A stretch of 64,000 nucleotides of DNA from Norana najaformis (Eukaryota > Annelida > Clitellata > Crassiclitellata > Hormogastridae). The stretch's first letter is position 1. Each line of letters starts with the position of its first letter. A program made the position numbers and the translations under genes. This document shows positions 1 to 64,000 of this stretch, piece by piece. The stretch lies in assembly GCA_964023275.1 (NCBI GenBank), contig OZ029927.1, positions 12,069,226 to 12,133,225 on the forward strand. Reading direction: 5' to 3'. The notes below the pieces were generated by a model that saw nothing but the letters and a program-made list of their open reading frames with translations, had not been told where the DNA came from and did not search any database.

Positions 1-213
1 TTCCCGTTGATGCATTTCCCCTAGCCCTAGCCATCCTGTTAGTACAGACCATGAAAGTATTCATCATAAATGTTCCAATTTTATAACGTTCTCATTAACC
101 ACACAGCACCACTGCAGGACTGCATACGCATGTACGTAGGCATGTGTCCAAGTAAATTATTATATAGGCTATTTATTTAATTCAGACACTCTTATATAGT
201 ATCTTATTTCCAA
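1..213 (+). repeat. Copy of the gene 1 V-exon downstream intron at window start
   Basis: This stretch matches 1898-2113 almost base for base (both begin ttcccgttgatgcatttccc) and also 22825-23040. In the other two places the sequence lies in the intron just downstream of a V-like Ig exon. Its presence upstream of the gene 1 signal-peptide exon implies that another signal-peptide + V-exon cassette ends just outside the window. Homology stops at about 213, where an AATCT-rich repeat begins. Confidence 0.85.
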
Positions 214-462
214 AATGTAAATCTATTCTAATCTATTCTAACGCTATATATTCTCATATAATCTAACTTAATCTAATCTGATCGATTCAGTTTAATATAA
301 TTTCAACTATTTGTTCTGATCTGTGGAAACTTGTGATCTAATCTGACCTAAAGTGGCCTAATCTAATCCAGTCTAATACAAGCCATTCCAATCCAAAATA
401 AACGAATCCGATTTATTCCAGTCTAATCTAAACCTATATTCTAGTCTAATCTAAACCTAATC
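214..462. repeat. Degenerate TAATC/TAATCT pentamer-hexamer repeat
   Basis: Low-complexity run of taatctaatct-like words immediately upstream of the gene 1 start. A second copy lies at about 21165-21390 upstream of the duplicated cassette, about 24 bp shorter. It resembles the pentameric tails of the CR1-like LINE family seen elsewhere in the window. The region forms the left border of the duplicated gene cassette. Confidence 0.75.
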
Positions 463-506
463 CAGTCAATGGCTCCAGGTTTCTCTCCAGAGCTGCAGGA
501 CTGAGC

Positions 507-558
507 ATGCGCCGGATGACCTCGTTTGCACTTCTTGCCTTCTTGGCCCCCGTTGCAG
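507..558 (+). CDS. Gene 1 exon 1: signal peptide
   Basis: ATG opens 17 codons, MRRMTSFALLAFLAPVA, with a basic n-region, hydrophobic core and small residues before the expected cleavage point. It ends in phase 1 at GCA-G|gtatcc. The same phase and hydrophobic pattern appear in the signal exons at 20596, 44603 and 54805. The exon is duplicated at 21432-21483 with one change (Phe to Leu at residue 7). Confidence 0.75.
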
Positions 559-3500
559 GTATCCGAGTTCTCCAATCCTCCATGCTTGGCAATGTGCAAA
601 CCAACGATGACACATTATGAAGCTATGCGGCAGGGAGTAAGATAGTGAACCCAGACCAGAATCTCGAGCACCAACAGTCGTGCTGGGATCAGTCACTAAT
701 CCAAAAGTTTGTTACCAGTCTCGAGGCCTCTCTTACCGATGCATATCACCAGGCGCGCTTCAAAGCGATCTGTGCACCGTTGCTGCAGTTTGATTTGGGA
801 TGTCACTTTGGGTGACACCGTAGCTGCTTTATACTTGGCTACTGCAGTACTTCTGTCTTGGCCGTTGGAGCTGCAGAGTTGGCAGCATCTAAAAGATATC
901 AAAACACAATCCACTCCTACCACAGTATCATTTCGTTCCGCTTGCCTTCGAAAATCTGTGCTCAATTAACAACGTTAGGCTAACTTTTATTGTGGAGCTG
1001 GGGCGCTCTCTAACGCTACTATACGGTGACAAAAGGGGAACATACCATCTTTAACAGCGCCTATCAGTTATCATCCAATGATTTACTGTTGTCGCCTTTC
1101 GCAGCACTTTCTCTCCGCCAAAACTTGAAAAGATTAAGCTAACAGAGATTTCATTTCTTCGGAGCCTTTTTTATAGGTCCCGAGGCATCATAGATATCTC
1201 GGGCAAAAAAAATTAAAGATCATTATCGATGCCGTTTCAAGAGAGTGCAACGCGCCTTCTTCATTCTAACAGACATTGTTGAGATTTACACTCTTTGACA
1301 CAAATCCTATAAAGAAAACACAGGTACACATACAGACTTCTCAGACTTCTCTAAACATTGGTTCAAGTGGGCGATAATTAAGACACATAATGAATAAGTT
1401 ATTTCTATTTTCATTAGTTACAATATCGTCACCTGGTATGCAAAGAAAAAGCCAAGGGGAAAGCTGCGTGTTTCAGTGGAACATAAATGGATACTTTATA
1501 ACTTACACTATCCAAAAGGATTCAGCTGGAAATCCCACAGCCTTGGGTCCGAACACCAATCACACATTGGACAATAGCAGAGGCGTGATCAAACTCTGGA
1601 TATGGAACATACAGAAGTCTGATGCCGGAAATTATTTCTTGTCAATCAGCACAGGAACCTCGACTCAAGTGAACTCGGCTGCCTTGCTTTTTGTATACGG
1701 TAAGTGTTTATCTAGTACTGTATAGTACACTGCTTGAAACTGATTCAAGACTCATTATCTTAATTGCTTTATAATTTCTTCGAAACATTACCGCTAATAC
1801 ATAATTTGTAGTTCGAAGGAATTATGAAGTATTATCTTATCTAGCGCAGGCTAGATAACGTCCAAACGTCTCTTCTGGGGTAAAAGTCACTGCTGCTTCC
1901 CGTTGATGCATTTCCCCTAGCCCTAGCCATCCTGTGAGTAAGGGCCATGAAAGTATTCATCATAAATGTTCCAATTTTATAACGTTCTCATTAACCACAC
2001 AGCACCACTGCAGGACTGCATACGCATGTACGTAGGCATGTGTCTAAGCGTATTATTATACAGACTATTTATTTAATTCAGACACTCTTATATAGTATCT
2101 TATTTCCAAAATGTTTTCAGATTGATATGACCTATGTCGGTCTATAAAATATATACTCAAATTTCTTTAGTTAACGCTTACGTGTCTTTCCCGTCAGATG
2201 CTCACAGATACTGTACACAAAACGATGACCAAGTTATGTTTCTTTTTCAATCATGTATTGCATGATATTTATAATATATATATATATATATATTCTTATC
2301 AAAAAACTGTAGAGAATCACCAAGACATCGGCTAATCTTAAGGCAGAGTGTTAAACAGTCATGACTGCAGTTACCTTAAGACGTATGCTAAGTGGAAGAA
2401 TATTGCTAAAAAACCACCTCCACGAAGGCGTTGTGTTGCTTCATGAGAGTCCTGGCCTGATCAGATGAGCGAAGTGAACCACAATGGACGAATGAAGCAG
2501 GTGCACACAGGAGATCACAGAATATATGAGCTTCTGACCCCAGAGTGGTCTTGCCAGTAGGGGTCCCTTAAACTGAAACTGAGAAGATATATGCAGCCAA
2601 TGAAGCGAATTTTAAAATCATTTGGCATTTAAATTGCATCTCCGATCTACTCTTAAGGATGCCTTATAAAACTACAGTAGCCTGCGATTAATTTAAACCG
2701 AATGTTTGCTCAATTTGAATCCTATCAAATATCAGCACAATTCTTTTATCTGCCCTTATATTAAATTTATGAAATAACATTAAAGTTATCTTCTGTTTCA
2801 AACAAATCCTTAATATGACAAAGCCATGATTAACTATTTCAGGTCAACCTATTGCTTTCATAACCCTGGCAGTCGGACGAAATCCAGCTACTGAAGGCGA
2901 TACCATTGAATTAAACTGCACATGTGTTTCTAGTTCATTACCAGTAGCGCTTCCATCTAAAATGTACTACCACTGGTACATTTTTCGGTACGGCTATCTC
3001 CGGAACATTTCCAGTGGACCAGCACTGTTAGAAAATGGAGACACTATTCCTGGATACAGTATAAAAAATGACGGAAGGTCTCTCGTTATCGCTTCAGCTC
3101 AGATTACAGATAAAGATGATGCTTGCTGCTGTCAAGAAGAAGGATCACCTTCCAAACTTTGCTATTCGAGTTCATTACTGGTTAACAGTGAGTATTTTGC
3201 CTATTATCACATTTTTATGCTGTAGCCAAAGGTATAAAAGCCTATATAAGCTCAAGGCGTATGTGAATATCATAAAATTTAAAGACTAAATCACCTTATG
3301 GTCAGCATTTCTAACGAGTTGCATACTTATCTTAATTTTTAGTCCAGCCGAGCTATTATGCAAGGGTTGTTCGGGCAGCACATTTTGAATCCTTTAACCG
3401 GTGAGACGCATGGGCGGAACTACACGCTTATGAATATCAGTAAGCGCTCACGTGACCCACGTCACTTCTCACACGTTGGTAACAGCAATAATAATAAGAA

Positions 3501-6500
3501 ACTGCAGTTGGTCTTAAAAATCGCGGCACGTTCGATGTTGGTAAAAGTAAAACATGCTTGTGAACAGAGTCAAGAAACATAAAGCTACCCATAATATGGC
3601 ACAGAATATTAGACATACTGTGGACAGTTACAGAAAACACTGACTTTCTGATGGGATAATTAATTGATATGTTGCAACTTTCGGTCAGCATACACGACGT
3701 TGGTTTTTCCTTACTTCAGGACATATCTTGTGATTTTTGTGCATTGAAGTATATGGTTAATAGCGTACCTGCGCCTGATGATCATGTAGTGAATGATAAT
3801 AAATAAACCAGTACAGAATGCAACATTTACACTGACATTATCTTTATATTTTCAAACGTTTCACCTGGCATCATCTAAGCTACGCCAATTCCTAATTTAT
3901 TACATTTTGCTACAGATAAAGCTCATGTTGTTAGCTGAACATTAAACTAAATTAAATTATAAATCAAATTACAAAATAGCCTACATTGTCTTATAATAAA
4001 TCCAGGCTGCCTAACAAGGGAAAGTCTCATTCTTAAACAATTTATATATCATACAAGCCGCCTATGCAGGGGCAAGTCATATTTTTTCTGTCTATATGCG
4101 TAGAATAAACTAATAAAATTTATGTTTCATTTTCTTACATTAAGAACGCTTACCACAAACCTTACTTATTTAGAAACCACGCGTGTTTGTTTCTGATCGC
4201 GATCAATGCATAATTCTGACCCATGTGATTGACGCGTCAGGTGAGCCCTTATTGATATTCATAAACGTGTAGCTCCGCCCATGGGTCTCACCGGCATAGG
4301 TATTAAAAACATGCGTACGTGCAAGACATCTTCGAAGTTTCTGAGTAATCATAATCGTAATCGTAATCTCGAGATTTCTACAGCGCCCAACGAAAGCTAA
4401 GTCGCGGGAACCAGCTTATTCACAGGCGCTCAGTCAAAACAAAATCGATAGGCAAAAGGGTTCGGTTCCAGGTCAAGATCCAGGAGTCAGGCAGTCAGAC
4501 AGTCGGACGGCTACGGTGGATGGTGTTTGAAATTGAAGCGAGAAGAGAGATAAGGGGAAGAGGAAGAATCAGGATAAGATTTTTGGAAAGGAAATGTTTT
4601 CAGTCTTGAGTGACAGACCTGCGCAGAAACTGAAAGAGGTGAAGTATTGGTGAGTTCGTATGATTGACCAGACAACTGTCGCAATTCTGGCGGGAGTTTA
4701 TTCCAAAGGGGTGGGGACGAACTTTAAAATGTTTACATTTCGTCAACTCTAGGGCATATGGACACCGTTAAGAACGCAGTAGAAATGTTTCTTACAATAC
4801 AATAGAATACAATACAACACAGTTCAGTGCAACAAAATGCAATTCAATACAAAGGTCTCTTAACTGCACATGGGTTTTATCCTGTGCGAGCGCTTTATCA
4901 GACCTTTTTGCCAAGCTAATTGGCTGTCTCGTGCATGTATGCTAATGTTCTTCGCATGTCTTCCTGTTTGTTGCTTTCTTCCATGAACTATTTAGCTCAA
5001 AGCCGAGCTTTTCCTTGTCCTTTATCATAATTGTGGTCCGTGCGATTGCTTTGAGGCCTCATCCAACTTTTATTGGCTTTACCCACTTTGATCCATACAT
5101 TTTTATATTGCGACAGCAACATTACGTTGTACTAAAGTGGTCAATCTATATAGCGCCTCTTTAAAACAAACTAGTCAGATGCAGTTGCAGTTTTACGGCT
5201 CTGAGGCTATAGGTGAGTTTTAAGGCAGCTAGTTACAACATGATATTGCATTGCATTGCCCTGAGAAACAAGAGTAACACTAAGACATCAGTCCATAAAT
5301 ATTTATTGTTTATTTGCAAGATTTCGAAGCGTCCTCTCGATCAACGATCGAGAATTTTAGCAACTGGCCACCTTTCTAATTGTCATTTGCTTGATGTCGA
5401 TACATTTTTTAAATTTTAGGTAAACCTTACACATATAACTTCTGTCCTGCGAACAGAAAATGCTATGCAACTCTTTCTAACTATGTGTCATGCTCATTCT
5501 TTTTCACTGCAAATCCTCCACTGACATCATATACCAACTGGAGTTTCATAAATACGCCAGGACGCACAACTGAATTGCCTCTGACTATAAGTTCCAACGT
5601 CTCTGATTTAGTATCTCTCTATTTTCAACTCTTCTCGTCGAACTCTTACGGAAATTACTCTGTCACCTTGACGAATAGCATCGGTTCAAGAACAGAAACA
5701 TTCCCAGTTCTTCCTCCAGGTAGGTCTACATAGGTTATCCTAAATATTTTCATAATATTATCTTGGATTTCAAGAGAAGTACTGGGCAGGAAGGCGGACA
5801 TGTAGGAATAGTTATTTTAACAAATGTTCATAAGATTGCGCAATCGTTAATAGATTTTACACATGGTGGGGAAAGTAAACGCGCATTGCACACGCCTCCA
5901 TCAACTATTTGTTTTAGCAGGTGTGGCCTTCGGTTTCAGAATATTTCAGCTGAAATTGGACAAGGGTCATTAGAGAAATCTATTCTTTCCGCTTGCATGA
6001 CCAGCGCTGGCGAATGTACAAAGTGTCCAAAGGGCACCAAGCCGTACTGAACTCGATCGGAAATATTTACGACCTTCTCTCTAGGGTTTCCTGAAATTTC
6101 GAGTGACGTATTAGGACTATAAAGCGCCTATAACAACTTGTCATAAGTTAATTCACACCTTTAAATCAATTTCAATGACACGCCACCTAATATTTGTCGT
6201 GAAATAAATGCTTACTGTAGACCAAAACTTCAAACTGTCCGAAATTTACCTCGGATTGTTCTATAAAATCGATTTTCTTTCTTCCTCTGAAATTTCTCTG
6301 ATGCATCATGCGTCATCGCCACAAGATATGACGCTCCTGCATAAAAAAATAGTCTTAAGATATGGGTTCTAGGCTTCAAGGACATTTCCGCTCAAGCGCT
6401 TTTACGACAAATATATTCAGAACAACTTTTTCATTACCGCTTACATGATTTGACAATTTTATATTATATATGATTTTCTTAGTTTGAAAACTGCTGCTTT

Positions 6501-9500
6501 ACTGGAACGATGCATGACGATATTCAGAATATTACTTTCAGCATCTATTAAAAGCTACAATCTAATGACTAAGCATCAATCGATGCCGCTGAGTAACTGT
6601 GAGTGAAGGAATTGCTCGAGATCCCTGCAACAGTATTCGTCTCGCTTACCATGAACCGAATATGCTAAGGGCGAGCCATCCTTTACTTCATGATCGTTAT
6701 TGAGTTTCCAACCTCTCAATTCGACAAGGCAATACATATGAGCTCATTTTGTGGCACCGAATTGTCTTTCTAAATGCTTAAGAAAAATGCAACTCGTCCT
6801 TTTATATTCAGAGACCGGAAGTAATGTAATGGCTCCAGGTGGTTGTGTTTAAATTTGCCGAAGTAATTTCTGTGCACTTTCTTTACTTGAAGTTTTGGTC
6901 TACAGTACACATTTACTTGGAGGTTTAGTTTTACATTTCTCGCATTCTTACTTTTATTTCTGCTTTATAAAAGAAATATTGTTTCTCAATAATTTATTTG
7001 CTCGCGATGCTTTCAGTGGAAATTATAGCCGGCCTTTGGTGTCTTATTAAAGCCCATCCAATTTCATCGTTTCAGGCTTGGACGCTTTAGCGTATACCGA
7101 GTTCTTCATTTTTTTAACATAACCGCAATCATTCCTATGGTTTCTCACTGAACAAAGAAACCAGTGACAAACAAATCTCATATTGTAAAAGGTAGTAATA
7201 ATTGGCCAGCCAAATTATCTTTCGTCTGTAACTACCCAGAAAAATTAGCAAATGTTGCACTCTTCATCTGATGCTCTGACTTTTGTGGTGCCTAGACCAC
7301 TTACGAGACTGGATTATCGACCTCTCCCGGTCGATGGTTCTAGCCTTGGGAAATCGCTGCCAGTTTCTCTCCAACCTGGAAGTTCTGTAATATCAGTTAG
7401 GTCTGACCTGATGTCTCCTCTTTTCGGATTATTTATCCTTTACAGCCCATCTATCGGTCTTAGGGGCCTCACGGATCTCGACTGATCTGTCACGCTGATT
7501 GTGATTTGGGAATATGGTGTATGTAGAAGCGACCATCGTTTGTTGCCTTGTGCATCATGAGGTTGGCGCTATTTATTAGATTAGAATAGATTCCAATGAT
7601 TTGATATAAAGTATAGCCAGCCGATTATATATCATTTATGCATCATCATTAAGTGATAGTATTGTGCTAAAGTGATTTAATCTTTCCAGGTCCACCTGAT
7701 GTACCATCGAATTTCAGTGTACAGTACGCGACACACAGTCTCGTCTCGCTTCAATGGCGCTGCATGTGGTATAACGGCGACCAACAAACAGTTATTGTAC
7801 GACTAATAGATGTTACAAACAACGAGGAACTAGATACTCAAATTGTAACTCTTCACACATATTGCTACGATTCAACCTATAGCACGCTGTTTCAAAACAA
7901 CATTCAACCAGAGACAAAATACGAGGCCAGCATCTGGTCAACTAATGCACTTGGATCCAGTAACGTCGTCATGTTGGCCGTCAGAACTCTAAAAAGACTC
8001 ATCTTTGATACTTCTTCCGCTAATATATTAATTATGGAAAATCAGGCTACAATCAATTTCCGCGTAGCAGATTCTCCTAAAGCTGCACTGTTTCTAAATG
8101 TAACTTGCTGTGTTGAGATAACGACTCTGTGCAGCAGCAAATCCTACCTCATAGCCAACACAGACAATCAAATTGTTTATGACATTTTACCAACTGGAAC
8201 TGAGTATGTATTCGACTTCACCGTATATGATACTGATGGTTACACCTACACGTCTACTTTGGCGATCGTGAAAGGCGTGAGAGTGTCGAGAATACAATGT
8301 GAGTCTGCTGCTGTCAAAATCACAAAAACTGTATGAGTTTCTAATACACGTCAGCCACATTGAGAAATGCCGAGGAGAGCTTCGGAATCATAAGCAAATG
8401 TGGTCTATTCCAATATAATCTATTGACTTCTATAGCTCCATTATCATGGCATCAATCTATGTGGTCCATTCATGTCATAATCGCAGACAAAAATCATATA
8501 TCGTTGGAGAAGCCGGATCGAATTTCAATTGGTCAGAGAAACTAAAATCCAGGCTATGGTGGGTAAGCGAGTTGAAAGAGATGTGACTATGCTGTTCTAA
8601 GCTACGAGGAAAGGCTTGAATGATGTGGGTTACAATCTTTGATAACATGATTGAGCAAAGGAGGCGCTGTTGAAGCTTAATATTATTAATCTTGAAAGGA
8701 AGCAGTACCAACAAGCTCTTTTTAAAGCGATCGTTCGGCTTAGTGTGTGCGCGATGATAATTTTGATTTTATACAAATCCTACAACAGATAAACCAATCG
8801 CCGTGACACCCAACCCGGATACAGAGAAAGCGAAGGGTCTCCTCATTGCAGTCATTGTTTTGGCCATCCTCTTGGGATTCGCTATCTTAGGACTAATCGG
8901 CGGCTTGATAGCTTTTCTTGTCTGCAAAAGGAGTCAAAAGCACCAGCCAAGCAACTTATACGAGGTAGGCCTATGCCTTTCTAAAAGAAGCGTAGAAACG
9001 TAAGAATAAATATTCGGCAATACCTCAGAACAAATGATTCCGCCTCAAATGCAACCTAAGATATAACAAGTGGGAGTAACTAATTTCGTTTTAGATATAT
9101 AATTACTTAAAGTAATTTTTGAAACTTTATTGATAAATATAAACTATATTTTCTCAATTCTGAGACATCAGACTGGAAACATGTCATCGTCCTATATTAA
9201 CTGCAGTCTTTTTGTGATGCTATTATATTAGCTACCTGATGGGATAGACAAGAAACACTTCTTCTTCAGTGTTCTGCCGTTAGGGAGGTCCAAGAGTCCA
9301 ACGATTCCACTCTTCCCTGTTCTGTGCCCCTTCTTCAACTTCTTTGTAGCTTCGTTTTCTTTCTTTATTTATCGTCCAGTCCAACAGCATATTTCTTGGT
9401 CTTCCTGGAACCTTCTTTCCTTTAATTCTTCCTTCAATTTCTGTCCTCGGGAGAGAATTTCCATGCAGTAAGCGTCCAATCCAGTTCGTTGTCTCCTCCT

Positions 9501-10884
9501 TATTGTGTTGACCAGTGTCCTTTCTTCTTGTACCAAGTGCAACCCCTCTTCATTGGGTTTACTATCGTTCCAACTGATATTGGCCAGCCTTCTCCATATC
9601 CACATTTCAAATGCCTCGAGTTTCTCAATTTCTGCCTTTCCAGCAGTTCATGTCTCAGAACCATACAGTGTTACACTCCACATGAGACATTTTACCATTC
9701 TTTTCTTTAGATCCATATTCAGTCTTCCTTTCAGAAGTTCTCCTCTCTTCCAGCATGCTTCTTTTCCCATAGCTGTTCTTCTCAATCTCAGTACTGCATC
9801 TGCAGTCATCTCATAGCAAACTTTCCAGATAACAGAACTGGTGGACTTGTTCGATTTCCGTACCATCGACTACAGTATTCACTCGTTTTCCTTCGCATTT
9901 ACTCAATCTAATCACCTTTATTTTCTTTCTATTAATCTTCATACCATATTCTTCCGATTTTTTGTTCAATGCATCCATTATTCTTTGTAGTTCAGCGTTG
10001 ATATCTGTAACCATGGCCTGATCATCTGCAAATCTTATGGCATTGATCAGATTCCCCCCAGCCTTGACTCCGTCATCCATATTCTCTAAGAAACATTAAC
10101 CTTCTCAAAGCGCCCGATACTGAAAAGTAATTTGATCACAATTAGTGATGACTAGTGGTTCAGCCTTTTTGATTTAGATTGTTGTGTATTTTCATGGTGA
10201 CTCTGACGTCATTGTTACGTGAGAACTATTGATGGGATTACATATTTCAGTAATTTAGTAATACCACCTTGTTGGGTAACAAGAGTGATACATCCGCTAA
10301 TAGCCTTGATGAGCTTTATTTACAATATATCTTGTCTGAATGTACAGAAAATTGTATCACAATGTGTTAGGTTGATAATTATTATAATTCAACAGAGTTA
10401 CACATAGAATTAACGCCATGAGAAACAATTGTTATCTTATCCTGTAGCTTACATACAATGGAATGAAGCTCACGCCTACGGTTCGCAGTCAAATGGCTAA
10501 TATTTATTCTAAAAAGTGCTTTTTAAATCATACTGACGCAGCACACAATCAGCATAAGTTTTAAAAGTATTGGCGTTGACCTTTGCTGTTTCATACGTGT
10601 CATTTACATTGTTTTGCCGTTAACGATCGTTATTTTGTGTCTATGTACATTCTGCGCATAATACATTTGGCTGTGCTTTCGCAAACTAAAGCGTGATGAC
10701 CACTTTAAAGACTGTATTATGTTTTCTGTGCTGGCAGCCACCACCAGCCGGCATAACTCGGCCCTCTAATGCGAACGGACTAGACACGACAACACACGAG
10801 TATGAAGCAGACAGCAACTATGAACAAATATCGAATCCGACAGTCGACAGTAGCAATTACACACCGCTCCATGTTCTTCCTTAA
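507..10884 (+). CDS. Receptor gene 1: Ig-Ig-Ig-FN3-FN3-TM-ITAM-like type I membrane protein (spliced)
   Basis: Model: join of 507-558, 1418-1699, 2843-3187, 5420-5719, 7690-8298, 8789-8964 and 10738-10884. The phases chain perfectly (1,1,1,1,1,0) and give a 636-residue product ending in TAA. Order: signal peptide (1-17), V-like Ig (about 18-111), cysteine-containing Ig (about 112-226), cysteine-poor Ig (about 227-326), two FN3-like domains (about 327-529), transmembrane helix (about 545-575) and a 48-residue final tail exon. The tail holds YEQI and YTPL nine residues apart with acidic residues before the first tyrosine, an ITAM-like pair. Likely a cell-surface recognition receptor signalling through SH2 proteins; this is inferred from architecture. 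Introns carry LINE and SINE debris, including an antisense non-LTR fragment in the last intron. A candidate AATAAA lies 240 bp after the stop. Family unnamed; paralogs are genes 2-4. Confidence 0.8.
1418..1699 (+). CDS. Gene 1 exon 2: V-like Ig domain lacking canonical cysteines
   Basis: Acceptor ttag|TT and donor G|gtaagt, phase 1-1, 94 residues. The B-strand core reads SCVFQW, with Trp where V/I-set domains have Cys. The F strand reads DAGNYFLSIS, with Leu where Cys follows the D-x-G-x-Y motif. One Cys remains in the B strand but has no partner. The last strand ends ALLFVYG. Close relatives at 22343, 26466 and 45169 share all these traits. Confidence 0.85.
1898..2575 (+). repeat. Gene 1 intron segment shared with 22825-23486 (and partly 1-213)
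   Basis: Non-coding intron 2 sequence nearly identical to the region downstream of the duplicated V exon at 22343-22624. Here it runs on past the point (about 2560) where the second copy meets the assembly gap. It includes a (TA)n run at 2270-2293 that is shorter in the second copy. Confidence 0.8.
2843..3187 (+). CDS. Gene 1 exon 3: Ig domain with cysteines
   Basis: Acceptor ttcag|GT, donor A|gtgagt, phase 1-1, 115 residues. The B-strand Cys is in IELNCT, the C strand has the aromatic YYHWY, followed by the family signature NISSGP and GYSIKNDGRSLVIASA (E strand). The F-strand region reads DDACCCQEEG, where the Tyr of D-x-x-Y-x-C is replaced by Cys, giving three adjacent cysteines. Gene 2 keeps the normal GIYCQ at this point. 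Confidence 0.85.
3378..4312. repeat. Inverted-repeat element, arms about 3378-3470 and 4211-4312
   Basis: The + strand arm beginning ccggtgagacgcatgggcgg is matched, in reverse complement, by the arm ending at about 4295, with roughly 80-85% identity over about 90 bp. The arms flank about 740 bp of AT-rich sequence with no ORF of note. This suggests a non-autonomous foldback or terminal-inverted-repeat transposon in intron 3 of gene 1. No transposase or clear target duplication is visible. Confidence 0.55.
4338..4790 (-). mobile_element. CR1-like LINE 3' fragment (ATTACG tail family)
   Basis: Read on the minus strand this ends in a short ATTACG repeat preceded by the 3' UTR word shared with 26330-26440 and 51540-51640 (gcgcctgtgaataagctggt). 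Upstream it carries degraded codons for the C-terminal end of a CR1/L2-type reverse transcriptase. It is 5'-truncated and sits in intron 3 of gene 1. Confidence 0.7.
5420..5719 (+). CDS. Gene 1 exon 4: cysteine-poor Ig-like domain
   Basis: Acceptor ttttag|GT, donor CCTCCAG|gtaggt, phase 1-1, about 100 residues. It has the C-strand NWSF and an F strand YGNYSVTLTNSIGS, in which the usual Cys after Tyr is Val, then the G strand TFPVLPPG. This copy has unpaired cysteines in the A/B region (FCPANRKCY, VSCSF). The paralogous exons at 29029, 48782 and 56095 have the same frame and the same missing pair. Several N-x-S/T sequons are present. Confidence 0.85.
6195..6925. repeat. Putative TIR element with 21-bp perfect inverted ends
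   Basis: Positions 6213-6233 and 6887-6907 are exact reverse complements (tactgtagaccaaaacttca plus one base). Weaker complementarity extends about 15-20 bp on both sides. The enclosed roughly 650 bp is AT-rich without a transposase-like ORF and contains a SINE-like segment. A non-autonomous DNA transposon is the simplest reading. Confidence 0.5.
6530..6660 (-). mobile_element. SINE fragment (body only)
   Basis: Shares aagcatcaatcgatg and gtgagtgaaggaattgctcg with 53310-53400 and, in the opposite sense, with 46080-46150. These copies lie in different introns and intergenic regions, so this is a dispersed family. The tRNA-like head is not clear here. Confidence 0.5.
7250..7610 (+). mobile_element. 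CR1-like LINE 3' fragment (TTAGATTA tail family)
   Basis: Broken translation on + (GSSLGKSLPVSLQPGSSVIS, SVRSDLMSPLF) resembles the W-N-S-L-P terminal motif region of CR1/L2 reverse transcriptases. It ends in ggcgctatttattagattag. It lies in the intron just before the FN3 exon of gene 1. Confidence 0.6.
7690..8298 (+). CDS. Gene 1 exon 5: two FN3-like domains in one exon
   Basis: Acceptor tttccag|GT, donor T|gtgagt, 609 bp, phase 1-1. It opens with the FN3 start PPDVPSNFSV; the B-strand Trp is in SLQWRCMW and the F-strand signature is QPETKYEASIWSTNALGSS. A second, more diverged FN3-like unit follows (LFLNVTCC, then GTEYVFDFTVYDTDGY). Gene 3 has the same exon at exactly the same length (609 bp) and gene 4 a 636-bp version. 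Gene 2 lacks it. Confidence 0.85.
8393..8720 (-). mobile_element. CR1-like LINE 3' fragment (TTAGATTA tail family)
   Basis: Minus-strand translation includes SFNSLTHHSLDFSFSD, the same terminal segment as the 14215-14640 copy (ISFNSLTHRRMASGFSD). The 3' end is near 8395 in gene 1 intron 5. Confidence 0.6.
8789..8964 (+). CDS. Gene 1 exon 6: transmembrane helix
   Basis: Starts in phase 1 after acacag and ends in phase 0 at GAG|gtaggc. A short Pro/Asp-rich linker precedes a roughly 27-residue hydrophobic helix (LLIAVIVLAILLGFAI, LGLIGGLIAFLV) followed by the stop-transfer CKRSQK. The juxtamembrane Cys and the core AFLVCK are identical in gene 2. No charged residue is in the helix, so no classical adaptor-pairing site. 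Confidence 0.85.
9250..10083 (-). mobile_element. 5'-truncated non-LTR retrotransposon (reverse transcriptase C-terminal half)
   Basis: Minus-strand pieces carry the RT core box F-A-D-D (NAIRFADDQAMV), then MKINRKKIKV, then RMVKCLMWSVTLYGSET, WIWRRLANISW and the downstream RTGLDAY stretch. These are successive parts of the palm/thumb and C-terminal region of an RTE/L1-like polymerase. Frameshifts break it, so it is dead. It sits antisense inside the last intron of gene 1. Confidence 0.8.
10738..10884 (+). CDS. Gene 1 exon 7: cytoplasmic tail with ITAM-like motif
   Basis: Acceptor ctggcag|CCA, phase 0, stop TAA. Acidic EYEADSN precedes YEQI; YTPL follows after nine residues; the tail ends HVLP. 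Genes 2 and 4 have the same two-tyrosine arrangement in their last exon. This fits the YxxL/I-x(6-12)-YxxL/I immunoreceptor pattern, though phosphorylation is not shown by sequence. Confidence 0.85.
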   Translation, partial: PPPAGITRPSNANGLDTTTHEYEADSNYEQISNPTVDSSNYTPLHVLP

Positions 10885-11123
10885 GCGGGATGAGGTTAGT
10901 TACTGAAATGTTGTTTACAGTCTCTATGGACATCATGCTAGTAGACATTCTTTATTTTGCCCTACAATTCAACGATGGTCTTGCGTGGTCATATCGGAAT
11001 TTTTTCTAGAAGTGGCGTCATGTAAATGTGCAGTTGCGACAACGATCCTAAACTTTTGGCTTTTCAAGCTAAGTACTGTATTACGTGCTGTACAGAGGAC
11101 CATTTCAAATGGGTCAAAAAGGA

Positions 11124-11129
11124 AATAAA
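11124..11129 (+). promoter_or_regulatory. Candidate polyadenylation signal of gene 1 (AATAAA)
   Basis: First clear AATAAA downstream of the gene 1 stop codon, 240 bp away. Position is plausible for a short 3' UTR. Confidence 0.4.
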
Positions 11130-12440
11130 TGCTAGTCATTGTTAACAATAGGCTACTGACTTAGGCTAATGCATGTTATATTACGTTAATGTGTGACAGA
11201 ACATTGCAAAAATGTTTCACCTTTAACATCATGACATTATGACTCATGATCAGCCTAATTCCTTTAGTACCTGTAGGACCTTCTATTTCTAAAAAGCACT
11301 GTAACAGTTGTTGTCTTTGGCTTCTAGCGCCAAGGCACATATGACAAACCGGACTAATATTATATAGTCCAAGGCTTGAGGCGCACCTAAACACATAAAG
11401 GAAACTTGTCGCAGCGCCTTTGTGAGGTTGTTAGCATCTTTGTTAAATTTAGAATGCTCTATTTAAATATTCATACATGCAACGGTTCATATACCATTTT
11501 TACAGACATCGAGATGTTTGCAGAGCATACTATTCTGTCTATTAACTTAATCGCTTTTATTAGTCAAGGTTTTTGTGGACGAACAATAGCCTGGCACATA
11601 AACCTAACTTTATGCGTTTTTGATTATTAATACATAAAAATTCATTATAATAGACCTCTCGCCTTTCGAAGGTATGTGTTATCGATTATAACTGTATTCA
11701 CACCTGGAATTTAATTACATCAGTTAACGTTTGCGTTGACTGTAGGCCTATGTATGAATTATATAACCGTTTATATAACGCCTTTCTGGAACCTCACAGA
11801 CGCGCTGAAACATGACCAACTAACAGTTCTTAAAAGGTGAAATTTAATATGAGTTGAAAATGTTTCTTGACCATAAGATGATGTCACACTAACAAGAGGC
11901 CTTCGGCTACTCAGATGTTTAGGCCTATTTAACTGATAGCCCTGTATTATGATAACGTAGCATTCACTGATGTAATTTGCTTTAGTTTCTGGTGGCTTCC
12001 GAGTTTCTAATGTAGTGTCACAATTCCTGCAGAGTTGAGCTAAATGTTCGGTGTCGTGTTTATGTTACAATCAGGGAAGTCGTTACTGAAAAAAGTCGAC
12101 ATTACAAGTTGAAAGAAGACTAAGAAGTCTACCAAGAACAAGGTGGCGAGGGGCCATTTTAAAAGACTTTTCTTATGCGTGTTTTTCATTCTATATTTGT
12201 CGGTGATTAAAGATTACTTTTAAAATGGAAAATATCCAGAAAGATTGAATAAATCAGCTTCATTGTACAATGGTTATTCTGAAACAAAAAATTTGCTTGG
12301 CTTTCCAGTTTAAAAGAAACTGATGTAGAAAACTGGCTTTGTTCTATTTAATATTTATCGTATTTTTATTATCGAAGTTTATTTTATTATCTAAATTATC
12401 GTGCATAGATGGCTTTCAGCATCCGGAAAACTAACTGCAT
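11130..12440. other. Intergenic AT-rich DNA after gene 1
   Basis: No supportable gene. It contains one copy (about 11755-11880) of a short dispersed repeat, tttatataacgcctttctgg with a later ggagttgaaaatgtttcttg-like end, also found at 56505-56630 and in part at 37790-37860. Confidence 0.4.
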
Positions 12441-12479
12441 TTCACCAGCCAACTGACTAACCGCGCCATAGATTCGCAT

Positions 12480-13135
12480 CTCGGTGCGATTTTGCGCGCG
12501 TTTGACATTTTTTATGAAGTATATTGGACATCATTTGAGGCCTAAACGACTGATAATTGATGAGGAGAAAGTGAAAGCCGTAATACAAATACCAAGACCG
12601 AAGAATACACGAAATGCTCAATGTTTAATGAGAATGCCGAGTCAGATGCAAACACATTCAAGGGCTTATTACCATCAGTCAATCATTGCGAGACCTAATG
12701 AAGGAGGATTCCTGTTGGCATTGGGACACCCCTCATGAGACGGCTTTCTTGCAACTAAAACAGAAGCTTACTGAAGCCCCAGTAATCAGGTTGATGCATC
12801 AGCGACTGGTCTTGGGCCTGTTTGCTGCAGGTGCACCGACCAGTGGCGTACGCAATACGACCATTGAATGAAAACGAAAGAAATTACGCACATATTGAGA
12901 AAGGAGTGCTCGCGATTGTGTTTGGATGCATCATTCAATGAATATGTCTACGGTCGACCGGTTACTGTAGAAACTGATCACAAACCCATTCCGATTTTAT
13001 TCAATAAGCCATCGTTTGCAATGCCTCCAAGAATCCAAAGGATGCTGTCTATAGTATTGAGATAAACTTTAGCGGTGTACAAGCCTGGAAGAGAATTTCA
13101 CATTCCAGATGGCTAAGTTCAGCGCCGCTTGATTT
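12480..13135 (+). mobile_element. Decayed Gypsy/Metaviridae-type LTR retrotransposon: RT end and RNase H
   Basis: Three consecutive out-of-frame pieces read KYIGHHLRPKRLIIDEEKVK (RT box 6-7 region with the K-Y-L-G-H motif changed to K-Y-I-G-H), then W-H-W-D plus AFLQLKQKLTEAPVIR (RT/RNase H connection), then YVYGRPVTVETDHKP (RNase H core with the conserved T-D-H-K-P) and YKPGREFHIPDG. The order is right for Gypsy pol but frameshifts and stops separate the pieces, and no LTRs are visible. It is a pseudogene remnant. Confidence 0.85.
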
Positions 13136-14214
13136 CACAAAATCTGACGAATCAAAGTTTGAGGTCTTGGTCATACGCTAGATGGCCAATATCGGGAGAA
13201 AAAATGACTAGAATTCAAGAAGAAACTGAAAAATACCCAGTCATGTAGGCTGAGAGTGGTCATTGCACACGGCTGGCCATGGACATGCAAGCGAAGTAGT
13301 TTGTCAGATGAAGTTCAACAATTCTGGAACTTCCAAGAAGAAATAACGATAGTCGACGGTATACATAAGATCGCCATCAACGACACTGGCAGCGAAAATA
13401 TGTCGTTAAACAGCCGATGCTAACCTTGGTACATATGAATGCGTGGATCTGGATCGAGGTAGCTTGTGCTGAATGTAACGCGAATCTGAGAAAGATGGCA
13501 GAAGCATATTCGACATACACACTCACACACATGTATATATACATGCATATATGTATGGATTTGAACCTCTCGAAGAAGCGTTTCGCGAGCCTAAATGGTG
13601 TTAAATATTAATTAGGAACGAAAAGCTCATCCGCAAGCCAGTGAAACCTGGAAACAGTGACATTGAAAGCTCTCGCACACACGTAGAACCAGACGAAAAG
13701 ATTACCCTCACGTACCTATAGGAATTTAGTGGCATTTATTTATCGCGTACGTGTGCATGTAGTGTATATAACTGGCTATTTATATAGCGCCTTTAAATGT
13801 TTTACAAAGGCGCTCATACTCTGAAAATATTGAATTCAGACAGTGTGATATTGAGTTCATATGAGACCCCAGTTAAGTTTATTTCGGCTTTGCATTGCTA
13901 TAAGTTGCGCGTTTGCAAATCATTCTGACAACCATTTTTGTTGGGTCATTCTAGCATTCAGTCAAAAGTTGGATTGAAGTTGAGTTTGTTTGCTGGAAAT
14001 TACGGATAAGCCCGAACGATTTCATAAAAGAATTTTAGCAAGTGAATTGGTTTTGAGTCGTGCAGGCAATTCGTCATCGCTGGTTGACGCTTTCTGCAGC
14101 TATAATTAGCTCGGTTACTGTCCAAAGAGTTGGTACTAGGTCTATACTTCGTTGGTAAGACTTTGCAAAGTAAATAGAGCATGAAAATAAGTTATTTGAA
14201 AATGGCGAACCCTC

Positions 14215-14640
14215 CTATTGCAATATCACATCAATCATCAATCAAAATCACAATGGGCAAATGCGGCCAACGAGAGAGAACACACAATGAAGACAATCAT
14301 TCAACTATTGTTGCCCCTTGTACCAGGACAGTGCTGGATTCCAGAGCGTTCTCTGCTGCTGGTCCACGGCTTTGAAAATTCGTTGCCAAGTTCCATTCGT
14401 TCGGTCAGTTCTGTGATGTCATTCAGGTCTAAGCTAAAGACAATCTCTTTCAACTCGCTTACCCACCGTAGGATGGCTTCTGGTTTCTCTGACCCATCGG
14501 AATTCGATCCGGCTTCTCCAACGGTGTATGATTTTTGACTGCAATTTTGACTTGAAGCGACCAGTTGATGCCTTGACATGATAACGGCTCTATAGAAGTC
14601 ATTAGCTTAGATTAGATTAGATTAGTCGTGATGATTACGA
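14215..14640 (+). mobile_element. CR1-like LINE 3' fragment (TTAGATTA tail family)
   Basis: Plus-strand frame shows ENSLPSSIRSVSSVMSFRS and KLKTISFNSL, the C-terminal end of a CR1/L2-type RT, then a 3' UTR with ggctctatagaagtcattag and a terminal attagattagatt run. Related fragments lie at 7250, 8393, 41790, 60625 and 63745. Confidence 0.75.
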
Positions 14641-15119
14641 CTACTTTGTAGGACTTATAGGACCTACTATAAGAGTTTGCGTTTAATGGACATAGCTGCT
14701 GATGCAACGCTTAAACGAAGGAAGCTATTCAAGTTGTAGGATACAACGTTGCTTCCGACCTTCTATGTTGCCGAACATTCCAGACATTCCATGTGAGAGA
14801 TGTCGGTGCTTTGATAATTCAGGACATGCTGAAGTGTTTTTATGTAGTATTGTTTAGTTGTCTAGGTCAAGAAAGAGGCTTTAGTCACGTTGCTCATTTT
14901 CATGGCCAACGCTTCAACGGCCGTTACAAAAACGTTAACCTTAGTATGGGTTAATATTATTTGCATAATGCATGCAGACAGGCCTTGGCATTCTTCGCTG
15001 AACATTTTGTAAATGGGCACGGGCAATTACTGTACTTTGGCGGACGACTGCCAAGGATTTTCTGAATATGAATAGAGCCTACACCAAAGTTTATACCAAC
15101 GTCCAAGTAGCCATGTAGT

Positions 15120-15700
15120 TACCATTTTCTTTCTTCCTTCCATAGTTATTTTCTTTAATTTGCTGCCTTTCCATAAAGCTTCCTTAGTGCTCGCTTTCTG
15201 CTTCTCTTTACCGATCCTTCCTTTCTTCAGCCCTTTTTCATTTCTTGTTTCCTTTCATTTTAACTTCCTATGCTTCTATCAGCCTTCCTTGCTTGCTTCC
15301 CCTATCTTTATGTTTTTCCTTCTTTTCTTTTTATCCTTTCCTTTTCTCTTTTCATCCAAGCCTGCGTCTTTGCTTTCTTCCTAGTTCCATATCTTCCTTC
15401 TTTCCATTCAATTTTTGCTTGAATAATTCATTTGTTCTATATTCCTTCCTTTCACACTTGTTTCTTGGTTTCCTTCTTCATATATTTCGTTTCCTCCATT
15501 CTCCATATTTCTATTTTGTAATGTTCTATTTTACTTTAATTCTTTCTTTCTTTCTTTATTCCTTCCTTCCTTCTTTCCCTCTTTTTCTTCTTTTTATCTC
15601 TCTTGTTCCTTTATTTGGTTTCTTGCGTCTTTCATTCATTTCATCCCAATTCCTTAGATTCTTGCGTCTTCCTTCTTTCCATTCTTTCGTTGTCTTTGCA
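15120..15700 (+). repeat. Pyrimidine-rich TTCC/CTTT tract (block copy 1)
   Basis: About 580 bp that is overwhelmingly C+T on the + strand, with ttctttctttcttt runs. Open frames through it encode only Phe/Ser/Leu-rich low-complexity peptides and are not genes. Equivalent tracts occur at 40190-40770 and 62205-62955. Confidence 0.85.
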
Positions 15701-16059
15701 GTTTATACCAACTCTAGCTAAAAGGGGATCAATGAATCGTGCTCTCTCTGGTCTTCGTAAAAGTGTGCCGACCGGCCTGTAGTTGTTCAGCACGCCATTT
15801 TACAAGGTTCCTTGTTATGATGCATAGAGCGTGGAGCACGACAAAAGCCCAAGGTGTAGCATGATTTTGTTTGCAACAAATAGGAAGTAAACTGTGTCAA
15901 AAAGACAGGCAGTTCTCTTGAGTGGACAGTCACTCGTATTTCAAGGTTTTACACAACTGGAACGTTAGCCGGTTTTTGCTTTTAAAGCACACATTATTTT
16001 TCGGTAGATGACCGCTTGGTAAGTTCAAGAATCAATACAGAATAGAAAATTTTGATAAA

Positions 16060-18480
16060 TTCCAAGCTTGAATGTTATACTGCTAATGCTATAAGAGCAA
16101 GTTTCAGTCATACCATATATATTACATACATATATATATACACACACAGACAGCTTCGCTGGGTGTACATAGTCACACGATTTTCAGGTTTTCACCTTGT
16201 CACCTTGTGCTGTCAGCTCTTTAAGCTCTAGCGACCGTCATGATCAATCTTCTCCATTTCTTCAGGTTTTACACAACTTAAAAGTTAACTGCTTCTGCTT
16301 CTAATATATATTATTGCTTTAACATATACGAATATATATATATATATGTTCTTAATATAGGTATATTTCTGCTTTTAACATTATTATTCTGCGTTTTATA
16401 TGTGTGTATATATATTAAACAGGTGATAAGCCGTATAGACGCTATTAGCAGTAAAGTAAGGTTAGGTCGACGTCAAGAGCCTTGACAGCTATAAGATGCT
16501 ATTAAGCACTGGAAACTACTAATACTAAGAGTCGTATAGGCCTACGTGGGCAGCCGACTGTGGCACTGTATGCATATGAAATTGATGCTAATTAGACAAT
16601 TGACCTGCTCACTGGTTAGGAAAACATTGGAGCTCTGAAGAATAATATGAGACTTAAATAGATGGCGATAAATAAATAGAAGCTTTTACTTCATACTGTG
16701 TTAAGGTGATATTTTTTTATTTTATGCTGTGTTAAGATGCAAAGTGTTGTAAGTTCTGTATTAAATATCGCTTTAGAACGCCATCTTCTCAGCCAATCAC
16801 AATCGAGATTACAATAATAATAATAATACATGCCGCCGTGTCAGCCAATCGCAGTGGAGATTACAATGCCATCTGTTTGGCACTGCAAAGGTGTAATCTT
16901 TAATATATGCGGCTGCGATTCAACTAAAAAATTTTGCGCATTATTGTTGCGTTTCATAAGTTTTCATAGGTTGAGAGTTTCATAGATCAAAATCAGGATC
17001 CAGACGAGTCCATGTTATGTGTCAATTTTAATCAAAAAAGTTCGAAGGTAAGCAATGATCATAATAACTCATAACAGTTCAGAATCATTGCTAACAGTTG
17101 ATGCAACCCAATTGCAGTCACATGAACGATGCAGCGCCAGATTTCTGTAGGTTTATGCCTATAAAAGAAGAATTACGTTGCCTATTTATATTTGATGATA
17201 TATAAACAGCCATTGTCACCACTTTTATATATTTTAGCGCGTAGAGAGGTTCGTTAACGGCGCTATGTAAATAACCAGATTAACTACATACTTTTGCAAC
17301 TATCCACGGCAGTTAACTGAAACTCTGATATCTGGTAGTGCCATGATCACAGCAAATACTGTCACTGATTTACTTAAATTGATTGAGACTGACCAATCGA
17401 TTGGGTGATTGACTGGCATCACGTAGTCACAAAACAATTTGTGTTTAATATGATATCAAAGTGTAGACTTCAAACAAAATGCAAGCTAGAAAATGCAAGG
17501 AAATGTAAAAATAATAAGTTGTCACTGTTGCCGTTGCATTGTTGTAGCTGCAAATTATTGCTATTGTTATTGTTTCAATGTGAATTGTGAGAGGAATGTG
17601 AGAAGAAGAGTTAAATGAATCTGCCAAAGGAGCATATAGCAGAAGAGTTTAAAGAAATCAAGCAGATAGAGATCAAAGAAGTAAAATGAGTTGCCTCAAG
17701 GAGACATTCAAAGAACTGAATAAAATCAAGCCGAAATAGATCGAAGAAAACATGTGAATCGCAGTTTGAAATGAAGAGAAAATCGATTAAGCAAAACAAT
17801 TCTAGCTAAACTATGCAGATTAAATGAATGCGCACGAGAAACTCTAATACGAGGTATTAAGAGCTTTCAGCTTGAAAATCTTGAATTAATTAGAGAGTGT
17901 AATTGCTGAAATATGATTCAGACTTGCAATTGCTGTGGTGCACTTTGTTGATTGAATTAATGCAACATTTCTGAAAAATACGCCAAATGCAGTCATGATG
18001 GAAATGTTTCACTCGAACATTTATCGGCGACACCTGGTTCATGGATAGAATTATTAACAGCAAATCTCATCTGAAACTAAAAATTATCTAGAACATATAA
18101 GGGAATACAATGTTGCTTATGTTTCCGCTTAGATGGATATCGAAATAAAAGCACCTCTCGAAATAGCACCTTACTGTTTTTGTATTCATGAACAAATTTA
18201 CCATCAGGTCTCTCCACATTACATGACTTTTATGATCCTAAGCAAAGGGGAGCATCAGAGGACGTTCCCATAGGGAACATTTAAAGAACTAGAAAGCAGA
18301 TGGTCTGTGCAGGATAGTCTAGCTGTGTTTTATTTCATATTTTAAACCTGAGACAGCTATATGAGCCATCGGTATGTAAGAAACGCCCCAAAGAAATTAA
18401 AGTGCCTGGGATTGCTAGACCTCGTCAAGTTTCTGGGCGAAAGAAAGTGCTGCGGAAGGCAAGAGCATTAACGTGCTGGA
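16060..18480. other. Intergenic AT-rich DNA with microsatellites
   Basis: No gene can be supported. It holds (TA)n/(CA)n runs near 16115-16150 and 16325-16420, and a local direct repeat (cagccaatcacaatcgagat at 16792 and a near copy at 16840). Confidence 0.4.
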
Positions 18481-18484
18481 TCGC

Positions 18485-20300
18485 CACTGATAGGCGCTTG
18501 TAATTGTAACTGTAATTGTAACCAGAAACTTATAAAGCGCCACTTCAAGATAAAACTCATCAGAGGCGCTCCCGGCCCGATGTCCCAGAACGAATGGGGA
18601 ATAATACGGTCTTAAAACGCTTGCGAGAAAGAGAGGGAGAGAGAGAGTAATTCCCGCCTAAAGTCGCCAGACAGGTTGTTCCATGAGGTCTTGGACTGCT
18701 GATCGCAGCAGTCGGCGACCAGGGAAACAGGGACACAAAGTTTCCTGAGATAAATCGGAGCACAGCCAACAAGACAGCTGCGCACAAAGACCAGAATGTT
18801 AAAGAGAATGTGCTCTCGAATTGGAAGCCAGAATTTTTTTCCAACACGAATGAAGAGATATGGCCAAACTTAGGAATGCCGCCAATCAAACGAGCTGCAG
18901 CATTTAGGACAGATTGAAGTTGGGAAAGGGAGGAGGATCCAAGACCCGCAAACCCATGTTTCCAAAGTCAATTCTGGAGCAGATAAATGCGTGGACTAGA
19001 GTGATGGAGGCCTTGGTTGAAAGGGAGCGTCGGATAGTGAGTATTTGACGCAGGTGATAAAAGCGGGTAAGGCATATACGTCATTTATGTACTCCTGCAA
19101 AGTGAGCTCCCGATCCAGGGTCACTCCCAGGTTTCGCACCGAGGTATAGAAACTTAAGGAAAGAGCAGGGCTAAATTTGCCATGTCAATCTTTGAGAGTT
19201 GGATGGAGCCGCCGAGCCAGATAAACTGAGTTTTGCTGTGGTTCAAACGAAGGTGGTTAGATTTTAACCAGGCCTCGAGTGCTGACGATGCATGGAGCAA
19301 CTTGTGGGGCATAGAAACCGGCTCCGCCGCCGGGCCATGAGTATAAGCCTGTGTATCGTCGGCATATTGATGGGATACTACCCCTAATGAAGATAGTATA
19401 GGGCCCAAGTCAGCAGTGTAAAGAATGAAAAGGAGCGAAGCAAGAACCGAATCCTGTGGGAGACCCATGGTTACCGGGAACCAGACGGTGCGTGTTTCTC
19501 AAAAGACGATAGATTGGGAGAGATCAGAGAGAAAGGAGGAGAACCAGAAGAGAGCCGGACTAGAAATGCCGAATGACTTCTCTAGGCTCTCTAATATGAC
19601 ACTCTGGTCGACTGTGTTGAAGGTGGTGCTAATGTCACAGCGGGCAAGGAGGGTCATTTGTCCCCGATCAAAAGCCTGGTACGTATCCGATACAGTGTGG
19701 GTGATGACTGATTCAGTAGACTGAAATTTTCTTAAGCCTGACTGTTGGCTAGGCAGTTGAGAGTTAGCTTCAAGATATTGTATTAACTGGATGGATACAC
19801 GTTTTTCAACTAGTTTAGATAGGAAGGATAGGTTAGAGATGGATCGGTAGTTGGATATATCATTGATATATCCAAACCAGGACGCTTGAGAGAGGGGAAG
19901 ACAATAGCCCTCTTCTGGGAAGGGGATGGAGCCATCACCCAGAGCCTGGTTAAAAATAAATGTAGGAAAGGTAATAAGTCATCTATGAGTTCTTTAAGGA
20001 GGAGCGGTAAGGAGTCGAGTTCGCAGGACTTCGATGACGACGTTGACAACAGCCGTCCATGGAGATCGGCTGTAGATTCGACATACGACAATCAGCTGAA
20101 AAAAGGACGGAGGGGCGCGCCCTAGGTGGAGCGGCGGACCAAATCAAGCTTGTTAAGCATGCAATCCAGATAGTCTCCGGCTGTGAATGGTATGTGAGAG
20201 GGTGATGCTCTTGACGTGACGCGACACAGAATCTTGGAAAGGGACGTCCACAGACGACGGGGGTTGGTAAAGATGGCATGTCGCATTTGAATCAGTTTAA
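18485..20300 (-). mobile_element. CR1/L2-like LINE, 5'-truncated and frameshifted reverse transcriptase
   Basis: On the minus strand the order from 20300 downward is: an RT opening segment with LPLLLKELIDDLLPFLHLF and a KRPGLD motif; the palm with GLPQDSVLASLLFILYTADL and the catalytic YADDTQ at 19360-19380; LEAWLKSNHLRLNHSKTQ; and later GGIPKFGHISSF, the LHWLP-type thumb region. It ends in an A/T-rich tail of ttacaa words at about 18495-18520. Several frameshifts and stops make it inactive. No 5' end or endonuclease is visible. Confidence 0.85.
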
Positions 20301-20595
20301 AGATTGTACATTATTACAAACTTTTCAAGTACTTTTTATATTCATTTTCAATGGATATAGAAATCTCTCTTGGTTCTAGTACTGAATACATATTTAGTTA
20401 CAAATCTTGAGCCAAAAACTGTGTCGTACATGATCTGCAACACAGTGACATTAGAAAGCGACGTTTACGCGATAGATCAGTTTCGCTTTGAAAAGTAAAA
20501 GCTGACTTTATTTGTCATTTTGATCCCATCAATTCTCGACGTTTAATTGGGAAGTTGAATGTTCTTTACCAGGTGACAGTAAACGATTTTTCAGA
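20300..20595 (+). promoter_or_regulatory. Putative gene 2 promoter and 5' UTR
   Basis: Short gene-free stretch before the gene 2 ATG. The last bases, caggtgacagtaaacgattt then cagaATGAAG, resemble the gene 3 upstream sequence caggtgactgcttactcatt then aagaATGAAG, implying a shared 5' UTR or promoter-proximal element. No convincing TATA box was identified. Confidence 0.4.
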
Positions 20596-20653
20596 ATGAA
20601 GATTTTGTTATCATGTTGGTTGCTGGCCCTGCACATCACCAGGACCTTTTCAG
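20596..20653 (+). CDS. Gene 2 exon 1: signal peptide
   Basis: MKILLSCWLLALHITRTFS then G|gtgagt, phase 1. The length (58 bp) and ending FS-G match the gene 3 signal exon (VFS-G). The next acceptor used could be the cassette V exon at 22343 or the V exon at 26466; both fit the phase. Confidence 0.75.
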
Positions 20654-23600
20654 GTGAGTTACGTATTAATTCGTTGTTTTCTTTGCATTATCAGCGTTCT
20701 TATTTTCTAACCATTCCGTTGGCAGTGTTGAAGAATTTTTGAGAATAGAGAATGAAATTCAATTCATTTGCCGACATGCATCGGTCGTTAGTCGTTTGCA
20801 GTTGAAAGCGTTATGTCTTCTGTGTGTCTGGTATAAAAAATAAGACAATTCATTGAGACAGGAAAACAGCCTATGAAAAAATGCAGTCTACAACAGAATT
20901 CTAATCGTTATCTAAAAGCCAAACCAGTCAGGTTACCAAGCATAAGTTCTTAAATGCATAGTCACTGGCTGAAGAACATTTCAGTTGAAGTGCTAACACG
21001 ACAATAGGTATTCGGCAACCGATCAATCTGTCAATACTGGTTACACGAGTTTACGGCGATTTGTCAATTTCATATGACGGAGCGAGATTCAAGCCACTGC
21101 CGCAGAAGTTAAAGTCAAAATTTCGCAATATGCCAAAGTGCCAACCATTTGATGTCTCTGTAAATCTAATCTAATCAATTCTATTCTAACGCTATATATT
21201 CTCATATAATCTAACTTAATCTAATCTGATCGATTCAGTTTAATATAATTTCAACTATTTGTTCTGATCTGTGGAAACTTGTGATCTAATCTGACCTAAA
21301 GTGGCCTAATCTAATCCAGTCTAATAAAAACCATTCCAATCCAAAATAAACGAATCCGATTTATTCCAGTCTAGTCTAAACCTAAACCAGTCAATGGCTC
21401 CAGGTTTCTCTCCAGAGCTGCAGGACTGAGCATGCGCCGGATGACCTCGCTTGCACTTCTTGCCTTCTTGGCCCCCGTTGCAGGTATCCGAGTTCTCCAA
21501 TCCTCCATGCTTTGCAATGTGCAAACCAACGATGACACATTATGAAGCTATGCGGCAGGGAGTAGATAGCGAACCCAGACCAGAATCTCGAGCACCAACA
21601 GTCGTGCTGGGATCAGTCACTAATCCAAAAGTTTGTTACCAGTCTCGAGGCCTCTCTTACCGATGCATGTCACCAGGCGCGCTTCAAAGCGATCTGTGCT
21701 CCGTTGCTGCAGTTTGATTTGGGATGTCACTTTGGGTGACACCGTAGCTGCTTTATACTTGGCTACTACAGTACTTCTGTCTTGGCCGTTGGAGCTGCAG
21801 AGTTGGCAGCATCTAAAAGATATCAAAACACAATCCACTCCTACCACAGTATCATTTCGTTCCGCTTGCCTTCGAAAATCTGTGATCAATTAACAACGTT
21901 AGGCTAACTTTTATTGTGGAGCCGGGGCGCTCTCTAACGCTACTATACGGTGACAAAAGAGGAACATACCATCTTTAACAGCGCCTATCAGTTATCATCC
22001 AACGATTTAATGTTGTCGCCTTTCGCAGCACTTTCTCTCTGCCAAAACTTGAAAAGATTAAGCTAACAGAGATTTCATTTCTTCGGAGCCTTTTTTATAG
22101 GTCCCGAGGGATCATAGATATATCCAGGGCAAATAAATTAAAGATCAATAACAATGCCGTTTCAAGAGAGCGCAATGCGCCTTCTTCATTCTAACAGGCA
22201 TTGTTGAGATTTACACTCTTTGATACAAATCCTGTAAAGAAAACACAGGTACACATACAGACTTCTCAGACTTCTCTAAACATTGGTTCAAGTGAGCGAT
22301 AAGTAAGGCACATAATGAATAAGTTATTTCTATTTTCATTAGTTACAATATCGTCACCTGGTATGCAAAGAAAAAGCCAAGGGGAAAGCTGCGTGTTTCA
22401 GTGGAACATAAATGGATACTTTATAACTTACACTATCCAAAAGGATTCAGCTGGAAATTCCACAGCCTTGGGTCCGAACACCAATCACACACTGGACAAT
22501 AGCAGAAGCGTGATCAAACTCTGGATATGGAATATACAGAAGTCTGATGCCGGAAATTATTTCTTGTCAATCAGCACAGGAACCTCGACTCAAGTGAACT
22601 CGGCTGCCTTGCTTTTTGTATACGGTAAGTGTTTATCTAGTACTGTATAGTACACTGCTTGAAACTGATTCAAGACTCATTAACTTAATTGCTTTATAAT
22701 TTCTTCGGAACATTACCGCTAATACATAATTTGTAGTTCGAAGGAATTATTAAGTATTATCTTATCTAGCGCAGGCTAGATAACGTCCAAACGTCGTCTC
22801 TTCTGGGGTAAAAGTCACTGCTGCTTCCCGTTGATGCATTTCCCCTAGCTCTAACCATCCTGTTAGTACGGGCCATGAAAGTATTCATCATAAATGTTCC
22901 AATTTTATAACGTTCTCATTAACCACACAGCACCACTGCAGGACCGCGTATGCATTTCAGTACGCATGTGTCTAAGGGTATTATTATACAGACTATTTAT
23001 TTAACACAGACGCTCTTATATAGTATCTTATTTCCAAAATGCCATCAGATTGATGTGACGTATACATGTGGGTCTATAAAATATATACTCAAATTTCTTT
23101 AGTTAACGCTTACGTATCTTCCTCGGCAGATGCTCACAGATACTGTACACAAAACGATGACCAAGTTATGTTTCCTTTTCAATCATGTATTGCATGATAT
23201 TTATAATATATATATTCTTATCAAAAAACTGTGGAGAATCACCAAGACATCGGCGAATCTTAAGGCAGAGTGTTTAACAGTCATGACTGCAGTTATCTTA
23301 AGACGTATGCTAAGTGGAAGAATATTGCAAAAAACCACCGCCACGAAGGCGTTGTGTTGCTTCATGAGAGTCCTAGTCTGATCAGATGAGCGAAGTGAAC
23401 CACAATGGACGAATGAAGCAGGTGCACATAGGAGATCACAGAATATATGAGCTTCTGACCCCAGAGTGGTCTTGCCAATAGGGGGCNNNNNNNNNNGTAA
23501 GCTTAAGCCGTAGATGCTATAAGGCGAACTTGTTGTAATGACAGACTCTCGCGCCAGTTCACCCAACACGACGGTAGACCTCAGAGTAGTCGTGAATCAA

Positions 23601-26600
23601 CTATCGCTGGAGCCTGCGAGTTCCCACCGCATAATCCGCTCTAAGTTAGATCTCCGACCGGCGTGGAGGACTTTCCAAATGGGCACGGCTTTGGGCACTG
23701 ATTTTGGATTCAAGCTCCAGCCGCCTGGCCAGCAGTTACCCACTCACCCCCGGCGAGTGTCGGGTTAAATGCCATGTACGGCTGGAGTACTTTGTCGTAG
23801 AACGAACTTGGATACACTCTGAAGCCGGATTTTGAATTTTTTCCGCTCAAGGTGGTATGTACCCGTCATTGCTTCGAATAATCACGTTGTCAACATAGCT
23901 CTTGATGGTCGCGTCTTGAGCATTTTCGAGGCCATGCAGCCTCGAATTTGCAAAAGTGCAGATTGCGGTAGAGGCATCTCCGTCACAACGGTAGATTGTA
24001 AACGTCCCATGTGGCTTGCCAACAGGCCGCATTGTCCGCCTTGTGTACCGCTTATTGGTCATGTGCAACGGTTCCTCGGGCATTCTGTCGCTCTTTGTTA
24101 ATGTGTCGGGGACCAGCTTCGACACTTGTGCCAAGCTCGCAGCGTCGGTTTCGTTTGTTCCTGCGTCTGTGGGGAGCGCTGTCACTCTGTTGCCTCCCAT
24201 GTTGAGGTTGCCAGACATTGTCTCATCAACAAGCTGCAGGTTGTCCTGGTCAATGGTATCAGCATATCCCTTTGTCGCGGCATCCCTGCTCGCCAGAGGC
24301 GCTACGATGTCTGTCAGCCGGAACTTGCCAGCCGAGAGAATCGCCATCATGGTATCCCCTGTCCTGAGGACGAGTCCGACAGAGCTAAACTGCCACACCT
24401 CTGCCGCTGGCGCACCCCCACCGCTTTCTTCAAACTTATCAACCGGCATTGCGTTTGCGGAAAAGAGCGCGCGGATCTAAATATACTTAGCCGCATAGTT
24501 CGAGCCTGATGTCTTGAAATTTTGGGCCTGCAGCAAGCACTCTGAGCATACGCAGGCAGAGGTGGCCGCATATCACATCACCGGGACCCTGGAGCTGGAA
24601 CGTCTTTGTCCTAATGGGAAAATCTAAATATCGAGAGAGTTCGTGAGGTGGGTCCAGCCCACAGCTATCAAAGTAGTAGGCGGTGGGGCCGCTTTTGTGG
24701 TACGCAACCCAGTGAGTGCGACCACCGGAACTGGAGTCTAGACTGACCACTCCACATTCCTTGTTATGTATTGTGGAAGGAAGGCCGTCGCGCATGAACA
24801 CACCGCGAAAGTGCGGTAGGGCTTTTGCGGCCTAGTTTTTTTTAAAAAGATATAAGCAGGATCCACTACACAGCGGACGGCAACCATCTGTAAAGTCCAG
24901 CTTACCGAGGTGAGCTCGATACTTGGTTGGACGTAGGGGGTTCTTCTCTCCTGGATGCATTGCCGATAATACAGCCTACTGGAAGCAGCGGTTGTCTATG
25001 TTCTGCACATTGACAACTGAGCGCGGAGGAATGCACTTCGGTGTGGGGAAGTAGCTTCTAGCCCGAAACGGCTGGTACCTAGCAATGCCAAAGTCCAGCG
25101 CCACAACCCGCCTGAGTCTCCATCCCGACCCCTCGTTGGTGTACTTGAGGTGCCTGGACATCTGGGCTTTGGCCACCTGTACACCACCCTGGTTGTCATA
25201 CGCGTTGAGAACTGGCGCGGCGGCACTCCGGAAGTAGGCCGCGGTGGTGCTGGGAGCCGCGTTCTCATCATATACATGGTCGGTGGTTAGCACCATCTTT
25301 TCCAGCTCGGCCGTTAGTACTTGCGTATGCTTAAGACCTCGTAGTCTGATAAACTCCTCATGGAGCTGTGCTTCAATGCTACACACTATAGCGCCCAAGA
25401 ACGCCAGCGCATTTCCCACCCGCCTGTGGCCAGGAGATAATACCGCGCGGTAGTCTTTCAGAAGCCACAGATATACATGCACCTACTACGCCTAAAGTCT
25501 ACTGCGCTAAAATTCCTCATTTTACATCTACTAAACAAAGCACATATAGAGACTACCGCGCCGCGCTGTGTGCAACACAGCGATGCCCTGTCCCCGTATC
25601 CGGAATCTTGGGATTCTTCTACTCCCGGCTGAAGAGCCGAAGATCGGGAAATGACCGTGTCCCCTATGTTCCACAAAGGGACTGGAAGCTTTACAGTACT
25701 TTACATATATTTGGTCCAAACGGTGCGTAATTTGAAACTATAAGCCGGGTTTAACTATACGCAGGTATGTAAATAAAGAAACAGAAATACAGGCCTAGTT
25801 ATAGAAAACAATGCTGTATTCATAGGCTCCACCCAAATGAGCCGACTTCAAGCCATATAGAATGCTCTTGCTCGTGCTGTCACCAAAGCCCCCAAACACG
25901 ATCACATAACTCTTGTTCTTAAATCACTACACTGGCTTAAAATACCTGGACGAATCGAGTACAAAGTCCTATCACTTACCTACAACCCACTTCAATCTTC
26001 CCAACCCTCCTATCTTCGTCAGTCATTTACAATACAACCGCTACGCTCAACCCGCTCCTCTTCTGCTCTAACACTTCTCCGCCCTCCCATCACCTCATTC
26101 TTAAAATTTGGTAATCGCTGCATAGCCACAGCTTCCCCACCACTCTGGAAAAAACTCCCCCAGAACTGCGATCTTTCACTCAAAGCTGAAAACATTCCTC
26201 TTTCACAGATCCTATCCTGGCACCCTTCCTTCCTGTTATCTCTCGCTCCTCTCCAGCCCCAAAAACCATCCCCCATAGCTGTCTTTCCGTCTGACTTTTG
26301 GATCGAACTAAAACCGAACCCTTGTGCCTATCGATTTTGTTTTGACTGAGCGCCTGTGAATAAGCTGGTCCCCGCGACTCGGCTTTCTTTTGGCGCTGTA
26401 GAAATCTCGGAATTACGATTACGATTACGATTGCTTAAACCTGCTTGTCTGTATCTGCAATGAAGCAATTACTACAACACCTGGAATGCAAAGAAAATCT
26501 CTTGGGGAAACAGTCACCTTCCAGTGGTCCTTGACTGGACCTATAGCAGGCTATGGTGTTTTGCGTTACACACCTGGAAAATTAAATCCATTGAATACCA

Positions 26601-29600
26601 ACGCCAATTTTACGATTGATAGCAAACATGAAGTGGTAACTCTCTTCATAAGGGACATCCAGTTGTTGGATGCTGGAAATTACACATTATCAGTATCCTC
26701 AGGAACCACTGGACAAACAGACACTGGTGCTTTACTTTTTGTGTACGGTAAGCGAGCAAATCATGACTCCTACAGTATAGATGTATGCATATATATACAT
26801 GCACGTATGCATGCTTGAATGTTTATATACATATATAATGTATGTATATATGTATGTATGTATCTATAAAGACAATGAATGTAAAGCGTTTAAAGTACTT
26901 GTCACAGCGTGAGTGAGAAACATGATATTTGATTAATAAGGTAGTTTTGAGCACGTTTGCTGAAACGATAAATTAGTTTAGCGGCGAGAATTATTTAAAG
27001 GTGATTTATGAACCATTCGTTAATTATTTAATTAAATTATGATAACAAATTTATAGGCTTATGGGCCTATTATCAGTCTGTTTCATTTGCGTATAACGTC
27101 GATTAACTCTAAGATCATAGCTAATTGAGTTCCTGATACTCTGTAATGCAGTGTAGCTCTTTTTCGGTTAATTATCTTGCTATAAGCTCCTTATATTCTC
27201 TTTGCGCTGATAAGTTTTATCACTCATTCGTTTTGTGTCATTTTCTTCGAATTTACGCATATAGATAGGCAACCGCTTAAAATAACTGTGAATTGTAAGC
27301 ATATTTTTAAGCATGCAGCTTGCTTTCAATGTATTCATATATGTATGAATGTATGTATATAAAGACATCTAATAAAATATGTTTCAAGCATCTTATTGCT
27401 TGTTTGCTTTCAGATACGATTGCTTATGTCTTCGAGTATACATGCTAAATCAAACGTGTGTAAAAATTGCCCATATACATTTTCTTCTCAAGTTAACACA
27501 TTAATTGAATGTCAATTTTTAGGGTATTCTGAAAGTGTTGTGAATCAAACTTCTGATGGAATGAGGCAACTACCGGCAACTGAAGGCGATACAGTCGAAC
27601 TGACTTGCACTGTGACATCGACTTCCTTACCAGTGGCGTATCGGCCTAAGATGTACTACCAGTGGTACATGTCATGGCTTAGAACAACACTTCAGAACAT
27701 TTCTAGCGGACCAGTAATTTCATTCTCTGGCGATTTAGTCCCTGGATATAGCATCAAGGATGATGGAAGAACTCTTGTGATTGCCTCGGCTCAGTATCAT
27801 GACACTCAAGGGATCTACTGCCAAGGGCGGGAGCAGTGGTCACCTTACGCATCCAACGCTAAGTGGTTTTACCTACAGCTGAAATGTTAGTATTAATTAC
27901 GGTCGCGTATAGATTTCAGACTCTGAAACATGTAGGTATGTTTGAAAATTCTTACGACAACATGCGTATCAAGATGTCACACGTCCTCAAACTGTCAAAA
28001 CTTCCATACACTATTTCACGTTCCTGTCACAAAACTACAGTGGAAAGTAAACTTAGATGCTAAAGAAATATCATTTGGCTTCAAATTGAGAGAATATTTT
28101 GCGCAATTATATCCGTTCAGTCTTCATTGCCCTTCAAAGTACTTTAACTCTGACCAAAGCTACACTGCACTACCTAGAATCAATGGCTTTTGAATCCCAT
28201 ACCAAACCATAATTCAATATATCTGCCTTAACGTTGCCTATTGTTTTAATTTTTTTATAACACCTCTTTCAGAATAACTATTCAGCGACTCTCTCAGTAT
28301 AGGCCTGAGTCTTGCAAAAATGGGTAAGCTCAAATTTCGAGACAACAAGCTGCAATGTCCTGCCTTCTTTAGGTATCGAAGAATGAACAATGGGAGAAAG
28401 AACGTTCAGCAGTGACATTAACCTACATGTAGCCCTATTTTGCGTGATGGGTGTTTTCGTGCCAAATAAATAATTATTTATAAACTCTGTCATATGATCG
28501 TAGGCTTACACAGCCACAGCTGGAAACTCTTCAAACCTGTGTTTACATGTCGAGCTCTAAATAAAAACGAGTCAGCAGTCTCATTTACCCGTTCAACTTT
28601 ATGTATTATTTACTCCTCACACGCAATCATTCACATAGGCCTATATTTAGTCTAAGGCTATTAAGTTCCAACTAAAACATTTGTGGTGTTTCTCTTCAGT
28701 TTTGTTATCAACTTCTAAATCACATGCTCCTTGCACATTATTCATAGATCAATGCCTAAAAGGAATGAATATTTAACAAAACAAAATTACAAAGCAGTCT
28801 GATGTTAATACTGTTTTAAGAAAATCCAGTTGAAAGCCGGATTTTAACCCGCTACTTAATTTTCCAGACACTGGTCTAAATAGCAGTCTAGTATTAAGAT
28901 CGGTTTTTACATTTGGTGTTAAATCCATCTATTTTATTTATTACACAAATTTAGTTTGCATAAAATCTGCATTAGTAAACCTTCTGTTGCCTTCTTTGTT
29001 TAATTCACGGGTTTCTTTTCCATTTTAGATCGACCGTATATTTCTTCACGGTTTCCAGCAAACAGAAAATTCAATGCCGTTATAGGCGACTTTGTCTCGT
29101 TCGGGGTATATTTCCAGGCAGTGCGTAACATGACATCTGCAACGAACTGGAGTTTTGTAAACACAGCTGGAAATACTCAGAACCTACCAGCTAGCTCCAT
29201 TCATTCCAATTCAGATTCTTCATATTCTCTCGCGTTTACATTTACATCAGAAGGTTATTATGGAAATTATTCAGTTACCCTTAGCAACATTGTTGGCTCA
29301 ACAACAGAAACTTTTCAGATTCTTCGTCCAGGCAAGTAAATCGCTTTTACAATACGGAAAGATTGGCATTTTACACACATACTCTATGGGTGAAACAGCG
29401 ACCCCTGGAAAACTTCATAATAACTTGCAATCAAAATGAATAACAATTATATACTTTTATCGGATTTGGAAAACAATCAATGTAACTATTATGTTTGCCC
29501 GCCACTGACTTATTGGAGCGTCAATTATGCGTTGTAATTGTAATTGTTATTGTAATCACGATAATTTATACAACAACCTCAATAGGAAGGTACTTCAAGG

Positions 29601-31941
29601 GTGCTTTACAATGTGAAATGTCGGGGCGCACAAGAGTCCAATAATAAATAATAAATGAATGATGTACAAATTCAAATGCTTATACTAAGGTTAAACAGTA
29701 AACAGAAAATTTTAACTGTTAATTGATAATAGATGGGATCTAGTTCATTCCACGCCTGCCTGATACGTTGACGTTGCTCATCAACATTTCAAATGTTTGT
29801 TCTGTAGAGTGTAGACTATGTATTGCATTATTCCCGGATTTTATAGTCTACGGAATTTAGTTATGGACTGTTTGGAGGCCAGAGTGCAAGAGGTATGAAA
29901 TCAGAAGCTGCATTCGTCAGCAGTTTGACGGTTTCACAAATGTTGTCATAATGACGTCATATTTAACGGAAGACCGTTCAAGATTTCGGAGAGCGTTACA
30001 GTCATTATTCAAATCCAGTTGGATTTCCTTAACAGTTATAAATATTTTGTAGTTATATAAATAACAGTTGTTGGATGTCGCTTTTTTCCACTCAGAGTGT
30101 ATAAAGATACTGCCGGTGTCATGAATACGGCGAATGATGGTCACTAACACCGACATCATTAGCAGTCACCCAAAATCTACAAACTCACTATCAGTACAAC
30201 TCCAAAAATCATCATCATCGTCATTATTATCATCATCATTATCATCATCATCGGTGATGGTGCTGATGGTTGTAAAACCGTGTCTGAATGGCTACTTATT
30301 AGTGACATTTTGCATGAGCATCAGAGTCGCGACGTTAGTTGTATTAGTTTTAGAAAGACGTTTCATTGGTCAGACAAGAAGTGGTACTTTATTCAGATTT
30401 AAGTTGGATCGATAAAAGTACCGGTTACAAATACTGCGGGTTATTTGCCAAACTTCACACTAATGCTGAGAATGAAAAAATGTTTAGTTGCTACTGCGGT
30501 TAACACGGGTCATCAATATCTTAACTATAATGATAAAACTATAGGACAATCAATGCGACAAGAATAGATTATCTAAAGTATGTTCAAACAATGTTTACTG
30601 GGTTATTTAACTTATTCTAATTTATTTCACAGTACTTTTGCCAGATGTATATATGAACCAAAGGATCATAATGAATATATTCAATTTTTCCATATTTATT
30701 GACTATAATTTAGCAGCGTATACGTAAGACATAATGCAGTATCGTCAAGGCATGGATATAGTCATCGCTAATAATTTACGAATTTGGCCAGCGAACAATA
30801 GCAGTTTTTTGCATCAATTTTGATGCTACAGCTGAAGCCTTGCGGTTTTTTCTGTACGGTCACTGTTAACCAAAAATGTAAGCCTAATGAAAACTTTAAT
30901 GTCTCTAGTCATAAGAGATTTTCTTCTTTGCTCATTGTAATGTATTGAAAAAATATATATCATCTTTGAATATTCTGTCTAGCCTTTCTTTATGAATGAC
31001 CTGAAGTGTGAAATTTGTACTCATTACTAAAACGCAGTGTTTCAATATTTTCACGAAATTAATATATTTTCATAACAGATGGTGAAAAAGCGAATCCTCT
31101 GCTCATCCCAGTCATTGTTTTGGGGATTCTTTTTGGAGTCGCTGTCTTAGCGTTGATCGGCTGCTTCGTTGCTTTTCTTGTCTGCAAATTTCGCAAGAAC
31201 ATACAGCCCAACAACTCACAGCAGGTACAGGTAAATAATAAATAAATAGCTCTCAAGGTGACTGTTCTGTACATAAATCGGCAGCGAGTCCTATTGTGTC
31301 TAGATAATTTCTCATTTCCATCAGTAATAACTAAAGCGATCTGAGTTGGCCCAATTCACCTAGTATTCGGCCTTTGCGGTGCTTACTAGAGTCCTACTTA
31401 CAGCGCCAAGCTGAAACAGTAATACTCATTACAATTGTGAGTCTATAAGCTGCTTTTTAGATCATTGCGCAGACCTATGCATTCAAGTGTACACTGCTTT
31501 ACATCGTCATTATTAGATGCATCAAGGTTTTCCTTTCCGGAACGCCTAGCTGTGCCTATAACATACTTCTTCTTTCTCTCTGCCTTCTTCTTTTCACATT
31601 CATGTCCGTGGTTTCACTGCCGATTGATGTCGATCACGCGCCTGTCTTTCGTGCTTCGGTGTTATCCTGAGCCAATATGATGAAATTACCTCTTGCCTTG
31701 TGAATGTTTTTGATCTTTTTATATGTCATAGCAGCCAAAGACACAGATAAGCGCCAGAGCTCAGAAACCAACCACACAACGGAAAAATGAGGCGTATGAA
31801 GAGGAGGAAGACACATACGAAGCGGTTGACGGGATTCCTTCACAGAACGACGCCAATTATACACCACTACAGGTTCGATATTTTCTCCCTGTCGAAGGAA
31901 TAGCCACTGCAAGTTTGCAAGCTTATTTAATTTATGACTGA
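20596..31941 (+). CDS. Receptor gene 2: Ig-Ig-Ig-TM-ITAM-like, lacking the FN3 exon (spliced)
   Basis: Model: join of 20596-20653, 26466-26747, 27523-27885, 29029-29331, 31079-31230 and 31735-31941; the frame closes and gives about 454 residues. Domains: signal peptide (19), V-like Ig without canonical Cys (B strand VTFQW, F strand DAGNYTLSVSS), Ig with Cys (VELTCT and GIYCQ), cysteine-poor Ig (GYYGNYSVTLSNIVGS), helix and tail. No FN3 exon is found in 29332-31078; exon 4 joins the TM exon in frame because both borders are phase 1. The intron after 29331 starts with GC (CCAG|gcaagt). Tail motifs are YEAV-x10-YTPL after an acidic run. Intron 1 is 5.8 kb and contains a duplicated signal+V cassette, a gap and viral-like DNA, so the pairing of 20596 with 26466 is inferred. 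Confidence 0.7.
21432..22624 (+). pseudogene. Partial receptor copy: signal peptide + V-like Ig cassette nested in gene 2 intron 1
   Basis: Exons 21432-21483 (signal peptide, Phe7 to Leu versus gene 1) and 22343-22624 (V-like Ig) keep intact frames, phase 1-1 borders and consensus donors (gtatcc, gtaagt). The remaining exons would lie beyond the assembly gap and are not seen. Relative to gene 1 the V exon has Pro to Ser and Gly to Ser changes; the first creates an N-S-T glycosylation sequon. It may be an alternative first cassette feeding the downstream gene 2 exons, a truncated duplicate, or the start of a gene whose rest is collapsed in the gap. I use the pseudogene label only for its partial state. 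Confidence 0.6.
22343..22624 (+). CDS. V-like Ig exon of the nested cassette
   Basis: Same borders and length (282 bp) as the gene 1 exon at 1418-1699. The frame is intact, with Trp and Leu in the canonical Cys positions (FQW, NYFLSIS). The coding sequence appears conserved enough to be expressible. Confidence 0.75.
23487..23496. other. Assembly gap (10 N)
   Basis: Ten unknown bases interrupt the sequence exactly where homology to gene 1 intron 2 stops and a GC-rich viral-like segment begins. True gap length is unknown. Confidence 0.99.
23538..23768 (+). CDS. Hypothetical 76-residue ORF in the viral-like island
   Basis: Opens with MTDSRASSP and is the only + strand frame not overlapped by a recognised minus-strand gene in this part of the island. 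No motif is recognised. It may be spurious given the high GC content. Confidence 0.2.
   Translation: MTDSRASSPNTTVDLRVVVNQLSLEPASSHRIIRSKLDLRPAWRTFQMGTALGTDFGFKLQPPGQQLPTHPRRVSG
23847..24449 (-). CDS. Tail-fibre/collar-like structural protein of the viral-like element
   Basis: 200 residues. Contains repeated motifs of the type seen in phage tail-fibre and collar proteins: SRDAATKGYAD near residue 53, MSGNLNMGGNRVTALPTDAG near 79 followed by NETDAASLAQV, and LENAQDATIKSYVDN near 175. Such repeats mark fibrous trimeric attachment or structural proteins. It starts 37 bp after the protease stop in the same direction, as in a compact viral operon. The frame is complete from ATG to stop. Virus family assignment is inferred from the neighbour protease. 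Confidence 0.6.
   Translation of the reverse strand: MPVDKFEESGGGAPAAEVWQFSSVGLVLRTGDTMMAILSAGKFRLTDIVAPLASRDAATKGYADTIDQDNLQLVDETMSGNLNMGGNRVTALPTDAGTNETDAASLAQVSKLVPDTLTKSDRMPEEPLHMTNKRYTRRTMRPVGKPHGTFTIYRCDGDASTAICTFANSRLHGLENAQDATIKSYVDNVIIRSNDGYIPP
24487..24801 (-). CDS. Adenain-like cysteine protease (viral-like element)
   Basis: 104 residues from the first usable start; the frame is open about 15 codons further upstream to a TAG, without an ATG. Residues match the adenovirus-protease (C5) fold family: His30 in THW, Asp45 in FDSCG, Gln71 and Cys78 in the CGHLC box, with the Gln-Cys spacing of seven residues typical of the family. In Polintons, adintoviruses and adenoviruses this enzyme matures capsid proteins. 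The catalytic set is intact here, though a missing start codon suggests truncation or a different 5' structure. Confidence 0.7.
   Translation of the reverse strand: MFMRDGLPSTIHNKECGVVSLDSSSGGRTHWVAYHKSGPTAYYFDSCGLDPPHELSRYLDFPIRTKTFQLQGPGDVICGHLCLRMLRVLAAGPKFQDIRLELCG
24976..25482 (-). pseudogene. Polinton-associated ORF, possibly N-terminal part of a type B DNA polymerase-like protein, interrupted by a stop
   Basis: 168 residues ending in a segment with P-P-R-S-V-V-N-V-Q-N-x-D-x-R-C-F, a motif I associate with large polymerase-region proteins of Polinton-like elements in invertebrates. The frame ends at a TAG directly after this motif and stays open for a further stretch on the far side, so a nonsense mutation is likely. 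Frame shadows on the same strand are not genes. The family assignment is from memory of the motif and is uncertain. Confidence 0.4.
25862..26440 (+). mobile_element. CR1-like LINE 3' fragment (ATTACG tail family)
   Basis: Encodes broken pieces of an RT C-terminus (LKSLHWLKIPGRIEYKVLSL, then QPSYLRQ, LRSTRSSS, PPLWKKLPQNC) and ends with the 3' UTR word gcgcctgtgaataagctggt and attacgattacgatt. The tail stops only about 25 bp upstream of the V exon of gene 2. A sister copy lies at 51010-51645. Confidence 0.85.
26466..26747 (+). CDS. Gene 2 V-like Ig exon
   Basis: Donor G|gtaagc; acceptor most likely aatgaag|CA, phase 1-1, 94 residues. B strand VTFQW and F strand DAGNYTLSVSS place Trp and Leu at the canonical Cys positions, and there is no Cys at all. 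The acceptor has no good pyrimidine tract because a LINE 3' tail ends just before it, so splicing may be weak. Confidence 0.75.
27523..27885 (+). CDS. Gene 2 Ig exon with canonical cysteines
   Basis: Acceptor tttttag|GG, donor T|gttagt, phase 1-1, 121 residues. It has VELTCT (B strand), MYYQWYM (C strand Trp), NISSGP, GYSIKDDGRTLVIASA and GIYCQG (F strand Cys). An upstream in-frame stretch from 27396 is open but would need a different phase, so the acceptor at 27522 is preferred. Confidence 0.8.
29029..29331 (+). CDS. Gene 2 cysteine-poor Ig exon with GC donor
   Basis: Acceptor ttttag|AT, phase 1-1, 101 residues including NWSFVNTAG and YYGNYSVTLSNIVGS. The exon ends CGTCCAG and the intron begins gcaagt; the three paralogs have GT here. 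A strong CAG|GCAAGT context is what functional GC-AG introns use. Confidence 0.8.
29525..30000 (-). mobile_element. Possible LINE 3' UTR-like repeat
   Basis: Begins with a ttgtaattgtaattgttatt tail like that of the 18485 LINE and contains accttcct/gcgcc-type sequence, but no RT motif is readable. Tentative. Confidence 0.3.
31079..31230 (+). CDS. Gene 2 transmembrane exon
   Basis: Acceptor taacag|AT. Helix LLIPVIVLGILFGVAVLALI followed by GCFVAFLVCKFRKN. Two phase-0 donors six bases apart (CAG|gtacag at 31224 and CAG|gtaaat at 31230) would differ by two residues (Val-Gln). Similarity to gene 1 exon 6 is strong over the helix and the AFLVCK boundary. Confidence 0.8.
31735..31941 (+). CDS. Gene 2 cytoplasmic tail with ITAM-like motif
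   Basis: Acceptor catagcag|CCA, phase 0. Acidic NEAYEEEEDT leads into YEAV, ten residues, then YTPL. Unlike gene 1, which stops after YTPLHVLP, this frame continues for about 20 further residues (QVRYFLPVEG onward) to TGA. Confidence 0.75.
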   Translation, partial: PKTQISARAQKPTTQRKNEAYEEEEDTYEAVDGIPSQNDANYTPLQVRYFLPVEGIATASLQAYLIYD

Positions 31942-32116
31942 AAAATATCACCTTACTTTTCTTGCCGTATACACAGTGTATTCAGTCTCATCCGCGTGGG
32001 CAGTCACTGGCCCAGGTTTTCAAAATATCATGTTAACCTACAGACTGCAACAGAAACATTTTCCAATCTCCTTAACATATATTAGTAATCTATACATTCT
32101 ATACATTCTATTCACC

Positions 32117-32256
32117 CAGGGGCGCCAAAGGGATTTGTGTAAGCAAGTCTTGCACGCCTTGATAAGAACAGCACAAGATCGGGAACTATGGAGGCAAGTG
32201 ACAGTGCATGCAATGGACACCTACGGGCTCTTGGCCCATGGATCATGATGATGATG
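32117..32256 (+). mobile_element. RTE-like LINE 3' fragment
   Basis: Encodes the C-terminal piece LIRTAQDRELWRQVTVHAMD then TYGLLAHGS, and ends in atgatgatgatga. The full element at 33028-36189 ends in the same style (WRHIVKRASDTYGH then gatgatgatgatga), so this is an independent, 5'-truncated relative. Confidence 0.75.
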
Positions 32257-32732
32257 ATACATTGTAGAAAGCTGAGAAAGCTGTCGTTATAAATTGTTGA
32301 TTCAATTACTTTGGATATTGTTTTGGGTTTTGCAGTTATTTCAGCTTTATATTTTATACTTATACTTTTAAAGTTATGCTCTTAACGAAAATAGGAATGG
32401 ACATTCTTCCTGTAGAAAATGCAAAATGACGAACTATAAACCTACATTGCATTTTGAAATATAACTAAATACAAAGATTCAAAGCCTTTTTAGATGGTGA
32501 CACGGCATTAGATTGTTAATATACTTGTGTTGCACGCCTGGGTGAGAAGTGGGTGATAAGAAACAGATATAGATTGTTCGTGCTGTAGCCTAAATGAGGT
32601 TTCCGGATCATATGATAGCTGTTATCGTATTTGCACTGCAGGACCGCCCGCTCTGAAATAATTTGAGAACTGCTGACCACAGAGGCGTATGATAACATTT
32701 TGAGCTGTTACAAAACTTTCCCTCTAATATAC

Positions 32733-32738
32733 AATAAA
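32733..32738 (+). promoter_or_regulatory. Candidate polyadenylation signal downstream of gene 2
   Basis: AATAAA about 790 bp after the gene 2 stop, beyond the small LINE fragment. Weak support by position only. Confidence 0.2.
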
Positions 32739-33027
32739 AATATTATGAAATTTTATCGAGTTAATGGGCTCAAATATGTAAAGCTTTTGTTTTTGTGCTG
32801 TACAGGGAAATCGTTCATTGAAAGATTAAAGCTTTCGAGTTGAAGAAGTTTGGTCAACAAATAGTGTGAATATAGAAGTAGTAAGGACAAATCTTGTTAT
32901 TTGCGTATGCCTGTATAGTTGCCTTATATGAGACATTAAGAAGAATTCTCCAATAACCTTGTAAAATGATTACTTGTGTTAACTTCGTCTGTTGTTACGT
33001 TATTATGACCTTGCATAGCTACAACTA

Positions 33028-36000
33028 ACTCCGCCACAGGGGACTGCAAGCCAGCAGTCCCTTGCGCCGGTCCTAAGCCCGGATAAAGGAGGAAGGTTTG
33101 CCAGATGGGTGTCGATACTCTGGCAGTAAAAACCAAGACGATTGAAATCTGATGCCAAACAAAAAGGATGCAAGTACATGCCGGCTCGGACGTCCCCCGG
33201 TAAAACAAGGTCCGCGAAACCAATCGAGCGATCGGGGTTGGATCGACAAATTAGCTACCGAAAGAAAAAGTCTGAAGCCCGCAAGAGAAATGATATCGGT
33301 GGGCACATGGAATGTCCGCACCCTATGGGCGGCAGGGAAGCTGGAGATGCTGGAAGAGGAAATGTCAAGATACAGATGCGACATACTTGGAATATCAGAG
33401 ATGCGTTGGACACAATCAGGCGAGATGAGGAATGGAGGAATAATATGGTCTGGAGATCCCAGCAGACATGAGGCAGGAGTGGGATTTCTGCTCAGCAACA
33501 GAGCCAGAAATGCACTCATCCGCTACAGACCCGTGAACAAAAGGATGATGCTGGCACAGTTCAGTGCACAACCATTCAACATAACAACAATTCAGGTTTA
33601 CGCACCAACGGCTGAAAGCAGTGAAGAGGAGATTGAAGACTTCTACTCAAAGTTGACAGAGCTGATCGGAGAGGTACAGAAGAAGGATACACTCATAATT
33701 GGAGGAGACTGGAACGCTAAAATCGGTACTGATAGAACGGGATGGGAAGGAGTTATGGGCAAATATGGTTTTGGAGACCGGAATGAAAGGGGTGAAAGAC
33801 TACTGGAGTTTGCGGTAGACAATGACCTGACCATCTGCAATACAAGATTCCAACAAAAACAATGTCGAAAGTGGACATGGCGCTCCAGTGATGGACAAAC
33901 AAGAAACATGATTGATATGATCTTAATAAGACGAAAGTGGAACACAGCAGTTCAACTATGCCGTACTTTTCAAGGTGCTGACATAGACTCGGACCACAGC
34001 TTGGTCATGGCAAACATCAAACTGAAGCTAAAGAAAAAGCATGAGCCATGCTTTGTGAAGCGAAGGAACATTGAAAGACTGAAGGAGGAGTCTACCAGGA
34101 TCAAGTACCAACAGGCGTTAGGAAGGAATTTAAAAGAACTTGAGGAAGAGCAGGACTTGGAAAGCAGAACAGAAAAACTAACTGCAGCAATAAACAATGC
34201 GATAGAGGAGGCGGTTCCAGAAGAAGAAAAGATCAAGCAAAAGTGGATAACACAGGAGACATTGCGGCTGATACAGGAAAAGAGGGAGCTAAAACTCAAA
34301 AGAGACACATCACAGGTAGCAGAACGGAAATACAAGGAGAGTTGCAACAGGGTGAGGAAGGCAGCAAGAGAGGATAAAGCACAATGGTTGGAACAGCAGT
34401 GCAGGGAAATTGAAAAGAACTTTGGAGAAGGCAAAAGCAGAGAAGTCTACAAAATGATAAGAAATGTAAACAGAAACTGGCAACCGAGACTCACAGCAAT
34501 AAAAGACGAGAAGGCTAAAATGCTAACAACAAAGGAAGATATAATACAGCGATGGACGGAATATTGCAGTGAATTATATAGCGAACAGCCAAATCAAGAT
34601 CTTACTAGAGAGATAATAAAAGAACTAAAGGCTATCTCCCCTCCGACGACGGAAACAAACACAGACATATTGTTAGAGGAAGTTCAAAAAGCGATAACAA
34701 GGTTAAAAAACAATAAAAGCCCTGGTAGAGACAACATCACGGGAGAAATGATCAAGCATGGAGGAGATCTTCTGTTGGGTGAAATCCACAGGTTATGTAA
34801 CATGGCATGGGAGCAAGGACAAGCACCGGAAGAGTGGAAGAAGTCGATATTGGTAACAATCTACAAAAAGGGAAGTCCATTGGAATGTAACAACTACCGC
34901 ACCATTGCGCTGATAAGCCACCTGGGCAAGGTGCTGATGATGGTATTGGCGGAAAGATTAAGGAGCCAGATGGAGGAATACTTGACGGATGAGCAGGCGG
35001 GATTTCGGAAGGATAGAAGCACGATACAACAAATCTTGGCTTTAAGACTAATAGCAGAAAAAGCAAGGCGAAAGAATAAAAAGGTATACAACTGTTTTGT
35101 AGACTTTAAGAAGGCATTTGACAGTGTAGACCAGAACGTGACATGGGCCGTTCTACAATCGTATGGGGTTGACAACAAACTGATTCAGTTGTTACGAGAC
35201 ATAAATGGTACTTCACAAGCGGCGGTCAGGACATGTGGCAAGTTGGGACCGTGGTTTAGAACCAACAGGGGTATGAGACAGGGCGATCCAATATCGCCCA
35301 TGGTGTTTATAACAGATTTGGAAAGAGCAATGGACAGGGTCAAGAGCAAAGGAATATCAGTTCAGGGAATATGCATAAACAATTTACGTTTTGCAGATGA
35401 TGTGGACATATTGGAGGAGGGACCTACAGAGCTGGAGTGCACAACACGAATGCTGAATGAAGAAGCAAAGAAATATGGACTGTACATGAACTTTGATAAG
35501 ACAAAAACAATGGTATTTGGCGACAAAAACATCACCCAGCAGATAGTGGTTGAAAGAATGCAGCTGGAGAATGTAGAGAGGTTCACTTATCTTGGAAGTA
35601 ATATGACATATGACCTAGATTGCAAAAGTGAAATAAAGATACGAATAGCGAGGGGAATAGCAGTGTTGAAAGCAATGGATAAAACTTGGAAGAGCAGAGC
35701 AATCAGCATGAAAACAAAACTGGAGGTATTAAAGACATGTGTATTTAGCACCATGATGTATGGATGTGAGACATGGGTCCTGACAAAAGACTCACGACGG
35801 AGAGTCTTGGCATTTGAAAGAAAATGTTACAGAAAAATCCTAAGGATCGGATGGACTCAGAAGATTAGGAATGAAGAGGTTTACGAAAGAGTGGCTATAA
35901 CCGAGAATCTACTGCAGAAGGTTATTCAGCGAAAACTTGGATTGTTTGGACATATCTGTAGAATGAAGGATGACAGAAATATTAAGACTCTGATGTTTGG

Positions 36001-36189
36001 AATTATGGAAGGTACGAACAAGAGAGGCAGACCACATCGAGAGTGGGTGGATGACATTGAGGAGTGGTGTGGCGCGGACTTGCAGAGACTGGGACATGCG
36101 GCTCAAAACAGAATCGAGTGGAGACACATTGTGAAACGGGCATCGGACACCTACGGGCATTGAGCCCACGGTTGTTGATGATGATGATG
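33028..36189 (+). mobile_element. Full-length RTE-like non-LTR retrotransposon with perfect 13-bp target-site duplication
   Basis: A 3.16-kb element flanked by identical 13-bp copies of ATAGCTACAACTA at 33015-33027 and 36190-36202. It has a short GC-rich 5' leader (ccgccacaggggactgcaag), one long ORF, a 20-bp 3' UTR and a gatgatgatgatga tail. Size and layout fit the RTE class of LINEs. The exact duplication and open frame indicate a recent, possibly active insertion, between gene 2 and block copy 2. Confidence 0.9.
33152..36163 (+). CDS. Retrotransposon polyprotein: APE endonuclease + reverse transcriptase
   Basis: 1003 residues without a break. Residues about 49-285 form an apurinic-like endonuclease (GTWNVRTLW, DILGISEMRW, GGDWNAKIGT, NMIDMILIRR, DSDHSLV with the catalytic His). 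Residues about 505-780 form the RT (KNNKSPGRDNITGEMIKHGG, TIYKKGSPLECNNYRTIALIS, DEQAGFRKDRSTIQQIL, VDFKKAFDSVD, GMRQGDPISPM, catalytic LRFADDVDIL). Residues 860-1003 are the C-terminal domain (YGCETWVLTKDSRRR, RGRPHREWVDDIEEW). It copies its own RNA at a nicked target. Closest to RTE-type elements by memory; clade is not certain. The start may be slightly downstream of the first ATG. Confidence 0.9.
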   Translation: MPNKKDASTCRLGRPPVKQGPRNQSSDRGWIDKLATERKSLKPAREMISVGTWNVRTLWAAGKLEMLEEEMSRYRCDILGISEMRWTQSGEMRNGGIIWSGDPSRHEAGVGFLLSNRARNALIRYRPVNKRMMLAQFSAQPFNITTIQVYAPTAESSEEEIEDFYSKLTELIGEVQKKDTLIIGGDWNAKIGTDRTGWEGVMGKYGFGDRNERGERLLEFAVDNDLTICNTRFQQKQCRKWTWRSSDGQTRNMIDMILIRRKWNTAVQLCRTFQGADIDSDHSLVMANIKLKLKKKHEPCFVKRRNIERLKEESTRIKYQQALGRNLKELEEEQDLESRTEKLTAAINNAIEEAVPEEEKIKQKWITQETLRLIQEKRELKLKRDTSQVAERKYKESCNRVRKAAREDKAQWLEQQCREIEKNFGEGKSREVYKMIRNVNRNWQPRLTAIKDEKAKMLTTKEDIIQRWTEYCSELYSEQPNQDLTREIIKELKAISPPTTETNTDILLEEVQKAITRLKNNKSPGRDNITGEMIKHGGDLLLGEIHRLCNMAWEQGQAPEEWKKSILVTIYKKGSPLECNNYRTIALISHLGKVLMMVLAERLRSQMEEYLTDEQAGFRKDRSTIQQILALRLIAEKARRKNKKVYNCFVDFKKAFDSVDQNVTWAVLQSYGVDNKLIQLLRDINGTSQAAVRTCGKLGPWFRTNRGMRQGDPISPMVFITDLERAMDRVKSKGISVQGICINNLRFADDVDILEEGPTELECTTRMLNEEAKKYGLYMNFDKTKTMVFGDKNITQQIVVERMQLENVERFTYLGSNMTYDLDCKSEIKIRIARGIAVLKAMDKTWKSRAISMKTKLEVLKTCVFSTMMYGCETWVLTKDSRRRVLAFERKCYRKILRIGWTQKIRNEEVYERVAITENLLQKVIQRKLGLFGHICRMKDDRNIKTLMFGIMEGTNKRGRPHREWVDDIEEWCGADLQRLGHAAQNRIEWRHIVKRASDTYGH

Positions 36190-36610
36190 ATAGCTACAAC
36201 TACTATTACAGTAGTTACAGATAACGTTTAAATTAACTTCGCTTAGCATACCAATTACAATACTAAATTTATTGGTTTTACATTTGACATGTTATGTACG
36301 TATAAATATATAATATCTTTGCATGATACTTGTATGTTAACATAAAGCAAATTTAACGGTTCAATAAGGATATTGCATGTTCTATTTCTTATTCAGATAA
36401 ATTTCTTAGTTTAATTCATTGATGTCACTTTACTCATTCTTGTCTGGCGAACAAGGAAAAACCGCATACCAAATAGGCCTATTCTTGGATTAGTTATGCA
36501 ATTTTCATCAGTCAAATTTGTATAGGTTTTGCCAACGTACTATTAAACCTATAGATTATAGAAAACGCCTTTGTGAGCTATTTGAAAGGCGCTGTAGAAT
36601 TGCCAATGTA

Positions 36611-36616
36611 TGCATG

Positions 36617-36648
<32 letters not shown>

Positions 36649-36682
36649 CATACATACATATATACATACTTACATATATGCT
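36611..36682. repeat. (CATA)n microsatellite
   Basis: Uninterrupted and near-perfect catacatacata array with a few tata interruptions. Overlapping frames giving His-Thr-Tyr-Ile repeats are not genes. Confidence 0.95.
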
Positions 36683-37644
36683 TCCATGCATACAAAATGC
36701 AGTGTTGCATGGTGTGATGACTTTAACAATTCTTCCTCGCTTTATTCCTGTTGATTTATGCTAAATTAGCAATGTGTAGTTGACCATGCAGACAAAACTG
36801 CAAATGTTTCAAAGGATCGGATTGCCCTTTGTGTTTGAGCTTATATACGTTGAATATTATTCGAAGAACAGTAAGATATGTGCGTAACTAAAGCGCCATC
36901 ACCATGGTTATAACTTCCTTATACTGTAGAACAAATAGCACTATATAATACACGTGTATACCTACAAATCTAAATGCTAAATATTGGCATATGGGCCAAA
37001 ACTAAATCAATCAGGTTGAGTATGCTCATAAGGAGAAATATTTAAGGAAATGAAGTGCACCTGGTGATCTCTGCAAAGTACAACGGAAACTTTGTACAAC
37101 CTTGAAAACGTCTAAAGACCGCATGCACACCTACGTGAATCTTAATAACGTAAAGAAAAGCACGCTTACGCACATACAGCACTTCTGCATCTATTGTAGA
37201 GGGCGAATGAACTTCACTGGACTGGACCGCAAAACAGGCGGCCATGGAGCGCACAAAAATAAAAAGTGTACATTGAGTTTCTTTCTGCCTGAACGATGCG
37301 TGACTTCTTAAATCATTCCACGCGTGTCTGACTAACTTAAAATATATTTGAGCCGAAAAAGCTGACTTTATTGAGTCGTGAGTCTATTGTTATGCGTGCG
37401 AACCAACGATACTCAGCTTTGCCCGTATAGCCAAAGCTAGGCCATGGATTGCGTTAAAATGGAAAACTTATTGGGAGTGTGCACTTGGGTGCTCTTGCAG
37501 AGCATATACTTCGCAGATGTACGATAACGTGAGAAAACGCCAGTGTTGTTCTATATTAGACACCGACATGACAGAAGTTACCAATTAATAATAACAAGTA
37601 GCAATTTATGATAACTCTTGTTCATATATGAGCAATGAGGCCCC

Positions 37645-37710
37645 GGCTTGAGCTCAAGAGAAACTATGGCTTGAGCTCAAGAGAAACTATGGCTTGAGCT
37701 CAAGAGAAAC
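37645..37710. repeat. 23-bp minisatellite, about 2.9 copies
   Basis: Direct tandem copies starting at 37645, 37668 and 37691 with unit ggcttgagctcaagagaaac plus tat. Each unit contains the 10-bp palindrome ttgagctcaa. The copies are identical. Confidence 0.95.
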
Positions 37711-40189
37711 TAATGTCGGCATTTGCCACCTTCATCTGTCATATCTACCATCTATAATTCATCGCTTAGCTGATGAACACGTATGTATGTATGAATAAAT
37801 GTATATGGCTATTTATATAACGCCTGTTAAGAGCCTTACAAACGCGTTAACAAATGAATAACTTTTTTACGTATGGTGGCTCTTTATTGTTTAGGCTTAT
37901 ATATCGTTATCTAGTAGCTTGTAGTAATAAAAGATCAAAACATAGCCATTTACAGTAATCAAAGTACACAATTATGCTAGCTTTTTTCTACATATTGGCT
38001 TATCTAATTCCTGTTCGCGTCAATCAATGTAACAATTATCGGTTAAATGATAACCGTAACTGAAACACAAGATTTGTATAGCGCCACTTGAAAGTCTCCC
38101 TAGGAGCTCTGTAGGTGGTTGTTAGTCAGAGAAGAAAACGTGTGTCTTCGATGTTAGAGAAAATGTAACACGATTATGTATAACATGGGATGCCGGTTCA
38201 CATGCCGATCTTGGATGATTTCAGAGATTTGAACCTCGGGCTAGCATGGTCCGTACACGAGGACCTTAAATGGCGTGGCGCCCCCTTCAAACGGAAAGCG
38301 GTGATAAACGATCTCACATGATCTATTTTATGAAAATTGAGCAAGGTCGAGGCCATACGATCGCTAAGAAAAACATGAACATTTACATTTATTTTTACAT
38401 AATTATATTCTTAATGAAGTGACTGAATTGGAGATTTTGAAATCTACTTAGGTTCCTGTGTAACCTGTATTTCCTGGATGAATTAATGGAATCTGATGAA
38501 AACACCGAAAACATTGATTAAGATTGCATTAAAGACATTATTAATGCGATAATATAACGTTGGCTAACCGTAATGTCAACAAATGGTTTGATAATAATCT
38601 GAATGAAAGAACTACCGTAATGTAATTTATAATATACCTTGAATAATATAATAATAATGATATAATAATAATAATACACTTTTTTCTTTCGTGAGGGATC
38701 ATTCCTGTCTCAGATAAATGTGATAGTAATAGTAATGTAGTAGATATTTTGCAAATGATGAGGCGTTATTTCGACAGACAAATACAAATTTTTGTTTCAC
38801 AATTATATTATTCAGAAAAATCGTTTACCTTGAAAGTCCGACTTAGCCATAATTATTGAGAAATGCACCAAAATGTCATCCGTAGAATCTAAAGAAAAGC
38901 GAATGCAGTTCAGGAAAGTTGCTCAGGGATCAGAGTCGTCTCCAATCTCCAACTGACTGGTGTTGCAGTTACTTTGTTCTAAAAAATTCAGCAGACCCTC
39001 GATATTTTTTAAGCCACTGTGGCTTAGAAACACAGAACTATTGAATTCTTCTAAGTATGCTAACCTATGTAACTAAAGAGTATTTTTGCAATTATAAATT
39101 TTGCATAAGTTAATGTTGGCTGTAAATGTGAACTGTTCAATAATCATGTAAAGACTTTTAGCAGACGAATAGAAAGCTTGAGTTTAAGCTAATAGGCAAC
39201 TATGTGTCTGTCATACGATTGACCTCCTAACTTAGTATTCAGTATTTGGATTTACTTTACGCCCAGAAAGGAGCGGGTAGAAATACCGATTGGCTGCACT
39301 GAAATATAGGGGAGAATGTGGTTCAATAGGGAAATGTCTGAACAAGTGAGATAAGTTTTTACCATTCCCATCAACAAATGACACCCGTTCAATTTCAGTA
39401 ACTTAGTAGTGAAACGCTTCGTTTTATATAAAACAGAGTTTCTAGAGGCCAACATATTTTGGTATGCATCATTTAACAGCGTAACACTTGGTAGTCACCC
39501 CGAAAAGTTGAAACTTCAGACCTAAACGACATCATAGAACATGAAAAGCAGACAGAAACAGGTAGAACCCGAACAAAAGATTTCTCTGATAGAAATTTAG
39601 TGACGGGCGTGTGTATGTAATGTACGTAACTGGCCATTTACATAGCGCCTTTAAAGAAACTCACAAAGCGCCATATAAAATGATGATATTGAGTTCAGAT
39701 GAAAACCCAACTACTTTTGTTTCGGCCTTGCATTGCGATCAATTGTGCGTTGCTATTCATTCTGATCAGAGTCTTATATTGGGTCAATCTAGTTGTACTC
39801 AAGCGGCAATTGGATTGAAGTGTTTATGCAGTGTGTTGAAGCGGATGTCATATCTGATTATGTCCAGGTGTGTGTGTGCAAACGGCTTTAGTCACGCTTG
39901 TCGTTGCCATGACTTCAACGGCCTCGACAATAGCGCTAACTTAAATATGGCTTAAACATGTAGACTTATTTGCATAGCGAATAATAGCCTATACACATAT
40001 TAAACCATATTTTGGCTAATAACAGATAGGATTTTGCATTCTTCGCAAAACATTTTATTAAATTGCCAAGTAGGGCAATAAGGTATTTTGGTGGACAGTT
40101 GCTAGGGATCTTATGAAAATCAATGCATTGGAAAGCTCATAAAAGTATCCAACAGCCGCTGTCAAGCTATTATTTCATCCTATTCGTTT

Positions 40190-40770
40190 TTAATTCCGTA
40201 CGTATTTCCTTCCTAACTTCCTATATTCCCACCACCCTTGATTGCTTTCTTGCTTCCTTCATTTCTTTTATCCATCCATCCTTTATTTTATGTTTCAACA
40301 TTCATTGATTCCTTCCTTCTTAACTTCCTTCGTTCCTATCGTCCTTCCTTTCTCGCTTCCCTGCCTAATCCCTTCTACCTTTCTTCTTTTTCTTTGGTTT
40401 TTTGTTTTCTTCCGTCCTTGTTTCCTCTAAAGTTTTTCTTTTCATTCACCTTTCTTTGCTTTCTTCTTCCATGCTATTGTCCTGTCCCTACATCCTTACT
40501 TTTTCTTTCCTTTTTTCGTCGTTATTTCAATATTTTTAATTCCTCCCATTTTTCTCTTTCTTTCTTCTTTCCTTCTTACCTTTTCATGTTCTTTCATATT
40601 TGTTTATTCGATTCTTTGTTGCTTCCCTCTTTGCTTCCTTCCTTACTTCCTTTTTTCCTGTTACTTTCTATTCTTGCTTCTTTGTGTTTTTCTTTCTTTC
40701 CATCTTCCATTCCCTTGACATCTTTCTTATTCCGTTTGTCCTTCCTTACATTTCTTCTTTTTCTAGGTGC
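40190..40770 (+). repeat. Pyrimidine-rich TTCC/CTTT tract (block copy 2)
   Basis: About 580 bp of C+T-rich + strand sequence, matched by 15120-15700 and 62205-62955. Long open frames here encode Phe/Leu/Ser-rich low-complexity peptides and are rejected as genes. Confidence 0.85.
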
Positions 40771-41267
40771 ATTTAGGTCTGAACTTAAGACACAGCGGTG
40801 CATAAGTGATCCATGCGTTAAAATAGCCCTCACAAAAGTTTGTCTACCTGATGACATTTGCTTAGTTAAGCAAATAGCATTGCAATAGCACTTTGAGTGA
40901 GAAAGATCGTGTTTGCCTCAAGAAAAAAGTAAGAAGGGAGTATCCCTACGCAAAACACTCCTCATAAAAGTGTGTACCTGGTGATATTTGCTTAGTATAC
41001 CAATCACTTAGTTTAGGCTTTCTATTCGGGTCTTCGTTATGATGTATGACGCAGGCAGCAGTGAGTTCAAAAGCCCCTGGACTGAATAAGTTTTTATTTG
41101 CCACAAGAAGGAAGTAAAAAAATACCAAAAAGGTAGATTGCTTACTGCGAGGACGGAGTCAGTGTTGTGAGACCGGACGCAGTCGAAACGTTAATTGTGT
41201 CTGCTGTTAAAACATACAGATTATTTTCGTTAGACGATCGCTTGGTAAGTTTAAGAACTGATATAGG

Positions 41268-41493
41268 GGGCGCGGTGGTGTATTGGTGTGGTCGGTGACT
41301 CGTAACCGGAGGGTCGCGGATTCGAATCTGCCTTAAGCCACTGCGTAGCGACCTTGGACAAGTTGCTCACCCACAATTGTCTGTGAGGAAGGCAAAGGGA
41401 AACCACCTCAATCATCTTATCCTTGGGTGGCATAAAGCCAATAGCCCTGCCTTCGGGAAGAAAACTCATCATCATCATCATCATCATCATCAT
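41268..41493 (+). mobile_element. tRNA-derived SINE with (ATC)n tail
   Basis: Begins ggggcgcggtggtgtattgg, an A-box-like start, followed by the B-box gcggattcgaatctgcc. A tRNA-unrelated body follows and the element ends with catcatcatcatcatcat. It interrupts the intergenic block at gatatag/aatggc, where copy 3 reads gatatagaaaagc, giving a clean empty site; the possible duplication is only ATAG. Confidence 0.85.
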
Positions 41494-41789
41494 AGAATGG
41501 CAAAAATTGGATTTGGACTTAGTGATCGATTCGCCTAATAAATTCAAACCTAAATGTTCTACTGCGAATAATACAGTAGGAAAATTGAACTTTGATTTGA
41601 TTTTACATATTGATGCAGCACTGAATTGTATTGTATTGTACTGAATTTCATATTTCCCCATACTTTTCGTGATCTTTCATCATCATTGCTGTAGACGTCA
41701 GCCATAAAAACAGCACAATAATTAACATCATCTCCACCATTAAAATATTGTGATAGACTGATTGGATTTCAGAGACGTCAGTAGGCTAA

Positions 41790-42180
41790 GATGCCCAATC
41801 GTGACATATAATACAATCTAATCTATGTAATCTGATGACTTCTATAGCGCCGGTATCATAATGCCCAGGGCATCAGTCGATGGTTGCTTCAAGTCAAAAT
41901 CACAATCCAAAATCATAATCTGTTTGAGAAGCCGGGTCGAATTCCGATACAATAACACTTTTCCTCCAAGTTTTAAAAAATATAATCTTTTCTATGCATA
42001 CGTTATCAACTTTACCCTCGCATTACCTCGAAACTCTTGTCATTTCTGTCATTCATTTTGTCTGCATGCTTCTCTAATTTTCTCTTCGTTTCCAACTTTC
42101 TCTTTCCCGTCTGATCCTCTCCTATGATCTTTTCTTACTTTCCAAGATGTGAAATCTTGGCTGTCACACTATTTCGTTTT
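41790..42180 (-). mobile_element. CR1-like LINE 3' fragment (TTAGATTA tail family)
   Basis: Minus-strand 3' end with aatctaatctatgtaatctg, ctatagcgcc and gcatcagtcgatgg segments shared with 63745-64000 and the other family members. It is part of the repeated block. Confidence 0.55.
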
Positions 42181-42219
42181 TAACTTCCACTTGAAGCCCC
42201 TAAAGATTGATGTCCTCTG

Positions 42220-42720
42220 AATTTTAACAACGTCTCTCAGATTGTCATGTCATGTAATGTCATATTGGCATCGTAGCTTCGCGACGGTTGAATGCATAAT
42301 GGACCAGGGCAGCCCAACTCCGTCTGTTTCGCCTGGCGTCCTCTGATAGGTTGGTCCATGTCTCAAGGTTGTCAATCCAGCATATTTTTGGTCTTCCACG
42401 GCCTCGGTTTCCCTCAACAAGACCCGTTATGACACGACCTCAATGGAATCATGTGGCTATCTTATCATATGTCCGAAATAACGCAGCTTACGAGATTTAA
42501 TATGGTTCAGTAGTTCACTATCGGTTCCCGCCAGTTTGTAGACTTGCTCAGTAGTCATCATTGCAATTTTCTGATGCACCTGTTCTCAAAAGCCTGGTTG
42601 CTTCTCTCTCGTCATCTTTCTTTATTGTCCAAGCCTGGCATCCATACGTCGCCACCGGCCAAACCAAGACCTTCATCAATCGCAGCTTGGTTTTGATGCT
42701 GATTGACTTGCTTTTGTTTT
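42220..42720 (-). mobile_element. Antisense non-LTR retrotransposon C-terminal remnant
   Basis: Minus-strand translation in pieces resembles the end of an RTE/L1-like polyprotein (a region equal to the YGCQAW and later RGRPKIC-W-ID-L motifs). The low-coordinate end has a gacattacatgacatgac tail. Frames are broken. Confidence 0.6.
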
Positions 42721-42929
42721 TGCATAATCGCCATTTAGTAATAATGACAACATAGGTTAACTGAGCTTTAGCGGGTCTGCTGAACCTTTTTGGTTGACCT
42801 TTTGATCTTTACGTCAACTTTGTGTGTTTCTTTGTATACGATGTTTCTACTTCGCTCTTGATGTTGAGAAGTCAATTTATTTCTATTGAGTTTCCACATC
42901 TTTAACAGCTTGACCACGACCGTCATGCC

Positions 42930-43490
42930 CACGGCCAGTCTTGAATGAATGAATACGAATGAATATTAAGAGATTAACGTGCCATGCATAAAAAATAATG
43001 GGAATCAGAGGCACGGTCAGTCGCTCTGGGGGAGACAGCTAGTACCAAAAGAGGGAAAACTAGGTGATAGCTGAGTTAGTAAAATAATTATTGGTTTTAA
43101 GTTGCCGTTTGAAGCATGAGATTGATGGAGCGGATCTGATAGAGAAAGGAATGTTGTTCGAAATCATGGCGAGGCCGAACCGAAAGAATGTTCCCCAATG
43201 ACTTTGCCCTCGTAAGGTTGTCTTAGCTTTAGAGGGTAATTCGATCGTGCATTATGAACAGGAACAGGATAATCAATTAATGATCGGAGATAGGTAGGTT
43301 GCTGGGTATGGAGAAGTCGGTAGTTGATTGTAGCTATTGTAAAATCAATGCGACACCAATGCAGTAGTTCTGTAATTGCCGTAATGGAGCAAGTCACCTT
43401 TCTTAGGGAGCGGAATGAAGATCGATTGTGTCCATTCCTCTGATCAGTTCCCAGTCTCCCATACATCCACACAAATCTCATGCAGTTTGG
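42930..43490 (-). mobile_element. CR1-like LINE C-terminal remnant
   Basis: Minus-strand open stretch 43481-43164 reads ITELLHWCRIDFTIATINYR then LLHTQQPTYLRSLIDYPVPV and GSASP, which follows the LHWLP...KI..L.YK.L....P.YL pattern of CR1/L2 thumb regions. It is 5'-truncated. Confidence 0.75.
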
Positions 43491-44602
43491 TCAGTGTCAT
43501 CTCTCAGATTGCATTACATTAGCTAACGTTCCTTATAGTATTTCAAGTCTTATTCAGCGCTTTGTCAATATGTAAATTAAAATCACGCTGTCACTTTAAG
43601 ACTACACGAATAGCACGAAGGCAGTTGCGCATTACTAGTAATGCCTTCTTCTCCCTTCACATGTACTCATATGTTTATGGTTGAAGGGATGCCCGATAGT
43701 CTAGTCACCACAGCTCAACCATGAAAACATAATGCTGACAGAGGCCATTTAAAAGAATAGTTAAATGTAAGAACAAAATGTCAACAGCCATGGTTGCCGT
43801 TGCGTTGCCTATCGTGTCGTTTTATGGATTATTTAGTCATATGCGAAATTTGCTCAATAATTCTGGTATATTTGGACTTCTATTGTGTGGGTTATTCATC
43901 GAGTCTGGAGCAGATTTCGTGTTTTTTAAACGGTGTTTGGTCGATTGTGATCAAAACCTGTTCCTTATCGTGTAGTTCATTCGGCATCAAGTTTTCTTAT
44001 ATGTATTTTATGGTGTTATTTTGGTGAGCATTTTATTTGTGATTCTGAACTCGGCGTTCTCAACTGTTATTAAAAGTTTTATTGGCAACATATTTACGAA
44101 CACTTTTGCAGTTTATGCTCTTTCCTTTGTTTTGCTGCACTCTATATTTCTGTAGCACTCTTTGCAACACTGTTACAATATTGCTTTTCTCTGCGTAATA
44201 AAGTGTTAATGAAATTCATTAACGTCTTGCCTCGGTATATTAGTTGGTTCGGGCATAACATTTGAAACTTTTTGATAAGAATACTTATTTCCTATTTACG
44301 ATATGAACGTGACAAAACATTTTCTAAACCGCAGCTTATTCACTTGCTCTGGGACACATCAGGACAGTCTAATCTGGTAGACTACACAGTGTTCCTTAAA
44401 GGCATTTTAACATAAGTAAGTAGTCCGGTATTAATATCAATTTAGCCATAAAATGAAATGTTAGGTCCAGCGAATATTTTTTCATTTGTGAAGAAACTGA
44501 TAATTTGATGCCTTAATGAAATCAAATCATTGTGCTTCGTCGCAATCAGTGCTTAATCAAGCATTGCATGTTTATTATCAGGTGACTGCTTACTCATTAA
44601 GA
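43490..44602. other. Intergenic region and putative promoter of gene 3
   Basis: AT-rich, no gene supported. The last 30 bases (caggtgactgcttactcatt then aagaATGAAG) resemble the gene 2 upstream end. No clear TATA box was found. Confidence 0.35.
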
Positions 44603-44660
44603 ATGAAGTTTGTGGCCGTTTTTTGCCTTATGATCCTATGTGGGACCAGTGTTTTTTCAG
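44603..44660 (+). CDS. Gene 3 exon 1: signal peptide
   Basis: MKFVAVFCLMILCGTSVFS then G|gttagt, phase 1, the same 58-bp length as the gene 2 signal exon. Confidence 0.75.
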
Positions 44661-47600
44661 GTTAGTTCACAAAATTGAATATTTCTTAAATATTTATATG
44701 GACAATAATAGAGTCTGCATTGCAAAATTTAAATGAGAACATAGCTTGCTATGCAGGTCTTAGCAACTTTTTGATAATCTTTAAAATTTAGCAGAAATAT
44801 ATAACTGTAAACAATTCATAATGTCGTTCATATAATTTAAATCTTGACTTCCATAATTAAAATCTTTAGGCCCTATCCTATTTAAAAAATACTACTGATG
44901 GTAATTTAACCCAGTATGCGAGGTCAAAAAAAGTTGAGGGCAAAACAGCGTAGATGCCCATATTTCTTTTAACACTTACAACCCAACGTATCGCCTCTCT
45001 AAGTTGTCAGAAATTTGGTAATACAATATGCTAACCGAAAGGTGGCTAAAGTCTTCTGCTAGTTGAAAAAGCTTAAGACAATAATGAAATATTATGGTTA
45101 TTTATTTTTGAAGTGTAATTATATTACTTGTAAATAAACATATATATGGAATATATTTTATATGGTAGTAACAATATCGTCACCTGCTTTTCAAAGAAAG
45201 AACTTAGGAGAAAGCTGCACATTTCGGTGGAACGTCACAGGAAGTTTTACAACTTACACTATCAAAATTCTGTCAACCGGAAGTCCTACTGCATTGGGTC
45301 CAAACACAAATCATTCGTTCAACAGCATTAAAGGCGTGATCACACTTTTCATATGGAACATACAAACATCTAATGCCGGAACTTATTCCTTGTCAATCAG
45401 CAGAGGACCTTCGACTGAATCGAACTCAATTGCCTTGCTTTTTGTATACGGTCAGTCTGTGTTCAGTAATTACCTACGACGATAAGGAACTTGATTTCTC
45501 AACACCTTTTGTTTTAATATTATCACATGCATATACCCTAAAACTTCTTATTAACGCCTCCGGCGTTTATTTTACGAATAGTACTTAACCCCCGGCTGCA
45601 TTTGGAGACCTCGCTTAGAGGCCGACGTTGATTTGCACAGATTGTTTGTACCCCGGACCCCGGTAAAATAAAGGATTTTTACCCCGAATACCGCTAACTG
45701 CACCGCTAAAGCACGACTGCACGTGTTTCTTAGTTTTGTGTGCCATATGTTCCTATGACGTAATCATAGGATACACAATGGTACCGAATATCTTTATCAT
45801 ATCGGTGCCAAGACTAGAACCATGGAGCCATTGTTCATTAAAGACCGGTGTTTAAAGAGGCGGGTGTTTATTTAAATAAATCATTTTATCCTCCTGCGGC
45901 ACCGGCGTTTAATTTGAACCCGGCGCTTAAAAGAAGTTCTACGTTAGACACTTGTGCATAATGAGGCGTAGGCCTAAGTATTATTTCTGTGATATAAAAA
46001 AGATACATCATAGCCGATAGGTTAGAGCGCTAGGTTTGTAATGCAAAGAGTAGAAGTTCGAACCTCCCCGAGACGATTATTACCTAGGGACCTTAAGCAA
46101 GTCCTTCATTCAAAATTCATCAGCGCTATCGTCTGATGCTTAGCCACTAGACAATCTTCAGCATCATCAACATCAGTGGCGTGCCCTCTCCGGAGTGTAA
46201 CCGTTTCCCCGACTCTTTGCTAACATTCGCAGTCTTGAGTCAATCTTCAGATTGCGTGTGGCACAAAGTTAAGTGGGTAAAGAACCCCCTCTAGCGTCTG
46301 GGTCTATGAGTAATTTGGTCGTCCCACATGTCTTTTACAAGGCTTCATGGAGGCTGCAATCAAAGCTGTGAGCGTGCTTGCGTGATCATGCCTGCCATCG
46401 TAATATAATGTAATGTAACAAACACTTATATAGCGCTCTTCAAGGCACCTTGCGAAGTACCCAAATACCCGGAATCTTCTTGATTTGATCATCTTTGAGA
46501 TCGGGGTCTGTCTTCTGCGCCTGCATTTTTCTGCATTGGTGACGTGTGCAGTCTATGGGTTTCGCATAATTCTCCTCAAGTACTATTGTTAGAAGAAATC
46601 CAGTTTCCTCATTAGATAGTGGTGCTTAATAAATGCAGAAATAACAAAAACTCAAAATAATATATGATATTTCCTGAGCTCTCCTCACCTTCGCGGATCT
46701 TCATCCAATCTCAACTATGTCTATCTGTTTTGATCTAACCTTATCTTATCTTGCCTCATCCAATCAAATCTTATAATGCCAATGTAATGTAAAAGCCTAT
46801 TATTTTTATTCCTGGAATATTTTACGACGCTATGGTTTATGACTTCACTACTAGGCCTGTGTAATTATAACCAACATTGATTGATTTAAATTAAACTAGT
46901 AACAGATTTGCAAAAACGAGAATCTTTTATTATTTTCAGCTGTTCCTTACGCTACCACAATTCTAGCTGTTGGACGGAGCCCAATTATTGAGGGTAATAA
47001 AAGCGAATTGAATTGTTCAGCCTATTCTTATTCGTTACCGGAAGCGTATCGAACAAAAATGTACTACTTCTGGTCCAATATCTTTTATCCCTCTCTCCGA
47101 AACATATCCAGTGGACCTGCAGTGCTGCAAAATGGTGACGTTCTTCCTGGATACAGTTTTAAGAATGATGGAAAAACTCTCGTTATTGCTTCACCTAAGT
47201 ATCCAGAACCCTGGTGGTTATGCTCAGTTCAAGAAGAAGGATCACCTTACAAAACTGCCAATTATGGGCCTGGCATAGGGGTCTACAGTGAGTGTCATTG
47301 CTTTTTTATAATAGACATATTAAGCAGAAATAGCAAGATGCTGGTTTACAACTTTTATATTGTAGGTGACAAATCTGCCTTTCCTCACAGTTTCTCATTT
47401 CACGTAGGCCTTTAAGCTTACACGAAACTGTTATGCACAGGCCACTTACGTTTATCGCTGAATGATTTTTCTAAATATTGAGCGTTGAGGTGCAACCTGA
47501 ACTTCCTGCACAGGTTCTGCCTTCAATAGCTGTGCAAAAGGGTGTAACTATATTCCTTGAAGCTATTCAGCCAGTTTTAACCCGCCTATAGAATCTAATA

Positions 47601-50311
47601 GGCCTTCGATTTTCTGGGGTGAAATAGTTTCTGCCTGTCTTCAACTGCCCACCCATGCAAGGGCCAATTCTCGGATTCTCGCATGTATCTGGCACACAGC
47701 GAGAGCATCTGCACTTCCTGTTTGGAAGGACCTTGCTTGCTGTTACTGTCCTAGCATTCATAAGATTTATGTTTAACTTCAAACCAGCTGATTCCTGCAG
47801 TTCGCTGGAAACATGCTATAGTGTACAGTTGCCTACATCACCTTGATCACATTTGTTGCCCGTGCTTTCCTGCATCTTTCATGAAAAGTTATAAGATAAA
47901 TAGGTGTTTGAAACCTATTAATTATATCGACAACAAATCAATGGCCTGTACAGAGGTATCGTATCATACGCAATTAGTTATCGTGGATCCGAATTAACAG
48001 GAAAACTTCTTTGAGACGGAATTTCAAAGTAGACATCGATGTCACTATCGTATCAGGAGTCATTAATAATTAAGAGATGATCTCAAGCAACTTTCAAACA
48101 CTCTGATGCTGATTTTATATTGTATCAAACTATTGGAGTTCATCGCAAAATGGTGTCACATGTTTATTTACATCGGCGGGGGATGACTTTCTTAAGGCCT
48201 TTCTCAATGACTCTGTCGTAGTCTTATTTAAAAGGTGGCAAGTTACCAAGTGAGCCACCTGAGATGACGTTGTGACGCTGCTCAACGAGCGTTTTCACCC
48301 AATTACGACTCGCACCTCTTTAGCTGTGGTGGACAGCCATGTTAGAGGCTCTTTCGAGAAAGACTATTAAGGCGTTATATAAATGTTGTATAGACCTATA
48401 TACAAGTACATTAATGGGCATGTGTATGTTACACGACGGTTAGAGTTATTATGATGATAATACAGTTTGTAAATTTGGTATAGGCTGGATTTTCATCAAC
48501 TTTGCTACTAAACGTAGATTTCCTTTGCCTTTAATCTTATACTTATACTAATACTTAGACCAAAACCTGGTCTTGTACTTAAACTTAAACTAATAGGCCT
48601 ATTTATACGGTAAAGTAGACTTAGACTTATAGGAAGGGTTTTATGCCTTCCACTAAGCTTTCTTTCTGTATTGGAACATCATTATTGCCAATTTTCCAGT
48701 CTAATAATTATTCTATAGTTATATTTGAGGCTTTCAGATTTCTTGATTAATTCGTTTAAAATGCATTTGCTTATGTTTTAGGTAAACCCTACACACATTT
48801 CTTTCGTCCAATGAGCAGAAAATTCAATACAGCGCTTTATTCCTCAGTAAATTTCTACCTCAATTACCGGGCAAATCCTCCATTAATATCTTATACCAAT
48901 TGGAGTTTCGTAAATGCTTCAGGAAGTACAAAGGAATATTCCGGCGCCAACGATATTTTGCTCAATTATCAATTTGAACTCTCATTTACACTTGACTCAG
49001 TGAACATGTATGGAAATTACTCCATCACTTTAACCAACAGTTACGGATCAATAACAGAAACTTTCCAAGTTCTTCCTCCGGGTAATTCTAATTGATTCCA
49101 AAATGTAAATTCCTATAATACGGTTGCAACGCATAAGATATCAATCGATGTTCAATCATAATCACTGTGATAGGAAAAGTCGAGATCTATGATGGCTGGC
49201 CAGAGATCTAGCTCGTTAAATATGTTAATGGATTTACATAACAGCATTGTGATTTAGGCAGTAATCAAAGCAAATTACTGCCAAATTATTGTTAATGCGA
49301 CTGGACAGTAATCGCAATCTATACTGGCCAGTAGCACAAACGTAGATAACGCTGATCATTAGTTAATTCTCGGTTTTTCAGTTGTATTGTCGATCACATT
49401 AAGTTTGTGGCTATGCTGCACAGCGATTAAACTTTAAGTTTAACTCGCTGTGCAGTATTGCCATCAAATTTCTTACTCCAGTTAAATTCGCCTGGGTGTG
49501 AGGACAACTAAAGTAGGCCTATTGAACGACTTTTCATTGCACTCTTAATCATGACCAGCTAAATGCATGAATTCAGCTAAATCAGCATTCTTGACTTGTA
49601 TTTTAATGCGCTACTGAATGTCTTCTGTTTCCTTTCTTCTAAATATATATAGGACCTCCTGACACTCCGTGGAATTTCAGTGTACAATATGTGACACACA
49701 GCCTCATATCCCTTCAGTGGCGTTGCATGTGGTTTAATGGCGCTCAACAGACAGTCTTTGTACGCCTAATGGATGTTGCAAACAACGAGGAAGTAGAAAC
49801 TCAAACTGTTTCTCTTGCAACAGATTGTTACAATTCATCAAACAGCACACTATTTCAAAACAACATTCAACCAGAGACAAACTACGAGGCTAGCATCTGG
49901 TCATTCAACTCATTTGGTTCCAGTAGTGTCGTCAAGTTGGCCGTGAGAACTCCAAAAAGACTCATCTTCAACACTTCTTCCGATGATATATCAATCATGG
50001 AAAGTCAGGCTACAATCAATTTTCGCATAAAAGATTCCACCAAAGATACAATGTGGCTAAATGTAACTTGTTGCTTTGAGTTCACGACTCAGTGCCGCAA
50101 TAAAGGGTACCTCATAGCCAGCACAGACAACCAAATCGTATATGACAAATTACCAACTGGACATGAATATGTATTCGACTTCATCGTATACGATAGTGAC
50201 GGTTACACCTACACGTATACTATAGCGATTGTGAAAGGTCTGCGAGTGTTAAGAACAGAAGGTGGGTCCGTTGTCATAAAAATCAGTTATATAAAGCTCA
50301 TAGGTCATTGA
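44603..50311 (+). CDS. Receptor gene 3: Ig-Ig-Ig-FN3-FN3 without a recognisable TM/tail (spliced)
   Basis: Model: join of 44603-44660, 45169-45450, 46940-47287, 48782-49081 and 49653-50261, all phase 1-1. It has the same ectodomain order as gene 1, including a 609-bp FN3 exon. No transmembrane or tail exon could be found in 50262-54804. Reading through the last donor (gtgggt) gives 16 more residues and a stop at 50309-50311, which would make a secreted protein of about 548 residues. Alternatives are a decayed gene, an unrecognised TM exon, or splicing over gene 4's signal exon into its downstream phase-1 exons. The missing intergenic block after gene 3 agrees with deletion of its 3' end. Confidence 0.7.
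45169..45450 (+). CDS. Gene 3 V-like Ig exon lacking canonical cysteines
   Basis: Acceptor ggtag|TA, donor G|gtcagt, 282 bp, phase 1-1. B strand SCTFRW and F strand NAGTYSLSIS again replace the Cys pair by Trp and Leu. It is close to the gene 1 V exon (shared LGPNTNH and ALLFVYG). The acceptor lies in TATA-rich DNA without a pyrimidine tract. Confidence 0.8.
46008..46160 (+). mobile_element. tRNA-derived SINE
   Basis: Head tagccgataggttagagcgc (A-box-like) and agaagttcgaacctccccg (B-box), then a body agggaccttaagcaagtcct that is shared in reverse with 53310-53400. A detached tail-like tgcttaataaatgcagaaat occurs at 46622. It lies in gene 3 intron 2. Confidence 0.75.
46940..47287 (+). CDS. 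Gene 3 Ig exon (second domain)
   Basis: Acceptor tttcag|CT, donor A|gtgagt, phase 1-1, 116 residues. It shares SELNCS, MYYFWSN, NISSGPAVLQNGDVLPGYS and KTLVIAS with gene 1, but the F-strand region is EPWWLCSVQEEG, so the Cys and Tyr environment differs from gene 2. Confidence 0.8.
48782..49081 (+). CDS. Gene 3 cysteine-poor Ig exon
   Basis: Acceptor tttag|GT, donor CCTCCGG|gtaatt, phase 1-1, 100 residues. It has NWSFVNASG and MYGNYSITLTNSYGS, and no Cys in the entire domain. Confidence 0.8.
49653..50261 (+). CDS. Gene 3 double FN3-like exon
   Basis: Acceptor tatag|GA, donor G|gtgggt, 609 bp. PPDTPWNFSVQY, SLQWRCMW, QPETNYEASIWSFNSFGSSS and HEYVFDFIVYDSDGY follow gene 1 closely. High identity to gene 1 exon 5 across the whole exon suggests recent common origin or gene conversion. 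Confidence 0.85.
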
Positions 50312-50765
50312 TTTAAGCTAATCATAACTGGCTGAAAAGCGAAGGCATTACCAAACATTTTATATTTCAGAACTAATAAAGAGATTAATAGTTTACACAT
50401 ATCAAACAATAATGGCTTATATTTCTATTGAGACAGTTTGACCGTTGCGAGTGTAAACATTTTTCTTTATGCAGTTCAACCGTTTTGACCCACCTCAACG
50501 CACGATTGGTTATACGATGCAGTTCTGCGTAGGAATCATTAAAGTTATACTATCGGTAGAAATTTTCAAGTTAAAAGCTCAGTGTTATATCATAAATTGA
50601 CAACTCTTTTTCAGCATTTTCAGATTATATAAACAAAAACAAATTGGGCAACATTTACTCTCCAAAGTTAACAATGACCAATCCGTTTACTACGCAACGT
50701 AAAGTATGTAGGTCATTCATATTTGCTGATTCGACAAGAAATCAAAAAAAGGTTGAGCACTATTA

Positions 50766-50945
50766 TGTGTGGAAGGCCGAGTGATCGCCCTGGAACGTGG
50801 AGTGTAAGGGTTCGAGTCTCTGAGAGGGTTAATGTAGAAACTTTGAGCATTGCTTTCACGCACAAAATTATTGTTCAGTACCATTAGGTGATGTCTTGTC
50901 ACTAGATGAAGTCCCTTTACAATATGGAAATACTATTATTACTAC
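50766..50945 (+). mobile_element. tRNA-derived SINE
   Basis: Head tgtggaaggccgagtgatcg and B-box taagggttcgagtctctg, followed by a tRNA-unrelated body and an attattactactaatt tail. Confidence 0.6.
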
Positions 50946-51009
50946 TAATTGTGAAGTGGAAGAAAATGAAGAGGGTGAGTAGGAGTAAGAGAAAGAGAAG
51001 ACGTTGATG

Positions 51010-51645
51010 ATGGAATGGCGGCGTTGTCACCAAAACCCCTAAACACCATCACATCACTCCTGTTCTTAAATCACTACACTGGCTAAAATTCCTAAACGAA
51101 TCGAGTACAAAGTCCCATCACTTACCTACAACCCACCTCAATCTTCCCAACCCTTCTATCTTCGTCAGTTATTTACAATACAACCGCTACGCTCAACCCG
51201 CTCCTCTTCTGTCCTAACACTTCTCCACCCGTCCGTCACCTCATCCTTAAAATTTGGTGATCGCTGCATAGCCATAGCTGCCCCACCACTCTGGAATAAA
51301 CTCCCCAGAATTGCGAAAGTTTTCTGGCCCATCATACAAATTCATCGATGCTCCACCGCTTGCAATTTCTGCATCGGCCTTTCACTCAAAACTCAGAACA
51401 TTCCTCTTTCACAGTTCATATCCTGACACCCCTTCTTCCTCTTATCTCTCTCTCCTCTCCAACCCCAAACGCTACCTCCCACAGCTGTCACGCTGTCTCT
51501 CCGTCTGATTTTTGGATCTTGACCTAGAACCGAACTCTTTTGCCTATCGATTTTGTTTTGATTGGGCCCTGTGAATAAGCTGGTCCCCGCGGCGCGGCTT
51601 TCGTTGGGCGCTGTAGAAATCTCGGAATTACGATTACGATTGCAG
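51010..51645 (+). mobile_element. CR1-like LINE 3' fragment (ATTACG tail family)
   Basis: Sister copy of 25862-26440, with the same RT C-terminal codons (broken), a 3' UTR containing ctgtgaataagctggtcccc and a final attacgattacgatt. One internal stretch around 51320-51370 is not present in the sister copy. Confidence 0.85.
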
Positions 51646-52894
51646 TAAAGAAAAAAGTATGAGTAATACATTTATTTTGTTCACATGCCTCTATATAAAC
51701 TACTCGAAAATGTGGTCCTGATATCGAAGGATTATTTGGCTGATGCGCAAACACGACAAAAGCAATCCAACGACTGGAGACCATTTTTACCCTCCGAACT
51801 TTCATCTGTGCTCATTTACTGGCTGCGTTTTTTTTCAATTCGAAAATGACGCTGCCATCATCTGTAGGTCCATGTTTAGTGGGCGACGGCAGCCGATGGA
51901 TAAAGCGCTTGGCTGGCAACGCGGAGAGTACTTAAAGCAATTGAACAGTTCGGTTAACAATGCAACATCGTAGCAAGTAGAACTTGAATAAATTAAATAT
52001 TATCAAAACTTCGTCTGTACTGTTGTCTCTTTGACCGCTAGTGACGCGTCATATATATACAGATGTTCAACTCATGCTAAAGACAGCATGACATAACAAG
52101 AGTTTACGACATATATGTACATCCTATTATGACATCGACATAACAAATCACTCCTTGAGCCGGAGTTTATTACTGAGCTAAGTGGCGTGTAATACACAGT
52201 CCTTGCGCTCAAGATCCAAAGAATAATTTTAAAACGGGTCAGTGTTCGCATAAAATAAGACTATAGGCAGATAAGACTTGTGCAGTCACGCCATATAAAT
52301 TCGGTGAGACTTTGTATTAGCTTTTTACGACCACTATGTTTGCAAACTTGTATAAGTTATGGCTATAGGGTTAACCCTAACCCTTAAAGGCCTGAGGAAG
52401 TGTGCCTTAGGGTGTGCTCCTCATTGCTATTACCCCTTAGCAGGTCGAATAACTTGAACATAAACTTCTGAAGTAACCAAAGTTAACAACATTTGGAATA
52501 TATAAATATTTTTTGTCACCTAATTTGTGATTCACTCGTGGCTCAATACAGATTAAAAAGTTAAGGATCTTTCTGGGTAGAGAAAACCGATCAGTAATTT
52601 AAATAATCCACTTTATCTTTAATTGATAAATTATGAATCCTAAGGGGTAAATTACAGACTTGCTTTTGTCAAATATTATTAGCGTGTGTCTTCCAAAACA
52701 AATGCTGGTCGTGTACCGTTCCAATCAGTGGCCATTGCCACTTTTCATGTTTACATTTCTTTTGTAATGCTTAAGTTTAACCAACAATAGAAAAGACGTC
52801 AGGTCACGCTTCGCATGACTTGATTATTGCTCAAGTGAGCACAAATACAGGCTTCCTATGCCCACATTTACAAGACGTCCCTGCCTCTGTTGTG

Positions 52895-53060
52895 TTGCAG
52901 GATGGTAGATTCGGTAGCGCAATGGGCCTGTGATTTAAAGATTGCCGGTACGAGCCTGCTAAGCGGACTTCTTGTAACCACCCTGGACAAGTTGTTCGTG
53001 CATACTTGTTTCGCGTCTCAGATATAATGACTTTGGGCACGTAATAAATGCAAATGATAT
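52895..53060 (+). mobile_element. Degenerate tRNA-derived SINE
   Basis: Head ggtagattcggtagcgcaat, a B-box-like ccggtacgagcctgc, and the conserved ctggacaagttgttcgtgca body that the 41268 SINE also has (ttggacaagttgctcaccca). Confidence 0.55.
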
Positions 53061-53284
53061 TACCCTATGTTAAATACGCCATAGATATAACTGCGCTAAT
53101 AAAATCTGAAAAATAAATGAAAAGAAATTGTTTTGCCATGCATATTAAAAACTCAATGCATGCATCAGATGCTTCGGTTTATAAGAGTTATGGAAAATCT
53201 GGATACTGCTAGAATTCAAAGAAAGAGGTCAAAAGGAAAGAGAATTTATGACGAAAAGTGTTGAAACGCTTATATAGTAATATA

Positions 53285-53475
53285 ATTACCATTATTTCTG
53301 CATTTATTAGTAACCACAATCTAATGACTTAGCATCAATTGATTGGGCCGAGCAATTGTGAGTGAAGGACTTGCTCAAGGTCCCTACACAATAACCGTCT
53401 CGAATGTACCCGTAATCTCCACGTTACAAGCAGGGCGATCTCTCCAGTTTGCTACTGTGCAATCATACACGTAGG
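53285..53475 (-). mobile_element. tRNA-derived SINE (minus)
   Basis: Read on the minus strand it has a tRNA-like head (about 53475-53400), then gggaccttgagcaagtcctt and a tail with taataaatgcagaaataatg. Same family as 46008 and 6530. Confidence 0.6.
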
Positions 53476-54635
53476 GAACAAATAACTTCATGCTTCACAA
53501 ACAATTTAAGTAGAATTCAAATAGGCTAAGTGCGCGAACAAGTTTGCCTCACATTTATATGCATGCTTTGGAATGTTATAAATGCTCGAGTAAGAAGAAC
53601 CAGGAAGAGACTCTTTATATTGCCCTTCTACTGTCAGTTATGCTTCAGTACCCAGCAAACCTACGGCTAGTAATTGCATATACAGTGTAAATCTGTATCA
53701 TCAGTAGTCCTCGAAGGCGTTGGTCTGCGGTTTTCTTGCTTTTTAAAGCAGTACAGCAGGACAGTGTTATTGGATGAACTGCAGAAGATACTTAATTAAC
53801 CAAAGTAAGTAGTCAGGCATTAATGCCATTGCCATTTCTTAAGCAACTCTTAACATAATTTAGGCTAGTGAGAGGGCCCTCGAGAAGTTATTAGAAGTCG
53901 ATGTGTAAATATTTAATTAAATTGTATTACATTACAATAAATTACATTGTTATTATTGCTGCTATTATTATTTGTTTTATCCAAGGTACACATGATCCCT
54001 CAGGAACAAACAATTTAGCATAAGAACAAGAAATGCATCTCTGACTAAGTCTAAGGATCGGATTACCCTTTGTGCTTGAGCTTACATTGAATATTATTCG
54101 AAAACTATTATCTCCGAGAACAGTAGTGAAACCTTTGTAAGGCGTTGTCTAAACATCCAGACACATACAGAGATGAAAATTGTCGAAATATCATCTAAAA
54201 AGTCAGGACAAGTAGAAATCCTAGTAAGCAATATAAATGAATCGGTGACTAGAAAGAAGTTACTTTGCTAGTGCTTTGTATGTATCAAGGCATCTAATGT
54301 AAGGTTATTTAAGTCTTTCACTAAAGCGTTGTGACCTTCGTCTTATGTCGAATTCCTGCGTGATGAGCATATGCGACTAACTGTGACACACAAATTGTAT
54401 TTACCCGCAGCCACACTAAGCTGAACTCTAGCCGAACAATCTGATTGCCTCGGGCATTTAGGTGGCATGAAAGCGACTAAGCGTATAGTCTCTTATAGGC
54501 CACTCTTCGTTTTTGTCTTACTGAGAGCTAGTTATAAATTTGGTTAGCATTGTATGCATATCATTATTGCTAAAGAATGATCCGACAGTTTTCAAACACA
54601 CCTTAAGGTGCGAATTCATTGCATCTTTACCTGCC

Positions 54636-54670
54636 TACCGATGTTGTTTTGACTGAGCGCCTGTGAATGT
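54636..54670 (+). mobile_element. Short LINE 3' UTR fragment upstream of gene 4
   Basis: About 35 bp (accgatgttgttttgactga then gcgcctgtgaat) match the ATTACG-family LINE 3' UTR at 26330-26365. It lies about 135 bp upstream of the gene 4 start codon. Confidence 0.6.
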
Positions 54671-54804
54671 GTTTTTAAACTTGTTTTTCACATTAGGTGG
54701 CTTATCTAGGAGGTGTCGTATGAATGTTCTTTAAGTTATACTTACAACTTGCAATTACTTTAAACCAGTGGTATCTTAAGCAGATAAGATAATTCGTCTT
54801 CATC

Positions 54805-54859
54805 ATGAAAGCTCCTCTCTTCATGATTCTTACGCTCCACGTCAACGCCGCTCTGGCAG
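54805..54859 (+). CDS. Gene 4 exon 1: signal peptide
   Basis: MKAPLFMILTLHVNAALA then G|gtaagt, phase 1. Good signal-peptide shape with Ala-rich cleavage end. Confidence 0.75.
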
Positions 54860-57800
54860 GTAAGTTAGTCTCAATCGTAGCTGTTAGAACCATCTAGTAT
54901 ATGACAACTGCCCACGCTAATTGATGTTATGCCAGATGAATATGATCTGCCCAACATACAGCCGATTTTTGTGATTTTTCGAACAATTGTATTGCGAAAT
55001 TGGGCTTTCCAAGCCACGTGCAAGAGGATTGTACGTATGAGCTTAATAAATAAGTTGTTTAATGGTACCTCATTTCTCTGCTGTAACCTGCTGAAGTATC
55101 AATTGCATCATCAGTACTTCTGCCGTATCGGTTGAGTATCCTAGATGCCTAACTGTGTACCAGAAATGCAAATCAATACTTACATAGACCACTGATGCTA
55201 CATAATTGGTAGAAATAAATAAATCAATTGAGTATAAAAAATGTATGTCGTGCACTAATGCGGATTAGATGTCATTTTAGTAAAGCAGTTTTCATCTTTA
55301 GCTTAGTAAACGATGCAATTCTTGATTTTAAGACATATGGGGCCTGCATATACAGGATGTACAACAGTGAACACCCTATGCACATTTTATTATTTATATA
55401 GCCGCTATGAACTTATACTGTTTTGGTTGAGTCACTTTGACGAAATATATGATATGCACTTCGTATGTGCGTGTGTGTGTGTGTGCTGTTGACGTCGAAG
55501 CCCTATTGTGCAAATGTGGGCCGATGAATTAGGGAGCAGATCAAATTTGAATGATTGAATATAGTACCGTGCATGTATATACATGCAGCAAATGTTTCTG
55601 CTTCAGTGGTTTTATACTCGCCTATGGTTTTAACCCGATTTGAAAAAGTCCAAGGAGGTAAGGTTAGGTTAAAACGGTAGAAGAATATAAGTTGCATTTA
55701 TTGCCGAAACGTTTTTTATAAAAAAATAGTTACTTGCTTAAAATTAAAATAACACACATGCTGAAATTTCCTCATACATGTAGGATTACTAGGTTTCTAG
55801 CGGCCAAAGATTGCCATTGGTTTATGCAGGTTATTCATTTTGATAGATGACTTAGGGCTTCGCAGTATGTTATGTAGGTTCACAAAGTGCTTAAATTGCT
55901 GAGAGTGTGCAATAGAAATAGAAGTAAGTCAACAATATTCTGAAAATACTAATAAATGAGTTGGCTGTATTTTTAGATTTAAAAAGTAAATATTTGCAGA
56001 TTTTTGGACAGTGTCAATGGACACCATAGGACGATCATTTGTAAAACGTACGGAACAAGTTATGGACTAGAAAACAAAGTGTTTTGTCTTTCAGATAAGC
56101 CACTCGTGTTGTCAACAAATCCGCCGAGTAGAAAATTTAATGCAATCGTAGGAGAAAGAGTTTACTTGTCGGTTCCTAGCATCAGCGCAAATCCCTCTCT
56201 TATAGCAACAGGGAGCAACTGGACTTTCGTCAGTTCACAGGGAATTGTCCTCGACTTACCAGATAACTCAGTGGCTGGTTCCTATGCGATTCCATCTTTG
56301 TCATTCAATCTCCCGTCGGTCAGCTACTACGGCAACTACTCTTATGACTTGACCAATGCCATTGGAACTACTACGGTTACTTTCGAGGTTCTTCCTCCAG
56401 GTTTGTGAGGGAACACAAACTCGTCACAATTCATCAAAAGACACTTGCTTCTGTCAAGATAGTCTAGTACACAAATTTACATTAATAATTACATAATAGT
56501 ATAGGCCTATTGTATGTATGTATCTGGCTATTTATGTAACGCCTTTTAAGAACCTTACAAAGGCGCTAAAACTTGACTATCTAACAGATCTGAAATTGTA
56601 AGATTTAAAAGGAGTTGAAAATGTTTCTTGAGCTGTCTTTCACTTTTAGTGCATTTGCTTCCGAATGTGTCACACATATCCGCATCTTAATTAAAACTAC
56701 ATTGAAGATACTAAAGGAAGAGCTGGAGCAGAGCAGAGTATAAAAGCAGAATAAATGAACTCATGTTTCTAGAGCTCCTGTTTACCTGCGCGCACAGTTA
56801 CTTGAAACAAGTTCCTTTCTTAAATAATTATTATTATTTCTATATTTATTAAAGCGCCAATATCTAATGACAATATTCCTGAGCAATTGGGTCTGAAGAA
56901 CTTGCTTCCTAACTGTCTCAGAGGAGCTCAAACTCGCACACTCCCCATTGCAAGGCAAGCGCTAAAAAGAAACTTATTGTGTTAACGTACTGTGAAGTCT
57001 ACTGTGAGTTAGGTGCTGGACTTAGGTCTATTGCAATAAATATTTATATTTTCTGTTATCTCCACACAAAAACAAAGACAGCAAAATGGATTCCATGTAA
57101 ATAAACATGAGAGACTTGTCATATAGGTTCGATTATTAACTAGCGGTTGTAGCATACAGGTATACAACAGCTAACAACTTGTCTCTTCTTATACATGTTA
57201 AACAGGGGTTCCAGATCCGCCTGCGGCATTCAAAGTCGTCTACGTAACTCACTTCACCATCATGCTGCAATGGAATTGTATGTGGTCAAACTTCAACAGC
57301 CGTCTTCAGTACGTCTACACTCTCCTGAGGGAACTCAAAAGCAACGTCACAGTAGGAGCTTATAACTATTCCGTGAGTGGCACTTGCTATAGTTCAGCAT
57401 ATAATGTCCTCTTCTCTTCGGCAATACAACCGGATACGCAATACGAAGCCAGCGTATGGTCGACCAACAACATTGGATCGAGTAATGTTACTCAACTCAA
57501 CGTGCGATCTGCAAAAGTCTTTCGTTTTGTGGTGTCGTCCGATTCGATTAAAATAAATGGAACAACAGCAGTTATTAATTATCTGGTCGAAAGTGGAAAC
57601 ATAACGCGTTTCTACGTTACTTGTTGTTACGAATTAACGGCTGCCTGTACCCCTAATGTCTTGTTTTACGTTAACAACACCTTTAGCCAAGTCAGTTTTT
57701 ACATTGGATCTTTACCGAATGGCACAGAATATGTTTTTGATTTCACTCTGTACGTTGGTATCGGCTATACTGTGGGATCGGTGAAGGGCATAAGAGTTTC

Positions 57801-58962
57801 CACTGAGATTGGACTGACGACTATTTCTGCTGGAAATACTGGTTAGTTAATAAAAGCTGTTTAAACATCATCTAGTATTTACTGTTTTGTCGCCACTAAT
57901 TTACTGTTTCTTCTTTTCCATAGAGCATACCTTGTATATATGTCTGTGTGTATGTATGCATGTTTGTATGTGTCATTGTTATCACTGGACACAATGAACA
58001 GCTAAATATGATAACCACTTTTAACTGTTAAAGCTGTAAATATAAGGTTAAATCAGATAGCTGTGATATTTATGATGACAGTCTTAATAACAACACCGAG
58101 TGATTTTTCAACTCGTTATTTTCTGCATGATTTTCAGATGGCACCAGTGGCTCAAGCGACTTGGCTCCGGCAGTTATTGTTTTAGCTGTACTATTGGCTA
58201 TCGCTGTATCTGCGATAGCTGGAATGATGCTTGGATTTTTCATCTGGAAGAGGCGTCATTGCCTCCCTACATCCCAACCTCAGGAGATCACAAATAATCT
58301 TCCCGTTTGTCATTTCATTTTCATTAAGAATGTTAATAATTATAATGAAAAGCTTCTATAGCGCCAGTGTTTGCTGCACAAGGCAATGATCCATGGTGCC
58401 GCAGTCAAACCAATACCCAGAAAGTCAGTCCACTGATGTTATGTCATACATGATTATATTGCGCCTCTTCCAGGCATCTGCTCAGTAATGTTTGCAGTCC
58501 AGCTACTGCCGAACAGAACAAAATGAACCAATCAGACGTCTAGTTTAACTGTGAGGTCAATGTTAACGTGTAGCAAAAAATAAAAATAGAGGTCAAAAGG
58601 CCAATGGTAAGGTGTGATTATTACCGCACGAACATATTGCAAATGGATACTTATTTAATTTACACCACAAAGTCATTTTTGTTGCAACATTATTCCAAGC
58701 CTACACTATAACCTACATATAATTTAAGACATGTATATAGAAGGGTCACATACAGCGGAAATTAAGAACGCTATAACGATTAATGTTTTCTGTTAATAGA
58801 CTAATAACAAATCGATTTTCAATTAATCGAACTGTTTTTTTTGTATTACAGCCGAATTCAGGAACGAGTCGCTCGGAAGCTGGCGAAGAAAACCAGTATG
58901 AAGAGGTGGACCGGCAGAGAAGAGAAAGCCGGGTCTACGCGAATCTGGATCATACTAAATGA
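54805..58962 (+). CDS. Receptor gene 4: Ig-FN3-FN3-TM-ITAM-like, lacking the first two Ig exons (spliced)
   Basis: Model: join of 54805-54859, 56095-56400, 57206-57841, 58138-58304 and 58852-58962; the frame closes to 424 residues. Domains: signal peptide (18), cysteine-poor Ig, two FN3-like domains, helix, tail. The V-like and cysteine-Ig exons are absent from the 1.2-kb first intron. Sequence is the most diverged of the family. The TM exon donor (CCC|gtttgt) is weak. Tail motifs are YEEV-x9-YANL after acidic EAGEENQ. A polyadenylation signal lies 133 bp after the stop. It could encode a shorter partner or an ancestral-type receptor; function is inferred. Confidence 0.75.
56095..56400 (+). 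CDS. Gene 4 cysteine-free Ig exon
   Basis: Acceptor tttcag|AT, donor CCTCCAG|gtttgt, 306 bp, phase 1-1. It has SRKFNAIVGERVYLSV (B strand without Cys), NWTFVSS and YYGNYSYDLTNAIGT. No Cys at all. Confidence 0.8.
56500..56640 (+). repeat. Dispersed 'tataacgccttttaagaacc' repeat
   Basis: About 130 bp related to 11755-11880 (shared ggagttgaaaatgtttcttg end) and partly to 37790-37860 and 13770-13810. Small non-autonomous element or satellite-like repeat; class unknown. Confidence 0.5.
56830..56965 (-). mobile_element. Degenerate SINE fragment
   Basis: Contains atatctaatgacaatattcc, gagcaattggg and gaagaacttgctt segments related to the 53285 SINE. Head region weak. Confidence 0.4.
57206..57841 (+). 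CDS. Gene 4 double FN3-like exon
   Basis: Acceptor aacag|GG, donor G|gttagt, 636 bp, phase 1-1. It has PDPPAAFKVVYV, MLQWNCMW, QPDTQYEASVWSTNNIGSSN and GTEYVFDFTLYVGIGY, with many N-x-T/S sequons. Confidence 0.8.
58138..58304 (+). CDS. Gene 4 transmembrane exon
   Basis: Acceptor ttttcag|AT. Ser/Gly linker, then helix APAVIVLAVLLAIAVSAIAG and MMLGFFIW, stop-transfer KRRH. The 3' donor is CCC|gtttgt, phase 0. A small-residue pattern (A/G/S) runs along the helix. Confidence 0.75.
58852..58962 (+). CDS. Gene 4 cytoplasmic tail with ITAM-like motif
   Basis: Acceptor tattacag|CCG, phase 0, 36 residues. YEEV and YANL are separated by nine residues, and the tail ends DHTK. The second motif has Arg at -2, so it is not a canonical ITIM. 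Confidence 0.8.
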   Translation, partial: PNSGTSRSEAGEENQYEEVDRQRRESRVYANLDHTK

Positions 58963-59094
58963 AGTTTTGTAGTTGGCAGTATCGTCGCAGGTACTGTCTC
59001 ACTGCACTTCAGTCCAGACAACTACTTTTAACTGCGGCATTCAAAAAATTCCACGTCTGCGAACAATTATGCGTTATTAATATCATATAGCATT

Positions 59095-59100
59095 AATAAA
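59095..59100 (+). promoter_or_regulatory. Candidate polyadenylation signal of gene 4
   Basis: AATAAA 133 bp downstream of the gene 4 stop codon. Confidence 0.45.
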
Positions 59101-60624
59101 TGTCAAGAGATCAAAACAAGAACGATTGGTATGAATAAGTTCAATATAGGCCTATAAGGCTTCTGTGAACAGGCTGCTACCTGAAACACGTGCAACGTAA
59201 GCATTGTAGCAGTAGTGGTCAGAAACTCTCTGATGTTGTTTTATGGTAACATTTGAATGTTGAAACATAGAAGCAGAGCAGACGCAGAAGCAGAGTTAGA
59301 TTTGACGACAGCCAATCAACGTTCTGATTTCGATTTATTGTTTAAGTGACTATTTATGCTTCTTAGGAGACATAGCAAACCACAAATAAGACGACGTGAC
59401 TCTAATTCAAAATATCTAACTGGTCTTTGCTGGTGTTATGATCACTTTATTATATCAAATCAAAGCTGTAGATTTTTATTTCACACAGAGAAATTGGCGA
59501 TGATGTCATGACAGCCATAAATGCTAGAAAGCAGTGCTAACGAGGAACTTGAAGAAGAAAGGGAATGCGGATCTCGACATATTACTTGCTAACAAGACAG
59601 TGACAATCACAAAACTTTTCTGCATGACAGCTAAAGAAATCCTACTCAACGCTGTTTAGTTTATATAATTGTGTTAAATGTATCATATAAAGTTGAGGCC
59701 TATGTGATCAGGATATTTCAATCCGAATTGTTTTCGCCTAAACCTTGTGCCTTGTAGGATACATGCTGCCAATGAATATAGATTATAACTTATTGTTTTT
59801 GATGGTTTCTGTCCTCTTTATAGTTTAATAGAGAATTTTATTGGCAATTTATTGCTATATCTTAGAATATTCATTTAAGTGATGACCACGATAGCGATGA
59901 TTATGTCGTCGACGATGACATACCAGTGATAAAGTCGTGATTTTGACGACAATGATTATTTGGTTGATCTGTTGAGTTCTAGTGCTCGATATAAAATGAC
60001 GATGAAAATGACGATTAGGCCCCTATGTTGATTGTGGCGGCTTGACGATTCTCGTTTATCTAACTTTGTTTTTGCAGTATTCAAAGTAGACTCTTATGCT
60101 AGCTTCTTTCTATATGTATCTCATTCCTGCGGGCGTCAATTAAAGTAAATTATTCACACTAAACTCTGAATGTTTGGTAAAAGTATCTTTGAATTAGTCT
60201 TAAAATTCAGATCTTGCTTTTGACACTAGGTTGCTACAGGAACTTAGGTTTTGCAAAGTCACTTAATCACGTGCTTTCTGTGGTTGAGCTACGCTACATT
60301 ATTACATAAAACCAGATGCCACGAAAAGCCAGACTTGCTACTTTGTTATCGACATTTAAATAACTTGCCAAGACCCATCATGTTAACATTGGCTTTTGCA
60401 CATGGTGTCAACTGTTAACTTGGATGGGACTCCGCCGGCTGAGTTCTACGCGTGTGGGTTAGCCTGCCAGTGGTGACTTCTCTAGTTATCTGAACTATTG
60501 AATTCATCTAAGTATGCTATATATCATACGGAGCCGAAGAGTATTTTGTAAATATGAACTGTAAATCTGTTAGTGTAAACTGTTCGGTTATCATGTAAGG
60601 ATGTTATACAAAGAATTAAAACCA

Positions 60625-60815
60625 TGATCTTACCCACCGTAGCCTGGCTTCTGGTTTCTCTGACCTGTTGGAATTCTGGAATATTGGAATGTTGGACCTG
60701 GTTTAATAATAAAAATGGATTATGATTTGTGAATGCGATTTTGACTCGAAGTGGTCATCGACTGATGCTTTAGATATGATGATAACGGCGCTATAGAAGT
60801 CATTAGATTAGAGAT
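60625..60815 (+). mobile_element. CR1-like LINE 3' fragment (TTAGATTA tail family)
   Basis: ttacccaccgtagcctggct and ggcgctatagaagtcattag match the 14440-14615 part of the family. Inserted within block copy 3. Confidence 0.6.
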
Positions 60816-62204
60816 GACCGCTGAACTTAGTATTTAGTATTTGGACTTACTTTACTCCCAGAGTGCTACTTGTGGCTGGAAGGAACGGGGAGAAATACCG
60901 ATTGGCTGCAATAAAATGTATGGGAAGAATGTATTTCAAGGGGGGACAGTCTGAACAAGTGAGGTTTTACCCTTCCCATCAACAAATGACACCCGATCTA
61001 TGTCAAGCACTTAGTGGAGAAACGCTTCGTTTTATATAAAAAAGTTTCTAGAGATCAGCGCTTTTTGGTATACATCATTTAACAGGGTAATAATTCGAAA
61101 AAGATGAAACTCTAGACCAACATCACAGAACAAAGCAGACAGAAACAAGTAGAACACGACCAAAAGATTAGCCTCATGTAGTTATAGGAATTCAGTGGCA
61201 TTGTCGCGGGCACGTTATATAATGTATATAACTAGCTATTTATTACAGCCTTTAAAGCACCTCACAAGGGCGCTAATACAGCGATGCTAACGAGTTCAGA
61301 TAGTGTAAAATTGAGTTAAGATGAGAGGCAAGTTAAGTTTATTTCGGCTCTGCATTGCGACCACTTGTGCATTGCAGCCCCTTTTGATCACCGTTACATA
61401 TTCAGTCAATTTGGGATTCAGTGGGTTTGAAGTTTTAGTGCAATATGTTGAAGCAGATGTCACATCTGGTTGTGCCCCGGCGTATGCGTCTAACTGGTTG
61501 CGCTTGAATGATTCTGTATGAGAATTTTACAAGTCAACTGGTTTTGAGTCATGCCAGAAATTGTCGTCGCTGGTTGGCGCATTCTGCAGATATAACTGGT
61601 TTGGCTACGGTCCATGGATTGGTAATATGACTGTACCTCATTGATAACACCTTGCAGATAAGTAGCGCAGACAAATACATTTGCACGCCCGTACACAGAA
61701 CGAAAATAGCGACTCAGTCTATGCAATGTCACTTCATTCAAAATTACAACACACAAATGCAACCAGCGAGGATGTGTCTAGATCAAGAGAGGCTTTAGAC
61801 CAGTGCTTCAATGGCCTCGACAAAAGAGCTAACCTAAATATGGCTTAATATGTGTGTTGGCTATATCTACATAGCGAATAATAGTGTACACATATATTAA
61901 GCCATCTGCGAGTTAATAATAATAATAATAATAATGGAGACCAGCTACCTTCTCCAAAGACTCTCAGTGGCTGTCCAGCTTGGGAACGCCATCTGCTTCT
62001 CCGGAACTCTACAATGAACATATAGGATGATGATGATGATAATAATAATAATAACAACAACAACAACAACAGATGGGCTTTTGCATTCTTCGCCAAACAT
62101 TTTATTAACAGGGTCAAGTAGGGAAATAAGATATTTTGGTGGACAATTGATAGGGATTTTATTGCAATGAATGCATAGAGGAGCTCATAACAGTATACAA
62201 AAAC

Positions 62205-62955
62205 AACCGTTTTCAAGCTATTTATTCGTCCTATTCCTCTTAATCCCATACTTATTTCCTTGTTACTCCTACATTTCCATGATCTTTGCTTGCTTTCTCG
62301 CTTCCTTCCTTTTCTTCATCCATCCATTCTTTATTTTGTTTTTGGGTGATTCCTTTATTAATTCCTTCCTTCTTCACTTCCTTCCTTCCTGTAAACCTTC
62401 ATTGCTTATTATTATTATATTATATTATATACCGTCTTATTTTCCATTTCTGGAACATCGGGCAAATTTCTGATTACAATTAGAATTACAATTGCATGGT
62501 ATTCTTCTTGAAGCCTTTCTTACTACCTTTCTTCTCTCTCTTACTACCTTTCTTCTCTTTCTTTGTTTCCTTGTTTCCTTCCGCCTCTGTTTCCTTATTT
62601 TATTTCTTGTTAAGTTCCTTTAAGTTCCTTAATTTCATTCAGCTTTCTTTGTATGGCTTCTTCCCTTTTATAGTCCTGCCATCCTTCTTTACCTTTTCTT
62701 TCCTTTTTACAGCGTTATTTCAATCTTTTTAATTTCTCCTATTTTCTTATTTCCTTCTTTCCTTCTTACCTTTTTTAATGTTTTTTCATTCTCGCTTCTT
62801 TGATTTTTCGTTTCTTCGCTTTTTCTTTCTGTCTTACTTCCTTTTTCCTGCTGTTCTCTATTTTTGCTTCTTCGTTTCTTTTTTTGTTTCATCTTCCATT
62901 CCTTTGACCTCTTTCTTATTCCGTCTGTCCTTCCTTATATTTCTTCTTTTTCTAG
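62205..62955 (+). repeat. Pyrimidine-rich TTCC/CTTT tract (block copy 3)
   Basis: C+T-rich + strand tract equivalent to 15120-15700 and 40190-40770; a small AT-rich island (62405-62440) interrupts it. Confidence 0.85.
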
Positions 62956-63744
62956 GCGCAGTTAGGTCTGAACTTAAGACAAGGCGATGCATAAATGACC
63001 CATGCGCTAAAATAACCCTCACAAAAGTTTGTCTACCTGATGACATTTGCTTAGTTAAGCAAATGGCATCTTGACTTAGTAAGATCTTGTTTGCCACAAG
63101 AAGAAAGTGAGAAGGGAGTATCCCTGTGCATAAAGTCCTCACAAAAGTGTGTGCACCTGACGACATTTGCTTAGTGTACAATACAGTTAGCTTAGGCTTT
63201 CTATTCGGGTCTTCGTTATGATGTATGACGCAGATAGAAGTGAATGCAAAAGCACCTGGGCTGAGTAAGGCTTTATTTGCCGCAAGAAGGAAGTAAAAAT
63301 GCCAAAAAGGTAGATTACTTTCTGTGAGGACAGAGTCTGTGTTGTCAGACCGGACGCAGCCGAAACGCTAATTGTGTCTGCTGTTTAAAATACAGGTAAT
63401 TTTTCGTTAGATGATCGCTTGGTAAGTTTAAGAATTGATATAGAAAAGCAAAAATTTGGATTTGAACTTAGCGATCGATTCGCCTAATAAATTCAAATCT
63501 GAATGTTCTGCTGCTAATACTACAGTAGGAAAATTCAACATTGATTTGATTTTACATATTGATGCATCACTGAATTGTATTGTACTGAATTTCAAATTTC
63601 CCCATACTTTTCCTCATACTTTTTCGTACTTTTTATACTTTTTTACTTTTCATCATCACTGCTGTAGTCGTCAGCTATAACAGCAGCACCATAATCAACA
63701 TCATCACCATTAAACTATTGCGATAGATTCATTGGATTTCAGAG

Positions 63745-64000
63745 ATATCAGTAGGCTAAGATGCCCAATCGTGACATATGATACAATTTAATCTAATGAC
63801 TTTTTATAGCGCCGTTATTATAATGCCCAAGGTATCCGTCGATGGTCGCTTCAAGTCAAAATCGCAATCCAAAATCATAATTCGCTGGAGAAGCCTGGTC
63901 GAATTCCGATCCAGTGACACTTTTTCTCCAATTTTCTAACTTAATAACCTTTCTTATGCATTCGTTACCCACCCTTCCTTCGCATTACCTCCACAACACT
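63745..64000 (-). mobile_element. CR1-like LINE 3' fragment (TTAGATTA tail family), truncated by window end
   Basis: Shares caatttaatctaatgact, tatagcgccgttatt and ccgtcgatggtcgcttcaag with 41810-41950. It is part of the repeated block. Confidence 0.5.

Follow-up and report, generated by a model that had tools for sequence, protein, structure and literature searches.

Huene et al. are said to have recognised, in 2022, a V-type domain in the Hydractinia Alr family. As described in two reports (PMC11067881, PMC12065747), the Alr proteins of Hydractinia symbiolongicarpus have in common with the annelid genes studied here that they are type I membrane proteins of the immunoglobulin superfamily (IgSF), encoded by dozens of loci in one interval, with pseudogenes among them; for Alr, ITAM or ITIM motifs are reported. 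The two sets belong to different phyla and, in contrast to Alr, the annelid genes carry two FN3-like domains within a single exon. The fester co-receptors (FcoR, 53 loci) of Botryllus schlosseri, as described in PMC12065747, likewise share with the annelid genes a large linked family, a V-type Ig domain, more Ig domains, a transmembrane (TM) segment and tyrosine motifs. However, FcoR has a sushi domain between its Ig domains, whereas the annelid genes have the FN3 pair, and no Pfam match to a sushi domain was obtained for ten exons of the window (the whole 64-kb stretch of DNA analysed) and four homologues. The vertebrate KIR, CEACAM and NITR clusters are tandem IgSF arrays with phase-1 exons and activating or inhibitory tyrosine motifs that undergo birth-and-death evolution, and the annelid array resembles them in these respects. 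To our knowledge, these vertebrate clusters contain no FN3 domains and, unlike in their members, the canonical Ig disulfide is impossible in the annelid Ig1 copies that were checked; the likeness is one of organisation, with no homology claimed. Adhesion molecules of the NCAM2, contactin and PTP-delta type have the order of Ig and FN3 domains and the overall fold in common with the annelid receptors, but we know of no such paired-tyrosine tail and of no tandem arrays among them.

For earthworms, a 2026 review of coelomocyte immunity names Toll-like receptors, LBP/BPI and CCF-1 as receptors, and the word 'immunoglobulin' occurs 0 times in its main text (PMC13295531). We lean towards the joint reading that the window belongs to an extensive tandem array of IgSF/FN3 receptor genes from a clitellate annelid and that these receptors are of an immune type. 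As to the animal group, erythrocruorin linkers and an HSP70 tree of the query with 30 of at least 120 matches point to clitellate annelids and away from a colonial tunicate, which had been considered before. Such a complex of receptor genes would add a third lineage, after cnidarians and tunicates, with clustered IgSF recognition complexes and tyrosine-based tails outside vertebrates.

The window is a slice of a much longer array that extends far past both of its ends. A search of 608 Mb on 17 contigs placed 48 Ig1 and 55 FN-exon matches, some of them partial or split, in one 835-kb array at C15:11.71-12.55 Mb, all on the + strand. Outside the array, the genome-wide search gave one extra FN match, which was weak, broken and on the - strand, and no Ig1 or FN matches on contigs other than C15. 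An FN match follows directly after 41 of the Ig1 matches in the array, and copies that contain stops or are partial are present. Thus, as in Alr, many loci lie in a single genomic interval. The sequence-only reading had proposed a tandem, expanding receptor cluster; this organisation is strongly supported and now extends to a single 835-kb locus with a V-type tip, ITAM-like tails, mosaics and repeated blocks.

All ectodomain exons of the window (Ig1, Ig2, Ig3 and FN) have an open frame, an AG acceptor, a GT donor, a length divisible by three and phase 1-1, with the GC donor of gene 2 Ig3 as the single exception among them, which confirms that these exons are real and of phase 1-1 throughout as had been claimed. 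TM exons are of phase 1-0 and tail exons begin in phase 0. Since the ectodomain exons are all of phase 1-1, loss, duplication or swapping of domains in frame is possible.

On the + strand, like all features given here, gene 1 comprises an Ig1 exon for the V-type domain (1418-1699; splice sites, frame and fold model), Ig2 (2843-3187; splice sites, frame and similarity of copies), Ig3 (5420-5719; splice sites and frame), an FN exon for two FN3-like domains (7690-8298; splice sites and the fold of homologue P0002), a TM exon (8789-8964; splice sites and frame) and a tail exon ending in a stop, in which frame and motif scan revealed YEQI-x9-YTPL with strict ITAM spacing (10738-10884). Its signal exon had been placed at 507-558, which is probably wrong; this exon, with its poor donor GTATCC, is probably unused, and a better one of the CAG^GTGAGT type is located some 300 bp upstream of the window (C15:12068926-12068983). 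The signal exon of relatives is of the type MK(F/I)LLSC..LHITRTFS with the donor CAG^GTGAGT. Of the six candidates that a signal-exon scan of the window returned, three do not belong to these receptor genes.

The partial copy consists of a signal-peptide exon detected by that scan (20596-20653; MKILLSCWLLALHITRTFS, donor CAG^GTGAGT) and an Ig1 exon with 98% identity to gene 1 Ig1 (22343-22624; splice sites and genome match), its own exons from Ig2 to the tail being absent. Gene 2, for which the scan of the window found no signal exon, has an Ig1 exon of subfamily B that lacks both canonical cysteines (26466-26747; splice sites and cysteine check), Ig2 (27523-27885) and the GC-donor Ig3 (29029-29331), both from splice sites and frame, a TM exon recognised by its splice sites and with two donor options, the second in frame 6 bp upstream (31079-31230), and a tail exon with YEAV-x10-YTPL, assigned from frame and motif scan, whose 3' end is uncertain as the open frame continues (31735-31872). 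The partial copy and gene 2 may be one chimeric gene, although an assembly gap of 10 N (23487-23496) separates them.

Gene 3 has a signal-peptide exon (44603-44660; splice sites and signal-exon scan), Ig1 (45169-45450), Ig2 (46940-47287) and Ig3 (48782-49081), each from splice sites and frame, and FN (49653-50261; splice sites and similarity of copies); no TM exon was found between this FN exon and gene 4. Gene 4 is made up of a signal-peptide exon (54805-54859; splice sites and signal-exon scan), Ig3 (56095-56400; splice sites and frame), an FN exon of subfamily B (57206-57841; splice sites and genome match), a TM exon with a weak donor (58138-58304; splice sites) and a tail exon with YEEV-x9-YANL and a stop (58852-58962; frame and motif scan). 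The exon sets differ in the way first described, gene 2 being without FN, gene 3 without TM and tail, and gene 4 without Ig1 and Ig2. Window copies resemble each other far above chance level, since tblastn inside the window gave 71% (E 6e-101) for gene 1 FN against gene 3 FN and 47 to 97% for gene 1 Ig1 against the other Ig1 copies. The FN exon, of 609 or 636 bp, codes for two FN3-like domains.

Four homologous proteins encoded on short contigs have the same domain order without introns and, as they read through this order, the joining of exons in the array genes is real. When the four were set against the window and the fetched loci, P0001 gave the highest Ig1 identity, 78% over 72 residues, and the other three stayed below 50% even in their best stretch. 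At the level of sequence, this comparison speaks against slow one-to-one conservation of orthologues, without deciding it. A profile search of annotated proteins gave one match only, a generic Ig protein of a spider (E 3e-7), and so provided no functional relative as a guide. No Alr protein was among the matches of two further protein searches, which were word-based and limited in reach. For the ten window exons scanned, all Pfam matches were below the curated cut-offs and, among 150 scored genome matches to Ig_3 (of 2360 candidates), none lay inside the array; Pfam alone is therefore too weak for this family.

Structure modelling predicts a beta-sandwich for Ig1 that fits a V or I frame. By Z score the nearest folds are T-cell-receptor V domains, which points to a V-type domain, whereas the top Foldseek match by E-value is a titin domain; the model has eight strands, none read as C'', so that an I-set-like domain is a possible alternative. 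Canonical cysteines were found in the B strand of 26 of 27 Ig1 copies and in the F strand of 0 of 27, and the canonical B-F disulfide consequently cannot form in the checked copies. The FN exon agrees with FN3 by fold or profile.

A paired-tyrosine, ITAM-like motif in a relaxed form is present in 15 of 18 tails; this form was defined after the tails had been inspected, and the tails, found via mutual similarity, are not independent of one another. Of 20 stretches fetched, 13 contained a recognisable tail. The strict ITAM (Y-x-x-I/L, 6-12 residues, Y-x-x-I/L) occurs in 5 of 18; the other 13 depart from it by a V, M or T at position +3 from the first tyrosine, or by the lack of a tyrosine pair. 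ITIM-like motifs were seen in 4 of 18 tails, close to the chance expectation of 1.2.

A full member would thus be a type I membrane protein with a signal peptide, the V-type Ig1, Ig2, Ig3, two FN3-like domains from one exon, a TM segment and a short tail, usually with two spaced tyrosines (Y-x-x-I/V/M ... Y-x-x-L). We infer a ligand for the tip domain Ig1 on another cell or a foreign surface and, for the paired tyrosines after their phosphorylation, the recruitment of a tandem-SH2 kinase of the Syk type in an ITAM-like manner; a member that lacks the TM exon would be a secreted protein. Unequal crossing-over and conversion may remove, copy or exchange domains without loss of frame, and the outcome would be a germline receptor repertoire, most likely for immune-type recognition of non-self, altered self or allogeneic cells. 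By analogy, and with no homology claimed, we are inclined to regard the locus as an expanding immune-type receptor complex that would work like Hydractinia Alr or Botryllus FcoR.

Matches of the whole ectodomain structure are to adhesion proteins, which we counted against the immune-type reading. Still, a non-immune family for cell adhesion or cell identity in neural, gamete or tissue contexts seems unlikely, because the genes lie in one array that includes broken copies and lost exons, and 15 of 18 tails bear paired tyrosines; adhesion genes are usually dispersed and stable. Within the immune-type reading, the receptors could be expanding sensors of pathogens or symbionts, comparable to fish NITR or snail FREP and with no role in allorecognition. 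Gain and loss, the repetition of large blocks, copies that are partial or contain stops, and an Ig1 that diverges faster than FN all fit such sensors, but the tails resemble those of cell-contact signalling receptors, and we hold this as a tentative possibility. That allelic Ig1 domains interact across cells, with one another or with a self ligand that is polymorphic, and that match or mismatch decides acceptance as in Hydractinia Alr, is a further special case. With its dozens of paralogues in a single interval, a V-type domain at the tip, tails of ITAM-like type and shuffled exons, the array matches what is described for Alr (PMC11067881) and FcoR (PMC12065747), and specific graft rejection with memory is listed for earthworms and leeches in Table 1 of PMC2248247. 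Clitellates, however, are solitary and need no control of colony fusion, and numerous paralogues would suit pathogen receptors equally well; we rate an allorecognition complex as quite improbable. We consider it a long shot that the array is an annelid histocompatibility complex, a germline-encoded, polymorphic, exon-shuffling locus on which earthworms and leeches would base their specific rejection of grafts and the natural-killer-like activity of their coelomocytes, with a V-type domain that has lost its disulfide and with ITAM-like tails, and that it arose independently of Hydractinia Alr and Botryllus fuhc. With several dozen V-type, ITAM-like receptors mapped to one array, there is a concrete, testable candidate locus for foreign-cell recognition or graft rejection in annelids.

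Some array genes are exon mosaics; the nearest-neighbour test comprised 22 linked Ig1-FN genes out of 41 units. In 3 of 8 hand-picked pairs, Ig1 and FN did not differ in divergence (p 0.72, 0.33, 0.08), and at fourfold sites the same held for 2 of 5 pairs. Ratios of dN/dS were obtained for Ig1 from 25 of 30 fetched loci (excluding the near-duplicate L040, the stop-containing L060, L062 and L063, and the partial L064) and for FN from 28 of 30 (excluding the broken L035 and L036). Overall dN/dS was below 1, and values above 1 were based on few substitutions; with all 25 Ig1 copies, pN/pS falls to 0.68 in the N-terminal segment and 0.81 in the FG loop.

Blocks at 11.96-12.08 and 12.30-12.42 Mb, and at 11.83-11.86 and 11.90-11.93 Mb, form repeated pairs that are collinear, with about 86-98% DNA identity including introns at the places compared. 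This is what would be expected if two divergent haplotypes had been joined in one scaffold, so that the pairs were alleles and the copy number inflated, and a divergent second Alr1 allele was retained in the Hydractinia assembly, as stated in PMC11067881. Such an artefact, which would be compatible with any functional reading, appears rather unlikely, as identity in the block pair 340 kb apart varies from 86% to 98% between adjacent genes, a gene at 11.78 Mb pairs with one at 12.23 Mb (96%) outside the block order, and the window genes are independent of these blocks. If the blocks were alleles, they would indicate extreme polymorphism, in favour of the immune-type receptor complex.

Gene models in the window were rebuilt from exon homology and splice sites, and all of their exons lie on the forward strand. 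Gene 1 comprises Ig1 (1418-1699), Ig2 (2843-3187), Ig3 (5420-5719), an FN exon encoding two FN3-like domains (7690-8298), a TM exon (8789-8964) and a tail exon with a stop (10738-10884). Gene 2 lacks an FN exon and consists of Ig1 (26466-26747), Ig2 (27523-27885), Ig3 with a GC donor (29029-29331), TM (31079-31230) and tail (31735-31872). In gene 3, a signal-peptide exon (SP; 44603-44660) is followed by Ig1 (45169-45450), Ig2 (46940-47287), Ig3 (48782-49081) and FN (49653-50261), and no TM exon was found in the model of this gene in the window. Gene 4 is composed of SP (54805-54859), Ig3 (56095-56400), FN (57206-57841), TM (58138-58304) and tail (58852-58962). Throughout these genes, each Ig or FN exon is in phase 1-1 and a multiple of three in length, and the TM exons are in phase 1-0. 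Models, frames and phases agree with the main point of the sequence-only reading, which had proposed putative receptor genes made from phase-1 Ig and FN exons.

Exon joining in the window genes is real, because four homologous proteins (P0001-P0004) show this succession of domains without a break, and they are encoded on contigs of 1,844-2,722 nt, which are too short for introns of the size found in the window. P0001 (58% identity; 604 aa on a 2,722-nt contig), P0002 and P0003 were found in a search of 5.8 billion proteins and P0004 was added by a profile search. In a comparison with the window and the loci fetched, P0001 reached 78% identity in its best stretch (in Ig1) and P0002, P0003 and P0004 stayed below 50% in theirs, and therefore these proteins belong either to other species or to paralogues outside the fetched set. 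The sole match with a named source in the protein and profile searches was a generic Ig protein of a spider (E 3e-7).

Signal-peptide exons with a phase-1 donor were sought in the window, in the sequence before it and upstream of other Ig1 exons. A signal exon of gene 1 had been proposed at position 507, where the donor is GTATCC; this exon is probably not used, and there is a better counterpart, MKFLLSCWLLALHITRTFS with donor CAG^GTGAGT, which starts 300 bp upstream of window position 1. A better signal exon was also detected at 20596-20653 and belongs to the partial copy, whose Ig1 exon lies at 22343-22624. Upstream of other Ig1 exons, 20 of 30 stretches (1.5 kb each) contained candidate signal exons, many of the MKFLLSCWLLALHITRTFS type. 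Since the scan of the window for such exons yielded none for gene 2, the partial copy (SP and Ig1) and gene 2 may form one chimeric gene, but they are separated by a 10-N assembly gap at 23487-23496. The region 23487-25700 continues after this gap with a GC-richer segment carrying minus-strand open frames (23847-25482), which to our impression resemble a large, Maverick-like DNA transposon; the three frames scanned in this segment gave no Pfam match. A repeat is present in two stretches, 25938-26440 and 51084-51660, which agree at 83-92%. Its first copy stops about 30 bp short of the acceptor of the gene 2 Ig1 exon, and the upstream exon of that gene may have been displaced by it.

A search with the FN exon against the 17 contigs (608 Mb) of the same genome gave 56 matches and none outside contig C15 (OZ029927.1), on which the window occupies positions 12069226-12133225. 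Fifty-five are on the forward strand at 11.717-12.549 Mb, a number that includes partial matches and pieces of a single exon (e.g., three at 12.417 Mb), and the remaining one, at 11.416 Mb on the reverse strand, is weak and contains stops. Similarly, Ig1 gave 48 matches, a few of them partial or with stops, all on the forward strand of C15 (11.714-12.544 Mb), and for 41 of these the next match downstream is an FN match within 12 kb. Jointly, Ig1 and FN matches span 835 kb. Two subfamilies, defined by identity to gene 1, are interspersed: genes 1 and 3 belong to A, genes 2 and 4 to B. Fetched flanks of 1.5 kb held a TM-like exon on the downstream side of 24 of 30 FN exons, an Ig3 exon on the upstream side of 18 of 30 FN exons, and an Ig2 exon on the downstream side of 22 of 30 Ig1 exons; these are lower bounds, as introns can exceed 1.5 kb. 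Judged by their exon content, array members without TM may be secreted.

Distances for Ig1 and FN are correlated among 22 linked genes (Mantel r 0.86, p 0.0002), and in 12 of the 22 the nearest neighbour by Ig1 is not the nearest by FN. The clearest mosaic is the gene at 12.226 Mb, which differs from the gene at 12.185 Mb by 3.9% in Ig1 and 13.6% in FN (Fisher p 5e-6; at fourfold sites p 0.0008), and from the gene at 11.781 Mb by 8.6% in Ig1 and only 0.7% in FN (p 3e-9; at fourfold sites p 0.019). In eight pairs, picked after the distances had been seen, divergence of Ig1 and FN differed at p < 0.05 in five and showed no such difference in three. Three Ig3-FN modules follow each other at C15:12.3525-12.3624 Mb (loci L028, L029 and L018), where an Ig3-FN unit of 3.15 kb is duplicated in tandem, probably within one gene, and two copies have identical FN exons. 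There are also larger repeated blocks, spaced about 70 kb and about 340 kb apart, which are roughly 86-98% identical, introns included, at the places compared. These may be segmental duplications; in part, they may also represent two haplotypes joined in one scaffold, and the copy number of the array is therefore an upper-range estimate.

The usable pairs (298 of 300 for Ig1, 377 of 378 for FN) gave median dN/dS values (Nei-Gojobori) of 0.41 and 0.31, respectively, and the closest Ig1 pairs reached values up to 1.9, resting on few changes. As a descriptive ratio, pN/pS among 21 subfamily A Ig1 exons was 0.1-0.35 in strands A', B, C', D and F. It was 1.0 in the FG loop and reached 1.1-1.3 in three regions: the N-terminal segment, the BC loop and the C strand. 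When the set was widened to all 25 Ig1 copies, the ratio was still above 1 in the BC loop (1.13) and C strand (1.19) and dropped to 0.68 in the N-terminal segment and 0.81 in the FG loop.

Sequence downstream of FN exons, fetched as 20 stretches, yielded 13 recognizable tail exons. Together with those of genes 1, 2 and 4, P0001 and P0004, they gave a set of 18 tails, related by descent. The relaxed pattern Y-x-x-[ILVMT]-x(6-12)-Y-x-x-[IL], picked after the tails had been seen, occurs in 15 of them (0.16 expected from shuffling), a strict ITAM in five (0.06 expected), and ITIM-like motifs in four, near chance (1.2 expected). The motif is termed ITAM-like here rather than an ITAM.

The array has the anatomy of an immune-type receptor locus: it combines a variable tip, an Ig/FN3 stalk, an activating-type tail, in-frame exon exchange and broken copies with membrane and possibly secreted forms. 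An immune reading is plausible and specific, and unproven. Specific graft rejection with memory is listed for earthworms and leeches in Table 1 of PMC2248247. In the passages covered, a coelomocyte review from 2026 (PMC13295531) names TLR, LBP/BPI and CCF-1 as receptors, and the word 'immunoglobulin' occurs zero times in its main text. In open-licence literature, the 20 papers listed of 39 found on annelid V-set or ITAM clusters include no report of such a cluster.

Putative mobile elements also lie in the window. An apparently intact open frame of 1005 aa at 33146-36163 (+) looks by eye like that of a non-LTR retrotransposon, with endonuclease and reverse transcriptase. A reverse transcriptase fragment (Pfam RVT_1, E 9e-8) lies at 9811-10095 (-), within gene 1 in the intron that separates its TM exon from its tail exon. 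An HSP70 exon of the genome reaches 98% identity in its best matches. Of the matches that carry a species name, those of the leech Helobdella show the highest identity seen (93%), and one moth entry with a slightly higher bit score is only 83% identical. A tree built from the query and 30 of the 120 hits listed places the exon with Helobdella and sequences that carry no species name (support 0.97). Genome-wide, the Pfam family Eryth_link_C, the annelid erythrocruorin linker family, has 29 matches, many of them weak. The best of them aligns with haemoglobin linker chain L1 of 2gtl, the Lumbricus terrestris structure, over 124 residues with 193 bits, and less well with other linkers. HSP70 and the linker matches lead to the conclusion that the genome is that of a clitellate annelid. 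A second array, separate from that of the receptors, lies at C5:36.72-36.88 Mb and contains about a dozen open frames of roughly 130-170 aa with weak Eryth_link_C matches. Canonical Ig_3 matches form dense runs outside the receptor array at C1:63.62-63.64, C3:5.53-5.58, C7:27.21-27.24, C8:33.10-33.11 and C13:15.23-15.27 Mb, two of which sit in open frames longer than 1,900 residues. In the genome paper for Aplidium turbinatum (PMC9171297), Table 1 names another species, Diadumene lineata, and the chromosome sizes in Table 2 total about 313 Mb versus the stated 605 Mb; judging by these two tables, they seem to have been mixed up.
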